Shown here: positions 1-64,000 of the stretch, in pieces
Layout of the letters: each line of letters opens with the position of its first letter
Position numbering within the stretch: position 1 is the stretch's first letter
Origin: Ligula intestinalis
Taxonomy: Eukaryota > Platyhelminthes > Cestoda > Diphyllobothriidea > Diphyllobothriidae
Assembly (NCBI GenBank): GCA_036362985.1
Contig: JAYGXS010000007.1
Span: 9,542,587 to 9,606,586 of the forward strand
Direction of reading: 5' to 3'
Length of the DNA: 64,000 bases
Notes under the pieces: generated by a model
What the model saw: the letters and a program-made list of their open reading frames with translations, nothing else
The model's database searches: none
Told to the model about the DNA's origin: nothing
Translations under genes and position numbers: made by a program

Positions 1-146
1 CTGAAACAAAACCAATACTGGCCGCAACATAGGGAGTTTGTTTTAGGTTTTTTCCGGTCTTCGAGGTGTTGGAAGGCGCCCAAGAGGTGCATTACCAACT
101 CTTTACAATTGCCTGTAAACTGGCATGATAAACATATAATTATTAT

Positions 147-1193
147 AATATCAACAGCAAATTGCAAAAACAACGTTTTAAATCGACAAAGTAGGTTAAA
201 GATTTGTTCCTGAATCATAAAGTGGTATGAGTAGAAGGCTTTACAACTTATTGTTTTACGGGTGTCAATTTGAGGTATACCGAAGCGATAACCGTCTTCA
301 CCATTTACATGCATGAGAGGGTATTGTAAGGCGTCGTATGAACGGTGTGTCTCGCATATCCTTTGCAACCTATCGTCCCTCCTTCTCAAGACAATATCCC
401 TGTTGCCGTGCTGTGTTTCTGACATAATGACGGCCACCTCGTTGCATGTTGGAGCATTAAATTTTCGTTGGTGTTCTCCACGAGGACGTTTATCGGCATC
501 TATGACAATAGTGAAGTCAATGGAAGAGTGCATTTCCAGAGCAGACTTGAAAATGTTAACGTAGCTGTTGCGCTGTTGTAGAATGCCTTGAAGGGACAGT
601 ATTTTATGATACTTTTAGCCCGGGTATACCCGTGATCGGCTTTGAGCCTGAAAGTTTATGCCTTCTACGAAATACATTTGTAGAAATTTCGGCTCGCCAT
701 CAGAAGAAGGTAGTAACGATCCAACCCGGTGGCAAACCTGGCCTTCCACCTTAAAGGTAGGCATCAATCCAACCTCACGAGCAACGTTGACACCAAAGGA
801 GGTCATTTGAAACGCACCGTTGTATTTTCTAATATTAGAACGAAAATTCTTCGAGTCGTCGGTATTACCAGCAAGCAAGGTTTGAAGTATTTCTGGTGGT
901 GGGGGGAAGTTATTCAGTAGAACTTTGCCGTTGGTACAGCACATGCCGATCGTTTCACTAGTCCATTTTTTCGCCTGACAATGTCCGCAACCTTCTACCA
1001 TCTCCCCAATGGAAACATTTACGGCTTCCGCATAAACAAGACATGGGTTGTAGTTGAGTGAGGCTTTGTCCCACACTTGAGCATTTGTGGCAGCAACCGA
1101 TGGGCCAGAGTCGCCAAACCGTATGGGAATTGGTCGCAAACTGGAGTTTCCAGCATCGTTTGGGCGTGGATCCGCTCTCTGTGATGCTTGCAT
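147..1193 (-). pseudogene. Helitron-like N-terminal domain, interrupted by one in-frame stop
   Basis: Reading down from 1193, this frame gives a 192-residue stretch to a TAA at 615-617, then continues in the same frame to about 147. The first part carries a CxxC pair (GCGHCQAKKW), then CCTNGKVLLNNFPPPPEIL and an FRSNIRKYNGAFQMTSFG segment. After the stop come the family hallmarks: CNEVAVIM, a run of charged residues (RDIVLRRRDDRLQRI), SYDALQYPLMH, NGEDGY and FYSYHFMIQ, ending near LLCRFKTLFLQFAVDI. These match the Helitron_like_N domain in order and spacing. In intact elements this domain precedes the HUH endonuclease that nicks DNA for rolling-circle transposition. The single stop and the loss of similarity at about 147 make it a pseudogene. 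Alternative: a spliced host-domesticated copy, which is unlikely because the stop lies inside the conserved domain. Confidence 0.72.
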
Positions 1194-1209
1194 AGTCAGA
1201 CGTGCACTT

Positions 1210-1479
1210 CTACGTCTGGGTAATTCGTTTTGCCGACGTTACGAAATATCTTAACCTACCTAGCTCTCCCCTTCGCAGGGTTTGGACCTCGGTTTCTTGG
1301 GAGGAGTTAATTTGATGGCGAATCGCGTCTTCGCGTCTTCTTAGCAGCATTTGATCTTCGGTTTCTTGGGAGCGTCGATATCGCTGACGTATGGCATTAG
1401 TCTCCAGGCGAAGCCGTCTCTCTGCCTGTGTTTCTTGCGAACGTTTATTAACATTGGCAAATCTCTTCTGTTCCTTCAT
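1210..1479 (-). pseudogene. Helitron N-terminal R/SQET repeat segment, frameshifted from the domain downstream
   Basis: An 89-residue reading frame contains three imperfect copies of a basic repeat built around SQET followed by arginine-rich heptads (positions roughly 13-30, 36-54 and 58-75). Arg-rich SQET-type repeats of this kind commonly lead into Helitron proteins. The frame stops at 1210-1212, while the following Helitron domain is read in another phase. Its own frame can be extended upstream of 1193 as RRSARLT, so a one-base shift between about 1195 and 1260 separates the two. No function is expected. Confidence 0.6.
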
Positions 1480-1739
1480 TTGAACTTGTGTTCTCGCGGC
1501 TGCTCTAATTCATTTTCTACCTAGTGAGGTTGAACCTACAAAAAGTTTATTATTTTGAACAGACTAACATAAGGTAGAAACGAAGTTAGTTTACAACGTT
1601 ACCTTCAGTCAGCAGCACATCATCATTTGTCGAGTTGTGTTCAGAACATGCCTGACGACATCACTGTTGTTCATAATTATAGTTTGCAAGGGTTTGATTG
1701 AAAGAGAAGGGATTTATGTGGTAGGCCATTCAGCCTAAC

Positions 1740-1985
1740 CTTAGAGCTAGCCATATCACTGTGGAGGGAGGGTGGGGGGGTGGCGGTCTTTCAACTGGCC
1801 GCGACAACTTACGCGTAAATAAAGGGGGAGGTCCAAGTGATAGTAGGTCAAGGGGTTTACGCTCAACCCAGTCAGTACGTACAAAGGGGGAAGAGGAAGA
1901 GAGAGGTGTAAAAGGATCATGGGCATCAGATTCTAGTCATAATTGGGGACCAGCGAAATGGGGGTGGGGGAGGGGGTAAGAGGGG
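1740..1985 (+). repeat. Purine/G-rich low-complexity tract upstream of ALKBH1
   Basis: About 245 bases are dominated by G and A with repeated runs of four or more G (around 1764-1779, 1824-1830, 1885-1890 and 1960-1976). It is open in one frame only because of its skewed composition. It could form G-quadruplexes and lies about 570 bp upstream of the ALKBH1 start codon, but no promoter element was identified. The rest of 1500-2548 shows no gene; 2215-2240 is a C-rich run. Confidence 0.5.
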
Positions 1986-2548
1986 AATGAGTCCGGCAAT
2001 TAATGTCGTCCCGTGGTCATCGTCTCAATTTTTGTTTGGATGTGTAAGGACGCGAGGTATCGACCTCTTGAGACGGCGTTGGTAGCGTTTGGATGCTGGG
2101 TTTACGGTGAGTGAATTTGAAGCAGCTGTGCAAACACGGTTATAGACCTTGCTACATTGGCGGGGGGTGACCATTCAAGCGGCCGCGACGACCTGGAAGC
2201 GACGACCCCTTCCCCACCCTGCCCACCCCCCCCCGTGGTGTATTCACATTCGTATTTCACGTCGGGCGTCACTTGAATCCTCACGCGCACGGTAGAATGA
2301 GGGAGCGACGTAGAGACCGACACGCACATGCGACCGAGAACGCGTACCGACGAAGTGATCGTGGTACTAACATGCACGCGTCGAAGGCGCACAAGGCGTG
2401 TCAACCTGACTCCGGTGACCAATGATAACGGAGACACACACGGAGACAGTCACCGATTTTATTAAGCATACAGATAGTCAGCGCTTTTACTGGGCTGAAA
2501 TGCAGTCGGCTTGGCCAAAGTAAATCTTGCGACCTAGCACCTTATCAC

Positions 2549-3731
2549 ATGGATCGCAAACAGGCTTTCAAATACTATAAGACAATTGATGAAAAGGAAC
2601 CTACGATCTCCTTAATTGATTGCGCGTTAAAAGACTTCACTTCTTCCGTAATTTTAGTAAGTTTCATGATTTTGGGGATCATTAAATATTTAGGATGTTA
2701 AGGATACCAATATTTTAAGTGGAAATCCTTTTGTAAAAGAAAAATTTCTCCTGCAGTTCAATACCACCGAAGGTTAATCTTCTTTGTATTTTAATATTCG
2801 TCTAGAATTTTTCGTTCTACGGAATGCCTTGTCGGACGAGGCCGTTAAATTCCTCTACTTCAACGCCCTTCTTTCTTGGCCCACAGAAAGCTGCTCTAGG
2901 TCTAATGTCAGTTCCATACCTGAGAGTAAAATAAAATGGCTTGACAATTTCCTGATGAAGTAATTTGGACTTCGGATAACCTACCCCAGGTTGGACTCGA
3001 AACAGTGTACTCTTGAGCAACTTCGTTGGATAACCCTCGGCTACCATTATGACTGGACTAATAAGGCAAGTCAGTCCTGCCTTTAATTTCTTAGGTGTAC
3101 CCAGACGGGTGCTATTCGCCATTTCCTGAAGACGCTGCAAAATTATTTCAGTCGATATCATCGGTGATCGCTGCAGTTCTACCCAGCATTCAGAAGGAAA
3201 CCCTCCTAACGGATGCCAACCGATATTCCAACTTTGTTCCCCAAGCCGCCATTATAAACTATTACAAAAAGAAAACTAATATGGGATTTCACATCGACGC
3301 GGCGGAGCCTAATAAATTGGCCCCGCTCATTTCGGTCAGGTATATTCAAATTATTTGTAGGCATATGTAGTCTCGGACGACCCGGTATCTTTTTATTGGA
3401 AACTTCGAAAAAAATATCAGGCCCCCGTCTTCCACATGAAGAAACTGGTGAATATACTGGAAATACAATCTTGCCTATCGTTCTGCACCATGGTGATGTC
3501 CTTATTTCCAGTGGTATTAGCCGCCTGGCTTATCACGCTGTTCCAAAACTGCTGTGCTGGGATATGAAAACTCAGCTTCCGACCGATTTATTTACCGAAC
3601 TCTCCGATACTTTCATTCAGTCGCATCCCCTTGGGAATACATTGTCGAAGACTGAAGTTCAATCATTTTTGGAAAGCTATGTACATTCTACTCGTTTAAA
3701 TATGAACGTAAGACAAGTCACTGAATGCTAA
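2549..3731 (+). CDS. ALKBH1: ALKBH1: AlkB-family Fe(II)/2-oxoglutarate dioxygenase, six exons
   Basis: Joining 2549-2656, 2694-2772, 2806-2959, 2990-3065, 3095-3339 and 3371-3731 gives an uninterrupted 340-residue protein with consistent splice phases (0, 1, 2, 0, 2). The introns are 37, 33, 30, 29 and 31 nt. Hallmarks in order: an FKYYK-type N-terminus, LRWITLGYHYDWTNK (about 125-139), YSPFPED, NYYKKKTNMGFHID with Fe ligands H205 and D207, a HGDVLISSGISRLAYHAVP block with the distal Fe ligand H276, and RLNMNVRQV with R329 and R335 in the position of the 2-oxoglutarate-binding arginines. Family members oxidatively demethylate nucleic acids; ALKBH1 is best supported on tRNA (m1A, and f5C formation in mitochondria), with other substrates debated. 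All catalytic residues are present, so it looks functional. The start was chosen as the first ATG before FKYYK and is preceded by CACC-like context. The second and third exons are the least conserved part of the model. Confidence 0.9.
3066..3094 (+). other. 29-nt GC-AG intron of ALKBH1
   Basis: The exon ends AATAAG, the intron begins GCAAGT and it ends TTTCTTAG. The GCAAGT donor is the strongest possible match to the donor consensus apart from its C. No GT donor nearby keeps both the LRWITLGYHYDWTNK block and the downstream VYPDGCYSPFPED block in frame. The splice is phase 0. Confidence 0.8.
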
Positions 3732-4006
3732 CTTGTTGATCTTAATATACCTGCATCTATTGCATAGTTATTATCTGGTTGGGGTGGGATTCGGGGTTTT
3801 GAAACCATAGCCAATTGGTTTTTAAAAAAATCCTTCCAGTGTTTAGGACCGTGACTGCAATTTAGACCTGTATTAACTCTTATATCAGCTTTTACAGAAT
3901 TGGTTCTGTCGTTATCTGGTTCTGGGACCGTGCGGCCGTTTGCCACACTGATAAAAGACTGAATATTCGATCTTTGAAATCTCCCATTATGCTGGTTGTG
4001 ACGCAT
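3728..4006 (-). other. Unassigned minus-strand reading frame ending over the ALKBH1 stop codon
   Basis: A 92-residue frame starts at 4006 and stops at 3728-3730, overlapping the ALKBH1 stop by four bases. Its composition looks protein-like (for example GLNCSHGPKHWKDFFKNQ) and a TGCTTAG acceptor-like site lies about 9 bases upstream. It could therefore be the last exon of a convergent gene. A further open stretch at about 4060-4110 (FSISDDEEVRPLITA) ends in a stop, and I could not join it cleanly. I recognise no domain. It may equally be a chance frame. Confidence 0.25.
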
Positions 4007-4201
4007 GTGTTTGGCTAAGCACCTATCTTTTTCCTATTTTCCCAAAACTCACTTTTTCACCTATGCGGTTATTAATGGCCGTACTTCTTCGTCGTCGCTA
4101 ATCGAAAACTAGCTTAAGCTCACATTGGTTAACCGCTAACCCTGTCTTTATGGAATTCCTCTCCCGACGGACATTTTATTTCGGCTTCCGAAATTTGTCA
4201 A

Positions 4202-4870
4202 TTTTAGGTATCCATAAGAATATGTGGCGAGCATACGTAGCTTTCGATAAATTCTCCTCGGGCCTTAACATTCATATAGAGAGGGGGTAAAAAGTAACAT
4301 GCTGGCAATTATGTTCATCGTTACAGGCAAATTAGTCATGGGGCAAGGGGAGGGGTTGGTAGTACTCGGTTGCGAGGCGATGCGTGTTTGTTGAATCCGG
4401 AAAGATTGAGTGGTGGTGAAGGGAGGAGAAAGCGCGGAACCGTTGGCCATGCCAAGCTGGGGCTTGCTGGAGGTTCTTTCGCAAGCACAAAACCGGCTTC
4501 CTCAACCGAATCGTGGTTGCTTTTTTTGTTGCTAGAAAACGCTGACCCAGGGACTTCGCGTAACTTGGCAGGACCTTAAACGTATTTTTGATGAAACGCC
4601 TCGATCTGGAAGAATTTCTTTTTCAGCAGAGGTTTTATAGTTGCATTCACCCCTGGTTGAGCCTGTTCTGTGAACACACAACTTTGTGTTCGGGTATTCA
4701 ACCCCGTTGCCGAGCGTTTTTATTCTGCCGGGTGTCGCTGGCTCGAATGACCAAAGCCCATATCTACCCAGCTACATTCTACGTTACAAAATTCAAAAGA
4801 AAATTTGCGAGCACACATTTGCCTTTAATAAGTTCTCGTCGGGTCTTTACATTCAAATCGGTATGTAACT
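4202..4870 (+). repeat. Pair of diverged direct repeats (4202-4276 and 4790-4865)
   Basis: Two segments of about 75 bp, roughly 590 bp apart, share a common core of the type AARTTCTCSTCGGGYCTTWA and translate in one frame to VAFDKFSSGLNIHI and FAFNKFSSGLYIQI. Between them, 4536-4641 is open in a protein-like frame (KTLTQGLRVTWQDLK) after a T-rich acceptor-like site. I cannot tell whether these are fragments of a host gene or of a repeat, and no family was recognised. From 4900 to 6130 I see no gene or clear repeat. Confidence 0.35.
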
Positions 4871-6136
4871 AAGTAAAATATGTGGCTAAGTAGAAAAAGT
4901 CATGCGATTGTCAAGGTGGGGAGGAGGGGGGAATCAAATTGCGGTCAATAATCTGATCAACATCAATGGATACTCGCTTTCAGGAAACCCAATTAGTTGC
5001 GGACGGCTGGATTGGTGAATTTTGACCATGGTAACTGTGGCGCCTTACTGCCGTTCTATTTACGTTTCAAATCGACTGCAACGCCAGCAATAACTAGACT
5101 CTTACGTCCAGTTTGTTTGACGGCATGTTGAGCTCCAATTGTTCTTTATCTGCTATTCCTCGTTACCTGATCTTTGGACGACAGTCTGTTGTGCGCTTTT
5201 GAAAGTGATTACTGTTAGATGAATTCAGCAGCAGTATTAGTCAGATGTCATCGGCAACATTAGCGGCAATTTAAGCGACGTATATCATAGAATGTGCTGG
5301 ACATGATTCGTGTTTCATCATTTAAAAGAGTTTTATTTTGATCGTCTATGTCGTTTTGCTTAAAATTTTTTGTATTATTGCTAGTTCAGTTCTCAGCAAA
5401 CATGCATCATAGTCTAGTGCTTGGACTTATACGTGTGGTAGCTAGTAAAACGGCTCTCAGGCAAAGTGAGTTGCGACTCGATCAGGTTCTTTCGTCTGGT
5501 AAATGAGCAGTCCAGATCAGCAGCAACTTTGCTGTCAGTGCGCATCAGCACTGAGTCACCATTAAGAAAGTTTGCTGACCTTTGATGCCTTGCGGGTAGG
5601 TTTTAGAGTCAGGTCGCTAAAAGACACAACCGCGATCAAACAGTCCGCAATTTTATTTACGTCTTCCCCGCCCTCCCGCCTTCCAAATTTCCGTTCAAGA
5701 CTTTTGGTTCATGCTACAGCATTTGTAAGGACTGACGCACTTCGCGATCTTACGCGAACTGGATTGCGTAATGGAGAAACGTTTGTTTTGTAGTCATTTG
5801 CGCCTATTTTATTTGTAAAGTAACCATTTACTTATTACATTCAAGTAAGTACTTCGACCGAGTAAATGTTGGGTCTTGTTTGTCGGGTTATCGTTCACCC
5901 TCATCGCATTCTGCGTTGTGAACCTATCGGCGGCCAATAATACGGATGTCAGAAGGCCCGCTAATGTAATCCTTTCATGCAATAGACTAATCGAAGAACG
6001 AATGTGAAATGAAGCTTATTGAAAACCAAATAGAAACTAGACAGGTTTCTTTCGAAAACTAACTCAGTATCAACTGATGAATTATGCATTCTTTAAAATG
6101 CAGTGTCCTCTTCAGGTAAAGCATTCGAACACACTA

Positions 6137-6570
6137 ATTGTTCCTTTACTAGATCGGCGAAGTACATATATTTGTCATATTATCGATCTCAACCGACAAA
6201 GCAAGGAACCCGTTGTGCCGTGGTAGAGTATTGAACTCAATGACCAAAGGTCCTGGGTTCCAAATCTTAACATTGGGTATGACTGGCTGATGACGGCTAA
6301 CAAGCCAGAAATGGCCATTCCGGTCTCCCTTTGCCTTATTGGATCCGTTTCGTCATATCATCATAGTCACTATGGGATGGTCTGGCGGATTCACGTTGTG
6401 AGCTCCTGGACACAGCAGAACTTAATTGTTCCTCTACTAGATCGGCGAAACACATATATTCATCATATTCCTGATCTCAACCGATAAATCAAGGAACCCG
6501 TGGTGCCGTGGTAGAGTTCTGAACTCAATGACCAAGGGTCCTGCGTTCAAATCTCTAAGACTCCAATTAG
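6137..6570 (+). repeat. Two tandem copies (period 288 bp) of a tRNA-related SINE head
   Basis: A segment starting ATTGTTCC at 6137 recurs at 6425 with about 90% identity through the block that follows AAGGAACCCG. Each copy contains an A-box-like stretch (GCCGTGGTAGAG) and, about 38 bases later, a B-box-like stretch (CCTGGGTTCCAAATC; CCTGCGTTCAAATC). That is the arrangement of a Pol III promoter in tRNA-derived SINEs. After the first copy comes GACTGGCTGATGACGGCTAA, which matches the body of SINE-like sequence at 41630. No intact tRNA cloverleaf was found. Confidence 0.55.
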
Positions 6571-6781
6571 TAAATTTGAAATCTCACAGTCAACAAAAAC
6601 CCAATATTTTAACGTTATGTAAAATATTATGGAAAATAGTTACAACCTGAATCTTGGTATACACACGAATAAAGTCCTAGCTGTGTTTTCAGTGCATTCA
6701 AAGACTAGGAACATTCAAGGAAAAGGAATGCGAGAATGTTTAATGTCACAAATAGTCCGGGACAGTCACAGTACCTCCAGG

Positions 6782-7270
6782 CTAGGCCAAAGACGGCTTA
6801 AAGAAACGATTAGGAAAGTGAACGTGACGTCCACTGCGGGTAATGTATGCAGGGGGTGCAGGGCAAAAGTGGCTTGTAACAGCCACATTGGACGTGGATA
6901 AGGGAGGAGTAACTGTAGATGGTAATGGAGAGGGGGAATAGTTAGCAGACGAGACGGAGGGTCTGGGAGCATGGGAAATGGGACCACAGGGCTCACTCGG
7001 CGAGATGTCCGTAACAGCTGCTTTTAGGCGGTCCACGCTCATGACCTCCTCTAGTGTTCCGCGAAGGACGCGGAAGGTCTTCTCACTTTGACAAACAACT
7101 AGGAACGGGCCGTCCTATGGGGGTTCCAGCAGTCGGCGAATTCGAGCACATCGTAAAAATACGTGAGAGCATGCCACCAAGTCTTTTTCGAGATAAGACT
7201 GGGAGACATATCGACTTCTCCATGGGAATTTTGAAAGTGCGGGGGGTGAGGTTGAGAGGAGGGACTACCG
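6782..7270 (-). pseudogene. Ty3/gypsy Pol C-terminal tail (post-integrase) fragment
   Basis: Reading down from about 7250, the minus strand gives the C-terminal part of a gypsy polyprotein: LEPP, an in-frame stop where the family has Y, then DGPFLVVCQSEKTFRVL, EEVMSVDRLKAAVTD, a proline/serine-rich stretch of about 60 residues, and the terminal TRSGRHVHFPNRF motif before a stop at 6782. The GPF...SVDRLK...TRSGR..F order is typical of CsRn1/mag-like gypsy elements in flatworms. The part before about 7150 is frameshifted. No integrase core remains here, so it is an isolated decayed tail. I saw no LTR beside it. Confidence 0.75.
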
Positions 7271-7369
7271 GGTGTGGAGAACACAAGACACCGAATAGGC
7301 TCACCTGATTTAGCCCGTCGTTCGAGGCGATTACCGGGGCATGTCCGCTAAGCAGCACCTGGGTTCAAG

Positions 7370-8130
7370 TAGCCACTTCTTCCCTCACTATAATGAGGAT
7401 TGCTCACTATAAAGAATCCAACGCGCTTGAATCTATCGCAGTGCGCTAAAAGCCGTGGCTTGCAGGGTTGCCAACTGGTGGATTAACTCGGACGCCGCAG
7501 TCGGTCCAGTGTGTCTTTTTGTGTGTTGTGGCTATCGCAGGAAGTTGAGTAAGTTAAACCCAAGCAACTGCGATCTTCAGACCATGGTTACTTAGTAGAG
7601 AAGAAGCCTTGGGAAAGGCCAGAATAGTAGGAACAGTATATTGCGTACACATAGGAACAAAGAATAGATACGAAGATTTGACTTGGAGAGCAAACATCCG
7701 ACCAGGAGGGCCCGTTGAGTCCAATTGCTGGTTTGACAGCAGTCAGGCCAGTAGACAGAGAGAAAGACCGTTATTTGGCTGGGTCAGGCTGTGATTGGTT
7801 GGGCAGCGTGTGGGTAGAAATCGACGTGCGCGACCATGTCTCGCACGCCAGTAAGCCTGGCGGCCGCCAGGACCCTGAGGTCTAGACGGACTGAGGTCAC
7901 GACAGGAAGGCCAGGCGTCGGGCAGGCAGCGACCACTACATGGCTGTCAACGGGCTGAGATTCAAATTCAATGGCTCCTAGTTAATGTGGCCTTTATTAC
8001 GCTCCTTATCGAGAGCATACCTAGCGAGGCGTGCTACGCATGTTAAGTGTTTGTTGCGCCAGCCATCTGCACCCTCCTGCATTATTTTTCCAGCCGTCTT
8101 GACTCTGTCTTGACAACCGGAATTAGGTGC
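7370..8130 (+). repeat. Repeat D, copy 1 (interrupted by an A element)
   Basis: Two blocks, 7370-7470 and 7960-8130, match 9262-9345 and 9437-9605 (copy 2) in the same order. Shared landmarks include CTTCCCTCACTATAAT, GCGCTAAAA.CCGTGGCTTG, AATGTGGCCTTTAT and GAGCATACCTAGCGAG. In copy 1 the two blocks are separated by a 409-bp A element, which is absent from copy 2. No coding potential was seen. Confidence 0.7.
7532..7940 (-). mobile_element. Family A element, copy A1 (TSD TGG)
   Basis: A complete copy in minus orientation, from CTATCGCAG at 7532 to CCACTACA at 7940. It is flanked by TGG at 7529-7531 and TGG at 7941-7943. The 3' terminal hairpin (on the minus strand) is formed by GATCGCAG pairing with CTGCGATAG. 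The 5' module is of the TGTAGTGGTCGCTGCCTGCC type. It sits inside repeat D, and the second D copy supplies an empty site. It has no open frame of interest. Confidence 0.85.
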
Positions 8131-8639
8131 GGTTGTGGTCAGAGAGTGGGGTAGACCCGGCCAGTTTGCTTTCACTTTACTTTCGCCAACGTCACCACGT
8201 GCTCCAACTCGTTGAAGCCCGTAGTGGATTTCGTCGAACACGACGGTTGAACTATCATGTGTGTGAGAGATGGAGAGGCATGGACAGTTTCTGCTGTCAG
8301 CGTCACGGCCATGCACGGCCCAGTGGCACGCAATAATCCAAAGTACGGCAGAGCCCGGCTGGCAGTAAGCGGTTAATCAACGCCGGAGACTAAATTTAAA
8401 CTAACTGGGATTTCTCACGCTGTTTCGTGAGCTGCCACTATTAAGTATGGGTTACAGCCTTATCACCGATGGTACTCCCTATCAATAATAACACGTAATA
8501 TCTCTCAGACAGCTTTAGCCTTGTAAATTGTGCTTCCCTTTCCTCTGAAGTACTGCTAATCTCTCTGTCATTAGTATTTTAACGCTACTAGCCGAAACCA
8601 TAGTCACTGCAGTCGCATCAAGCACTCCACGACAATCCT

Positions 8640-8890
8640 TTGTTGAAAGGTAAGCTGTATTCTTGTTACTGTTCTCGTTCTCGTTCTTTGCCGTTCCCTC
8701 ACTGTTCTCCTGTGTTCGTTTCGTTCCCCCTCACCCTCTGTTCTCATTTCCTTTCGCTCCTTCTCCTCTTTCTCTTTTTCCCCTCATCTATGTCTATCTT
8801 TATTTACCTTTCTCGGATTTCCTTCGTTCCTTGCACCCTCCCTCTCCCCCCTTTTCTTCTAGTTCTTCTTCTTCTTCTCCTTCGGTCCAC
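8640..8890 (+). repeat. Pyrimidine-rich low-complexity tract
   Basis: About 250 bases are almost entirely C and T with CTTCTT and TTCTCC repeats, most regular at 8858-8882. The long frames here come from the absence of purines rather than from coding selection. The flanking 8130-8640 and 8900-9260 show no recognisable gene. Confidence 0.55.
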
Positions 8891-9261
8891 CCACAATTAC
8901 AAGATTCAAAAGCCTGTTGCCTCTCTACTTTTAGCCCCGGCAACGGACGCCAACCGACAACAGAGCATGGGTGGTGTCTCTCAGTCGATGATTGAATGGT
9001 TACCCCCCTCAGGAGGGTGTTGGCCCAGGCTTCATGCAGGGCTGCTCTCACCCTTCTTAGATACAATAGTCTGTATGCACATGCAATGCCAGTCTTCAGC
9101 CAACCACGGTCCCTGCGGCCTGGAAGGCGCTGGCAGTTTCTCTCACTTCTGATTCCCTGTTGGTGACTGCGCTCGCGCTCCCACTGGGTTTCAGGCCCCA
9201 CTGCGGGTGCCCGAGAAGCTAGGCGGTCACTATGCGGTGGGGCAGAGAGTGAGGTCGACCT

Positions 9262-9605
9262 CGGCTTGCTTCTTCCCTCACTATAATAAATCTGAATGCG
9301 TTTGAGTCTATCACGGTGCGCTAAAATCCGTGGCTTGGAGGGTCTTCCCACTGACGGGAAAATTCAGGCCCCCTACGTAGCTGCTCCCTCTGTACGCGAG
9401 TGTCTGTGTGTGCGTACGGGATGAGAGGGAGGACTGAGGGTCAGGCTGCAATGGCTCCCTCTTAATGTGGCCTTTATGGCGCTCCCGCGCAGTCGGGAGC
9501 ATACCTAGCGAGATGGCTGTGTCAAGTGTGTGCGTGCTGAGTGTTTATCGCGCCAGCCATCTACACCTCTCTCATCCCCGGTCTTATTGACTTTGTCTTT
9601 ACACT
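9262..9605 (+). repeat. Repeat D, copy 2 (uninterrupted)
   Basis: This matches copy 1 at 7370-7470 and 7960-8130 but lacks the inserted A element. Between the two matched blocks (9346-9436) it keeps about 90 bp of local sequence, including GTGTCTGTGTGTGCGTACGG, which aligns loosely with the copy 1 flanks. From 9610 to 10006 I see nothing I can assign. Confidence 0.65.
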
Positions 9606-10009
9606 GGAAACGGAGGTGGAAGTGGCGAGCGAGCGAGCGGGCAGATTCTCCGCAAGTCTGTTTTAACTCCTGATATCTTTCGCGGTAGTTCGATGCGTTT
9701 TTTCTGCCTGCTGTTGCCTTAGTGTTGCTTGCCTCAGCGTTTACTGTGGCTTGGTGGAGCGCGTGGTGCCCATCGTCGAAACCGACAGGGAAACTTTGTG
9801 TGTGATTTGAAACCTGTCCCAGTCAGCCTTGACGCTGATTGGCCCTGACTGGCTGGAAAACAGAATGCACAGAGGCCTGGCATGGCGTTGCAACCGGCGC
9901 TCCACTACAGGGTCGCATTGGCCTCAGACGTCAGAGGCTACAACACCCAATCCCAACGATCTCAGCGATAAACTCTATGAATATCTTAATTCTTACCTTA
10001 GGACTGAAT

Positions 10010-10672
10010 TGTAGGCAGACAATCTCCTTGTCCTTGATGATTTCAGAATCAGAACAGGCACAGAACACGCCAAATGGAAAGTTTCAAGACGACCAAACAC
10101 GCGTGGCATCACTCGAGCCGTCCTGAGGGCACGAGAACAAGCGAAACAACAGGCCAGTTCGGTGCATGCAGAACGGGCCAAGACGCGTGACCTTCAATGG
10201 CGGGAACCATGCGAGGATGCGAAGGCGTTACGCGCATGCGAGACCGCTGTCATGCTGAGGTCACGCCTGGCCAGAGGCAAAGTGCGTGCGCCAAGTGTCA
10301 CGCTGAGGACACGATGGTTGTTCGCATGGGCAAATAGGGAACAAACAGGGCTGGCCCTTAAATACGACACCACGAACAGGAGACGCACTCTGTTGCCGAG
10401 ACGCGCTACCGACGACTCGAGATTCTGCTGCTAGACACACAGGACTCTATTGCCCTAGACGAGAGACTGCTTCCTATGTGAGACCGACGACAGAACACAC
10501 GCTGCTGACGAACACGGAAGACCAAGCTTCCGCACACGCAGAAGATAGAGCGTATGTACAAGCAGAAATAGTGACTTTAAACTATTTCTGCTTTCCTGTT
10601 CTGCCTTCTTTTCCTAACACGCAAATGGTGGATATAACCAGTGTTGACACAGGAACTTACAGTTTATAATAG
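10010..10672 (+). mobile_element. Family B element, copy B1 (TSD AAT)
   Basis: A 663-bp non-coding repeat from TGTAGGCAG at 10010 to TTTATAATAG at 10672, flanked by AAT at 10007-10009 and 10673-10675. Its 3' half contains a perfect 12-bp hairpin (10561-10572 with 10581-10592) and a conserved GATATAACCAGTGTTGACAC block close to the end. A TATA-like CTTAAATACG lies near 10360 and recurs in copy B2. Both ends (TGTAG... and ...ATAG) and the 3-bp duplication resemble family A, but the interior is different. Confidence 0.7.
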
Positions 10673-10965
10673 AATGGTCCGCAGCAAGCTTCAACAAGGC
10701 TAACTCAACTTCTCTTACTGAACCGCATTAAGGTTCGTCTCAGCAGAGATGCTGACTATAACAATACTTAGCTTGTCAAAAAGTGAGAAGAGTCGACAAA
10801 TTCTAATTCCCGAGTCAAAAGCCAGGGAAGATAGATTATGTTAGACAGACTTTGTTGGGGCTAGGCGGGGCAGGAAGTTCAGTGAGCAACTGCCGCAGCC
10901 TACCTCTCCCGGCGTCTGTCCGTCGTTATGATTATCGAGCCCCACCACGACAGGTGTGCGCGTAC

Positions 10966-11440
10966 GTTTATCAACAGATGTTAAAGTTATTAATGTTAAT
11001 CTTAACGGCTGCGATCTTCCAGGTCCGCTTCCTTATGAGATGAGAGGAAAGTCTTGGGAAGGCCGGATTAGTAGGAATAGTGTATTCTGTACAGACGGAA
11101 AGGAGAATAGTAAGGACGAAGTCTTGACTGCCGGAGTGCACGTCTAGCCGCAAGGCGAGCTGGGTCCGGAGTGAACTCTGAGAGCAGACATTTGAGCGGC
11201 CACCGTTGGCTGCAACCTTGCAGGTCATTGGTTGGACAGCGCGAGGGTGGGGGCGCGTTAGTAGGTCGCGTGTCTGGCGACAGCGACGGCCTTGAGGTCT
11301 GTCCAGACGGATTGAGGTCACGCCGCTATGGGTTGAGGCCAGAATGGGGAGACACGGTGCGGGCGTTCACTACCACTGAAGGTTGCGCGTCAGGTTGCCT
11401 GGCCTGAAGTACTTCATAAACAGCAGTAGGGCGCGGGGAG
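10966..11440 (-). mobile_element. Family A element, copy A2 (boundary uncertain)
   Basis: A minus-oriented copy. The hairpin end lies at 10968-11025 (TTATCAACAGATGTTAAAG ... GGCTGCGATCTTCCAGG), followed by the conserved core GGAAGGCCGGATTAGTAGG. The 5' side shares TTGAGGTCTGTCCAGACGG with copy A7 at 17252. The outer 5' end could not be placed, so no TSD is called. The stretch 11450-12060 shows no gene. Confidence 0.55.
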
Positions 11441-12065
11441 TCAACGATCAGGGGTTTTAACAGTGGCGCTAACGCCCACCACAGGTTTGCTCTGTATGAA
11501 CCGTAATCGCCTGCAGCCAATCAGAAAAAGAGAGCGCTGATAGGTTGCGAGGTCGGGGTCACCAATTATTGCGAGCTACAGTAGTCGCCGGTTACTAAGC
11601 CCCCTCGGGCCCAGATCAAATTGGGCTTAATAAGCTGCGGGCACACTAACCAGAGAGTTTTAGTTCTTCATTAGCAAGCGCAGGATAGGCACTATACATT
11701 ACGTACTGTATTATGTGTAGAGCTTGGTTATGTACAGGAAAAGAAGACTGTCTGTATTGTACGTAATAAAAAAGCAAAAAAATGATTTGCGACACGTTTA
11801 AAGAAGCGTTCTAGTGTCAGTTGTTTCGGAGGAAACTTCACTCGCAAGTGCTCTTTGATGTCCTTCTCCAGGCACCAGAAATCGTCGAATTTTGTGAAAT
11901 CTGATGAGAATCTCACTCTATCCTGTTGGCAAACTGGGCTTTGTAGCCAGCGACTGGGCTTATTAGCCGGCGGATTTTGCTATGTAAAATTCCGTCCCAA
12001 GCTGATTTGGGCTTAATACGCGGCTGGGCCTATAAGCCGTGGGCTTAATAACGGGCGACTACTGT

Positions 12066-13320
12066 AGTTGCTATCTCAACACCAGAAGGATCCCCAAATA
12101 ACAAGTCTGGGAAGACTGATTCAACTCGAACAACTTTCCTGCTAAAAAGCTGTACAGTGGTGCCGCGTGCTGCCGGCATTGCAGGTGCAAAAGTATGGAT
12201 GTGACAAGTTTAGGCTGTACAATGAACAATCAATCGGCTGGCGCTAATCAAATAAGGCAGGATTATCGATTAGCTGCAAGCATAAACGCAGTGAGTTGAC
12301 ATCAAGCGTGCAAAAGGGGCAATAGCGTGCAGCGAGCGAGGCTCAGCGCCCGAAAGGCAGCATGAGTCAGCGCAATGGCTCTTGGTGACGGATTCCTACA
12401 CCCTCGCCACGCTAGAGCCCAGTCGCACAGGGCTTGGGTGGCAGGCAGAAAAGCCGAACAGGCGATCGTTGGCGCGGAATGCTGCAGACTCAGCTCTAAC
12501 CGTTACAACCTTTAGGTCAGATTCCTTGTGAGAAAAGAAGTGGGACGCCAGACGGGAGTTATAGTATATATGCATAGAGCTAGTGGAGAATAGATTGGAG
12601 GAAGTTGGCAGCCGCACGAACGTACTTCCACAGCCGTGAGGGCCGACGTCCGAAGTGTCAAAGCACGGGAGCCGTTCAGCACCTTCGGCGAGGTCATGCG
12701 TGGGTCAACCTCAGGTAGATGATTGGCCAGACTAGACGGGTGTCAACCCACAAGTGCGTAGGTGCTGACAGCCACGACAGGGGGTGAGCGCAGCACTCGT
12801 AGTTGGGCTACTAAAACCTAGCACATCGCGATGAACTCAAGATCGTGAAATTTTGTATGGCGAGGAATGTGCAAGAGGACCGCCTGTTGTGACTAGCTCG
12901 AGTCGAAGGGAACTTTCCCGAAGGATTGTGGCGGCCGGCATTCGATATTGCTGCGCGTATTCACATCCTTCTCATAATCCAAACCTCTGTCTAGCTGCGC
13001 GCCCAGCGCTGACTCATCCTCTTACCTCTGCGTGCTCTTGTACTTTCGTGCGCCCCCGCTGTCGACGTGCCCACTCCCGGAGCTAATCGCTTCCTCGCGA
13101 GCTCTGACGCCAACACATGCACCCTTTCCTGATTGGCTGATAACTGGACAAGGTTTCGCTAAGCCCGCGGACATAGACACTTTTACACCGACTCGACTGG
13201 TTTCTGTACGCGATGACTGCAGCAGCTACTGTAAAGGCTCTTGAGCAGTAAAGTTATCCGAATTTATTCAGTCTTCCCAGACTTTTCATTTAGGGATCCT
13301 TCTGGTGTCGAGACAGAAAC
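12066..13320. repeat. Inverted repeat arms 12066-12190 and 13195-13320
   Basis: The arms are inverted copies. CACCAGAAGGATCC at 12081 is answered by GGATCCTTCTGGTG at 13295. The similarity continues through AGTCTGGGAAGACTGA and, less well, through TTTCCTGCTAAAAAGC at about 12135-12150. The spacer is about 1 kb and contains the start of an A element (12885). It could be a foldback element or two opposite insertions of an unknown repeat. Confidence 0.6.
12490..12800 (-). mobile_element. Family A-like fragment, copy A3
   Basis: A minus-oriented fragment sharing AAGTGGGACGCCAGACGGGA with the copy at 26335 (AAGTGGGACACCGGACGGGA). This marks a subfamily with an altered core. The terminal hairpin is degraded (CTCTAACCGTTACAACC region) and no TSD could be read. 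Confidence 0.4.
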
Positions 13321-13714
13321 TATCCCTCGATAGAATCACAGACGTTAGTCTCCATGCCTGGATCAGCCAGTCACCGTATCCGCAAAACCTGCCTTCTGGA
13401 CGGTGACGCAAGGCATACTTCTACGCGCTCCTGACGCCATCTATCTGCCCGGCCCAAAACCTCAAGGCCGACTCAGCCAATGAACCCTCCCTCTCTGTCT
13501 ACCGACCTGACTGCTGTAAAACTAGCACTTGGACTCGTCTGGCTTTCCTGGCTGGATGTACACTCTCCAAGTCAAATATTTTTCCATCTATTCTTCGTTC
13601 CTCTGTGTACACAATATACTGTTCCTACTACTCTGGTCATCCCTAGACTTCTCGTCTCTAGTAAGTAATCATGGTCTGAGGATCGCAGTTGCTTGGGTTT
13701 AAATCACTGCGATG
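12885..13714 (+). mobile_element. Family A element, copy A4 (TSD CGCC), with extra internal sequence
   Basis: It starts TGTTGTGACTAGCTCG at 12885 and ends at the terminal hairpin CGCAGTTGCTTGGG ... CACTGCGATG at 13714. CGCC flanks it at 12881-12884 and 13715-13718. At 830 bp it is about twice the usual length. One arm of an inverted repeat (13195-13320) lies in its middle, which explains part of the excess. The shared core TCTGTGTACACAATATACTG is at about 13600. The 5' module is the TGTTGTGAC type, shared with A8 and A13. Confidence 0.7.
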
Positions 13715-13914
13715 CGCCCTCCTTTTCCTTACCTATGCACCAGTCCATAAAGTCAACTTTTATCTTGTCCTGTTCGTCGGAAAATGTGAGCTAACTGCCA
13801 CAATCAGTTCACAATTGCCATTTGGGGGTTGCACCACCTACAAAATCGAGGATACGGTGTCCTTGTGGTTGACAGCCAGTAATGCTGTCCGACTTCCTTG
13901 TCCAATGCCCGCCG

Positions 13915-15715
13915 CCTCAACGTCATGCAGCTTCCCACGCGCGCATGTACGTACGTGTTCAGATATCCGCGGCTACCAAAGGGCCACTTGAGCACACCAC
14001 CCCTTAGCCGATGCGTAAGGAACCAGGATACACGACACCCCCTCGGGCAATGCAACACACCAATCGCACACCACTTGAACTTGCTAGACAGTAATATGAA
14101 AGCAATTGGTAGGATTGTGTCGTGGGGTCGTCTGGGGAAAGTGTGAAGCGGGCCCCGCATGCATACGAACGAGTGATTTTCGGGGAGAGAACGGGCGGGG
14201 CATACCAGGGAAGAAATAAGAACCCAATTTGAATGCCCAATAAAAGCGTTACGATGGCAAGTTGAGGCACGTACTCAAACCTTGGGAGAAGACACTGAAA
14301 GTAGCTTTAATATCATCGCTAACCCCCCACCAGACCAACGGCGAACGCGTGCATGTAGGGGGTGTGCCCAAACCTCGGGCGAGGTCACTGAGAGACATTT
14401 TCCAGTGGTATTACCAAAACCAACTAGAAAAAAGCTTAACAAAGTACAAAAGGCAAGGAGATTAGGCGAACCACCCTACTTAAAATTTCTAAGTAAGCGG
14501 TAGTTCCCGTGGGTGGTTCAAAAGTCCAATTTTGCTTAGTTTGCCGATTTTAGCAGTTATGGAATGTGTTTACCTTCGGAGAACCGTTTTGCATTCTAAT
14601 GCCATCAGAAAATCCCTGCTTGATCGATGGATGGCGCGTACAAAACCAGAATTGTACAGGTTATTCAACCTACTTAAAAAATTAAGTAGGTAGCTATAAT
14701 ACATAAGGACACAAAAAAGACCGCTAGAGACAACCTCACCAAGCAATTGCCACCATTTTCTCACAAACGCATACTTTTGGAAACCACTGGACGTAGTCAA
14801 AACTAACACTGGCTTCGCCAACGGTCACTGCTACCTGAGACAACAACAGAGGGTTCTACGCCCAATAAATCTCTCCCACTTGACCTTTAGGCATTTGGCC
14901 TGATGATTGCATTGCACTAAGCACGACTACAGATGCCACTTGGAGTCCATGATCAGCCACACGCTGACTCATCAAGCCTCTGTCACCAGGCGCAAACGGA
15001 TGCACCTTACCTTCCCATCCTGGCCTTAATCCACAGTAGCTCGACTTCAATGCGTCCAATGAGGTTGCCGCGTTAGGAGACTAGCCTCATTTAGTATTTT
15101 GGGCTCAATCTGTCTGGACAGAGGCCTTAGTGCGGTGTATGTCCCCAGACGTGACGTCGGGCCTAGCCCGTCTCACGGCTGGACGTGCGCTCTGACAGTC
15201 AAATCTCCTACTTCCTATTCTTCAACCCCTCTGTACACAATATACTATTCCTACCAATCTGGCCTTCCCATGACATATCTCTTTCCCTAAGGAGCCGGGC
15301 TTAGAAGATCGTAGCCGTTAAGGTCAACCTTATTAACCTACACAGATCTTGATATAGCCATAACTTAGCTGCTACAACCCCTTTAGGGTTTCTCGTCCAC
15401 CCAAAAGGATCGGAAAACGCAAAGAAACGGAGAAATCGCTGTGGATCGCCAACGCACCCAAATTCGACCTTTTTCGTCCTTGCCTATCCCTCATGCACAC
15501 CTACATCTGACACCACCGTGGTTTAATTATTGTGGGTACATTTGCTATCAAGCGATGCGGTCGGGTAGTAGCCGTAAAGGTTGTGCATGAAATTGCTGGA
15601 ATTATAATTTCGCACGCCTCTCTTGATGCCAAGCTTTCTCTGTCCAACGCAGAGAAAGTCACATGAAGAGGCCGATTGTAAACATTAAAACTGCACGTTA
15701 TGCAACTTCACAGGC
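13915..15715 (+). repeat. Repeat F, copy 1 (split by an A element)
   Basis: Segments 13920-14130, 14738-14925 and 15363-15715 match the second copy (15750-16845) in order. Shared landmarks include GGCTACCAAAGGGCC, CCCCTCGGGCAATGCAACAC, CTCTCCCACTTGACC, GAGAAATCGCTG and GTGAAGAGG-like ends. Between 14140 and 14730 this copy has extra sequence with two short palindromes: 14470-14520 (GAACCACCC/GGGTGGTTC) and 14668-14692 (ACCTACTTA/TAAGTAGGT). I cannot assign a class. Confidence 0.6.
14925..15362 (+). mobile_element. Family A element, copy A5 (inside repeat F copy 1)
   Basis: It begins near TGCCACTTGGAGTCC (14935), which matches the GCAGCCACTTGGAACCC 5' module, and ends with GATCGTAGCCGTTAAGG ... 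TTGATATAG at about 15362. The second F copy runs across this position without it. The extreme 5' end is degraded, so a TSD could not be read with confidence. The core TCTGTACACAATATACTATT is present. Confidence 0.65.
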
Positions 15716-15749
15716 AGCTGTTTTCGACTTGCTGACCTGAAGAACCTTG

Positions 15750-16845
15750 ACCGACTTCCACGCGCGCACACATGTGCGTCCAGGTATTTGTGGCTACCAA
15801 AGGGCCGTCTGAATACACTACCCCTCGGTCTATGTGTAGTTGTCCCTGCCTGCCCGATGCCTGGCCTTCCTGTCGTGATCTCAATCCGCCTAGACCTCAA
15901 GGTCGTGGCGGCCGCCAGACTTACTGGCGCGCGTGACGTGGACCACCTTCACGCTGTCCAACCAATCACAGGCCGACCTGGCCAAAGAACGCGCTCTTTC
16001 TACCGGCCTGACTGTTCTCAAACTGGCACTTGGAGCACGGCTGGCTCTCCTGCTGATCGTAGGCTCTCCAAGTCAAATCTCTGTCCATCTATTCTCCGTT
16101 CCCTTGTATGCACAATATACTATTTCTAGCCTTTACCGACTTCTCCTGCACTAAGTTACCATTGTCTGAAGATCGCAGTTGCTGGGTTCAACTCACTTAA
16201 CCCTCTGCGATAGATGTAACATGAACCACGATACACGAAAGCCCCTCGGGCAATGCAACACACCAATCGATCACCAAATGAGCTTGCTCCGCAATCATAT
16301 AGAAGCAGTTGCCACCACTCTCTTGCACACACTCCCGGGCACGACTGGACGCAGTCAAAACCAGCCGCGGGTTTACCAGGCCTGAAACATCCAATAGGAA
16401 TTCTGTGCACAATGAATCCCTCCCACTTGACCTTAAGTCTTTAACCACCAACCCAAATTTGACTTGATGATTGTATTGCACTCAGCCCGACCACAGCTTA
16501 TTCCCTGCAAACTCTTCAGAGGTCCTCCTCCAGCCAAACAGACCGGAGAACACAAAGAAACCGAGAAATCGCTGCGGATTGCCAACGCACCAAATCCGAC
16601 CCTTTTTCCTCCTTTCCCAAATCTCGTGCACACCTACATCCGACACCCCCGCAATGTAATTGTTGTGAGTGAATTTGCAGTCAGGAGATGGGGTCGAGTA
16701 AATGTTTTGCACGAAACAGTTGGAATTATACTTTCAAAATAAAGCATATTCTCTGGGTTGTTTTCTTGCACGCCTCTCTCGACGCACGCGGATAAGGTCA
16801 CGTGAAGAGGTCGATTATGAAGAGTAAAACTGCATGGCAGTGGCA
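15750..16845 (+). repeat. Repeat F, copy 2 (split by copy A6)
   Basis: This is the tandem neighbour of F copy 1. It begins CTTCCACGCGCGCACAC at about 15756 and, after the A6 insertion (15835-16213), continues with ATGAACCACGATACACGAAA to about 16845. Because copy 1 lacks A6 and copy 2 lacks A5, the two F copies document two separate insertions. From 16850 to 17066 I see no gene. Confidence 0.6.
15835..16213 (+). mobile_element. Family A element, copy A6 (TSD ATG)
   Basis: A complete 379-bp copy from TGTAGTTGTCCCTGCCTG to CTCTGCGATAG, flanked by ATG at 15832-15834 and 16214-16216. The first half shares the GCCTGCCCGA.GCCTGGCC module with A1, including GGCGGCCGCCAG. The second half carries the common core (TATGCACAATATACTATT) and the terminal hairpin GATCGCAGTTGCTGGG...CCCTCTGCGATAG. 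Confidence 0.85.
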
Positions 16846-17069
16846 GAAAAAGTCGGTCACCTGCACCATGGCGACATTGATCGGTTGCATGTGCTGCGTT
16901 TTAAGGAGTACACGCGTAGGTGATTACAATCGTGCTGCTGACGTAGCAGGTGTGTAGTGTCAGCTGCAGTTTACGTAGACTTGCGGGGGATCATGTGTCT
17001 CATGAGCAGACTCTGACGGCGTCTGCGTTTGGTTTGTTGTTGATTTTGATGATGATGGTCATGAGGAGG

Positions 17070-17464
17070 GTATCGCAGAGGGTTAAATAAGTTGAACCCT
17101 AGCAAATGCGATCTTCAGACAATGGTTCCTTAGGATAGTACAAGTCGGTGGAGGCCAGAATAGTAGGAATAGGTTATTCTGTATGCAGAGGAACGAAGAA
17201 TAAACAGGAAGAAGTTAAACTTTAGAGAGCACGGCGACCGCCACTGCCTTGAGGTCTGTCCAGATGGATTGAAGTCACGACACTGTTGTTTTATGCCAGA
17301 ATGGAGTAGACACGGTGCGTGCTTTTTTACGGCAGGCAATCACGTGGCTAATGTCTAGACCTTGAGATAGGCTAAGACTGGCGCGGATGTGCAGATTTGC
17401 AAACCAAAAGCGCCATGCGTCAGCGGCCGATCTTGGGTTCAAAGTGGCTGCTAAAGACCACTAC
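17070..17464 (-). mobile_element. Family A element, copy A7 (TSD AGG)
   Basis: A complete minus copy from GTATCGCAGAGGG to GACCACTACG, flanked by AGG at 17067-17069 and 17465-17467. The 5' module is the AGTGG...GCAGCCACTTTGAACCC type: a 5-bp hairpin followed by GAACCCAAGATCGGCCG on the minus strand. The interior shares ATGCCAGAATGGAGTAGACA with A2. Confidence 0.85.
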
Positions 17465-17622
17465 GAGGACTGTACTTACTATGCTGATGGGGTGGGAAGG
17501 ATAAGAAAACTACACAAAAAAACGATTGCAATAAATGAGTATAGTAAATGCGGCAAATGGTCGTTAGAGCTCGAAAATAGGGAGGTGACTTATTATGCTT
17601 ACAGAGCAATTTACGATGAAAT

Positions 17623-18270
17623 TTGTTATAACCTTGTGTGTTCCTGTGTCAACACCGCTTATGTCCCCCATTTATGTGTTAGGAAGAGAAGACAGAACAG
17701 AAAAGCAGATGGTACTTTACTGTCACTAGTTCTGCTTGCATATCAATGTTGTCTTCGGTGTGCCCGTCAGCAGCGTGTCCTCTGTCATCGGTAGCTCGTC
17801 TCGACCAACAGCAGGTCTTGCCACTAGCAGCAGAATCTCGGGTCGTCCGCAGCATGTTTCGGTAACAGAGTTCCGTGTCTCCAAGCAGCAGAATGCCCTC
17901 CTGCTCGCAGCCTCGCTAGTAAAGGGCCAGTAGTCATCGTTCCCTATTGACCCTCTACGAGTGGCCTCTACAGGCAGCCGTCATGTCTCAGCCATCGCGT
18001 CCTCCGGTGACGCTTGGCGCGCGCACTTTGCCCCCAGCTAGGCATGACCTCATGGATGGCAGATCCTGACCCGTGGTTATCCTTGCGTGCTCGCGTGTTG
18101 GCCTTTCAAGGTCACTCTCTTTGCCCGCTATGTACGCATCGGTGGCCTGTTCAATTCCCTTGTTGCACTGCCCTCAGAACAGCCCGAGTTTTGACTCACG
18201 TGTTAGGCCCTCTTAACAACATTGTTCTTTCCTCTGGGAAGAGAGGGTCAGAGGTAACCATAGTCTAGGA
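17623..18270 (-). mobile_element. Family B element, copy B3
   Basis: Minus orientation. It begins with the conserved terminus TTGTTATAACCTTGTGTG at about 17623 and follows with TCCTGTGTCAACACCG and the hairpin region GCAGATGGTACTTTACTG...AGTTCTGC. GCAGCAGAATCTCGGGTCG-like repeats follow. The distal end near 18270 was not placed. A copy of the same family lies 0.9 kb downstream in the same orientation. Confidence 0.55.
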
Positions 18271-19136
18271 GCAGTAGTAAACGATTCCAGAAACCACGAC
18301 CCAGTTCCTGTCCAAGCACGCAGGTTGCCACGCCAAGGTCACACGCGCGCGGGGGAGACATGATAAGATGGCGTTGACATGGTCCAATCACAAGTGTCAA
18401 CCCCCTCCCACCCCCCTTTACCCGTAGCCAAAGTTTGTTGCTTTTTAATTTTCTCTGACAATGGCTTATCGTGGGTAACCGAAAGCTCAGAATAATAAAA
18501 TTTCCGTTCCAGAGACTGCGTTTTCTTCTTCGTTACAACAATAGCCTGGGGCGCGCATATTTGCTTCGATTTGGGAGCATTGCAAATCCCCGCTTGACGA
18601 GCATTTTACATTTGCGCAGATAGTGTCACTCTTCGACTGGTCTGCTGACCACCAGCTTTAGGGCAATCTACACACCTGTGGAGATAGCTTCAGTTCGAGG
18701 AAGACCCTAGCCGACAGTTCGACAGTCGGTTTAGAGGATGTTCACCGCGTGCATCAACAAGCTGAAAGTGGGCGCGGTGAGGTACGCTCGGATATGTTTT
18801 AAGTAGTAGTGGACTAACGCTGCATCTACCGCACTCCCTCTCTTCCGTCATCTCCCTGTGCCCGGTGTCAAGACAGAGTCAGTAAGACCGGAGACGGGAT
18901 CGAGCGAAGGTGACTAGTACAGCCTGAGCTACGTGGCACGAGCCATTGCAGTCTGACTCTCAGTCCGCTAGTCCCATACTCCACTTCACACAACAAAGAC
19001 TGGGCTGGCCGCACAATCCTAGTTTCCCGGCAGTTGACAGGCACTAGCCAATACGACCTTCAAGCTCGGTATCGAATCGAAAAGGCGGGAGCAATAGATA
19101 GAACCTTATTTCTGTAGAGAAGCAAGTTGGCGGTGG

Positions 19137-19740
19137 GTCTGTTATAACCTTGTGTGTTCCGGTGTCAACACCGGTTATGTCCCCAGTTACGTGTTAGGAA
19201 GAGAAGGCAGAACAGAATAGCAGATGGTACTTTACTGTCAGTTCTACAGGTACACCAGCTCTGTTTCCTGTATGTCCAGCAACTTGTCTTCTGTGTACGT
19301 CAGCAGCTTGTGTTCTGTCATCGCCTCGGCCAATAGCGTTCCGTGTCTCTAGCAGCCGTGTCTCGGGTCGCTAGCAGCAGTGTCTCGGGTCGTCGGCAGC
19401 GTCTCCAGCAACAGAGTGCCGCCTTCAGTAGTGGCAGCATATTTAAGCGCCAGTAGTTATTGTTACCTATTGGCTCTCCATGCGTGGCCTCTACGGGCAG
19501 CCATCAAACCTCCAGCCATCGTGTCTTTAGCATGATCTTCCGATAGCCGCAACCCGGCCACGGGACAGTCTCGTTTACGCGCGTCTTCTTTGTCCACCCT
19601 CTGAAGGTCGCTTTTAAGTGCACGAACCAGTCGCCAGTAAAGTCCCTTTGTTCACTTACCCCCAGGATTGCTCTAGTGATAATTCGCGTCCGGGCCGTCC
19701 CAACAGGTTCAGTGGTACACGTTGGGGCGTACATCGAAGA
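19137..19740 (-). mobile_element. Family B element, copy B4
   Basis: Minus orientation, starting CTGTTATAACCTTGTG at 19137-19139 with GTGTCAACACCGGTTATG and AGCAGATGGTACTTTACTG. The middle has a short tandem-like GTGTCTCGGGTCG repeat at 19360-19395. ATATTTAAGCG (19440) matches the CTTAAATACG box of B1 and B2. The distal end is uncertain. Between B3 and this copy (18270-19136) I see no gene. Confidence 0.55.
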
Positions 19741-19946
19741 AGCTTGAGCAAGACCGTGCCTACGTCAACTTTGAAGTTGTATTACAAGCTTTGCGGTTGC
19801 GACTGACCGAGAACCAGACTTCCACTGATAGGCGCGAGTGGTACAGTGTTATAGCAGGTGCCTTGGGTAGCACGTCACTTTGTCTTGCGCTCAACATATT
19901 AGTAGAAAATGTGTTTACTTTTGGTGTACAATAGGAACATGAGATT

Positions 19947-20377
19947 TGTTGTGACAAGCTCGCGTCGAAGTGGACTTTTCCAAAGGCCCACGGATGCGGT
20001 TTTCGACGTCTGCGAACAGCCAATCACAGTTGTTGCATAGATGCTTTTTAGGCCGGCGACGAATAGTATGCTTGCACGCGTCCCGACGCAATCTACCTGT
20101 GTGGCCAAAAACCTTCAAGGCCGACCCAGCCAATGAACGCTCTCTCTTTCCATCCACTGGAATAACTGTTGTCAAACCAGTACTTGGACCCGCCCGGCCT
20201 CCTGGCTGGTCATATGCTCTCCAGGTCAATCGCTTTCCATCTATTATCCATTCTTTTATGTACAAAACGTACTGTTCCTAACACTCTGGTCGTTCCGAGA
20301 CTTCTTCTCTCTACTAAGTAACCATGGTCTGAAGATCGAATTTGGTTGGGTTTAACTTACTCAACCACCTGCGATAG
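19947..20377 (+). mobile_element. Family A element, copy A8 (TSD ATT)
   Basis: A complete 431-bp copy from TGTTGTGACAAGCTCGCG to CACCTGCGATAG, flanked by ATT at 19944-19946 and 20378-20380. The 5' module is the TGTTGTGAC type with GTCGAAGTGGACTTTTCC. The interior has the core TTCTTTTATGTACAAAACG and the terminal hairpin GATCGAATTTGGTTGGG ... CCACCTGCGATAG. Nothing recognisable was found at 20385-20880. Confidence 0.85.
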
Positions 20378-20881
20378 ATTTTTCGGGTTTTGAATGCGTT
20401 TCACGGCAGCTTTTGTCCTAGCCACTACGATCTGCAGGCCCTGTGCCGAAAAGAACGACGAACTGGGCGGCATTTCAGATGATAATTCATGCAGTACAGA
20501 GAGGCTGGAGGATAGGTGGAGACGAAGTGGCAGTGCGTATGAGTCACGGCACCTTGAGTGAGAGTGTCTGCATCGAGCTCGAAACTGATTGACAGGTTTG
20601 AATAGGCATGGCTGGTGAGAATCAGTAGGTCATTGGTTCGTACGAGGAGTGCAGCTTCATAACAGTAGACCCGAGTCGGGCAACCACGACCACTGCGGGG
20701 GTTCGCTAGTGTGTGCCATATTTTGGGGTCTGATTCAACCATTTGGGGAAACTCCACACAGAAAATCGCCCTCATAGCTTGGCCTTTTGATATGAGCGTA
20801 AAAGTATCGAACATCGTTTAGCTCATTTAGCCTCTCTAGGGTCACTGTGTTAGTATTTGTCCGTGTGACCATTAGCCAGAC

Positions 20882-21305
20882 CTATCGCAGGGGGTTCAAA
20901 ACGTTAAACCCTAGCAACTGCGATCTTCAGACCATGGTTCCTTGGTAGAGGAGAAGTCGATGGAGGCCAGAGTGTTAGGAACAGTATATTGTGTACACAG
21001 AGGAACGAAGAATGATAGGGACGAAAATTGACTACGGAGAGCACGACCTTCCGCTAGAAAGGCGTGATCCGGAGTGACGAGACCGTCGGAACGCCAGAAT
21101 GTCAGCGCATGCTTTGTTACGGCAGCTACTAACGCGGCTAATATCTAGAATAAGGATCGTGGTGCGACCTTGAGATGGGCGAAGGCTGGCGTGCACGGGC
21201 GGGTATGGTGAGGCCTGACCTCATGCGGCAGTGGGCGCGCAGGCCAAAGGCGCTATGCGTCAGCAGCTGGTGTTAGGTTCCAAGTGGTTGTTAGGGGCCA
21301 CTACA
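20882..21305 (-). mobile_element. Family A element, copy A9 (TSD GAC)
   Basis: A complete 424-bp minus copy from CTATCGCAGGGGG to GGGGCCACTACA, flanked by GAC at 20879-20881 and 21306-21308. The terminal hairpin is well preserved: CTGCGAT pairs with ATCGCAG, and GGGTTTAA with TTGAACCC. The 5' module carries AGTGG...CCACTTGGAACC. This is the best reference copy of the family. From 21310 to 22330 I see no gene; 21608-21636 is a short GATGATG repeat. Confidence 0.87.
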
Positions 21306-22334
21306 GACCCACCCACAAGAGCAGAATGCCGATAAAGCTTACCAACTGTTCGGTACTTAAGCACATTTTCCTGCTAAATCGATAATTCATCTATTCACGT
21401 ACCTGCATCTTCACGCTTTTTCAACCCCATTGTTTAGGGTTAAGTCAATGGGTCCTGTGTAAATGTCAGGGCTGTTAGCGCAAGCAATTCAGTAGACAGC
21501 ACCGCTCTGCTCCCCTGTGTTTACTTTTACCTTTTGACAGACGAATGAAGATGAAACCATTTTGTAGCCGACTGACCGCCCGCCAAAAAACTCTCTAATA
21601 ATAACGTCGATGATGTGGATGACGATGATGATGGACAGACCATATGTAACTGAATAATTCTCATGCTCACCTTAATTCACGAGGGGAGAAAAAAAGAGCA
21701 GCAGGTATCATTTTTGGAGGTCTACTGGAGGACGATAAACACCATGCAGCTTCGAAATTTGTACAGCAGCTAGCCAGTGACTCACAAACAATGCTGAGTG
21801 AGAAAATTGTTTAAATGAATTCAAACTAACTGCGGCAACTCGGACGGAAAAGCACGTGAGGCCTGATACCTGCGGGACCAGTTCATGCGGAAGGACTGTC
21901 CGACGACGTTTATAAGCCGATGTCTAGGTGTCCAATCCCGGAGGACTAAACCACAAACAACATATGTGTCAGGGCATGCGTTGGTATACACCAAGGATGT
22001 GTCAGAGGTGACCGAGCGCACTGATGCGGGACTAGGTATCGGAATTGCCCGTCGGCTGAAAGATCTCATGAGCAGCAGAGTCATGGAAACCAAGGACCTG
22101 TAGTGGGCGCTAGCGGCTACGGCGGGAATCCGTGATCGATGGCTCATGATGCCAAGGCTGCAGTTGCGATGACTACCCGCACCCCGTTCACGTCTCGCTC
22201 ATTGTTCGCTTGATCCAATAACACGAGAAACGCAATCTGACCAGTTACTATCAAGGCTGACTGAAAAAAAGACAGCTTTCGGTGTCCGCTCAGATTACTG
22301 CCGCTAGACCACACTACGGATTCCACCTCACTAG

Positions 22335-22687
22335 AGGGCGGTGCTGTTGACGACCCCGCGCTCTCACGGTCGGAGGCCTGCCAATCCGAGTCAAATCTCC
22401 TACTATCTATTCTTCAATCCTTCTGCAGAATAAACTCTTCCTACCAATCTGACCTTACCATGACTTCTCTCCTCTTGTAAGGAACCGGGCCTGGAAGATT
22501 GTAGCTGAGAAGAAGAAGAAGAAGAAGAAGAAGAAGAAGACTTGATCGCTGGGACAATATGTTTATTCGCCTGATGTTTCGATATCTGTCGCGGATTCAT
22601 CATCAGAGACATGAGTAGCAGAACCTTTCTGCTTCTCAAGAGTGTAGCCGCTAGGCTTAACCTTATTAACCCGTATACCCGTCGATG
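22335..22687 (+). mobile_element. Family A element, copy A10, with an insertion in its 3' hairpin
   Basis: The 3' half of an A element shares GACGACCCCGCGCTC with the copy at 24690 and contains the core CTTCTGCAGAATAAACTCTT. Its terminal hairpin is split at 22507/22643 by about 135 bp flanked by TGTAGCTG (22500-22507) and TGTAGCCG (22643-22650). The insert starts with an (AAG)n run and ends CTTCTCAAGA. The 5' end of the A copy was not placed. Confidence 0.6.
22508..22642. repeat. 135-bp insert with (AAG)n microsatellite and near 8-bp flanking duplication
   Basis: It opens with about eleven AAG units (22508-22541) and ends TTTCTGCTTCTCAAGA, so its outer ends are partly complementary. TGTAGCTG and TGTAGCCG flank it and would be an 8-bp target duplication with one mismatch. 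The interior (GATGTTTCGATATCTG, GGATTCATCATCAGAGAC) was not recognised. From 22690 to 23886 I see no gene. Confidence 0.5.
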
Positions 22688-23889
22688 GACCCATTAACTC
22701 CTAGTAAGCAGCCGGGTAAAGTGTATCGGATCCCGTGCCTAAACTGTACTAGTAATTACAAAGGGTAGACTGGACGCATGCTTGGATCGCATATACACGA
22801 GTTCAAGCTGGCTTTGAGACAGTGTGATGGATAACTGCAAGCGGCTGCCAGTAACTATGACACGGGTACCGAGTTTAACTTGGCATCCACGATGCTAATC
22901 GCGCACGCTGGAGGAAAGACAGGCTGGAAATCGATTGAAGACTGGGCCTCTTTTGAGGACACAGTCAATCGACTTATCAATCTGGCGCCAGCGTAAAGAG
23001 CCATGTGCAGTCACCTAAGAAGTGGTTTTACTGATGTTTCCTTGGTCCCTATCACCCTATAACTGTTGCTTGCTTTGTTGTGGCTTTTAGCTCTAACGGC
23101 GAGTTCTAGTAGGAACTCAAATGCTCACCTGAATAAATAAATGGTTCCAGCGAACATACACTGTTTTTCTACTTATAATGCATACACATGAAATGCAAAT
23201 GTATACCTCACTATGTTTTGGCTGTAACCAGGAAAAATGCCATCACGTAAAGTTTCATTCTCGACTTGAGAACACAATGTTTAGCAGGCTTGTAGTGACC
23301 ATGGTCCGGATGTTTAGTACAGCTCGTCATCCCTCTGTCTGAGACCCTGTTTGCTGTCCTCAGAACGTCTGCTCGCTCCTTGAAACCAATAGGCATTGTC
23401 CCGTTTTCAGACAATCACAGCTAGTAAAACAAGTCAATTAACTTCAAGACGGGCCGATAAGGTCTGAAAATAACCCAGGAAATAAAATTTGTAAATCAAT
23501 GAGTTTATAATTAAACCATTTTATTCTGCACACATAAAGGTAAGTTAACGGAAAAAAGTATATATTAGAAGACGTAAGCACACACTCTACAGTGCTCAGA
23601 TTGTGTTGATACAATGGGCATTCGGATCTGAAACAGCGCTTACGAACAGTTGGAAAAAACCCTAGAATTTGGTTGAAAAAAGGGCAAAATGCATGTGATT
23701 TTATTAGTTTTCGAGGCTAAAAAACTGTCGCTCATGGGAAGTTAAATATGTGGGTGGAATAGGACAACCCTGCAGGAGAGCGTATATAGGCGTATGATTT
23801 GTTCCTCATTAATGTAGAAATCATAAAACGAAGGAGGCTATTTACTAAAAGTGGCATCATGGTAGTTTGGGAGTAACAGTAAGAGCAAC

Positions 23890-24318
23890 TGTAGTGGCCT
23901 TTTGCAGCCACTTGGAACCCAAGATCAGCCGTTGATGCATGGCGCCTTTAGCCTGCCTGCGCGCTCACTGCCTTCTGGGGCTAGGCGCTAACTGTCCTTG
24001 ACCGACGCGCACATACGCCTCAGCGTGACCGCGTGTTCACGCTAGTCTAGATACCAGCCGCGCCATTGGCCGCCGGAACAAAGCATGCGCCGGCGACGCC
24101 TGATGCCTTCGTCACTCCGGAACCGACACGAATAGGGAACGGACGCACTAGTCCGCGATTCAACACTCTTTCCATCTATTCTCCTATCCTTCTGCAGGAT
24201 ACACTATTCATAACAAGCTGGCTTTCCCACCGTCTTCTCTCTTCACCTAAAGGAAACATGGGCGTGGAAGATCGTAGCTGTTAGGGCTAACTTTACTAGC
24301 CTTAACATTTTTCGATAT
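23890..24318 (+). mobile_element. Family A element, copy A11 (TSD AAC)
   Basis: A complete 429-bp copy. It begins TGTAGTGGCCTTTTGCAG with the 5' hairpin AGTGGC/GCCACT. Its last bases are CGATAT. It is flanked by AAC at 23887-23889 and 24319-24321. The terminal hairpin GTTAGGGCTAA...TAGCCTTAAC is strong. It is about 80% identical to A14 over the 5' half, including GGCCGCCGGAACAAAGCATG. Confidence 0.87.
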
Positions 24319-24499
24319 AACTACCAAGACGACGGAATGGGAGGCAGCAACGGTGATTGATCAAAATCGCTTAGAGATCAAGCAAGAAGGGGACATTAAA
24401 GGCTGTGATGATCATAAAACGCTGAGATGCACCTATGATAGTTGTTTGTTGACTGACCAAACTGTAGAGGTAGCTGCCATCCGACTCCTTCCTAACTGT

Positions 24500-24840
24500 T
24501 GACGCCACAGACGAGGTCACTCAGAGTATAAGACGCACACGCCGGTGCGTAACCTTGCGCGGTCCGATCAATGACCTTCAATAATGCGTTAGGCAGACAT
24601 CTAGTGGTGGCCGCTCGAATGTCTGCCCCCAGACGTCACTCTGGATTTCACCGTCCGGGTGCGGACGCAGACAGCGTCGTTGGCCGCTGTGACGACCCCA
24701 CGCTCCCACACGCCGCTCACGGCTGGACGCCATGCCAAACCGAGTGACCTTCTCAAAATGCCTGCCTTCACCTAAGGAACCTGGCCTCAAAGATCGCAGC
24801 CATTAGGGTTAACCCTTTTAGCCTCAACAGCACGCGATAA
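24500..24840 (+). mobile_element. Family A element, copy A12 (5' end uncertain)
   Basis: The 3' end is clear: GATCGCAGCCATTAGGGTT ... CACGCGATAA at 24792-24840, a good hairpin. Upstream it shares CTGTGACGACCCCACGCTC with A10. The extreme 5' end and the TSD could not be fixed. The common core around the stop-rich ACACAATATAC stretch is deleted here. Confidence 0.55.
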
Positions 24841-25659
24841 CTGGTGACTTCTCGCCGTATCCCACACTACGTGATTAAACTACCAGCAGATGGCGAGAAC
24901 AGAGGAATCTACCGTGATCGTCCACATATCGCTGGGAGGTCGATGACATTAAACGCCGCGGGAATCGCACTAGTGTGAGTAGAGGGGGGAGGAGGTGAGG
25001 GGCAAAAGCAGTGGAGTCAGTAGCCAGTTAAAACTGAATGTTACAAAAGTTTTCGTAATTGTTTCTAGTTAAGCAACTAAAGTGGGTAGTAGCAGTCCTT
25101 AAATCCCAGGAGGACTTTTTTCAACGTTAAGAAGGTGTTATGACCCGCCTGGTACTGCTAACTTGCACGAACCGATGCGCAAAGAAACCCGTAAGAGAGA
25201 CAGTGAGAAAGCCAGTCTGCCAGACAAAGAAGTCTACTCAGACAAGAGCACGGTACAGCGCGTTAATGCAAGCAAGCGCGAGTCAGTCAGGCACAGGGTA
25301 TATGCACTTTAACGGGAACGCGAATAACAGACATTATCCGACAGTGGCCAATCAGGATTGAGCCGACAAGTCTGGCTGATGGCTCTCGCGACTCCGTTGA
25401 GTGCGTTGACTCATCATGGGGCGCGCGGCGTCCCAACAGAAGGCTAGTGTTCGGAAATGAAACAGACAGTAATAACTATAAACTTTCTGAGGTAAGGCGG
25501 TTTCGTGATTCTAATTTGATTACTGATACTTTCAGCGATTTAGTACGGTCTAGGGAAAGATTATTCCAACAGAGGGCATATTTGGATCAAAAAGAGCGAG
25601 CACGTAGACACAGACCAAAGAAGCGACGGAACAAGCATGGAGGAATTACCTTTGGAGGT

Positions 25660-25987
25660 TAAATGAGTTAAATTCTAGTAACTGCGACCATGGTTCCTTA
25701 GAGGAGAAGTCCTGGGAAGGCAAGAGTATAAACAATTGTTTTTTTCTGTATACAAAGGAAGGTAGAATACGCAGGAAGAAGTAAGACTTCGGAGCGCACG
25801 ACCAGCCAGGAGGCTAGCTAAGTCCTACGTGCGGGCTTGGCCGCAGGCATCCCAGCGGTCATTGACTGGGATTCGTTGCCGGGCCAGGGGCCAGCTTTTA
25901 GGCATCTTTGATTGGCTGTTCCCAAAAATCTAGAACAGCGGTAATGAGCTTTGGCAAAGTTCACTTCGACGCAAGCTAGTCACGACA
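25660..25987 (-). mobile_element. Family A element, copy A13 (hairpin end truncated)
   Basis: A minus copy with TCTAGTAACTGCGACCATGG near 25676, the core AAGGCAAGAGTATAAACAATT, and the 5' terminus of the TGTTGTGAC type seen as GCAAGCTAGTCACGACA ending at 25987. The outer half of the terminal hairpin is missing. Just before it, 25447-25662 is a lysine/arginine-rich open frame that I do not recognise and do not call. Confidence 0.6.
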
Positions 25988-26255
25988 GAATTACGCACAG
26001 CACAAGGCTGATCAACTGGGATGAGAACAGCTCGAGTTAATACGAAACAGCAAGCAAAGGCCAGTTTCGAAGCTTCTAATCCATAAAAACGTATTGTGTG
26101 CCATTTGAAATTTCTCGGTAGAAGAAATACCGGATCCAACATAGGGGAGGAGTCTTCGCATGAAAACTTCCTGAACAGGTTCGATTTTGCTACGATCACT
26201 GGAAAAGAAGAGTCAACAATTCCCGAGAACGGGCAGAACCCACAAAGATTATGTA

Positions 26256-26391
26256 GTATCGCAGTAGCTTAACTTAATTAAGAAAACATGCTTGCCGCTG
26301 TGATCTTCAAGCCGGTTCCTTGTGGTGGGAGAAAAAGTGGGACACCGGACGGGAGTGTAGGATATGGAGTAGTCCGGCTGGATAATAGAAG
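26256..26391 (-). mobile_element. Family A fragment, copy A17, abutting A14
   Basis: The hairpin end of a minus-strand A copy (GTATCGCAGTAGC ... GCTGTGATCTTCAAGCC) plus about 70 bp of the subfamily core AAGTGGGACACCGGACGGG. It is cut off by A14, whose ATG duplication begins at 26392. A further minus-strand A-like segment follows A14 (26860-27304). Confidence 0.55.
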
Positions 26392-26394
26392 ATG

Positions 26395-26856
26395 TGTAGT
26401 GGCCTCTTTGCAGCCACTTGGAACCCAAGACCAGCCACTGATGCATGACTCATCTAGCCTGCCTGTGTGCCAACCGTCTCCTGGGGCTAAGCGCTAACTG
26501 CCCTTGGCCGACGCGCACGTACGCCACAGCGTGACCGCGCGTACACGCTAGCCAATCGCAGTCCATCTCAAGGTCGCGCGTCCACGCGAGGCTAGACATC
26601 ACCCGCCTTATTGGCCGCCGGAACAAAGCATGCGCCGGCGACGCTCGATGTTCTCAACACTCCGGAGCCCACCCGAATAAGGAACGGACGCAAAACTCCG
26701 CGAGTCAACACTATTCCCATCCTATTCTCCTTCCTGTGTACACAGTAAACTATTCCTTCTACTCTGGCCTTCCCAAGACTTCTCCAATACCCTAAGGAAC
26801 CGGGCCTCGAAGACTGTAGGTGCTAGGGTTAACCGTCTTAACCTTAACTCCTATAG
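26395..26856 (+). mobile_element. Family A element, copy A14 (TSD ATG)
   Basis: A complete 462-bp copy from TGTAGTGGCCTCTTTGCAG to CTCCTATAG, flanked by ATG at 26392-26394 and 26857-26859. The 5' hairpin is AGTGGC/GCCACT. The body includes GCATGCGCCGGCGACGC, shared with A11, and the core CTGTGTACACAGTAAACTA. It is inserted between minus-strand A-like sequences on both sides. Confidence 0.87.
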
Positions 26857-26859
26857 ATG

Positions 26860-27304
26860 AACGTATCCCAACGGTTATAAACTAGTGAATAAGATAAGGC
26901 GTGGAAGGCCAGATTGTTATGGATAATTTTTATTAAATGCAGAACGAGTAGAATGTGAGTAATAGATAAATGACTCCCAGACGAGTGCAGTCCAGCTATG
27001 AGAGGGCCGGAGTCCATACTCGCATTCCGGCGGTTGTAGTCGCCGGGTCCGGATGTCTTTAACCAACGTGAGTTCAGCGGTTCCAGAAGTGTCTGACCGT
27101 AAGCCATCCCCGCAGTAAGGTCCTTTGTGGACCGGCCTTGGAACGTAATTGGTAAGTTGAGATAGACAGAGGGTGACGTTGACCGGCGGTTGGACACCCT
27201 CTGGTGAACCTGCCTTTTCCGCCTCCAGTGTGAACTTACTGGATGCGTGTGTCTACACTTAGATGCGCCGCTGATCACGTGTTCCCACGTGGCGCTACAG
27301 GTGG
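26860..27304 (-). mobile_element. Family A-like minus-strand segment, copy A16
   Basis: Core-like sequence GGAAGGCCAGATTGTTATGG at about 26908 and a terminal GTTCCCACGTGGCGCTACA ending at 27304, which corresponds to the TGTAGTGGC 5' end read backwards. Its last 38 bases belong to the left arm of the 114-bp inverted repeat. Confidence 0.5.
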
Positions 27305-27960
27305 ACGAAAGCACATAACGTCTACACGAGGCCTCGCGTGACCACGAGTGGTTTACTCTCAGACACAGCTCTGAGTCGGCCACCCCCTCCCTCCTCTCCT
27401 AGAGCGCTCTATCAAACCCTCCCATATCCTTGCAACCAGCCTTCGCTTATCGACCCACCCCCATTCCCACTACTCACTTGTCCGAAAAGACGAACACGTT
27501 TAAACTCGCACCCAGTTTCCATATCAATGTAAGGCCTAACGAGAATTTGTCTAAAGTACACGCATACTCGCCAAACTGGACTTCTGAATTAGTTGTATAA
27601 CTTGGGCCCTAGTCCACTATTTTGCAAGGTCAAGTAAGCGTTGCAGGACCAAACACACGAAACTGTACGTGCACGAAGAAGTCTCTGTCTGTGAAGTTGA
27701 CCTCCTTGTGGATACGCATAACGAAACCGATTTAATTTTTTCAACGCAATCCTTACAGCATGAATTAACACATTTAAGATAATCGGCATAAATTAAAGTT
27801 TGTGAACTTCTGACTTCAGTCAAAATATCGTAGATGTAAAGAAGTAGCCGACTCAGAACTGTGTCTGAGAGTAAACCACTCGTGGTCACGCGAGGGCTCG
27901 TGTAGACGTTGTGTGCTCTAATCCACCTGTAGCGCCACGTGGGAACACGTGATCAGCGGC
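27267..27960. repeat. 114-bp inverted repeat pair (27267-27380 and 27847-27960)
   Basis: The two arms are reverse complements with about six differences in 114 bases. They include GATCACGTGTTCCCACGTGG and CGAGTGGTTTACTCTCAGAC. The spacer is 466 bp with no recognised gene. The outer 35-38 bases of each arm are the 5' end of an A element and the inner parts are not, so the inversion covers A plus flanking DNA. Confidence 0.85.
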
Positions 27961-28271
27961 ACTGCGTTGGCTCATCTTTTCTGCGACTACCAAGCCTTGC
28001 ATTCGTGCGTGCTTGCAATCCTGCACGGACGCTCTGGCTCGACCCGCCGTGAATGCTACCCAGGCTGTCCAATAATCACCGTGCACCATTCACTGATTGG
28101 CCGCAGGCACAAAGCATGCTCTGGGCTTCGCGGGATCCCACACGCTCACTTCACTTCAGACGCAGTCTGTTGGCCTGCGGTTGGGCGCTCGTCTGATAGC
28201 CAAATTACTCCCATCCATTCTTCAAATCCTTCTGTACAGGACAAACTACTACTTCCACCTGGCGTCCCAAC
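27928..28271 (+). mobile_element. Family A element, copy A15, left part (split by a LINE)
   Basis: It begins TGTAGCGCCACGTGGGAAC and contains ATTGGCCGCAGGCACAAAGC and CTTCTGTACAGGACAAACTA, matching A14 in order. At about 28271, where other copies continue into CTTCTC..AAGGAACC, the LINE begins. The missing 3' part (GCGAGGAACCAAGCC, hairpin, GTGATAC) is found at 32541-32615. Confidence 0.7.
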
Positions 28272-28620
28272 TGAATTGAACCCGCGCGGTTTGAATTTTT
28301 GAGCAAGACGAAGGCAAAGTCGAAATAAATTGTCGTCAGAATAAAACTGAATAAAAAAACACTGTGTTATACGGTCCTCCGTCCAATTTTCTTCCATACC
28401 CTCGCTGTTCGACCAGGAATTTTTCTCCAAATCGAGCACACTGTTGGGATTATTGGCTTGGTTTACACACTTTACCTGTCCAAATCAAATTCTTCAGGGT
28501 CACTGAGGAATATCTGCGGAGAAGCTGAGTCTAAATTTTATATACTTCTGTGCATTAATTTATATACTGCTTGTGTATGATTGTTGGATACTCTCAGATC
28601 AGATTATCTCGTTTGTAGTT

Positions 28621-28866
28621 ACGCGGTCAAACCGTTTTTACTAGCGTAGACACTATCAAGTCGACACTTTAACCCACAGCTTGGATATCAGATGAGAAGA
28701 CAAGCACTACATAAGTATTGGCTAACCTACATTTTTGCTGTCTTTCCTGCTCTGGTCAACCCGAAATAGTTTCTACTAGTATAGACAATATAGATTTCGG
28801 CATTGTAACCTTAGCCAGGATATTAGAGTAGAATACAAGTGCAACATAACTGTAGGCCATCCCAAA
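28621..28866 (+). repeat. Two diverged tandem units (period about 128 bp) in the LINE 5' region
   Basis: GGTCAAACCG at 28626 and GGTCAACCCG at 28754 begin two units that share CTACTAG..TAGACA, GGATAT.AGA and CAAG.GCAACAT or its variant. Tandem 5' units are known in some LINEs as promoter monomers. Whether these act that way is inference. Confidence 0.5.
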
Positions 28867-29005
28867 TTTTGTTGTTATCCGTGCTCGCAAAAACCATCTA
28901 TTCCGCATTCCGCAGACATCCAGCTCTTCGGTGCGCTTATGAACAAAATGCTGGGACCCAACGTAACAATCGAGTACGTTAAGGTCAGAGGGCCCAACTG
29001 GATCG

Positions 29006-29236
29006 ATGCGTCCCAGATCTCTGAAGGTGGTGATGGCCAGCAGCCAAGAAGCAAAGCTCATCCTGTCTAAGCGTTTTAGAATAAAAGACTCTCACCGGGA
29101 GTTTTTTCAGCAACTCGTTACAGAAATGAAGGAGCGACACAGCAAAGGAGAACAAAACTTGGTTATTTACAACAATCAAGTGATACAACGTCCATTGTTC
29201 TCACCTTGGACAGGTCCGTTCCGGGTAACCACGTAA
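29006..29236 (+). pseudogene. LINE ORF1 C-terminal remnant
   Basis: A 76-residue frame reads RPRSLKVVMASSQEAKLIL, then a positively charged middle, then MKERHSKGEQNLVIYNNQV. The arrangement P-R-(P/S)-L-K-V-V followed about 55 residues later by (K/R)xxxGExNLVI is a conserved C-terminal pattern in the ORF1 products of CR1/Jockey-like LINEs, which are RNA-binding chaperones. The upstream frame is closed by a stop shortly before 28990, so only the end of ORF1 survives. It precedes ORF2 by about 75 bp on the same strand, as expected. Confidence 0.6.
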
Positions 29237-29310
29237 TCGACCCAGTAGGGGGAGGGTTGAGCCCGAGCGTAAAAACTACCCGAACAAGCCGACAAAGGAA
29301 ATAAAAGTGC

Positions 29311-32062
29311 ATGTACACCAATGCACAAAGCCTGCTGTCTAAATTAGTTGAGCTTAAGATGAATATGTACCAAGTGGAAGCAGATGTGGTCTGTATAACG
29401 GAAACATGGTTATCCACAAAGATAGACGATCGGGAGGTTGCTCTCCCCAGTTTTCAGCTGTTCCGAAAAGACAGAGCCGAGCGTCAGGGTGGGGGTGTGC
29501 TCACCTATGTTAGACATGGCTTGCACGTGTCAAACAAAACTGACCAGCTCGCGTCCGATATAGAGGCCCTTTGGCTCACTGTCACAACGCCGGGGTCTCA
29601 AGCCCTTGACATCTTGGCGGTTTATCAACCACCGTCGAACGATCCAGAGTCAGACAATAGCCTGATTGAGGAAGTTAAAGCATTTGCCGTGCGATCCAAT
29701 GTCATGATTATAGGCGACTTTAATGCTCCGCATATCGACTGGAACCTCAGTTCTGCGACAAGGTCAGAATTAAGTTTCGATCGCCGACCCCTACGCACGG
29801 TACAAAAAGCCTTTCTATCACAACACGCCTTATCTCCGACCAGGCAGCGTGAAGGGCAACAGGCTAACTGCCTAGATCTTGTACTTTCAAAAGCGCCTGA
29901 CAGTGAAGACGTCGTAAATTGTTTACCTCCTCTAGGCAAAAGCGACCACGTAGTACTACAGTGGGAGTACTCACTCTTCTCTGTACCTGATCGCAGCACG
30001 ACCGTCAGACACAACATATGGCGCAGAAACTTTAACAAAATGAGAACCAAAGTGCGCAGCGTAGACTGGATGGAGGCATTCACCGGGTGTGTCCACGAGG
30101 ATTGGACGGTGTTAAAGACTGTACTACACGGGCTAATCAACAGTTTCTGCCCCATCTCAAAAATGAAAGCCACAAATAGGCCCCAGTGGCTCATAAACAC
30201 GCTGAAGAGGGAGGTTAACCGTAAAGAAAAGCTGTTTCGAACGTATCCGAGAGAGAAGACCACCGAGTCTTACAACAAGTACAAAGCGCAGAGAAATAGG
30301 GTGAAGGGCCTTGTACTAAAAACCCGCCAAAGTTTCGAGAGTGACCTAAGAAACCGTGCAGTATGAAATCCGAAGGTCTTCTACAACTACATTAGGCGGT
30401 CTACCCTAAATAGAGACCCCATCCCGTTGTTAAAAATGGATGACGGCGCCGAAATTTGCGAGAAAAAAGCAAAGGTCGACCATCGATCCGGGTTCTTTCA
30501 GTCGGTTTTTACGAGAGAGGTCGAGCTAACCGTTACCAATTTTAGTACCGAGGAGATTCCGACAGAAGTTCTGTCCTGCAAGAACTTCTTAAGCTCCATG
30601 ACACGAAGTCGCCAGGTCCAGACGGCATAACTGCAAAGCTGTTTAAAGAGCTAGCCGTGGAGTTGGCAGAACCCCTGCAGTTACTCGTTCAGGCCTCCCT
30701 TAACACAGGCCAACTGCCATCCGACTGGAAGACAGCGTGGATCTCACCCATACACAAAATTGGGTGTCGGGCGTCTGCAAACAACTAGAGGCCAATAAGC
30801 CTTACTTCAATATGTTGCAAAATCATGGAGCGAATTATCAAAATAGAGTTGATGCAATTCTTAGAGTGTCATCGACTTCTTTCTGATAAACAGCACGGAT
30901 TCCGTAGAGGACGGTCCTCCTTGACAAATCTGCTTTTCTGTCTAGAGCAATGGACCAGAGCACTCGATCAAGGAAACACGGTGCACGCAGTCTTCATAGA
31001 TTTCAAGAAGTCATTTGACACTTTGCCGGATCAACGTCTCCTATACAAGCTTAGACGTATAGGGGTAACAGGCAACCTTTTGCGATGGATCGAAAACTTT
31101 TTGACTGGCCGAACTCAAACCGTATGTAGTGGTGATCAGCAGAGGTGGCAGTTGATAGTGGGGTCCCCCAGGGTTCTGTTCTGGGTCCTATCCTTTTCCT
31201 TATATATATCGACGACTGCATAAGTGGATTAGACTGCGAAACCACAATGTTCACCGACGATTTGAAACTCTTGAAGGTCATTCGTAGCAAAGACGACGAA
31301 GAAAATCTGCAGGCAGATTTGCACCGACTCGAGCAATGGTCAAACGAGTGGTTCTTGCCATTGAATGTCACTAAATGCAACATAATGCGTTTCAGTAGTA
31401 CTAACACTTCGTATCGGAGGGTTTAAAACCTAAATAACACACCGCTGACATAAGTAGAGGCCCAGAAGGATCTGGGGGTGTGGTTCACTCCCTCACTTAA
31501 GCCATCAATCCACAGCCTGAAGGTGGCTAAATCCGCAATGTCGAGCTTGTATCTAATCAAGCGCGCCATTGTTAAGTTTGATAAAGTTGTCTTTGGCAAG
31601 GTCTTCGGCGCGTATGTGCGACACCAACTGGAATTTGCCATTTAACCCTGGAAACCTTGGAAAGCCAAAGACAAAAAAACCTTGAAAGGGTACAACGACG
31701 GGCAACTAAGTTAGTGCGAGGCCAAGCGTACCTTCCTTACCAGACACGACTGACCAATCTACTTATTTCCTCTGGATTGCAGACAGCTGTGTGGTGACCT
31801 GATATAAGCATTTCGCATGCTGCGGGATCAAAATTGTTGCCTAGCATCCAACGATTTCTTTGAGCTGGCCACTACTTCTAGGTTGCGCGGGCATCCTCTC
31901 AAGCTACGCGTGACTGGGGCAAGATTGAACACACGAAAATTCTTCTTCTTTAAGAGGGTAATCCAGGCATGGAATGCTCTACCCGCATACATTGTAATGT
32001 CCCCATCTGTGGACACGTTTAAGATGCAGTTGGATCAGCATAGAAAACAATATCCGCAATGA
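29311..32062 (+). pseudogene. LINE ORF2: AP-type endonuclease plus reverse transcriptase, broken
   Basis: The endonuclease part (29311-30366) has TNAQSLLSK, an ITETW motif, FRKDR, GGGV, IIGDFNAPHIDW and KSDHVVLQW, the ordered motifs of the APE-like domain that nicks the target. A TGA at 30364-30366 interrupts the same frame, which continues to about 30590. A frameshift leads to KSPGPDGITAKLF (finger region), with a TAG at about 30786. The RT palm reads QHGFRRGRSS, then VFIDFKKSFDTLP, a second frameshift at about 31145, then VPQGSVLGPILF and a mutated catalytic box MFTDDLK where the family has F/YADD. After a TAA at about 31424, a C-terminal region continues in further frames, ending with RVIQAWNALPAYIVMSPSVD before a stop at 32060-32062. 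It resembles the copy at 57283-57728. Confidence 0.85.
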
Positions 32063-32540
32063 AGCGAGCTAATTATATTGCAGTCTAACTTTTTCTAAAA
32101 AACATACTGCTCGCTACTTTGCAGTAATATGTTTGTTTAGAATAACTGATTGCAAGTTTCGTCCTCTGGTTCGCATGGGCATACGATGGGCACATATCCG
32201 ACACCGTGACCACCGCAGTCATCTCCCCGTGTGACCATTAGGATATTGAACAACCGCGATGGCCTCCTCCTGACATGATCCAAACACTTTCAGCAGCAGG
32301 ACATCCGATTTGCATGTTCGCTTCCCCCCCCCCCCCCCACAGGCGACAGTTTTTCTCCTTAAAATCCACAAATGGCATTCAAAACTAAACTTATGAATGA
32401 TGCCTAAGGAGTTTTTTTTTTACTGTCTGCCCCCCTCCCCCCTACTGCATTTTTATTACTGGCAACGCCACATGTTCTGCGTGAGGGAGTTCAAAGGTAT
32501 TTACCTATATTTCCCTAATAAAACTGAACTGAACTTTTCG

Positions 32541-32615
32541 CTTTGTGCGAGGAACCAAGCCTAAAGATCGCCATCATTAGGGATCTATCTATCAACTAAC
32601 CGTCTGTGATACATC
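32541..32615 (+). mobile_element. Family A element, copy A15, right part
   Basis: GCGAGGAACCAAGCCTAAAG, GATCGCCATCATTAGGG and the closing CGTCTGTGATAC correspond to the 3' end and terminal hairpin of an A element. Together with 27928-28271 they form one copy interrupted by the LINE. From 32620 to 33140 I see no gene. Confidence 0.65.
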
Positions 32616-33599
32616 GCTACCTCGTTTGGTTCGACCGCCCCTATCAAAGAATATTCTCTTCGTAACGAGAAGACTGTATGCTTTACATAAGCCTAGAAGG
32701 AATTGACTTGACAAAACACACACGAAAGGCAAGGCACTTGACATACAAGTACCTAGTAGAATTTGTGGAAATACCTGCTTTAACTGCGCTCCTCTAGACG
32801 CGCGCAGATGAATGTGATTGGCTGACAGGAAAGATTGGCAGCTGCCGGTGTGCTAGCATGTGAATGCCTGCACATCACATGCTGGGAGATGTCCACGGTA
32901 CATGAGCTAAACCCGTCGTGGGTTCTCCTAAATTATTGCAAATTGGATGAAAAAGGCGTACACAAGAGGAAGTGTTAGGATCGGTCGGGGAAAATGGTTT
33001 TATTGTCATTCCGGTAAATGCAGTAAACTGGTGATCCACTAGGCGCTAGTCAGTGAATCACCCCTGGCTATCACCAAGAGCAGGGGTCGTACTCTGAATG
33101 CTTATTTCAACCCCTTGCGCCTCTCGTGCACGCTCGCGTAGACGCACTAATGACATTCTGGTTCTCGGCCAACCACAGCTGCTCTAGCTGGCCACTCATC
33201 TTCAGGGTCGACTGAGGCATGCCTGTAGCAGTCTGTGTCAGCGCCATTGCACTGCCTCACTTCTTCTCGGATGCCAAGCCTTGCAGTCATGCAGGCTCGC
33301 AATCTACCCCGAGCGCTCTCCGACCGCACGTGACCTATCGTGCGAGACCTTGCGGGCACACACTATCACCTATCAGTCCGGTCGCAGCCTAGGTAGTCCT
33401 TATTTACCCTCGTGAGAATTCGAGCCAATCAAAGTGCACCAACTTTCTGATTGGCCACAAAACATGTCCCCGTGTTCCAGTAAGAATGCGGCACACACAC
33501 GAACAACTACCCTGAGGAATGTAACCAACGCTTTTTACTGAGCCCTTTGTTAGTTACTTCTTACAGTACATATTGTCCAACCTTATAATTCTTACCTGA

Positions 33600-33830
33600 C
33601 TTCTGAGTTGGGGGAACCTTCTGTTGTCAACAATCACTCTAGCGACACGCTCCTCACCAAGGCGCTTACGGCGCGTACTCAGCCGGGACGCTGGACGTGT
33701 GCCCCATCAAGCTATAAAACTGTTCTCCACTCTACTTGTACAGAACACAATATTATCCAAACGGCCGCTCAACAATTCCGCTTCCTTTTCGAGACCCGGC
33801 CTTAAGATCATGGAGGCCAAAGTCGGCCTT
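33600..33830 (+). mobile_element. Diverged family A-like 3' half
   Basis: CTTGTACAGAACACAATATT, TTCGAGACCCGGCCTTAAG and GATCATGGAGGCC follow the order of the A core and 3' end, but the terminal hairpin is poor and no TSD was read. The upstream TTGGCCACAAAACATG (33452) may be its 5' half. From 33840 to 34450 nothing was recognised. Confidence 0.35.
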
Positions 33831-34454
33831 GAGCTGAATCAACAGAGGACAATGCTCGAATTTTAGTGTATTGACTGACGTTCCTGGCTATGGTATGACC
33901 CGAACCTGATACTTATAGTTCACACGAACCGAGTGCTTGCCCGACTGCTGTCCTCCAGCATACCAAAGCGGAAGGGAAAAGGATCGGCCATAAGAAAAGT
34001 GTGTCAAAAACCAGAAAGTCATTCGCACCGAAAAGACTGCGTATATTTACAGCATTCCATTCAGATTAGGTGCGTTCTGACAAATGCGGTCGCACAGGAA
34101 TGGACCAATCAGATCTTACGAAATATCTGTGGCCACAGAGGCAAGATGGGAGGTTGTCGAGCGCACATACATGGCATGCAGCATGGGAGTCTCACGGGAA
34201 TAGGGGGCATCCCCGACAGTGGGCACAATTGGGTCAGACCTTAGTAGGACGGTTCAAGATATCCATAGAGTTTATTGAAATGGTAACGGCAACCGCTCTC
34301 TTCAGATGGTGGACACCCTGACTTACACAAAAGCATTGCAGAATGAATTCTAGAGAGTGAAATACCTTGTTTGTGGCTTAATCCTACGGAACATTCGTTG
34401 TTAAGACACACGAATAGGACACGAACAAAAAGGAGTCCTTGCGTCCACCCTCCC

Positions 34455-34800
34455 AAGTCTCATGTTCCCTCTGATAGACGCCTCCCGTGCTGAGCTTCCT
34501 GGGATCCGCATCGCATACAGAACTGATGGGCAGCTAAAAAACCGGCTATTCACGACTACCGTCCACGACCTGCTCTTCGCGGACGACTGCACTGACTCCG
34601 GACTGCCAAAAGGGGGGGGGGGGTCATGCGCCTACCTTCACACAACACGGATTGCAACGTCCATCAAGTTAGTGTCGACGGCCACCAAAGGAAAGCCGTG
34701 GACAACTTCGCTACCTATGCAGCTTAAAAATTGACGGCGGACCTCTAAGGCTGACCAGGTCAACGAGAGCCGGCTATGCCCTGGCCTACACTATCAATGT
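34455..34800 (+). pseudogene. RTE reverse transcriptase fragment with FADDC box
   Basis: The frame from 34462 gives LIDASRAELPGIRIAYRTDG, QLKNR, TTTVHDLLFADDC and then loses the frame at a G-run (34611-34622). FADD is the catalytic aspartate box of the RT palm. The IRIAYRTDG and TTTVHELLFADDC neighbourhood is characteristic of RTE-clade elements of flatworms. A few bases on, another frame continues QVSVDGHQRKAVDNFATY, matching the region where these proteins have QISVNG..L..V.NF.YLG. The 5' part (endonuclease and RT fingers) is absent, so it is a truncated and frameshifted copy. Confidence 0.75.
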
Positions 34801-34814
34801 ACACCCTTGGATAC

Positions 34815-35393
34815 TGTAAAGACGGTCCAGCAGGCGACTCATGACACGGATCATCCTGAGGTTACGAGAACAAAGGAAGTCCATATGGCTAACGGAGGCA
34901 CGCAGAACGGGACAATAACGCGACCTTCAAAGGGCCAACACGCAAGAACAGCCGCCAGCCGGGATCTGAGGTCACGCATGACAAGGAGCCACGAAAGGAC
35001 GCATGAAAATGCACGATTCACTGAGGGCGCGACGCGTCATCCTGAGCACACCCCATGATGGCTGGCTGCAGAGGGGCCAAAAGGGAACAAAGGCCATTGG
35101 TCCTTAAATACGCTGCCACCGCTGGAGGCAGCACTCTGCTGCTGGCGACACGGGACTCAGTTGCGATAGACGAGAAAAATACCGTTGGCCGAGACGAGGA
35201 CGACAGAACACACGCTACTGACGGACAGAGGACGAGGTGCAGACACTATCGAGCTGCACAGGAGGACAAGCTGCCGGGCACACAGAATCCACAGTTGATG
35301 TAGAAGCAGAGACAGTGACAGTAAAGTATTATCTGCTATGCTGTCTGGGGTATATAACCAGTGTGGACGCAGGCACACACAAGTTTATAACAG
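34815..35393 (+). mobile_element. Family B element, copy B2 (TSD ATAC)
   Basis: A 579-bp copy from TGTAAAGACGGTCC to GTTTATAACAG, flanked by ATAC at 34811-34814 and 35394-35397 (at least 3 bp is certain). It shares with B1 the blocks CCTGAGG.TACGAGAACAA, CCTTAAATACG, ACAGAACACACGCT and TATATAACCAGTGT. It interrupts the RTE LINE. Confidence 0.7.
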
Positions 35394-35589
35394 ATACGAT
35401 GTCACCGGTCCACGCCGGTGTGTCTACAGTGATTTGTGCGTTCGTGTAGACGAGCGGAGGAAGCGAAAAGAATGTACAGAAAGCATGTGTGTAACAGTTG
35501 GTGCATGTGTGTATGCAGCTGGAACGTTCGAAGTGGAAAGTGGCGGAAGGACCTACGTTCTCGCACAGTAAGAGCACCACTGCAACTGA

Positions 35590-35775
35590 TAGGAGCAGCG
35601 GCCACACGGCGGCAACAGCAACGTCCGTAGCAGCGATCTAGCACAGCTGCGAACACAAGCACATTCACTTTTTACGCCAGGGAGCCCAGGTAGGAGCAGC
35701 AGCTGCACGGCGGCGGCAGCACCACCCACAGCACAGATCTAACTTTTGAACTTCTTACGCCAGGGAGCCCAAGAA
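35590..35775 (+). repeat. Local tandem duplication, about 90-100 bp unit
   Basis: TAGGAGCAGCGGCCACACGG (35590) recurs as TAGGAGCAGCAGCTGCACGG (about 35690), and both units end TTACGCCAGGGAGCCCA (about 35670 and 35757). The second unit runs directly into the RTE C-terminal coding remnant. Confidence 0.6.
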
Positions 35776-36800
35776 CTTCCATCTCCGCTGTCTCCGCAGA
35801 ATACTGAATCTGACATGATTCCAGACATGGAAATCCCGGAGCGAACCGTAATCCACACTATGCTATAACGACTGCTATGAAAGATCACCTTGGGAAATGG
35901 ATGACAAACAATTACTCGGTACGGGTGCCCGCCAACGAGTATGTAAGACGATAGCTCTAAGGACAACTTGAAGTCTCTGAAACAATGGTAAATCAACCTG
36001 GAATCCTGATAAGATTTCTCCCGATACCGAGTGGCTTGCAGAAGAGCAGACAGGATCGCCGATTTTATAGCCAGAAGGGCCTTTCGCAAGTCAAAAACGC
36101 CTTCGATTAACAATATAAACATCGTCCAAAATACCCACAGTGCCAATGAATATTGCGCGCCCGAATCTGTCTCGTGAAATATCTCCTGGCGCAATGCAGC
36201 AACAACCAAAACCATTAACTCAACAAAGACTCCGGTCCCAATTTCCACGGCGACGACCAGCTCTTGATGGTCCGCCACCGTCGATAACTATCACCCCTAT
36301 AATCCTCCCCCACAACCAGCGCAACGACGGCGAAGACCAGCACCATTACATTTTCTATTGCTATGATCGATGAGATCAATCCCGAAAACCAGTTAACCGA
36401 TACTCACTATCACCACCAACAATGGAGTGTCGACCCCAACTTGTACCCATTGCGATCGCACATTAACCCTAGACATCGGCGACTGGTAAGTTTACCCCAA
36501 TGCGACCGGTGCTAGGAGCCCCGACATAGATTCGACTCAACCGTCCGCAATGACCACGCATATCCATTCGTCCCATGGGCCTATTCGGTCACATGCACAT
36601 ACACCAAAGCGGAACTCGCGGCAGTGAGGACACCAAATACCGCTTACATGTCCGACAATTCGCCGCCAGCAGCACGGCCAACAGTATGTCTCGTTATCGC
36701 AGCCGCACTCATTGTCATCGCACGCGTACAGCGCGCATCAGCCTGGTCAGTTTTGAGCCCATCACACAGAGACTGATGAACCGTTCACAGGAATACCAAC
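35745..36800 (+). pseudogene. RTE C-terminal region and C2H2-like tail, heavily mutated
   Basis: In shifting plus-strand frames the sequence reads KNFHLRCLRRILNLT, an IPDTEV-like block, TVIHTML, and RRADRIADFIARRAFRKSK, the order found after the RT domain of flatworm RTE elements. From about 36440 it continues with CTHCDRT and, in the open frame 36575-37063, MGLFGHMHIHQSGT, remnants of Cys2-His2-like units that end such proteins. Many stops (for example near 35790 and 35870) show that it is dead. A 179-residue minus-strand frame over 35739-36278 is its antisense shadow. From 36800 to 37700 I see no gene. Confidence 0.6.
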
Positions 36801-37702
36801 ATACGCTCACACATAAAGCGAGCTTCGGACAATCGTCTCAAATGTTTATGTCACCTAAGCCACATCCATCCCGGGCAAGACTGGTTACTGTTCATGGTTT
36901 AACAGTGATAGCATACAGAAAGCCCTTGGGCAATGACATACAAGACACGCGAAGCGTGTCCATGTACCACTTAAGCAGTAGCCCACCTCAAGTTGCGACC
37001 CCCCTAAATAAATATATATGGCTCGGAAAGATGAACGCTCTGGGTAATAATTTTAACAGATGACCAGAACAGATCTAATAACGTTTTGGCTCGTCCCTCT
37101 TGATTAGTTTCAAATGACAAAAGACCACGACAGGTCGAGCACACACAATTTATGACAATTCAGCCGGCACACGAACAGAAGCTCAATCAACCTCCACCAA
37201 GTTGATAACTCGTAAGATATGCGGCCCTTCCATCCATCACAACTTGATGCTCCCACCATCAAAAAGCTTCGCTTAACGATTGACATTCCCCGATAATCGT
37301 GAAAAAACGGGCGGAAAATGGAAAGCAAGATTCAATGGCCTTCGAATTAAAAGTTCCAGAAGAATAAATGAACGAGCCTATGACACTACGAAAAGGGATT
37401 TGCGGGTGCAGGAGGGAAACAGTTGCCAAAAATCTTCTATACCCCAATAATAGAGAGGATTAATCTTACAAGTGTAAGATCAAAAGAAGGAGACAGTCCA
37501 TATATTCTTATAATGCAGAACGGGTACGTTCTCTTAATATTTTCTAAGGTCTACGCTCCCTATCATGCTCATGAAACATTCAAGGCGTACGTCAAGTGTG
37601 AATATAGCCGCACTGTCCAAATAGAAGTTACGAAAGTATGGGCGAGAAAATCTCAAATTTTAATAAACATCACCAGTAAGAGTAAAAATATATTAAGATA
37701 AA

Positions 37703-37927
37703 TTAAAGCTCCTTCAATTCTTCAGGCAAATCGTTCTTAGGATGTTTGCTCTCAAAGTGCATTTTGTAAGTCTTGGGGTCTGGCATTTGAGCCTTGCAAA
37801 CCACGCAAGTGAAAGCCAACCCGGCAGCTGCAGTTTTTTTGTGATCACCGGCCGTATGTTTCTTCTGTTGGGCCTGCTTTTCTTTGGCCTTTTGCTGAGA
37901 TTGAATCTTCTGCAACCCACGAGCCAT
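37703..37927 (-). CDS. ZNF706: ZNF706-like small C2H2 zinc-finger protein
   Basis: A 74-residue protein starts MARGLQKIQSQQKAKEKQA and stops at 37703-37705. The MARG.QKIQSQQK N-terminus (a 4F5/SERF-like basic segment), an alanine/lysine linker, and one zinc finger CVVCKAQMPDPKTYKMHFESKH (C-x2-C-x12-H-x4-H, residues about 42-63, given here as two blocks: CVVCKAQMPD and PKTYKMHFESKH) match human ZNF706 in order and total length (76 aa). ZNF706 is a small, highly conserved protein linked to repression of KLF4 in stem cells and, through its SERF-like part, to protein aggregation. Its role in worms is unknown. I chose the ATG at 37925-37927 because homology begins there and GCCAGGATGG is a good initiation context; the frame is open 14 codons further up. 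It is intronless, so a retrocopy is possible, but no poly-A tail or damage is seen. Confidence 0.85.
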   Translation of the reverse strand: MARGLQKIQSQQKAKEKQAQQKKHTAGDHKKTAAAGLAFTCVVCKAQMPDPKTYKMHFESKHPKNDLPEELKEL

Positions 37928-38177
37928 CCTGGCCGCGACGAACCAAAACTTCCGCTGAACGGGGAACAAGACTTTTAATAAACCCGCTCGAACAGTTTGG
38001 TTCTGCCTTCCAATTGTGGAATAGTTAGTTTCACTTAAAATAACAAGGCATTTTTCGAGGAATTCTGAGAAAAAGTAAGCCAGGTGAAGTGAACTGTGGT
38101 CGTTAAATATGGCTAAGTCCTATGAATTTATCATTTTTTGCATCAGAATATGTCATAGTTCAACGTTTCATGCTCGA

Positions 38178-38277
38178 NNNNNNNNNNNNNNNNNNNNNNN
38201 NNNNNNNNNNNNNNNNNNNNNNNNNNNNNNNNNNNNNNNNNNNNNNNNNNNNNNNNNNNNNNNNNNNNNNNNNNNNN
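38178..38277. other. Assembly gap (100 N)
   Basis: Exactly 100 N, the usual placeholder for a gap of unknown size. It interrupts the endonuclease domain of the LINE encoded on the minus strand just beside it. Confidence 0.99.
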
Positions 38278-38809
38278 GGATAGCCGCCACAGCTATGCTG
38301 TGCGAGCGCATGAAGGCCAGGAGCGGGTCAGGCTTCCCAAGGAGGCCGTTGGCGTTGAATTGTAAGATCTTAAGACCAGGTGGTGAGGCAAGGTCGGAGA
38401 CCAGAGGATTTGGGTTCAGGACTGGACGGGCTGGAGGCATTGAGATCGGTAGGGGCACGGGACAGCTGGGATACGCGAACGCGGGCGACCAATCGGCAGC
38501 CGTAGCGAGTTCACTGCAGCGGAGATGAAACCAACCATTGCAGGAGCCGCAACGTACAGACCAGTCGCGGCGGCCCAGACGGACTCGGCAGAACGAGCAG
38601 TACCAGAGAGGTCCAGGGTTGGTTTCGATTCCGGCGGCGAGGAGGAGGAGTCGGAGCAGCGTGGCCGGGAGGGGCTGTTCCGTAATCAAAAACACGGATT
38701 GGGCGGAGGGGAGAGTTGATCCAACGTAGGGAGATGGGTGTAGCAGACCTTGGCCGCCGAGAGGGCGGGTGGGAACGCGATTCGTAGACGCGTCTGCTGT
38801 GGTTCCCAC
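38278..38809 (-). pseudogene. Jockey/I-type LINE: N-terminal zinc-finger-like segment and start of endonuclease
   Basis: The minus-strand frame from 38809 is open for about 177 residues to the gap. Around residue 60 it carries AAGIETNPGP, then a treble-clef or PHD-like cysteine set (WYCSFCRVRL, RCGSCNGWFHLRC), a proline-rich linker, and LKILQFNANGLLGK followed by HSIAVAAI at the gap edge. The last blocks are the first motifs of the APE-type endonuclease (QFN.NGL...; the catalytic IQET would lie in the gap). GIETNPGP followed by a cysteine-rich finger is a common start of flatworm Jockey/I-like single-ORF LINEs. This is the 5' end only. The sequence beyond the gap (37980-38177) does not obviously continue it, so the copy may be truncated or misassembled. 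The frame itself is intact as far as it goes. Confidence 0.7.
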
Positions 38810-39483
38810 TACATGGTATGTCGACTACATCGGTTTACAGTTCCACCGCAAGCTTCACGTGGCTGACCCGATGAGATCAATAATCTCCAGTAGAGCATGT
38901 AGCGGTCCAGGACGGGCGATCTACTATAACCACAACATATTCCGTCTGATGGAAGGAGGCAGTCAGACCTTAGGAGCGATTTCTCGGTACATAAGGCAAA
39001 TTGCCGTAAATCGACTGTTTGCGTGTGATAAATGTAACCGTACGGGAGCGTGTGGGCAGCGGTGTGTGGACAACTTAACCGTCTGGGAGCGTGCTAACAG
39101 AAGTCTTTTGTTTACGCACTTGTGCCGGCTCGTGTGTGAGTGACTGTCTGGCTGGGGGGCGCGTGATTGGTTGCGTCGAAGCCGTGGTTTGGGGCTCTGA
39201 TGACAAGTTCACCTGGACGTCAAATAGGCTAGTAACCGAGGCTAGCCGGTAGTGCACGCGTGACCATGACGCCGCTAAACTCAACTTTGTGAAGGCCGGC
39301 TTGCTTTGGCGATGATGACTGTCAGTTAACCGGCCCGCCGCGGTCATCGACACGCCAAAGAATGTAGAAATTGGAGCATATGCTACAACCAATGCCTTGA
39401 TGACAAATCCAGTGGGTCTGGCCGGCGGTCAAAGAGCAGAGTTAACCTGTTTCAGTAGACGATGAAAGTAGTATGGGCATTAG

Positions 39484-39850
39484 CTAATACGGTTTTTAAA
39501 GTTAAGAATTAAGGGATAGTAAACAAACTTAATGTTAGTGCTCACCGGAGTGGGTTTATGAGGTCGATGACGTTTTGGAGAGCTGGGCCGGCTCACTTTT
39601 GTCAATGCGTAAACTGCCGTCATTGACCATTAGTATGAAGATGTGGCTGTACGCGTCGGCCGTGGACAGCGAACGAGGAAAAATAGATCGGCCCACTACC
39701 GACGCGTACAGCCACATTGCTGATTCGTAACGACAGTTTGCGCTTTGACAAAAGAAAGCCGACCCAGTTCTCCGAAAGTTCAGCGGACACAACTCATTTC
39801 GGTGAGTGCTAACGCGATCCCTCATTTTAGACGGTATTACGATTGCTTTC
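39484..39850. repeat. Long imperfect inverted repeat with a perfect 19-bp core stem
   Basis: Positions 39641-39659 (ATGTGGCTGTACGCGTCGG) are perfectly reverse-complementary to 39699-39717, with a 39-nt loop. Outward the symmetry continues: TTTGTCAATGCGTAAACTG with its partner near 39740, GAGCTGGGCCGGCT with AGCCGACCCAGTTC, GTTAGTGCTCACC with GGTGAGTGCTAAC, and more weakly to about 39484 and 39850. Each arm is at least 125 bp with some 80% identity. The sequence from 39860 to 41100 holds no gene I recognise (the long frame at 40380-40910 has no domain). Confidence 0.8.
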
Positions 39851-41104
39851 AGCGATATGCAGCCTAGACAAGAACAGAAGCCAGTTTTTATGGAGCAGGA
39901 GTGGTCATTTACAGTTAAACGCGTAGACTAAACTCGTTAGAACATACTAACAGGTCTATCCAAGCCAAGCCATGAACTGTCGGCTGTTATTTCAAACTTT
40001 TTAAACATTAGTTGCGGAAGAGGCCAGTGACGAAGCAAGCTATATTCCAAACTATTGCCCTCCAGTAGGAAGGGAACCCCTGGCCCAGTTGTAATGTTTG
40101 ACTTAACCCTCGCTGACCTCTGGTCGGTTTGTGATGATAGCATACAAATCGAAATTGTCCAGCCAGGTTTCTAATTTTGGTAAAGCTTCTCAATCCTTGA
40201 CTGCTGTGCCGCCGCGAGAATCATCCGCGACAGACTAGTAGACATGGCTTCTGCGAGGACTTGCTACTTCGGCTCAAGTCTGGAATTCGACTTTAAAGAA
40301 CCTAGTAAACGTTGTTGGTAGGCTTCTCATAAATAGTGTTGTAAGTTACCGTTAAATTCTGTCTGCCCTTAGGCTCTCATTGTTCTTTCCATTGGGGTGG
40401 TTATCTACATTCGTCGCAATGACTTGTCAGAGCATTCGTCGATTAACAGCGATTATGTGTCCTCCATCCACAGTTTGCGTCATGTCAAATCGCGTCGGAC
40501 TGCGTCTTTTTCTTTTAGACAAGAAGTTTATGCTTGGCACTCACAGCCGAAGGTGCAACGAACGCCCCGTCGAAGTCAGTAAACTGCTCGCGGGTGGCTC
40601 CAAATTATCTAGATTCGCACTTAAAACGTTTCCGAGATTACAATTAGGTGTCCTTTCGCTTTCACAGAAATTAAGAGTATTTACCTTCTCGAGGATCTAT
40701 GGAGGTCACACCTCTACGGACCTGGCAGCAAACCACAAACTCCCATGTTCGACTCATTGGCTGTTTTATATTAGTACGGGCACTGGCACCAAAAATCTTT
40801 ACCGCTCAACCGTTGATCGCAGCGTAGTCACCTGGAATATAATAAAAGTCCCCACTATTTGCTTTAAACGCTTTTCCCGCTCGGAAGGAGTTGGCTCTTG
40901 TGGTATTTAAAATAAATACACTAATAAAGCGCGTGCACAAGTCGACGTCGGACTAGGTTTAGTTGAATAATGTTCACGGATCATTAACGAAACTCGCCCT
41001 TTCCGTTCACCTTTGAGACCCACAACCACACAGCCACTAATAGCGTAGACAAATTAACATTACCGGCAAATACAAGGGAGACAACAGTGACCACTTCTGG
41101 CTCC

Positions 41105-41215
41105 TTTGCCTTCATCGGTCAGTCATCCCAATCCCAGGTGGTGCATCACCCGGGGCTCGAACCCCCGACCCTTTGATCAGAGAACTAGCGCTCTAACCGG
41201 GCTCGTCGTGTTGCC
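41105..41215 (-). repeat. tRNA-derived SINE head, minus strand
   Basis: On the minus strand an A-box-like GAGCCCGGTTAGAGCGCTAG is followed by an exact B-box GGTTCGAGCCC inside a GGGGG..CCCC T-arm-like stem, then GTGATGCACCACCTGGGATT and GACTGACCGATGA. The last blocks match the plus-strand SINE body at 41605-41645. The anticodon-arm region does not fold, so it is not a functional tRNA. Confidence 0.6.
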
Positions 41216-41544
41216 GGTTTCTGTCGGTAATATTGGCATTCGTCTATGGAATGGTCATTAGTTCTGTTAGCGATCGGTGAATGTTCCGGAGCTCAAAACG
41301 AGCAAGGCTAAAACTAATGAAGCTGCTCATCAATACTTGTTTGGCAAGTGTAACCGGTCACAATTTTGTCCTTTTCGAGTTCTTGGCCAGTCCCTTTTGT
41401 CTTTACCGGCAATTTTCGTCTGCCTGTTTTACTAATCACTCAGCGCTTGCGGCTGGTGGCGTTCGGGAGTGACCTCTAAACCAGAAGAAGACGACTAAGT
41501 CCCGCCAGCGCTCGGTAAGCGTACATCAACGAAACGGGTAAGAC

Positions 41545-41665
41545 TAAAAACCCATGGCTCCTAACGTTGTACTCCCGATCAATAAGTCGTAGATTGGAAC
41601 CTCGGGTGGTACACCACCTGGAAATGGGTAGGACTGGCTGATGATGACAAACAAGCAAGAATGGC
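41545..41665 (+). repeat. SINE fragment, plus strand
   Basis: TGGAACCTCGGGTGGTACAC, CACCTGGAAATGGGTAGG and ACTGGCTGATGATGAC match the minus-strand SINE 450 bp upstream and the body that follows the copy at 6200. The Pol III boxes are degraded. Confidence 0.55.
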
Positions 41666-41734
41666 GGCTCAAGTCATCTTGTTTTTGCCGGCAGTGTTCG
41701 TCGGACTAGCCTGTCTGACACTTGCATTTGCTAA

Positions 41735-42090
41735 AAGTTGCTTATGTAAGTTAAACCTTAGCAACTGTGATCTTCAGGCCCGGTTCCTTAGGAGAAAAAT
41801 AAGTATTGGGGAGGCCGGAGTGGAAAAAACAGTTTATTCCGTACAGAAGGAAGCGTAGAATAGACAGTAGGAAATTGACTGTCAGACAAACGAACAACCG
41901 CCGCGTCTGAAGTGAGGTCGCCGCGGGAATCGCCATAGCCATCTTTGTGTGAGTCGGCCTTGATAGGTGATTGGCTAGACAGACAGACGGGCGAAGGCTA
42001 CCAGTACATGTGCATTCGTGGGTAGCGGTGTTTTCGCGTGATGATCGCCTGTTTGGAGTGAGTTACCACACACTCTCCCCCCCCCCGACG
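41735..42090 (-). mobile_element. Family A element, copy A18 (minus strand, ends uncertain)
   Basis: AGTTAAACCTTAGCAACTGTGATCTTCAGG (41749-41778; landmarks TTAGCAACTG and GATCTTCAGG) is the inner half of the terminal hairpin. It is followed by GGTTCCTTAGGAG, GGGGAGGCCGGAGTGG and CAGTTTATTCCGTACAG. The outer half of the hairpin is missing and no TSD was read. From 42100 to 42390 nothing was recognised. Confidence 0.6.
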
Positions 42091-42397
42091 GTATTTCAGT
42101 CATTTGTGCTCTTTTTAACTCACTCCCGCAGTTGCTGCTAGGCATGCTTTTGGCGTTTGACTCCCTCCATCGTGAATCCCTACTGCTACATTAGATGGTG
42201 TTATACCAAAAATCTCCGCCATGACCAAAGTGTACTACCGCACCACGACTACGCGCGTTTTAGTCCATATCAGAACCCTTCGCTATTCGATCTGAACCTC
42301 GACAAGGCCGAGTCCTGTCGCCCATTCTATTCAACTACGACATTAAATTGATGCTTGCGGAAGGCCCTACGTGAAGAGGACGGTGCTGAACATACAC

Positions 42398-43165
42398 CCG
42401 GACTACAGTTGACTGACTCGATGATATTATTCTACTAGCTTCAAGTTTTGACGGTCTACAATCTGACGTGTCACGGCTCAATGAGATCGCTGCGTCGGCT
42501 GGCTTTTCCATAAATAACCGGAAGACCAAGTTATTCTCGAGCAGCATACCTGACCGGGGAAGGCACGCCTGTGCATGAATGGTTGTTAATTTGAAAAAAA
42601 AAGTTTCAAATACCTCGGAGCGAGGTTGCATCTGCATGGACAGGGTAAGTGTGACATTATCTTCTGAATCGACGTGGAGTTTCCTCCAAACCTGGAAAAT
42701 ACCCATGGACCCGACGTGATACATCTATAGCCACGGAGGTTCGCGTGTACCGTACGTCTGTTCTTCTATAAGGCCGCGAACGCGCGTGGACGATGACGGG
42801 AAACTGCAGGCATTTGACCGCCACTGTTTGTGAACTACCCCTCGAGTGAAGTACACCGACTTCGTCGCAAATGATGACTGGAGTGGTTTGCACACGTTCT
42901 TCGTCGTCAGCCTCACGATCTCGGTTTTACTGCTCCCAAGCAGATACCGTTACTCTATTGGAGACGTCGAAGTGTGGGTCAGTGCAAAACCCAGCTCGAT
43001 TCAGTCTATCAATATATGGAAGTGCTTCTTGGACCTTCGGTATTCGGCTTCCGGCGGTAGCGAAGAAGATGGATTAAGTTGCCTAGGCCTCCTGCTACGA
43101 ACCACACGTGGAGAAATACCAGCTGGGACATCATCGAGGATGGCTAGATCAGTCAAGATCGCAGC
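42398..43165 (+). pseudogene. RTE-like reverse transcriptase/C-terminal fragment, plus strand
   Basis: Shifting plus-strand frames give LDDIILLASSFDGLQSDVSRL (shown as LDDIILLASSF), LNEIAASAGFSIN, KTKLFSSSIPDR, FRYLGARLHLHGQ, LQAFDRHCL, and then from about 42875 LEWFAHVLRRQPHDLGFTA, RRRSVGQCKTQLDSVYQYME, LLGPSVFGFRR and a WDIIEDG-like end. This is the RT thumb through the C-terminus of the same RTE subtype found inverted at 43690-44575 (DDI replaces YADD). Stops and frameshifts are numerous, so it is a dead copy. Confidence 0.65.
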
Positions 43166-43689
43166 CGTAACAAGTAAGCAATAGTTGTGGCTGTGCATGC
43201 AGCTGAAAGTACCAGGGTTCACACGCACCTGCAGCGAGGCTATGCAAGTTTCGCCTCAAACATCGCATGAGCTCATGTACGTCTGCACTGGAAGTCCCCT
43301 AGCCTTCGAGATTTCGCGAATTGGCCTCGACACAATCGCACTCCCATCACTCGTCCTGAATTTAAGGCCTGTGTTTGGTTACGCTCCCACTGGACGAATA
43401 CTGCTCAGTCCATATGGGCATAGGATTTGGTAGATACTTCGTACTTCGAATGATTATACATGAACTGCACGCATCATTGGACCTCATCAACTCCATCCAG
43501 CCTTGATCTCTTTCTTAGACCACATCAAACGCACATATTGATCTCAGATTTTATGTTGAATTTCTTTATGTCAAATTCGCTGCCGTAGCGACGGGTGACG
43601 CCATTGAAAAAACCATCTCTTCTGTTGGGAAAAGGCTTCGATCCGACGGAATTGTGGGTGTATTTGTACCGGCTGTGATCATGCCTGAT

Positions 43690-44575
43690 CTAGCCGGTCT
43701 CAATGATGTCACGGAGGGTACCTCTACGCGAGACGATGGGCGACAGCGAAACAAGAACGCTCCACCCAGTCTTTTTTCCAGTGACGTAGGCCGAGGATAG
43801 GGGTTCTAAGAACTGCTTCCATGTCTTGACGGATAGTGTCGAGGCAAGTTTTCAGTTGGCCTCCTCTTCGACGCCTCCGGGAGGGCTGCGGCGACCGGTT
43901 CGAGGGCAGCATAGCTAAGCCAGTGGGGCGGACGATGGAGAACGTGCCCAAACCACCTCAATCGCCTTTCTTGAATAGCCTGAGATATCTTCGCGATACG
44001 ATCGCAGTGGGTGCGTACTGTCTCATTCAAGATGAAGTTGATATACTTAACTCGCAGGATGGTCGTCAGGCATCGGTGGTCAAAGACCTCCATTCTGCGC
44101 TCAGTTTCAGAGCAAAGAGACCACCAATGACATCTATACAGAAGGACTGACCGGATTGATGCACGGTATACATCAATCTTCGCGGCGATGGAGATGTCAC
44201 ATCGGATCCATAGGCGCTTTCGAAGGAATGAGAAAACCCAGCGAGCAGCATCGATGCAGAAGACAATGTCGTCCTTGCTCTGCCCATTCGGTAGCAGCCT
44301 CGCCTTGAGGTATTTAAAGATGTATGCATCTTCAAGTGGACCCCAGGAGTGCCTTCTCCTGATCAGGGACGTAGCTCGAGAATAAATTCGTCTTTCCGAA
44401 ATTCGTGCACATGCCAACCGACATAGCGATCTCATTTACCCGCGACACTACAGACTGTGGACCAAAAAGCTTGAGGCTAGCAGCATAATATCCGGCGTAG
44501 TCGAGATCAGTCAGCCGGCGTCCGGGTGCAGGCAGAAATTTGCGCAGGCTTATGCTGGAGGTTGTTCAGGTATAC
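43690..44575 (-). pseudogene. RTE-like reverse transcriptase/C-terminal fragment, minus strand
   Basis: Reading down from 44575: LTDLDYAGYYAASLKLF (YADD decayed to YAGY), VSRVNEIAMSVGMCTN, KTNLFSSYVPDQEKALLG, then the open frame 43806-44435 with FKYLKARLLPNGQSKDDI, AARWVFSFLRKRLWIR, AKIDVYRASIRSVLLY, EVFDHRCLTTILRVKY and AIQERRLRWFGHVLHRPP. A frameshift at about 43945 leads to RRRRRGGQLKTCLDTIRQDM, HWKKDWVERSCFAVAHRLA, and another gives RGTLRDIIETG before a stop near 43690. This is the C-terminal half of an RTE-clade LINE whose RT makes target-primed DNA copies. The catalytic box is lost. It lies tail-to-tail with the plus-strand copy 0.5 kb away. The 44580-46760 stretch shows nothing I can name. 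Confidence 0.75.
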
Positions 44576-46762
44576 GAGAAAGGAAAGGCGGGTTAACTGT
44601 TTCGATTTCGGGTCTCCATGTTCCTAAATGATTGCTTGTTGTCGCAGTAATGCATTTTTTCAGCTCTCGTCGTACGTGTCGGACGAGTAAAGACACCGAC
44701 CCCGCAGGTCTATCCGATAACGCTCCAAAGTCCAAGGCAATTTTGGCCGGCTTTATTATCAATACGTTATCTCTCGCAAAAAGCAACCATTAAATAGACC
44801 CGAACAGCCTTGAATATATCGATACAATTATTGCCAAACACCATCGACCAGATCGATGACTTTCTCACAATTGAGTCGTCTTCCATGGAGCAAACACATG
44901 ATAATTCCGACGCCACTTAAATCAGCACGCACGGGCACCTGTCCCGTCCGACGTTTTGTCCGCAGTAAAGATGAGCAAAGCTAGAGGTTTGTGGACAAGG
45001 TGGCATGGCAGCAATGCTTCGGGCTGCCTACTTTCAGAGTCTAATGCGAAATCTCTCGGTTCTTGTCAGAGGCAAATCGTACATTAGGTGTTGTTCTTCG
45101 TCGTAGTCCCCCTCCCCATTCATTCAGTTCATCGTAATTGATACTGTCGACTTAACATAGCAAAGAGCAAACTGGACGCTGGCGTGCAATAGCCAATCCA
45201 TATATGGAAATTATTCATGCATCGACGGTCCCGGTGCGGCAAATGTAGGATGCGTCGTAAGTCGACGTACGTGGAGAACCACCACCTACGAAGACACTAA
45301 GGTTGACCAATCTAACCACGCTAATTGCAATGCGTAAATACATAACTCCCAAATACCCGTATGAACCAGTCACTGTTCTCTTAATCAAAGCCAAAGCGCG
45401 AATTACGACTCCACGCATAGTGCACACTCGGTAGCAATCGACCACAGAAAATGTCGTCCACTCAAGCCAGAGCCTACTGTGCGGTAGGGCGAAAACTTAA
45501 CTGTCGCATCAAAAACATGAAGAGCTCGTGTACTAACACTACCACCAAACCCACATAACTGCGTGCTTTCCACCACTACTTTGGCAAGTAACATGCAGGG
45601 CCACAAAGTTGAGAAACTACTCCGAGAGCAGAAACACACATGACTGTTTAATTGGGTTTAGACCCGCTTCCTCGCCACAAGGCAGTCAGGAGTTAGATTG
45701 ATCAAAACACCTGTAAATATGCACAAGTGTCGACTGGCGGTAGGGAAAGTTGCAGACTATGCACCGACGCAATCGCCATACTTAGTAGTACTTTTCCTCT
45801 TGGGCGGAACCCACTACTGAGTCATGGATTTATACCGGATATTGCCATCACACCCCTAGAAACGCTGCAATGTTGATAACCGGGAAAATAACTAACGGAA
45901 TGTCTATGCTTTTCCCTCGCAATTTCACCAGGATAGCTGCCCAGATGAGCCCATCGGTTGTCTTACGATAGCTACGGCGATTCAATTACTCATTCAAACA
46001 GTTAATTCACACGCATGCCGGTACCGAAGTCAGGGGCGCCTGCGTCCAATCTAACATTTGTAAGTACCAAAGGCTCGGACTAAACTCAAGACGCGATTAA
46101 ACCCCAGGTATAATCGGTCATCAGAATTCTGTCTCGCTTCGTGCTACCACGAGCCGCCTACACCTGGTATAAGTCAGATGTTCTAAGCAATGTAGGTATT
46201 CACTTTCACGATTCTCGTCAAACAAAATCTAGTTCGACAATTTCTTTATCATATGGGGACAACCAACCCGTGTTAAACAACGGCCTTGCGTTTACTTCAG
46301 AACACTAACCCAGACGACGTGCTAAGAGGTCTCGAAAAGACAAAAATGTAAAATACACTATATTTAAGGAAATCCAATATTACAGCAAAACTGAACAAAA
46401 ATAGTGTCAAAAAAAACACCTTAGCCTAGTGACTGGATGTCAGTTCCCAAAGTTCTACTGAATATGAGCCAGGACGTCTACCTAAGCAGTACACCAGCGA
46501 GACTGTAAAGCAACTCCTAGAATCAGTAATAAATGTACTACAAATGAGCACACGCCCGATATAAACTGCGGCCCGAACTTGGGGATTGAGGGAAGAATCT
46601 GTCTTTTTCATTATAAATCAACACAAATACGTGTTTTAGAACTTAAATGGTCACCTCCAGAGTCGCTGTGGCCTAAAACTTGAGGGCAAGGTAGCAAAAG
46701 AGACACGGAATGGAACTCGCAAACCGGAGCTAGGCATGTTTGCCTATCAGTCTCAGCAGTAA

Positions 46763-47065
46763 GTGAATGCTTCCTTATCGCTGTTTACTAATGATTTTGT
46801 AATTCCAAACGAAAGTGTACGCGATCTGGAGAACAGAGTTAAAGAAAATTTACGGACACGGGAGTCATTCGCGGACAAAAAGGCGAAAAGACGCAAAGTG
46901 CGCACGAGTCAGTTCAAAATTGGCGAGATCAGTCACAAGGGACATGCGACGTGCAGTGGTCAGAACTGGTCGCGAGTTATAGAAATAGACGACGACGGGA
47001 TAGATTTATTGGATAGCGGGAACGGAAGTGAAGCGCCGGACGAGCTTACTCAGAAATTGTATTGA
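46763..47065 (+). pseudogene. Gypsy integrase C-terminal fragment
   Basis: The frame contains LENRVKENLRTRESFADKKA, RRKVRTSQFKIGEISHKG, HATCSGQNWSRVIEI and DDDGIDLLDSG. The pattern (D-K/R)..K.R...F..GD.V......VxKG...WS.....I......DDG is the SH3-like C-terminal integrase region of Ty3/gypsy elements. Here VR.R.PG has become ISHKGHA and the spacing is irregular. Neither a zinc-binding nor a catalytic integrase core is found upstream. It is an isolated remnant, at its 3' end about 0.55 kb from the 3' end of the convergently transcribed RRM gene. The call is moderate because only one domain edge is seen. Confidence 0.45.
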
Positions 47066-47608
47066 CTTAACGGTTGACATGTACAAGAACGAGAGGGGAG
47101 ACGTTGAAAAATGCTGCGGCAAATTCGATGATTCAGAAACGACCCTCGCGCGACCGCGGATAGCTGAAAACACCAACGAAAGAACCATAGCTTTAGAAAA
47201 GTTCAGTGAGGCGAGACGGACTAACATGTGCTAAACAGAACAGGTGTTGGGACTGTGCATCGCACGTGCTTCGGAAAATGGTAACATTAAAACATTTCTT
47301 CGATTGTAAATAGCTGAGGAGAACGAAAGTACGGGACGAGCACAGCGGCTAATCGAAAGCTTCTAATTAATCACGAACATCTCAAGCTACGGATTTGCTG
47401 TCACAAGGCTGAGATCGCAAATGACGGCCTCAGCAGAGGTGCGGATTCTGAAGGCGATAGCTAAGGGGTCAACACCTAATGCGCCTGTGATATATCTGAC
47501 AAGAGCCAATAAATTTAGCAAAGGCCACCGTTTCACCGAAGCAATCGGTCGAAAGGCTATCTACACTTTGACCGGTTCTTTCGCGAGGCGAATCCAGATA
47601 AACTCACC

Positions 47609-48531
47609 TCATGGTCTCCCGTTGTATCCGGACGCTGACCGCGGTGAACGGCTTCTCTGATCAGCATAATAGCCGTAATCGTATGATTCGTAGATCCGAC
47701 CTCTCTCCCTGTCACGATAGCCACGGTTTCTTAAAACGGTTGTTATGCGAATGACGAAATTACGAGTAATCGTAGTTGCCACCGCCATAATTGTCGTAAA
47801 ATTCTCCAGGCCGCGCCTGCGCAGCGCCACCGCCTTCGTAGTATCTACCATAGTCACCGAACGACTCACGACCTTCGTAACGTCCACGAGGAGGCGATCC
47901 CCTACGCTGGTAGTCGGTCGGTGGAACAGGTTCCATATCCGGACCACGATAGTTCGAAGAAAACGGTCCATCTCTAAACGGTCCTCGGCCGCGATCGAAC
48001 TCTCTATCGGGGTACCGACCTGGTGCACCGTTGGGTGGGTAATCATAATCTACACGAAAACTTAGGAATAAATATGCCTCACCTCGTGGGCCGTTGGGTT
48101 GCGAATATGGACGATGATAACCGTCATCCCAGGATGAAGAGCCGTAACGGTCACGACCAGGATCAACAGGTCCACCCGGGTACGGTCTAGGAGGGCCGCG
48201 GAATCTATCTTCGCGGTAATCGTCCCGGTACCGTCGATCATAGAAGCGGCGACGCATCACCCCACCACCAGATGAACGTTTACCATGGCTCAGTTCCACG
48301 TTTATTTTAGCACCATCGAACTCGGAGTTGTGTAACTTGGCAATTGCGGCGTCGGCGTCTGCCTGACTATCCATATGCTATATTTTGAATGCACAGCGTA
48401 CGACAACGTACCACAAAAGCATAATTGTTTACTATGTCGCATTCTGTCACTTTCCCGTAAAGCTCAAAGCGCTTCCTCAGGTCGAGCGCTTTTGAACTCG
48501 GATTCAGATTCCCTACAAATATCTTTACCAT
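47609..48531 (-). CDS. RBM4/lark-like single-RRM RNA-binding protein, four exons
   Basis: Joining 48531-48412, 48377-48083, 48049-47764 and 47729-47609 gives 273 residues ending in a TGA at 47609. The introns are 34, 33 and 34 nt, all GT-AG. Residues 1-75 form an RRM: RNP2 is KIFVGNL (3-9), then [20 protein letters not shown]1 is NNYAFVHM (35-42, completed by splicing), then [20 protein letters not shown] and ELSHGK. This is closest in my reading to the first RRM of RBM4/lark proteins. The remaining 200 residues are rich in R, G, Y, D and P ([33 protein letters not shown] near the end), a low-complexity RGG/RS-like tail. The second RRM and zinc knuckle of vertebrate RBM4 are absent. The likely role is mRNA splicing or translation control in the nucleus. 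The ATG at 48529-48531 (GGCCATGG, strong context) was preferred to one 24 codons upstream because RNP2 follows it directly. Confidence 0.9.
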
Positions 48532-48999
48532 GGCCAATAGCGAGATCGGAAACAACAGAACACGGAAGCAACCGCGAGGAAAAGCACTGACAGACTTAAA
48601 CAATATTCTATAAGAGGCTGTCCAAAGTGGGCTAGGTCACTGAGTATTCCTTCTCCCGAAAGTCAAAAACAATGCTATTGTACAAATGCATTGGCAAACA
48701 CAAGCAAATGACAGGTATATTCAGTGATAAAAAGCCCCTTTTTATGTGTTATTCTGATGCTCTTTGCTTCCAGGTATGGTTTTGTTTAGAATTACCTGTC
48801 AGTCACTATTAAGGGCTCAAACAGTATATTTGCTTCCAAGCAACGACAGAGTATTTATCTTAACATTGATTCAATGAGCCTTTTTCTTTCCGTTACTTTT
48901 TGTACCAGTTTTCTCCATAACATCTGGATAGGACTTTGGCAATTTAGGAGATCCTCTCGGAAATACATTGCCATTGCAGGCCCTTCGCCTGATCTGCTC

Positions 49000-49640
49000 G
49001 TTTGTTTAAATTAACGCAATTTTTTGTTTCTACGCAAGGCGCGTGAAATAAACTTTTCGATAAGCACGTCACGTGTAGCCTGCTAAGCACTTCCTGCTTA
49101 TAATAACATTCCAACCTCACCGTTCGTCACCATATCACTACCACCGGCTGACCTGTCCATGCTCATCCTCGTCGGCTTCATCCCGAGAAGCTACAGGTCA
49201 CAAAGAACGAGTTTGAGCACATGTTGAATTTAAGGATCATCCGTCTGTCGTCCAGTTCATGGGCTACGCCACTGCACATGGTTCCCAAAAAGTCATCCAA
49301 TGATGGGCGACCATGCGGTGATTATCGCGCTCTTAACCGACCTTCAGTCCCGGAACGGTACCCGATACCCCATGTTCATCATTTTTCCCACATGCTGGCT
49401 GGAAAGACTGACCTCGTCGGAGCTTACCATTAAATACCGGTCAGGGACGAGAATATCCCTAAAACCGCGGTTACGACACCTTTCGGCCTGTTCGAATTTC
49501 TTCGCAGGCCTTTTGGTTTCTGGAACGAGGCCCAAACGTTTCAGCGTTTTGCCAATGATATTTTGCGTGGTCTCTCCTTCATGTTCGTATATACTGACTA
49601 CACTATAGAAATACATCCTACAAGATCACAGTCGATATTT
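49000..49640 (+). pseudogene. Gypsy LTR piece fused to a reverse transcriptase fragment
   Basis: About 49010-49130 (ACGCAAGGCGCGTGAAATAA, GCACGTCACGTGTAGCCTGC, TAAGCACTTCCTGCTTAT) matches, in opposite orientation, the LTR-like segment at 55860-55990. It runs directly into RT coding sequence: [14 protein letters not shown] start, [48 protein letters not shown], an in-frame TAA where the family has Q of AYHQIPV, then IPKTAVTTPFGLFEFLRRPF, AQTFQRFANDILRGLSF and VYTDYT in place of the catalytic Y.DD. The gag and protease that should separate the LTR from RT are missing, so an internal deletion is likely. It is dead by both the stop and the lost aspartate. 48610-49000 holds no gene. Confidence 0.75.
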
Positions 49641-50169
49641 CCCCTGCGCTCCTCCTAGGACATTTCTACATCGATATCCCCCATAAATTACGATCTAGGA
49701 TATTGTGGCTGCAATCGTACCTATAGAATTTTTTCCTGCGTCTCTGGAATTATTTTTCTTGCTTGGACGATCTTTTGAAGTCAAAATTTAAGAAGATTTT
49801 GTTTTCCAACCAATTCTGCCGATACGCAACCTCTTCAAACCTACAAATTCGCGGCCTAGTAACAGTTATCGTCAAGATCCGAATATTCTCATGACCTTCA
49901 AAGGCTGAGTCGCTCCCAATATTGAATACACTTTTTAAAATAAATTTAAAGTTCTTATTAAAAATAGCTACAGTTTTGGTTAAGTTAACTCTGATTATTT
50001 GTCGTAAACCATAATCTAAAAATCATATCAACTGGTTTTTTTCTGAACGTAATTACTAATGCAGTTTGTTAAACCATTTTGAGGGATTTTAACAACCAGC
50101 TGCGGTAAAATCATAAAGGCTGCATTTTTCTTAATCGTCTCACATTTAAAGCAGATTTTCATCCAGATT

Positions 50170-50750
50170 ATGAGAACGAAAATTATAGCTCATCGTAAGA
50201 TATCTGCTCCCAGACCCAAGCGGTGCCTCACCACGCCTACTAGTCAATGCCTTGATATAAACATGCAGCCCATTGTCAAGGCTAAGAAAATTGATTTAGC
50301 TGCATTGCAGAATTTTTATGACTTCATGATTAAGTTTGGTTCTGTTTTGCCAATACTAGACAATCAGTTTGATGGTAAGTTATCAGATGTTCCCTCGCAA
50401 GATTGTAAAAAGTTAGAATCCCTCGTCCACCTTATAACCACGGAAGCTTTTGATAGACAAAAGTGAAACTTTAACTTTATACTAAAAATGCCTCCATATT
50501 AAGTCACCCTTTGGATATTGCAAAAGATTTTCTATGTTCGAGTAGTTTCAAGTACAAAATTGCAAAAGCCAAGCGCCTCCGATCGCGTAGCAAAAACCCG
50601 CCCATCCTAGTTAAATTGTTTTCACTGATCGAAGTGGACTCAATCTTTGCTCAACGTTGTCGCATTTCCCGATATTTAGAAATGACTGCAGGTTTCCTCT
50701 GTCGAGATCTTACACCAATGGAATGAAGAAATGCGGCTCTCCAGTCCAAT
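50170..50750 (+). pseudogene. LINE B ORF1 remnant
   Basis: Two frames make up this remnant. The first (50170-50466) gives a 98-residue basic, then hydrophobic, segment (AALQNFYDFMIKFGSVLPIL). The second (50511-50726) contains KRLRSRSKNPPILVKLFSLI, EVDSIFAQRCRISRYLE and GFLCRDLTPME. The (R-x-R...)-PP-(I/L)-(L/V)-V followed by I..DLTP.ER pattern is the C-terminal signature of ORF1 in CR1/Jockey-like LINEs, an RNA-binding chaperone. A TGA follows DLTPME where R is expected, and the reading then continues RNAALQSN. The two frames are out of phase. Dead copy; moderate confidence in the assignment of the first frame. Confidence 0.55.
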
Positions 50751-50865
50751 AGACCAATCACTTCAGTATCAGCATCAGTATATTGAGGGATATGCAGAAA
50801 AAATTCCTTTTAGTGCCCTATTTGTACATATGTGCATTGGTAGCATCAAATTTGTTTCTCAGACT

Positions 50866-50975
50866 GTTGGCGAGGCCAGTTGTCCTGTGTCATAGGATAA
50901 AAATAGGAGCAGACAGTGAAAAAATTCCTCAGGGTTTTTAGGAGAAAAACTGTCGCTCTTGTGGGGGTTACGGGG
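50866..50975 (-). repeat. CR1 LINE 3' UTR fragment, minus strand
   Basis: The reverse complement reads GAGCGACAGTTTTTCTCCTA, then AATTTTTTCACTGTCTGCTC, the same blocks found in the 3' UTRs at 32341-32430 and 58216-58300. The terminal AATAAA and pentamer tail are not recognisable here. It lies between ORF1 and the linker of LINE B copy 1. Confidence 0.55.
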
Positions 50976-51235
50976 GTCGAACCAAGGGTGAATGTTTAGG
51001 CCGTCAGGTCTGGCTGATAAGAGCGCTAGCGGGGTAATCACGGTACGCAGATAGCCGATTAGGGTAGACCGTGGAGACTTTCGCATGAGGCCACAACGAC
51101 GAACCCGTCGTTTAACATACTATTCCTTAATCTGTTCGTAGTCCCGATAGGGTAAATGCACTCGCTAATCCTCCACCCTGGATATCTGGTTATACACCCA
51201 CAACCGTCAGTTCACCTGATATCCCTACCTCCCCA

Positions 51236-51833
51236 ATGTCCGGTCATAGGCCCATAAACATCAGTGCACCATTCAGCCCGTCCCTCTTGATGTCGGGACC
51301 GTCAAGCACCGCCGCTTCATCATCTATTACGATTACAACTAGTCTAAATACATTCTCTGTCCAACGATCGATCAATTCCGCTGCCTCTCACTCAACAAAA
51401 AAGCTCATCAAAAATGTCGCCAACACCGTCGAAAGCGTTTAGGCCGAGCGCTTCGCAACCACAACCTAGCTCCTCCCTTGACCGTGGGAGTCATATTATT
51501 CCCCCATATAATGCGTCGTTGAACACACCGGGCCCGAACCACGAAAAATTTAATTTGCACGACAGTAACCCAAACTGGTATGATTTTAAATCTAATCGGA
51601 GTTGCCGTACAGGAGATTCACTGACTAAAACCATTAGTCCTTACGCGAGCGGCCCCAACACTAATTTTATGTCACCGTTCCCCCCTATCAGTTCCTTTAC
51701 CCATCCTCTACCACCCAAACCTGCTAACTTCTACATGTCTTCTCACCTCCCCCAATTCCTCCCAAACGCCCCAGAAGCTTATTTTGGTTTATCCCCTCCT
51801 CATTTTTCCTTGCCAGAAAGCGAGGCCCCTTGA
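51236..51833 (+). pseudogene. LINE B serine/proline-rich linker frames
   Basis: Two overlapping frames are biased to S, P, N and T: 51236-51442, and 51414-51833 with segments such as SFTHPLPPKPANFYMSSHLP. They show no domain. Their position between the ORF1 remnant and the endonuclease suggests a low-complexity stretch of the LINE B polyprotein, or an ORF1 C-terminal extension. The frame shift between them and the stop at 51831 separate them from the endonuclease ORF. The assignment rests on position and composition only. Confidence 0.4.
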
Positions 51834-51954
51834 TATCTCAGACCTAATCAGCCATCCATTATTGGCTACCCGTAGCTAACAGCTCCATGCCCGTCAGTAC
51901 ATATTCCACAAAAAATAACGACCTACATTTTGCCTACCCACCTTCAAATTCTTT

Positions 51955-53087
51955 TTGATGAATAACGATAGGCATAGTCCTGCCACTCAAAACAAACTAA
52001 ACGTCATATTGGTTAATCCTAGGTCTGTAATAAATAAAATAGCTCGACAGCGAGCTATTGCTTTTGAGACGACGCCCGAAGTTACATGCATAACAGAATC
52101 TTGGACCCATCCAATCATTTCTGACTCCTCCCTTATCATAGACGAGCATGATTTCTATCGTCATGATCGCATTAATAAAGGTGGTGGTGGTTTTCCTCTC
52201 TATATTAGAACGTCATGTATGCACTTTCCATTTTATCTAAATAGCATGTCCTTCTCTGGAAATTACTGTTTCGCTTCTATTATCCTGCCGCCCCGGCAAA
52301 AGGTTATTATCGGATGTGTATATAATCCTCCTAACTATTCATCTGAAGAAGATGCAAATTTGTGTGAAATATTCAAGTTTATTTCAGAATCCTCTTTTGA
52401 AGTTAAAATTATTGCTGGAGATTTTAATTTTCCTGGAATCGACTGGCTTTCAAACTATTGTCCACCTAGATTTCAGCCTTTCCTCGATACCATTAATTCG
52501 TTAACTGGTCTCAATTGGTTATTTCCTCAACAAGACAGAATCATATCCTAGATCTGATTTTCACAAATAGTATTGCCCCACTCTTCGTTGATTTTAAGCA
52601 GGACATCTTCCAAAGTGATCACACATTTATTCACTGTTGCCCTCCGCTTCCATCTACGGAAAAGGCTAGCGCTAGTCGTACCTATCATGCGTATGACCTC
52701 GCAGATATTAGGTCAATCAACAATTTTCTTGACTCATTAGATTGGCAGAGCCTCTCCTCCATTAACGACGCTGCATATCTTTCTGAACTCATGTCGGTCG
52801 TTTCTAATAAAATGCTGGAATTTTTGCCCACTAAAATTGCGAAACCCTACACACCAGAATCGACCGTCCCTCATTTTCTTTTGCCAAGACTAAAGAAATT
52901 GAGGAGGCAGCTGAATGATAGATCTACTAGTTCGCTGTCTGTGCATCTAAGGATCGCAGAGATCTTTGAATTAGCGTCAAAGATTCGTCTTGCGCGTGAC
53001 CAGCACAGGGAATCTTGCGCCCTGAGTGAGTTAAACTCTGCAAAATTGGTTGCACAACTGTTTCGTTGTAGGTGCACCGCAAAATAA
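51955..53087 (+). pseudogene. LINE B endonuclease domain (frameshifted)
   Basis: 51955-52551 reads LNVILVNPRSVINKI, EVTCITESWTHP, YRHDRINKGGGG, IIGCVYNPPNY and VKIIAGDFNFPGIDWLS, which are in order the N-terminal, E-containing, RxD and GDFN motifs of an APE-like endonuclease. A one-base shift near 52520 moves the reading to 52515-53087: NHILDLIFTN, the SDHTFIHC histidine motif, and a long charged region (LLPRLKKLRRQLNDRS, LRIAEIFELASKIRL) that usually links EN to RT. The next frame (53100-53215: ENKTFVLDESDKAELFNAFF) continues toward RT before a stop. The motifs are intact, but the frameshift and stops prevent a full product. The partner copy at 54650 has the same order. Confidence 0.75.
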
Positions 53088-53283
53088 GGAATTGATATAC
53101 CCCATTGCTTAATGAAAATAAAACATTCGTACTAGATGAGTCTGATAAGGCTGAATTATTCAATGCTTTCTTTGCGAAGCATTTTACGACAGAATCCGAA
53201 CCGGTCCCGTCGATTTAACCATACGCAGACAATACTCTCGGACACATATATATCTACATAGAATTAATTCGTAAGCAGACTAT

Positions 53284-53796
53284 TTGTCTAAAAAAACTCG
53301 CACTTTTTGGGGAATTGATGGTATCCCCAATTCAGCTATTAAACGAGTGTCGACCATTCCAAAATTACTAAGCCATATATTTTCAGTCTATCTCTTAAAT
53401 GGTTTCTTTCTTGACACTTGGAAGACATCCATTATTCTTCCAGTTTTTAAATTAGGATCTTGTTCGGACATATATAACTACCACAGCGTTCATAAACCCC
53501 GGCCCTAGCTTAACTTCTGGAGAAGATAATTTTAAATCAAATTCTCGATTTTTGCATAAAAAATGAGCTTTTAAGCGACTTGCAGCATGGTTTTCTACAC
53601 GGAAGATCATGCGAGACGTGTCACTTAGCTTTTCATTACCACGTCACTTCCCTCCGTTACGAGCAGCAATCCGTGGTTGTTATCTACTTTGACCTGAGCA
53701 AAGCCTTCGACAAGGTACCGCACAGACGGCTTCTGGTAAAATTGGAAGCCATTGGCATCCGTCCCCCTCTCCTCGACTTCGTCGGTTCCTACTTGT
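53284..53796 (+). pseudogene. LINE B reverse transcriptase, N-terminal part up to the gap
   Basis: 53284-53508 has GIDGIPNSAIKRV, LSHIFSVYLL and WKTSIILPVFKLGS (RT fingers). 53580-53796 has QHGFLHGRSCETCHLAFHYH, VVIYFDLSKAFDKVPHRRLL and LEAIGIRPPLLDFVGSYL at the gap edge. YFDLSKAFDKVPH holds the first catalytic aspartate (motif A). A stop and frameshift separate the two parts (about 53505-53580). The F/YxDD box falls in the gap. In copy 3 the same region reads TDDLK after FILYINELL. Family: CR1/Jockey-like. Confidence 0.75.
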
Positions 53797-53896
53797 NNNN
53801 NNNNNNNNNNNNNNNNNNNNNNNNNNNNNNNNNNNNNNNNNNNNNNNNNNNNNNNNNNNNNNNNNNNNNNNNNNNNNNNNNNNNNNNNNNNNNNNN
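53797..53896. other. Assembly gap (100 N)
   Basis: Exactly 100 N. The left edge stops in RT at DFVGSYL. The right edge resumes at GAAGCCAGTCGGGCGGTG, which is 61429 in copy 3, whereas DFVxSY is at about 59995-60060 there. Confidence 0.99.
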
Positions 53897-54649
53897 GAAG
53901 CCAGTCGGGCGGTGTAACAATGGTAAACGACAGCCTCTGCTGTTATATGATTTCTCAAATTACAAGAAGCGTTTCCAACCCGCATTCGTTCTCATCAACA
54001 GTCCTGTCTAATTTGCACTTCAATCAATCCTCTCAACCAACCTCCTTAATTTTGTAGAAGCAGTTTTTTTCTCCTGAATTTTGTTTTTTAAGCGGGGGTT
54101 CGCTGAACTCCACCCCAGCTTAGATGGTAGGAGTTTTTTTTCACTGCTTCCTCCTTAGTTCAGCATGCGTTGACTACTATTTTAAAACGACGATATGTTG
54201 GTGAATATGAATTAATCTACCAACACTACTAAAGGCTCCCACTGTCTATGTGGTTGTTTCATTGAGAGCAGCATTTATCAACTTTGTATTTATTTTTCCA
54301 CAGCACTAAGTTTGCAATGACGAGGCCCTTCGGGCCTAAAATAAAAAAATTATTTATTTTTTATGCATTTCAACACTTTGCAAATCGATACCATTAATTT
54401 CGTGTGGTTGGACGAGAGAATTTGGCCAAGGATGTTTGGTCGGCGTTGCTTCACTGTAAGTTAAATTTCCGGCTACCTCTAAAGAAGAAAGTTTAGGTTT
54501 TGCGAGTCTGTGTCGTCTCTTTCAATCCTCAAAATGCGTAGTAATGCACACGTTATCAACAAGACGCCGCATCAGTGCACTCTCGCGACAATATATATTA
54601 GGAGACCACTTGGTGTACTTATTAGAGACGATCTTAGTGTCACAACACA

Positions 54650-55325
54650 GTGCTACAAAGTCGCAGCACGAGCACTGTAGCTCCTGTGTACTATACGAAG
54701 AACGTTTGTTTACCTGAATGCGAAATAAATAAGTTGATTTCGGAGTCCGCCTTCGTAGCTAAAATCATCGCTGGGAATTTGAACTTTCCCAAAATTGATT
54801 GGCCTTTGACCTGTTGTCCACCCAGATTTCAGCCCGTCCTAGATACCATCCATCTTTCGAACTGGTCTCAGTTGGTCTGTTTCCCAACGAGAGATGATCA
54901 TATTTTAGACCTAATTTTTACGCACGACATAGCTCCTATTTTCATTGACTGCAAGCGGAGCCTCTTCCAACGTGATAATACTCTAATCCATTGCTGTCTT
55001 CTGCTTGTCTCTACAAAAGAAGGCTTGCACCGTTCGTATCTATCATGCTTTCGACTTAGCTGATATGAACTTCACCAAAACTTTACGGACTCACTAGACT
55101 GGCAGGATATTGCCTCCATGAGCAATGTAAAGATTCTCAGTGACTTCATGTCAGCAATTTCAGATAGCATCTTGGAGTCGTGCCAATAAAAACGCTGGGC
55201 CCTACACTTCGGACCCACCATTCTTCAATCTCTTTTGTCAAGACTCAAGAAATTGAAAAGAGAGTTGAAGGACCAATCTACTTATTCATTATCTGTGCAC
55301 CTAAGAATCGCAGAAATTATTTTAG
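54650..55325 (+). pseudogene. LINE B endonuclease fragment (copy 2, plus part)
   Basis: The frame reads SESAFVAKIIAGNLNFPKID, CCPPRFQPVLDTIHLSN, DDHILDLIFTHDIAPIFIDC and FQRDNTLIHCCL, parallel to copy 1 at 52385-52650, with the GDFN motif mutated to GNLN. After 55063 other frames follow the copy 1 order (WQDIASMSNVKILSDFMSAI, VKTQEIEKRVEGPIYLFIIC-like) up to about 55325, where sequence from the opposite strand begins. It is damaged in a catalytic motif and by frameshifts. Confidence 0.65.
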
Positions 55326-55690
55326 CGAAATTGTGTGATATAAAACGACATATCTGTGCAGCCTTCGCAGATATTTGATCCGCATGAGGTGACAATGCTA
55401 GTTTATTTGTGTAGCTCAGACCTAAGTCTTTTATAGTGGATCGTTCTAAAAGTGAAGTATTTTGAAAGACTAGGGGATGGGGAAGCGTGGTGGGACCGAA
55501 ACACATAAAACTACACTTGGATGGAGAGAATTTCATCTGCCGGGTAGCACTCCAACGTGAGAGTGTAAGAAGGTCCACATTTATTTTATCAACGCACATA
55601 CTTGCCATGTCCTTAGAAAATGAGTAAATGCATTTAAGTTCGTCTGCATAAATGAGATGGTGTCAAGTTCTTGGCTACTGCTGACAAGGA
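55325..55690 (-). pseudogene. LINE B reverse transcriptase C-terminal fragment (copy 2, inverted part)
   Basis: The minus-strand frame from 55608 gives VDKINVDLLTLSRWSATRQM, KFSPSKCSFMCFGPTTLPH, LVFQNTSLLERSTIKDLGL and HADQISAKAAQICRFISHNF. These match copy 3 on the plus strand at 60280-60545 (DLLTLSRWSA, IIKDLGLSYT). Similarity extends up to about 55690 (ISFMQTNL for LIYTDDLK). It abuts the plus-strand endonuclease fragment at about 55325 with only 560 bp of RT between it and the gypsy LTR-like sequence. Confidence 0.7.
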
Positions 55691-55692
55691 GC

Positions 55693-56100
55693 GTTGAAGA
55701 TCCAAGTGAGTCGTATCGTTGACTTGCCAAAGGAGGGATTTGTAGATGTTGGGATCTCTCTCAGAGCCGAAAAAATCTCGTTTGCAAGTCGCAGTTAGAT
55801 GTTTCTGAGCCCGGGAATGATCACCAGAGAATAGTGTCGTTGAAGGGTGAAGAAAACAGCGGTCGATGAGGTTGGAATGTCAAAGAGGTGTGTTAGTATA
55901 AGCAGGAAGTGCTTAGCAAACTACATGTGACGTGCTAATCAAAAAGTGTACTTCGCGCTCCTTGCGTTGAAGCAAAAATTTGAGTTGATTTCAACACACG
56001 TACAGGTCAGGTGAAGGGTTGATATAACTTCCCCACCAGAGCGTTGGTGGGTTACAAACGCTCGACAAAAGAGGGTGTACAAAAAGTTTAAACAAAAAAG
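55693..56100 (-). repeat. Gypsy LTR-like sequence, minus strand
   Basis: This is non-coding sequence downstream of the minus-strand integrase. It shares GCACGTCACATGTAGTTTGC, TAAGCACTTCCTGCTTAT and a CATTCCAACCTCA block with the plus-strand copy at 49060-49115. A TGTAACCCACCAACG start near 56057 would suit an LTR beginning TG. The far end is not marked by a clear CA or TSD, so the boundaries are tentative. Confidence 0.55.
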
Positions 56101-56130
56101 CCTCGCAAGTTGGTAGGAAAACAAACATGT

Positions 56131-57282
56131 CTACCGGAACGAATGGAAGGGAGGAGGGGCGGGAGAAGGGGTGAGAGGGTTGGGGGCAGGGTCAGGCGGT
56201 GAAGGTGGCGGTGGACTGGAGGCGGCAGGTGGAGTGCAGGTTAAAGGTGCCGTGGAAGTGGACAGGCCAGGTGGTGGCGACGTGCATTCAACGTAGGCCG
56301 GCTTCAGTCTATCAATGGAGACCGTATCAGTAACATCAGCCCTTTGAATGCCGACATATATGTCCTTCCGTTCCAGCAATTTTAATGGACCATCGTAGGG
56401 TGGGCAAAGAGGCATGCGGACTGCATCGTGCTGGACCAACACGAATGGGGTTGTGTTCAATTCCTCGTGCACGAAAACGCGTCGAGGTGTCAAGCGCGTG
56501 TAAGTTGGGCGCAGTTTGGCCATGCTTTGCTGTAGCTGTTGCACAAAGGTGTTCATGGCGTCAAGGGCGATGGAGGAAGACTGCACGAGCTCACCAGGTA
56601 AACGGAGGGGTGTGCCGTAAATGAGATCAGTGGAAGTGCATTGAATGTCTTCTTTAACAGCTGCGCGAATGACAAGGAGTATGGGCGGTATGTTGTAGCT
56701 TCAGTTGTGTGGGGCTGGATGAGACATCAGCGCGGAATTCAACTGACGGTCAAGGCATTCCTCGAGGCCGTTTGATGCTGTGTGATAGGCAGTGGTAGTG
56801 AAATGCGAGCACCCGAGCAATTTGGTGAACTCAAGGAAGAGTGGAGATATAAACTGACTTCTGCGGTCAGTGGTGAGGGTAGCTGGAACACCAACGTTGG
56901 CTATCCAGTGCGTAACGGAAACCATGGTAATATTCTCGGCTGAGGTATCCGAAAAAGGAACGGCAATGGGTCATCGTGTGGAAAGATCGACAGCAGTCCG
57001 AATGAGCGTGAAACTACGCGATGGAGGTAACGGGCCCACTAAGTCCAAGTGAACGTGGAGGAAACGGGCGTCGGGAACCGTGAACGTAGTTGAAGGTGAA
57101 ACGGTGTGGCGTTGGACTATATTCTTTTGGCAGGCTAAGCACTGCCTAGTCCAAGTCACGATGTTGGCGTTCATCTTGGGCCAGACGAAACGAGCCGAGA
57201 GAAGTTTGCGACCGGCACGGACGCCCGGGTGGGACAACGAATGGAAGTGATCGAAAAAGACATTGCGACAGGCCTTTGGTAC
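56131..57282 (-). pseudogene. Ty3/gypsy integrase and C-terminal region
   Basis: Reading down from 57282: VPKACRNVFFDHFHSLSHPG with the HH, then WTRQCLACQ with the CC of the zinc-binding domain, FLHVHLDLVGPLPPS (first catalytic D), a frame break near 56960, GVPATLTTDRRSQF (second D), a TTTAYHTASNGLEE glutamate motif, another break near 56700, then the C-terminal frame 56586-56131: AMNTFVQQLQQSMAKLRPTY, LNTTPFVLVQHDAVRMPLCP, PYDGPLKLLERKDIY, TDTVSIDRLKPAYV and a long P/S-rich tail. This is the DD-E integrase that joins retroelement DNA to the host genome. All catalytic residues are still legible, but two frameshifts break the protein. Upstream pol continues at 58498-58690 and 63684-64000 beyond two LINE insertions. 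Confidence 0.85.
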
Positions 57283-57728
57283 GACCTCAACTGGAATTTG
57301 CCATCCAAGCCTGGAGACCTTGGACAGCCAAAGACAAAAAAAACCTCGAAAGGGTACAAAGACGCGCAACAAAATTAGTACGAGGCCAACGGAACCTCCC
57401 TTATGAGACCCGATTGGTAAATCTTGACTTGTTTCCTCTGGATTACAGGCAGCTACGTGGGGACCTAATCCAGGCATTTCGCATGTTGCGTGGTCAGGAT
57501 TGCTGCCTCCAAACAAATGACTTCTTTGAGCGGGCCACCACCTCTCGATTGCGAGGACACCCCCTCAAATCACGTGTGACTGGGGCAAGACTTGACCTAA
57601 GAAAATCCTTTTTCTCTAAGAGGGTAATCCAGGCATGGAATGCCCTTCCTGCGGATATTGTCATTTCCCCTTCCGTGGATGTTTTTAAGGCAAACCTAGA
57701 CCGATTTAATGAGTATCGTCACGATTAA
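57283..57728 (+). pseudogene. CR1-like LINE ORF2 C-terminal fragment (open, 5'-truncated)
   Basis: An unbroken frame of about 148 residues: RPQLEFAIQAWRPWTAKDKK, RVQRRATKLVRGQRNLPYET, LFPLDYRQLRGDLIQAFRML, RATTSRLRGHPLKSRVTG, SKRVIQAWNALPADIVISPS. It corresponds to the last part of CR1 ORF2, after the RT palm and thumb. It is better preserved than the same region at 31620-32062, which has stops and shifts, so it is probably a younger insertion. It lacks EN and RT, so it encodes no activity. Confidence 0.85.
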
Positions 57729-58497
57729 GTACTCCAAATCCAATCACTGAAGTATTCCGAATCCAAAAATTGAAGCGCTCTACATCCAAAGCCTGAAATG
57801 CTAGAAATGCTATAAATATATATTAATAGTAATTTGTAAGTAGTATTATTATTATTAGTACTTAACCAAATGAGTTTCAGATATTATCTAGCTATGACGT
57901 CTCTGCTCACTATGCGATCTGCGCCGATCGTGTCTGAGGACGCATCTACCGCACCTATGGTCCTAGGCTATGCGGCCCTGTCCCACCCTTTCTCGTATCG
58001 ACCGACTGCTGACGACGTGGTGGGTTCCTCGGCTCTTGGCACAGCAAAGGCGTATCATGGTCGCATCTCCGGTCTTCGGGACGTTCTCGTGACTCTGAGG
58101 TCTCCTCCTCGAATGGTCCTTCGGATGTAGATATTACTCGTCATGAACGCCATGTATACCGTCAACATTCACAGAAGCATCATGCCCCTATCATTCACAT
58201 GCTTCCCCACGAGTGACAGTTTTTCTCCTTAAAACCAAAAATGACATTCAATTTTGAATTATGAGCCAGCCCTTTGAGTTTTTTCACTGTCTGCTCTTCT
58301 TCCTCAGTTACACTGCTGGCTCGTGTAAACTGAGTGTGAGTTTACTACTTGAAACAAGCGAGGAGTCGTTTGAAATTGTGTCAACGACTTCTTTAGAATG
58401 TTCGGCTTTGCCGATGCATTTCTTAAATCCTATGTACCAAGAGGGAGTTTAAAGGCGTTTGCCTATATTTCCTTTAATAAATTTGACTTGACTTGAC
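57283..58497 (+). mobile_element. 5'-truncated CR1-like LINE inserted in the gypsy element
   Basis: The copy starts in the RT C-terminal region at GACCTCAACTGG and ends with the 3' UTR AATAAATTTGACTTGACTTGAC. Its flanks TAC (57280-57282) and TAC (58498-58500) rejoin the gypsy reading GTPRHV-PKACRN exactly when it is removed. It is the same family as the LINE at 28272-32537: GACAGTTTTTCTCCTTAAAA is shared and the 3' tails are related. A frame at 57870-58130 inside the 3' UTR has no domain. Confidence 0.85.
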
Positions 58498-58690
58498 TAC
58501 ATGACGAGGAGTACCTGTAGACCAGTCACACACGATCGACCCCGGTGACGCTAGGAGGGGAGCCTCACGCAGCTGTAGCGCAGGAGACGTAGGCATTTTA
58601 ATGCTGAAGTTATCAAGCGCCTGTGGTTCTGCAAGCTTCGTCAGGAGCACTTTCTCTGGCCAAAACCTGGCTCGATTAGGGTTGGGTCTC
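58498..58690 (-). pseudogene. Gypsy pol linker between RNase H and integrase
   Basis: The minus strand gives LLTKLAEPQALDNF, SPALQLREAPLLASPG and VCDWSTGTPRHV, which matches the region following RNase H in gypsy Pol (SLxLRxxP...xLLCDVSTGxPRPxVP) and leads into VPKACRNVFFDH of the integrase once the CR1 insertion at 57283-58497 is removed. It is cut on the other side by the second CR1. The small size of this island shows that both LINEs entered one pre-existing gypsy copy. Confidence 0.75.
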
Positions 58691-58699
58691 ACGGAGTAA

Positions 58700-59294
58700 A
58701 CTATCACTAAAGATCATAACCGAAAATGTTCAAAGCTTAATTAACAAGCTGGACGAACTCAAGAACGTGGTTGATGAGGTGTAACCAAACATCATGACTT
58801 TCACTGAAACCTGGTTTTCGAAAGAAATCGCTGATTCTGACTTATTGCTTAGAGGATATCAGCTTTTCAGAAAAGACAGAACAACTTTGGGAAGAAGGCT
58901 TATAGTCTATGTCACTTGCAGGCTGACAGCCACGGCTGAAGTACCGGTCTTAGAACGAGATGTAGAAATGCTAAACATTTCTATATCTGCTAAGTATTCC
59001 AGGCCACTGATGCTTTCGGTGACATACCACCCGCCAAACCAGACTCCTGACCAAGACACTATCCTAATAGCAGAACGGTATAAGGTCAGTGAGAAAAAAG
59101 ACATCCTCATCGTTGGGGACTTTAATGCTCCTGATGTTGATTGGCAGACATGGACTGCACAGGGTCTTCCAGACAACTTAAATCACAAACTACAACAATG
59201 GGCCACAGACAAGCTGCTCTGCCAGATCGTCACGTTTGGAACGCGGGCTAGGGAAGAACAACTGTCGAACTGTTTTGAACATATCTTTTCCTGA
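58700..59294 (+). pseudogene. CR1 endonuclease domain of the second CR1
   Basis: From about 58705 the frame reads LKIITENVQSLINKLDELKN, an in-frame TAA near 58781, then IMTFTETWFSKEIADSDLLL, LFRKDRTTLGRR (the usual GGGV is lost), YHPPNQTPDQD, ILIVGDFNAPDVDWQTWTAQ, GTRAREEQLSNCFEHIFS and a stop at 59294. The ETW and GDFNAPDVDW motifs of the APE-like endonuclease are intact. Downstream, frames at 59300-59360 give SDHIMLYFEYSLF-like sequence. It is broken by the stop and a frameshift, but otherwise the closest to an intact EN in this window. Confidence 0.75.
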
Positions 59295-59472
59295 GAGGAG
59301 GAAACTGTGATTGACCTGCGACCACATTATGCTGTATTTCGAGTACTCGCTGTTCTCTGAGCCTTATTTCTCCGATACAGGGAAAGTAACATTTGAAAGG
59401 GCGACTACTCACAGAGAAATGTGAGAGATATCATGGGAAACATACCTCCAAGGTGGAGCAAATGAACAGTAG

Positions 59473-59944
59473 ATGACCTTAAGCTCGACGCTGAAAATAA
59501 CTGTTTGTCTTAAATGTCCCCTCAGAAGAAAGACAAGTACAAATCGCCCGGAGTGGAGAAAGTCAAACTTGCAGGCCACTTTCAAAAAAAGAAACCGCTT
59601 CTGGAGGCGGTACAGACTAACAGGATCCGATAAACACTTACGGAAGTATCAGCAACAACATAACATTTGCAAAAGGGAATCTACTAAACTGCGCAAGAAA
59701 TACGAGCTCAACATACAACACAAGTCGTTGGAACACCCCAAGATACTGTATGCTATATACGAAGCACGAACAGATCTCAGGAACTGATCCATGCCCTAAG
59801 AAAAGCAGATGGACAGTTAACGACAAAAGACCAGATGTAAGCCTTCCTCCTCTGATTTTTTTGAATCCATCTACACCCGAATAGCTACAACTTTTACTGA
59901 CGGTACGTCCGCTCAACGACAGATAACTGCACCCTTACCCTCCT
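59473..59944 (+). pseudogene. CR1 linker between EN and RT
   Basis: A charged 104-residue frame (RPEWRKSNLQATFKKRNRFW, YRLTGSDKHLRKYQQQHNIC, LRKKYELNIQHKSLEHPKIL) followed, with a stop, by LRKADGQLTTKDQ and FFESIYTRIATTFTDGTSAQ. This is the region where CR1 ORF2 has W...LKR.V..K...++.Y, ending in an AD.FN.FF.S.F block before RT. At about 59945 the sequence turns abruptly into LINE B. Confidence 0.65.
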
Positions 59945-61905
59945 CGCATTGGCTTCTGGTAAAATTGGAAGCCATTGGCATCCGTCCCCCTCTCCTCGAC
60001 TTAAGTCACTTAAGTCACTTTAAGTCACTTTATTAAGGGAAAAAGGCTTTCGTCCGTTCCTACGTGTTAAAACGCAGCCACAAGGTCCTAGTAGGTAATA
60101 GTTACTCCACTTCTCAGCTGATCACGAGTGGCGTTTTTCAAGGCACTGTCTCGGGTCCTTTACTCTTCATTCTATACATAAACGAACTTTTGACTGTTCT
60201 AAAAAATTCACACAATCTCATTTATACAGACGACCTCAAATTCCTAGACTCATTTTTTTAACGACACGGCAAGTATATGCGTTGATAAAATAAATGCGGA
60301 CCTACTTACACTCTCACGTTGGAGTGCTATCCGGCAGAGGGAATTCTCTCCATCCAAGTGTAGTTTTATCTGTTTCGGTCCCGCCGAGCTTCCCCGTCGC
60401 CTAGTCTTTCAAAACACTCCACTTTTAGGACGATCCATTATCAAAGACTTAGGTCTGAGCTACACATATAAACTAGCATTGTCGCCTCATGCGGATCAAA
60501 TATCTGCGAAGGCTGCGCAGATATGTGGATTTACATCACACAATTTCTTCCTGCTGGAAATAAAATTAAAACTTTATTGCATGTATGTTCTACCCATCCA
60601 AGAATACTGCTGTCCCCCTCCTTGGTCTAATGAATGCTACTGACCGCGGTAAGATTGAAAATGTACCGAGGGTATTAACTCGCAAAATATTCGCAATTCC
60701 TCGATCCACTACTTCTTATACGGAGAGATGTCAGTTAGCGAACATCACATTTCTTTGGGTCAGAAAGCTCAGGGTTGGCCTCTGTTTCCTCTTTCGCGTT
60801 AACTCTACCTCTAACCTTCCATGAATCATTGCTCTCATTCCCGCAGATAGACCTGATGCCACTCGTAATTCCTCTAGGATAATTGCACTCCCCCTTTAGC
60901 TCCACTTCGAACCATTCTCACTTCTTTGCCTCCAAATATGCCTTCCTCTGGTATAATATTCCCCTCGAAATTAGGCTGTCGTTTAAGTCAAATTACGCAA
61001 ACACTTCACTTCGGAAGACATAAATTCCGTGTTATCCGTCTCGCTCCCAAACCCACAACTTTTGGACTTTGAAAAGGGTTACCCTGGTATCTGAGGTGGT
61101 TATGTTTATGGTACATTTTTTCCATCTATGTCTATTTCTTCCTCCGTTGCGTGATATTTGCAACGATGTTTTGTCCACTTCTCTGTCCAGTCATCATTGC
61201 CATTTTCTCCATTCTCCGTTTTACAACCCTGACGATAGGCTTCGTGGTCTTTAGTCATGCTGGTGGCGGTTCTGCTATTTTCGCCAGCTCGTCGCTTGAC
61301 TGCGCAGTCTACAAGGTCACATCTCCGGCGTTTCGTTGATGATCAGGTGACCTCTGCCGTTCACTCTCTTGTCGACCCTGTTGTCCACGATGGCCTCCTA
61401 CGGTCTCACCTCCCTGATGGTTGATCACGAAGCCAGTCGGGCGGTGTAACAATGGTAAACGACAGCCTCTGCTGTTATATGATTGCTCAAATTACAAGAA
61501 GCGGTTCCAACCCGCATTCGTTCTCATCAACAGTCCTGTCTAATTTGCACTTCAATCAATCCTCTCAACCAACCTCCTTACTTTTGTAGAAGCAGCTTTT
61601 TTCTCCTTCGTTTTGTTTTTTTTAAGTGGGGGTTCGGTGAACTCTGCCCCGGCTTTAGTGGTAGGATTTTTTCACTGCTTCCTCCTTGGTTCACCATGCG
61701 TTTTAGAGAGTGTTGACTTCTATTTTAAAACGACCATATGTTGCTGAATATGAATTAATCTACCAACACTACTAAAGGCTCCCACTGTCTATGTGGTTGT
61801 TTCATTGAGAGCAGCATTTATCAACTTTGTATTTATTTTTCCACAGCACTAAGTTTGCAATGACGAGGCCTTCCGGGCCTTAAATATAAAATTTTGTTTA
61901 TTTAT
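59945..61905 (+). mobile_element. LINE B copy 3 (5'-truncated), nested in the CR1
   Basis: It begins inside RT at GGCTTCTGGTAAAATTGGAA, identical to copy 1 at 53729, and runs to the 3' UTR ending CCTTCCGGGCCTTAAATATA and a T/A-rich tail near 61905. It carries RT motifs FQGTVSGPLLFILYINELL, TDDLKFLDS, IIKDLGLSYT and a C-terminal part with many stops. A roughly 49-bp foreign piece sits at 60003-60051. No clear TSD was seen. Confidence 0.8.
60003..60051 (-). repeat. 49-bp LINE 3' tail inserted in LINE B copy 3
   Basis: The sequence (plus strand) has three AAGTCACTT-type units then TATTAAGGG. Its reverse complement ends in CCCTTAATAAAGTGACTT followed by further TGACTT units, the same design as the CR1 tails AATAAA plus pentamers at 32537 and 58497. 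Copy 1 of LINE B (53775-53790) has CGACTTCGTCGGTTCC with no insert. Confidence 0.75.
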
Positions 61906-63482
61906 TATTTATTGCCCAAAAAACAGGACCTAAAGTTTTCACCCGACACTGTCAGGGCCAAATTACTACAACTTAAGCCTGTCATATCACCTGGGCCGGA
62001 CAAGATTTCTGCATTAGCACTGAGAGAATTTGCAAACGAACTGTGCAAACCTCTGCCTGCCATCTTCCAGAGATCTTTTGAAGAAGGCGAACTCCCAGAA
62101 GAATGGAATTGGGCAAATGTCACCCCGATCTATAAGAAAGGTTCACGACTTTATTGCGCAAATAACCGTCTTGTCAGTCTTACTTGCATCGCGTGCAATA
62201 TAATGGAGCGCATTATCAAGAAGCATTTAATGGAATTCCTGGAAAGCAACAAAAACTATGTGATGGAAAGCACGGCTTTCGCTTAAGACGCACTTGCCTC
62301 ACTAGTGCTCTTTACTCATAAAAGATGTGGACAAAGGCCGCTGATACGGACTATCCAATTGATGTCCTATTCTTCGATTTCAAAAAGGCCTTCGATAGTA
62401 CACCGCGCAGGCTTCTTCTATGGAAGATTTGGGACGTGAGAATTGGAGGAAAAATTTATCAATGGATCAGCAGTTTCTTGTCCTTTAGAGAACAGAGGGT
62501 CGTTGGCGAAAACTCAACCTCGGAATGGACAAAGGTCGAGAGTGGTGTACCACAAGGCTCACTTTTGGGTCCGCTGCTATTCCTGATTTACGTAAACGAC
62601 TGCATCAATGAACTTGATTGCGCAGCAGTCATGTTTGCGAATGACATCAAAATATGGGCTGAAGTTAGCTGCACCGACGACGCAAATAATTTACAGTTGA
62701 ACATCGATAAACTGGTTATCTGGTCGTCCACGTGGCTTCTTAACTTAAATGTATCCAAGTGACTGGTTCTAAATATAAGCCCAGGGAGAAAAGTGTCGCC
62801 GAAACACAGTTATTTTATCGCTGGCACTGCATTAAAAGAGGTTGATACGCACAAAGATCTGCTTATATGGACAACCGAAAATTTGATGCCAACCGATTTC
62901 TGTAAAAGGGCTGTCCAGAAGGCAACTAGTTCACTGCAATGGATCACACGAGCGTTCAAAATCTTTCCACCTGAACTCTTCGGAAAAGTATTTGGCGCCT
63001 TTGTGAGACCACATCTTGAATACGGAATGCCAGTTTGGACACCGTGGTTGAAGAAAGATATGGACCTTCTTGAGCAAGTGCAACGCAGGGCAACAAAGGT
63101 GGTCGATGGTCTTAGGGACTTACCATATCAGGAGAGATTGATCGAACTTGACTTTTTTCCTTTGTCTTACAGGATCTTTCAGTGCAACCTGCTCTGGATA
63201 TTTCGAATTATCCGAGGCCACAGTTCCACCTTGAAATTGGAGGGTTTCCTCGAATTAGCCACCAAAACTCACCTTCGTGGCAATCCTTACAAGGTCACAA
63301 ACGAACGCACTTGATTAGTCCCCGAAAATATATCTTCCGTCAACGCGTGGTCTGAACTTGGAACGTGCTACCAAGCAAGACGGTTTCCGTTGACACAATT
63401 GCGGAGTTTAAAAAAAGACTCGATGTCATTCTATTTAACAAGAGGCGACTTTTACAACATGATTTCCTTCTGTCAGCATTGT
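61906..63482 (+). pseudogene. CR1 reverse transcriptase of the second CR1
   Basis: 61906-62286 gives the RT fingers: KFSPDTVRAKLLQLKPVISP, GPDKISALALREFANELCKP, LPEEWNWANVTPIYKKGSR and IMERIIKKHLMEFL, ending at a stop. A frameshift near 62285-62325 precedes VLFFDFKKAFDSTPRRLLLW (first catalytic D), VPQGSLLGPLLFLIYVNDC and MFANDIKIW, where the F/YADD box is FAND, so one catalytic aspartate is changed. One TGA at 62760-62762 is followed in the same frame by SPKHSYFIAGTALKEV, LEQVQRRATKVVDGLRDLPY and LATKTHLRGNPYKVTNERT, a stop at 63312, and a WSELGTCYQ-like end at about 63480. It is nearly complete in length yet catalytically dead. Confidence 0.85.
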
Positions 63483-63683
63483 AAATAATGTTTCTGGCTC
63501 TCCACTGTCTTCGTTATGTTTCGTGAAAATTTATTTGAAATTCTGCCATGGTATCATATGTCCTCCACCAAATGAACATTAAGTGTAAGAATAATATTGT
63601 TTGCTTAACATTAATAGGGTCCTCAAGGGCATTTCTTCACTTTCACCCTTAAATATACATGCATACAGGTTTAACATGGACTG

Positions 63684-64000
63684 TTGAATTCCGGACGGGA
63701 CAAGGCGTCAGCAACGAAATTGTCATCACCGCGGAAAAAGCGTATATCTGAAGTGAATTGTGAGCTATAGTCAAGATGACGTACTTCACGCGGTGAGTAT
63801 CGATCCAGCTTAGCTTAAAGAGCATAAGTGAGAGGTCTGTGATCCGTGTGGACCTGAAAATGTCACCCCTCGAGCAGATGATGAAAGTGTCGGATGGCCA
63901 GGTAAAGTTCGCGCGAGAAAGTACTGTAGCCAGTCTGCGCCGGCTGAAGCTTCTGAGGAAAGAAGGCTAGCGGCTGCAACTAGTCGTAAAACTGTTGCTG
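63684..64000 (-). pseudogene. Ty3/gypsy RNase H domain (partial), same element as the integrase
   Basis: From the window end downwards, one frame with three internal stops reads PLAFFPQKLQPAQTGYSTFS, RELYLAIRHFHHLLEG, HFQVHTDHRPLTYAL, AKLDRYSPREVRHLDYSSQF, TSDIRFFRGDDNFVADALSR and PEFNSPC before a stop at about 63684. TDHRPL and DNFVADALSR are RNase H hallmarks. The usual RELLAIYLAI has lost about three residues (RELYLAI), an in-frame deletion. RNase H removes the RNA strand after reverse transcription. The RT that should precede it lies beyond the window. Orientation and order agree with the linker at 58498-58690 and the integrase at 56131-57282. Confidence 0.85.

Follow-up and report, generated by a model that had tools for sequence, protein, structure and literature searches.

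The genome of a diphyllobothriid tapeworm, whose best named protein match is Schistocephalus solidus, harbours a mobile non-coding family, here called family A; the 12 copies with two recognisable ends in the window (the whole stretch of 64,000 nucleotides analysed here) measure 342-831 bp. Family A is confirmed as a real mobile family, and it probably represents a short non-autonomous DNA transposon without terminal inverted repeats (TIRs), mobilised by an enzyme of the DDE type that cuts with a stagger of 3 bp.

Copies and target-site duplications

Iterated nhmmer searches seeded with one copy identified 19 loci in the window (20 nhmmer matches; 18 loci if c15 and c16 are a single older copy), all within 7.5-42 kb, which agrees with the at least 15 copies or fragments originally predicted in this interval. 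Both ends are recognisable in 12 of the 19 loci and one or both are missing in seven; the 3' region is kept in three of these (c2, c15 and c18) and not in the other four, and such small numbers point to no clear 5'-truncation bias. The density of the family is about one locus every 34 kb (8 loci in 274 kb). Pairwise identity between copies is 44-79%, and judging by their sequences the copies are old.

The two-ended copies on the plus strand are c4 (A4; 12885..13715, 831 bp), c5 (14923..15355, 433 bp, with a diverged 5' end), c6 (A6; 15835..16213, 379 bp), c8 (A8; 19947..20377, 431 bp), c10 (22099..22688, 590 bp), c11 (A11; 23890..24318, 429 bp), c12 (24463..24838, 376 bp) and c14 (A14; 26395..26856, 462 bp). 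Those on the minus strand are c1 (A1; 7532..7940, 409 bp), c7 (A7; 17070..17465, 396 bp, first bases CGT), c9 (A9; 20882..21305, 424 bp) and c13 (25646..25987, 342 bp). The 5' ends of c4 and c8 are of the TGTTGTGAC type and that of c13, whose hairpin has decayed, is of the TGTCGTGAC type, while c11 and c12 carry a type 2 3' end. A stretch of about 127 bp with (GAA)n lies in the 3' hairpin region of c10 and separates two nhmmer hits. The incomplete loci comprise c2 (10968..11260, minus strand), a 3' part whose 5' end was not recognised, c3 (12490..12746, minus strand), a partial copy with its 3' end cut, and the partial copies c19 (20411..20534, minus strand), c17 (28051..28269, plus strand) and c18 (41727..41996, minus strand). 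Finally, c14 is flanked on one side by c15 (26256..26391, minus strand), the 3' part of an older relative, and on the opposite side by c16 (26889..27057, minus strand), also part of an older relative; as their model ranges overlap, these two need not correspond to one simple copy.

At the chosen boundaries, the same three bases are present on both sides of all 12 two-ended window copies, both boundaries being fixed without the flanks only in c1, c6, c8 and c9 (exact TGT... and ...CTGCGATAG ends) and read with the flanks in view in the other eight, among which c12 has its 3' boundary 2 bases before the column in which the other copies align. Over 100,000 shuffles of the flanks among copies, matched 3-mers averaged 1.33 and never exceeded 8. 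The duplicated bases vary, namely CCA for c1 (in element orientation), GCC for c4 (where CGCC is readable), AGC for c5, ATG for c6 and c14, CCT for c7, ATT for c8, GTC for c9, ACC for c10, AAC for c11 and c12 and TTC for c13, indicating that their length is set by a fixed stagger and not by a fixed site. All eight duplications listed in the original prediction are present; those of c5, c10, c12 and c13 are additional. The target letters lean towards purine-purine-N-pyrimidine-pyrimidine (37 of 48 positions, a pattern picked after seeing the data), as a symmetric enzyme would give. A length of 3 bp fits every window copy, and the direct repeats continue to 4-7 bp in 11 of the 12, exceeding 3 bp more than expected (sum of 22 versus 11.8 with permuted flanks, p 0.0012). 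The repeats that run past 3 bp, together with a possible 7-bp reading of the c13 repeat (GTAATTC), are not predicted by a strict stagger by itself.

Empty sites were searched for in the window and in a 300-kb sample of this assembly by aligning the joined flanks of each copy across the junction to paralogous sites. In total, 11 such sites were obtained for five of the 12 two-ended copies (c1, c5, c6, c10 and c14). The target 3-mer is single and aligned ungapped in 10 of the 11 alignments and letter-identical in seven; in six there is no gap within 10 bases of it, and in five a gap lies within or near it. Inserted in another repeat, c1 has four empty sites; that of c5 lies at positions 16401-16640 of the window, those of c6 at 13935-14108 and in the sampled stretch L015, and the three of c10 all read ACC. 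At 6366-6171 of stretch L021, the arrangement lacks c14 and the 3-mer contains a gap of 1 nt. These sites strongly support an insertion accompanied by a duplication of 3 bp and, with the 12 matched 3-mers, bear out the earlier proposal of a mobile family making such duplications. Moreover, two further two-ended copies in the small sampled part of the assembly share the family A ends: L030 (4529-5052) has GTC on both sides, an exact 3-bp duplication, and L002 (4383-3977) is flanked by GTT at either end only after its 5' boundary is shifted by one base.

Unlike ends, 3' hairpin and coding content

The 5' end starts with TGT in 10 of the 12 two-ended copies of the window and in the two sampled ones, and the 3' end reads CTATCGCAG inward, giving the termini TGT..TAG. 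The end motif CTGCGATAG proposed earlier is exact in c1, c6, c8 and c9 and carries one change in c7; for the other copies, which have diverged, it had been overstated. None of the 12 two-ended copies has TIRs above chance (end match p >= 0.40 against shuffles for each copy), in keeping with the original prediction. A 3' block is common to copies whose 5' parts differ, about 130 bp of shared sequence precedes the 3' end, and each end is conserved across subfamilies.

Compared with shuffled sequence, folding of the 3' end is favoured (z <= -2) in a majority of the loci folded (9 of 15; in the other four of the 19 this end is missing or cut), and the 5' end reaches this threshold in none of the 12 copies. 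The hairpin is thus confined to one end, as had been claimed, but not "always" found there. The type 1 hairpin, exemplified by c1 (7532..7578, minus strand; z -2.56), has an outer stem ATCGCAG...CTGCGAT and an inner stem; type 2, exemplified by c11 (24267..24318, plus strand; z -3.08), has an 11-bp inner stem TGTTAGGGCTA/TAGCCTTAACA. For the sampled copies, the 3' end of L002 folds (z -2.50) and that of L030 does so no better than shuffles (z 0.09). The absence of 5' folding led us to reject a candidate 5' hairpin (AGTGG..CCACT) seen in some copies. Column-by-column covariation of the 3' hairpin was examined and is not counted as evidence; a single structure misfits the alignment because the stems shift register between copies. 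A hammerhead-like CTGAAGA before the hairpin was discarded as well: it is not kept in type 2 copies, and a comparison of 7.0-28.5 kb with Rfam yielded nothing at E <= 1.

Family A has no recognisable coding part. Among the 20 longest of 157 ORFs at 7-29 kb, no Pfam domain was found above its cut-off, the sole weak match being DUF512 (E 0.086, below its cut-off). Neither an autonomous copy nor a transposase with family A ends was seen in the window, where LINE ORFs are present, and no transposase was detected among the 10 of 76 long ORFs tested from 28 sampled stretches. No pol III A/B box pair was found in the 12 copies on either strand, and no simple-repeat or poly-A tail was seen by eye. A scan of GTDB genomes and IMG/VR for the family A pattern gave no match, as expected for an animal genome.

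Proposed mechanism and rival explanations

In the mechanism that we favour, a transposase encoded elsewhere in the genome would recognise two unlike ends, TGTNGTG at the 5' side and, at the 3' side, the foldable terminal hairpin preceded by the shared sequence. Its cuts in the target would be staggered by 3 bases; the element would then be joined in, and repair of the gaps would leave the duplication. The enzyme would be of the DDE type, the hairpin and the 3' block would form its putative binding signal, and movement would take place via DNA and not RNA. In favour of this mechanism stand the matched 3-mers of the window copies and of L030, the single 3-mer at the empty sites, the variety of the duplicated bases, the lean of the target letters, the frequent TGT start, the weak sign of any 5' truncation, and the failure to find a pol III box pair, a simple-repeat tail or a Pfam domain above its cut-off. 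Several observations count against a DNA transposon. To our knowledge, nearly all DDE elements carry TIRs, and none above chance occurs in the 12 copies; no transposase or autonomous copy appeared in the window or the sampled ORFs tested; the direct repeats extend past 3 bp more than expected; the 3-mer of L002, one of two outside copies, is off by one base; and five of the 11 empty-site alignments have a gap in or near the 3-mer. Moreover, a shared 3' block behind differing 5' heads is also the look of SINE/LINE pairs.

The main rival, which we regard as possible although rather unlikely, is a SINE-like retroposon, whose RNA a LINE enzyme recognising the 3' hairpin would reverse transcribe at the target. 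Non-LTR elements constitute ∼31.5% of diphyllobothriid genomes according to PMC12471100, and this abundance speaks for such a route. As retention would be needed for the 3' tail alone, the 5' heads could differ, and the common 3' block, the restriction of the hairpin to the 3' end, the LINE ORFs of the window, the extended microhomology at the junctions and the extra base at the 5' junction of L002 all agree with it. However, LINE duplications are normally variable in length, whereas 3 bp fits all five copies with empty sites; 12 of the 19 loci keep both ends, and the copies lack an A/B box pair, an Rfam match and a poly-A or repeat tail discernible by eye. It is improbable that family A is a conventional MITE from one of the superfamilies with 3-bp duplications (CACTA/EnSpm, PIF/Harbinger, Plavaka or Zator) and has simply lost its TIRs through decay. 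The free-sequence 3-bp duplications would suit EnSpm, the copies are old, and 5' TGTCGTGA and 3' inward TATCGCAG agree by eye, weakly, in purines and pyrimidines with a one-base offset. However, each end is conserved across subfamilies yet not with the other, so that TIR decay alone is no explanation; in addition, the termini are not CAC...GTG and TWA occurs in 0 of 12 duplications.

Solo LTRs or TRIM LTRs, with a variable U3-like 5' half and a conserved 3' half, would account for the TG start (10 of 12 copies) and for single units each with its own duplication, but we consider them very improbable: a CA end is found in none of the 12, LTR duplications are usually 4-6 bp and not 3 bp, and, as each two-ended copy is flanked by a duplication of its own, no two copies pair around an internal region. 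We give least credence to a rolling-circle element of the Helitron/Helentron type. Unlike ends and a 3' hairpin (9 of 15 window loci, one of two sampled copies) would fit; however, the hallmarks of these elements are a CTRR end, a fixed A/T or T/T target and no target duplication, and family A has neither such an end nor such a target, its hairpin extends to the very end, and the empty sites, with their 3-bp duplication, contradict this origin. An introner (GT..AG) was rejected by reasoning: type 1 ends read T|GT...AG, but splicing would leave four extra bases, and the AG end is absent from most type 2 copies. The poor fit to LTR, SINE, Helitron, CACTA and Harbinger elements stated at the outset is upheld.

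Relation to known transposons

Non-TIR MULEs (VANDAL) are DDE-type transposons with non-matching ends, as in family A, but their duplications are 8-11 bp instead of 3. Helitrons and Helentrons (HINE) likewise combine unlike ends with a 3' hairpin but, in contrast to family A, leave the target unduplicated. SINEs with a LINE-derived 3' tail share with family A a hairpin-bearing 3' tail and variable heads; family A differs by its apparently constant 3-bp duplication, by showing no repeat tail to the eye and by the absence of a detectable pol III promoter. PIF/Harbinger and Nuwa (PHIS) elements have TIRs and TWA-type targets, neither of which is found in family A (TWA in 0 of 12). EnSpm/CACTA and Plavaka (CMCT) have matching termini (CAC..GTG, TGT..ACA, CATCA..TGATG) where family A has TGT..TAG; a 2-3-bp duplication as in CACTA/EnSpm is found in 12 of 12 copies, CAC(T) TIRs in none. 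As described in PMC12730594, PHIS elements share with family A 3-bp duplications, CMCT elements 2-3-bp duplications and PlavakaA termini beginning with TGT. In the same source, the Kyakuja (KDZ) DNA transposons of fungi resemble family A in having no TIRs in the families described, and differ by 7-bp duplications and CA..TG termini; the word "hairpin" is absent from its main text.

The earlier view of family A as the best candidate for an undescribed system was right about the poor fit to the classes named, but too strong, since TIR-less DNA transposons have been published (PMC12730594); it is therefore more economical to suppose that a known transposase class has a variant without TIRs here. 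That family A is a distinct kind of eukaryotic transposon, combining unlike ends (a short TGTNGTG on the left, a terminal hairpin on the right), a fixed 3-bp stagger and targets tending to resemble its own ends (..AG|NNN|T..) with an enzyme class for which ends of this sort are so far unreported, seems to us doubtful. Diphyllobothriid repeats are described mainly through retrotransposons in PMC12471100. Among the matches listed (for example, the best 15 of 355 and 15 of 1,309), no title refers to family A or to a TIR-less flatworm family with 3-bp duplications. Annotation tools for transposable elements mostly rely on TIRs, LTRs or coding domains, so that a TIR-less non-coding family of this density would tend to end up as unclassified. 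The pairs of occupied and empty sites provide a good handle for finding the family A transposase, and a way to ask how it handles two unlike ends.

Copies and termini of family A

An iterated nhmmer search seeded with copy c1 (7532..7940, minus strand) returned 20 matches between 7.5 and 42 kb of the window, corresponding to 19 loci of family A (c1 to c19), as two matches both belong to c10 (22099..22688, plus strand). Both ends are recognisable in 12 of the 19 loci, with sizes of 342-831 bp. Pairwise identity among copies is 44-79%; the best-shared segment is the last ~130 bp, and the 5' parts split into mutually unlike groups. Elsewhere in the same assembly, 300 kb (274 kb once N were removed) sampled from five contigs of 118, 101, 93, 72 and 61 Mb gave 9 matches, representing 8 loci; these lie on contigs C1, C3 and C5, and two (in stretches L002 and L030) have both ends.

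The 5' end reads TGT[ATC]G in 10/12 copies, the exceptions being c7 (CGT) and c5 (14923..15355, plus strand; ACG). The 3' terminal hairpin exists in two versions: type 1 ends ATCGCAG...CTGCGATAG, and in type 2 the inner stem is longer and the outer one weaker. When the first 15 bases were compared with the last 15 in reverse complement, the match did not exceed that of shuffles of each copy's own sequence (p >= 0.40 in each of 12 copies), which bears out the original prediction that TIRs are absent. That prediction also held the 3' end to be always an inverted repeat, and this applies to many copies, not to all: in DNA folding z <= -2 was obtained at the 3' end of 9/15 loci (c5 through a different pairing from the others) and at the 5' end of none of 12 copies, and one of the two copies sampled elsewhere folds (z -2.50; the other, 0.09). 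The hairpin is thus a one-sided trait of many family A copies. In c10, sequence that includes a (GAA)n run (22508-22634) interrupts the hairpin region, with part of the hairpin arm on either side.

Target duplications and empty sites

At the chosen boundaries, the flanking 3-mers are identical on both sides in all 12 two-ended window copies. For c1, c6 (15835..16213, plus strand), c8 and c9, the boundaries were set by exact consensus ends and are therefore independent of the flanks; for the remaining 8, the flanks were visible when the boundaries were chosen. Of the two copies sampled elsewhere, L030 has GTC on both sides, and L002 has GTT only if its 5' boundary is shifted by one base.

Because copies sit inside other repeats, unfilled paralogues could be found by aligning the joined flanks of 13 copies (12 from the window and L002). 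Five of the 13 gave a total of 11 junction-spanning alignments: c1 (4), c5 (1), c6 (2), c10 (3) and c14 (26395..26856, plus strand; 1). The 3-mer is single and ungapped in 10/11, the exception being c14 against L021, with a one-base gap within it, and letter-identical in 7/11. There are no gaps within 10 bases of the 3-mer in 6/11; c1/window, c1/L010, c6/L015 and c10/L026 (at 6310) each show a 1-3-base gap at a distance of 4-8 bases from it. No empty-site alignment was obtained from the joined flanks of L030. The c14 copy is flanked by c15 and c16, pieces of an older relative, and L021 has the same layout minus c14. These alignments are strong evidence that family A inserted as whole units with a 3-bp duplication, as had been proposed from the flanks.

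Direct repeats run past 3 bp in 11/12 copies (sum of 22 bases versus 11.8 with permuted flanks, p 0.0012) and reach 9 bp in L030, so that targets tend to be like the element's own ends. This extension could instead stem from microhomology priming by a reverse transcriptase; since the empty sites fit 3 bp, we take it as target preference. A purine-purine-N-pyrimidine-pyrimidine pattern, picked after the data were seen, occupies 37/48 positions around the duplication (null mean 24, p 0.0001).

Other repeats and coding sequences

A second non-coding family, the host of c1, occurs at 7400-8255 and 9277-9567, in L027 (126-567, 1522-1785) and in L010 (7295-7447); at 7433 it carries CTATCGCAG, a 9-mer of the family A 3' end in inward reading, maybe by chance. 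A two-copy repeat (13935-14108, 14741-15700, 16223-16735) is interrupted by c5 in one copy and c6 in the other, and an additional non-coding dispersed repeat lies at 10086-10669, 17626-18214, 19140-19525 and 35135-35344. A 280-bp imperfect palindrome (39534-39813; 70% identity to its own reverse complement) is possibly a foldback MITE. The arms of a 117-bp inverted repeat (27267-27383/27844-27960) share 94% identity, far above the likeness of family A copies.

Among coding sequences, the top named matches of a LINE endonuclease ORF (29305-30363) come from Spirometra, Sparganum, Schistocephalus and Dibothriocephalus. Another ORF (47760-48377) shares 89% identity along its full length with an RRM-domain protein of Schistocephalus solidus. 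Both results mark the window as animal DNA, from a diphyllobothriid tapeworm that is probably S. solidus or one of its close relatives. An integrase zinc-binding domain (Pfam PF17921; 56971-57564, minus strand) is probably an LTR retrotransposon remnant. The ORF at 615-1238 (minus strand), which by eye we take to resemble the N-terminal part of Helitron helicases, matched no Pfam family at E <= 0.001. In L010, sequence upstream of 2568, adjoining a family A match, looks by eye like a candidate mariner transposase fragment.

Classification and abundance

The window has 157 ORFs of >= 60 aa at 7-29 kb, and no Pfam domain above cut-off was found in the 20 longest. The 28 sampled stretches hold 76 ORFs of >= 150 aa; the ten tested gave reverse transcriptase matches, LINE endonuclease, PHD, SNF2 or RING/B-box domains, or nothing, and no transposase. 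A serious rival is that family A is a SINE-like element; no pol III promoter pair was detected on either strand of the 12 copies, and no Rfam family was matched at E <= 1 across 7.0-28.5 kb. In its behaviour, the element resembles a DNA transposon whose stagger is fixed at 3 bp, but it does not pass the TIR test for the 3-bp superfamilies that were compared. DNA transposons without TIRs have been described, Kyakuja among them (PMC12730594), and on that basis we regard family A as probably a variant within a known type of element. With partial copies counted, its density in the sample is ~1 locus per 34 kb, which, extrapolated from eight loci, would mean about thirteen thousand family A loci over the 445 Mb of the five contigs.
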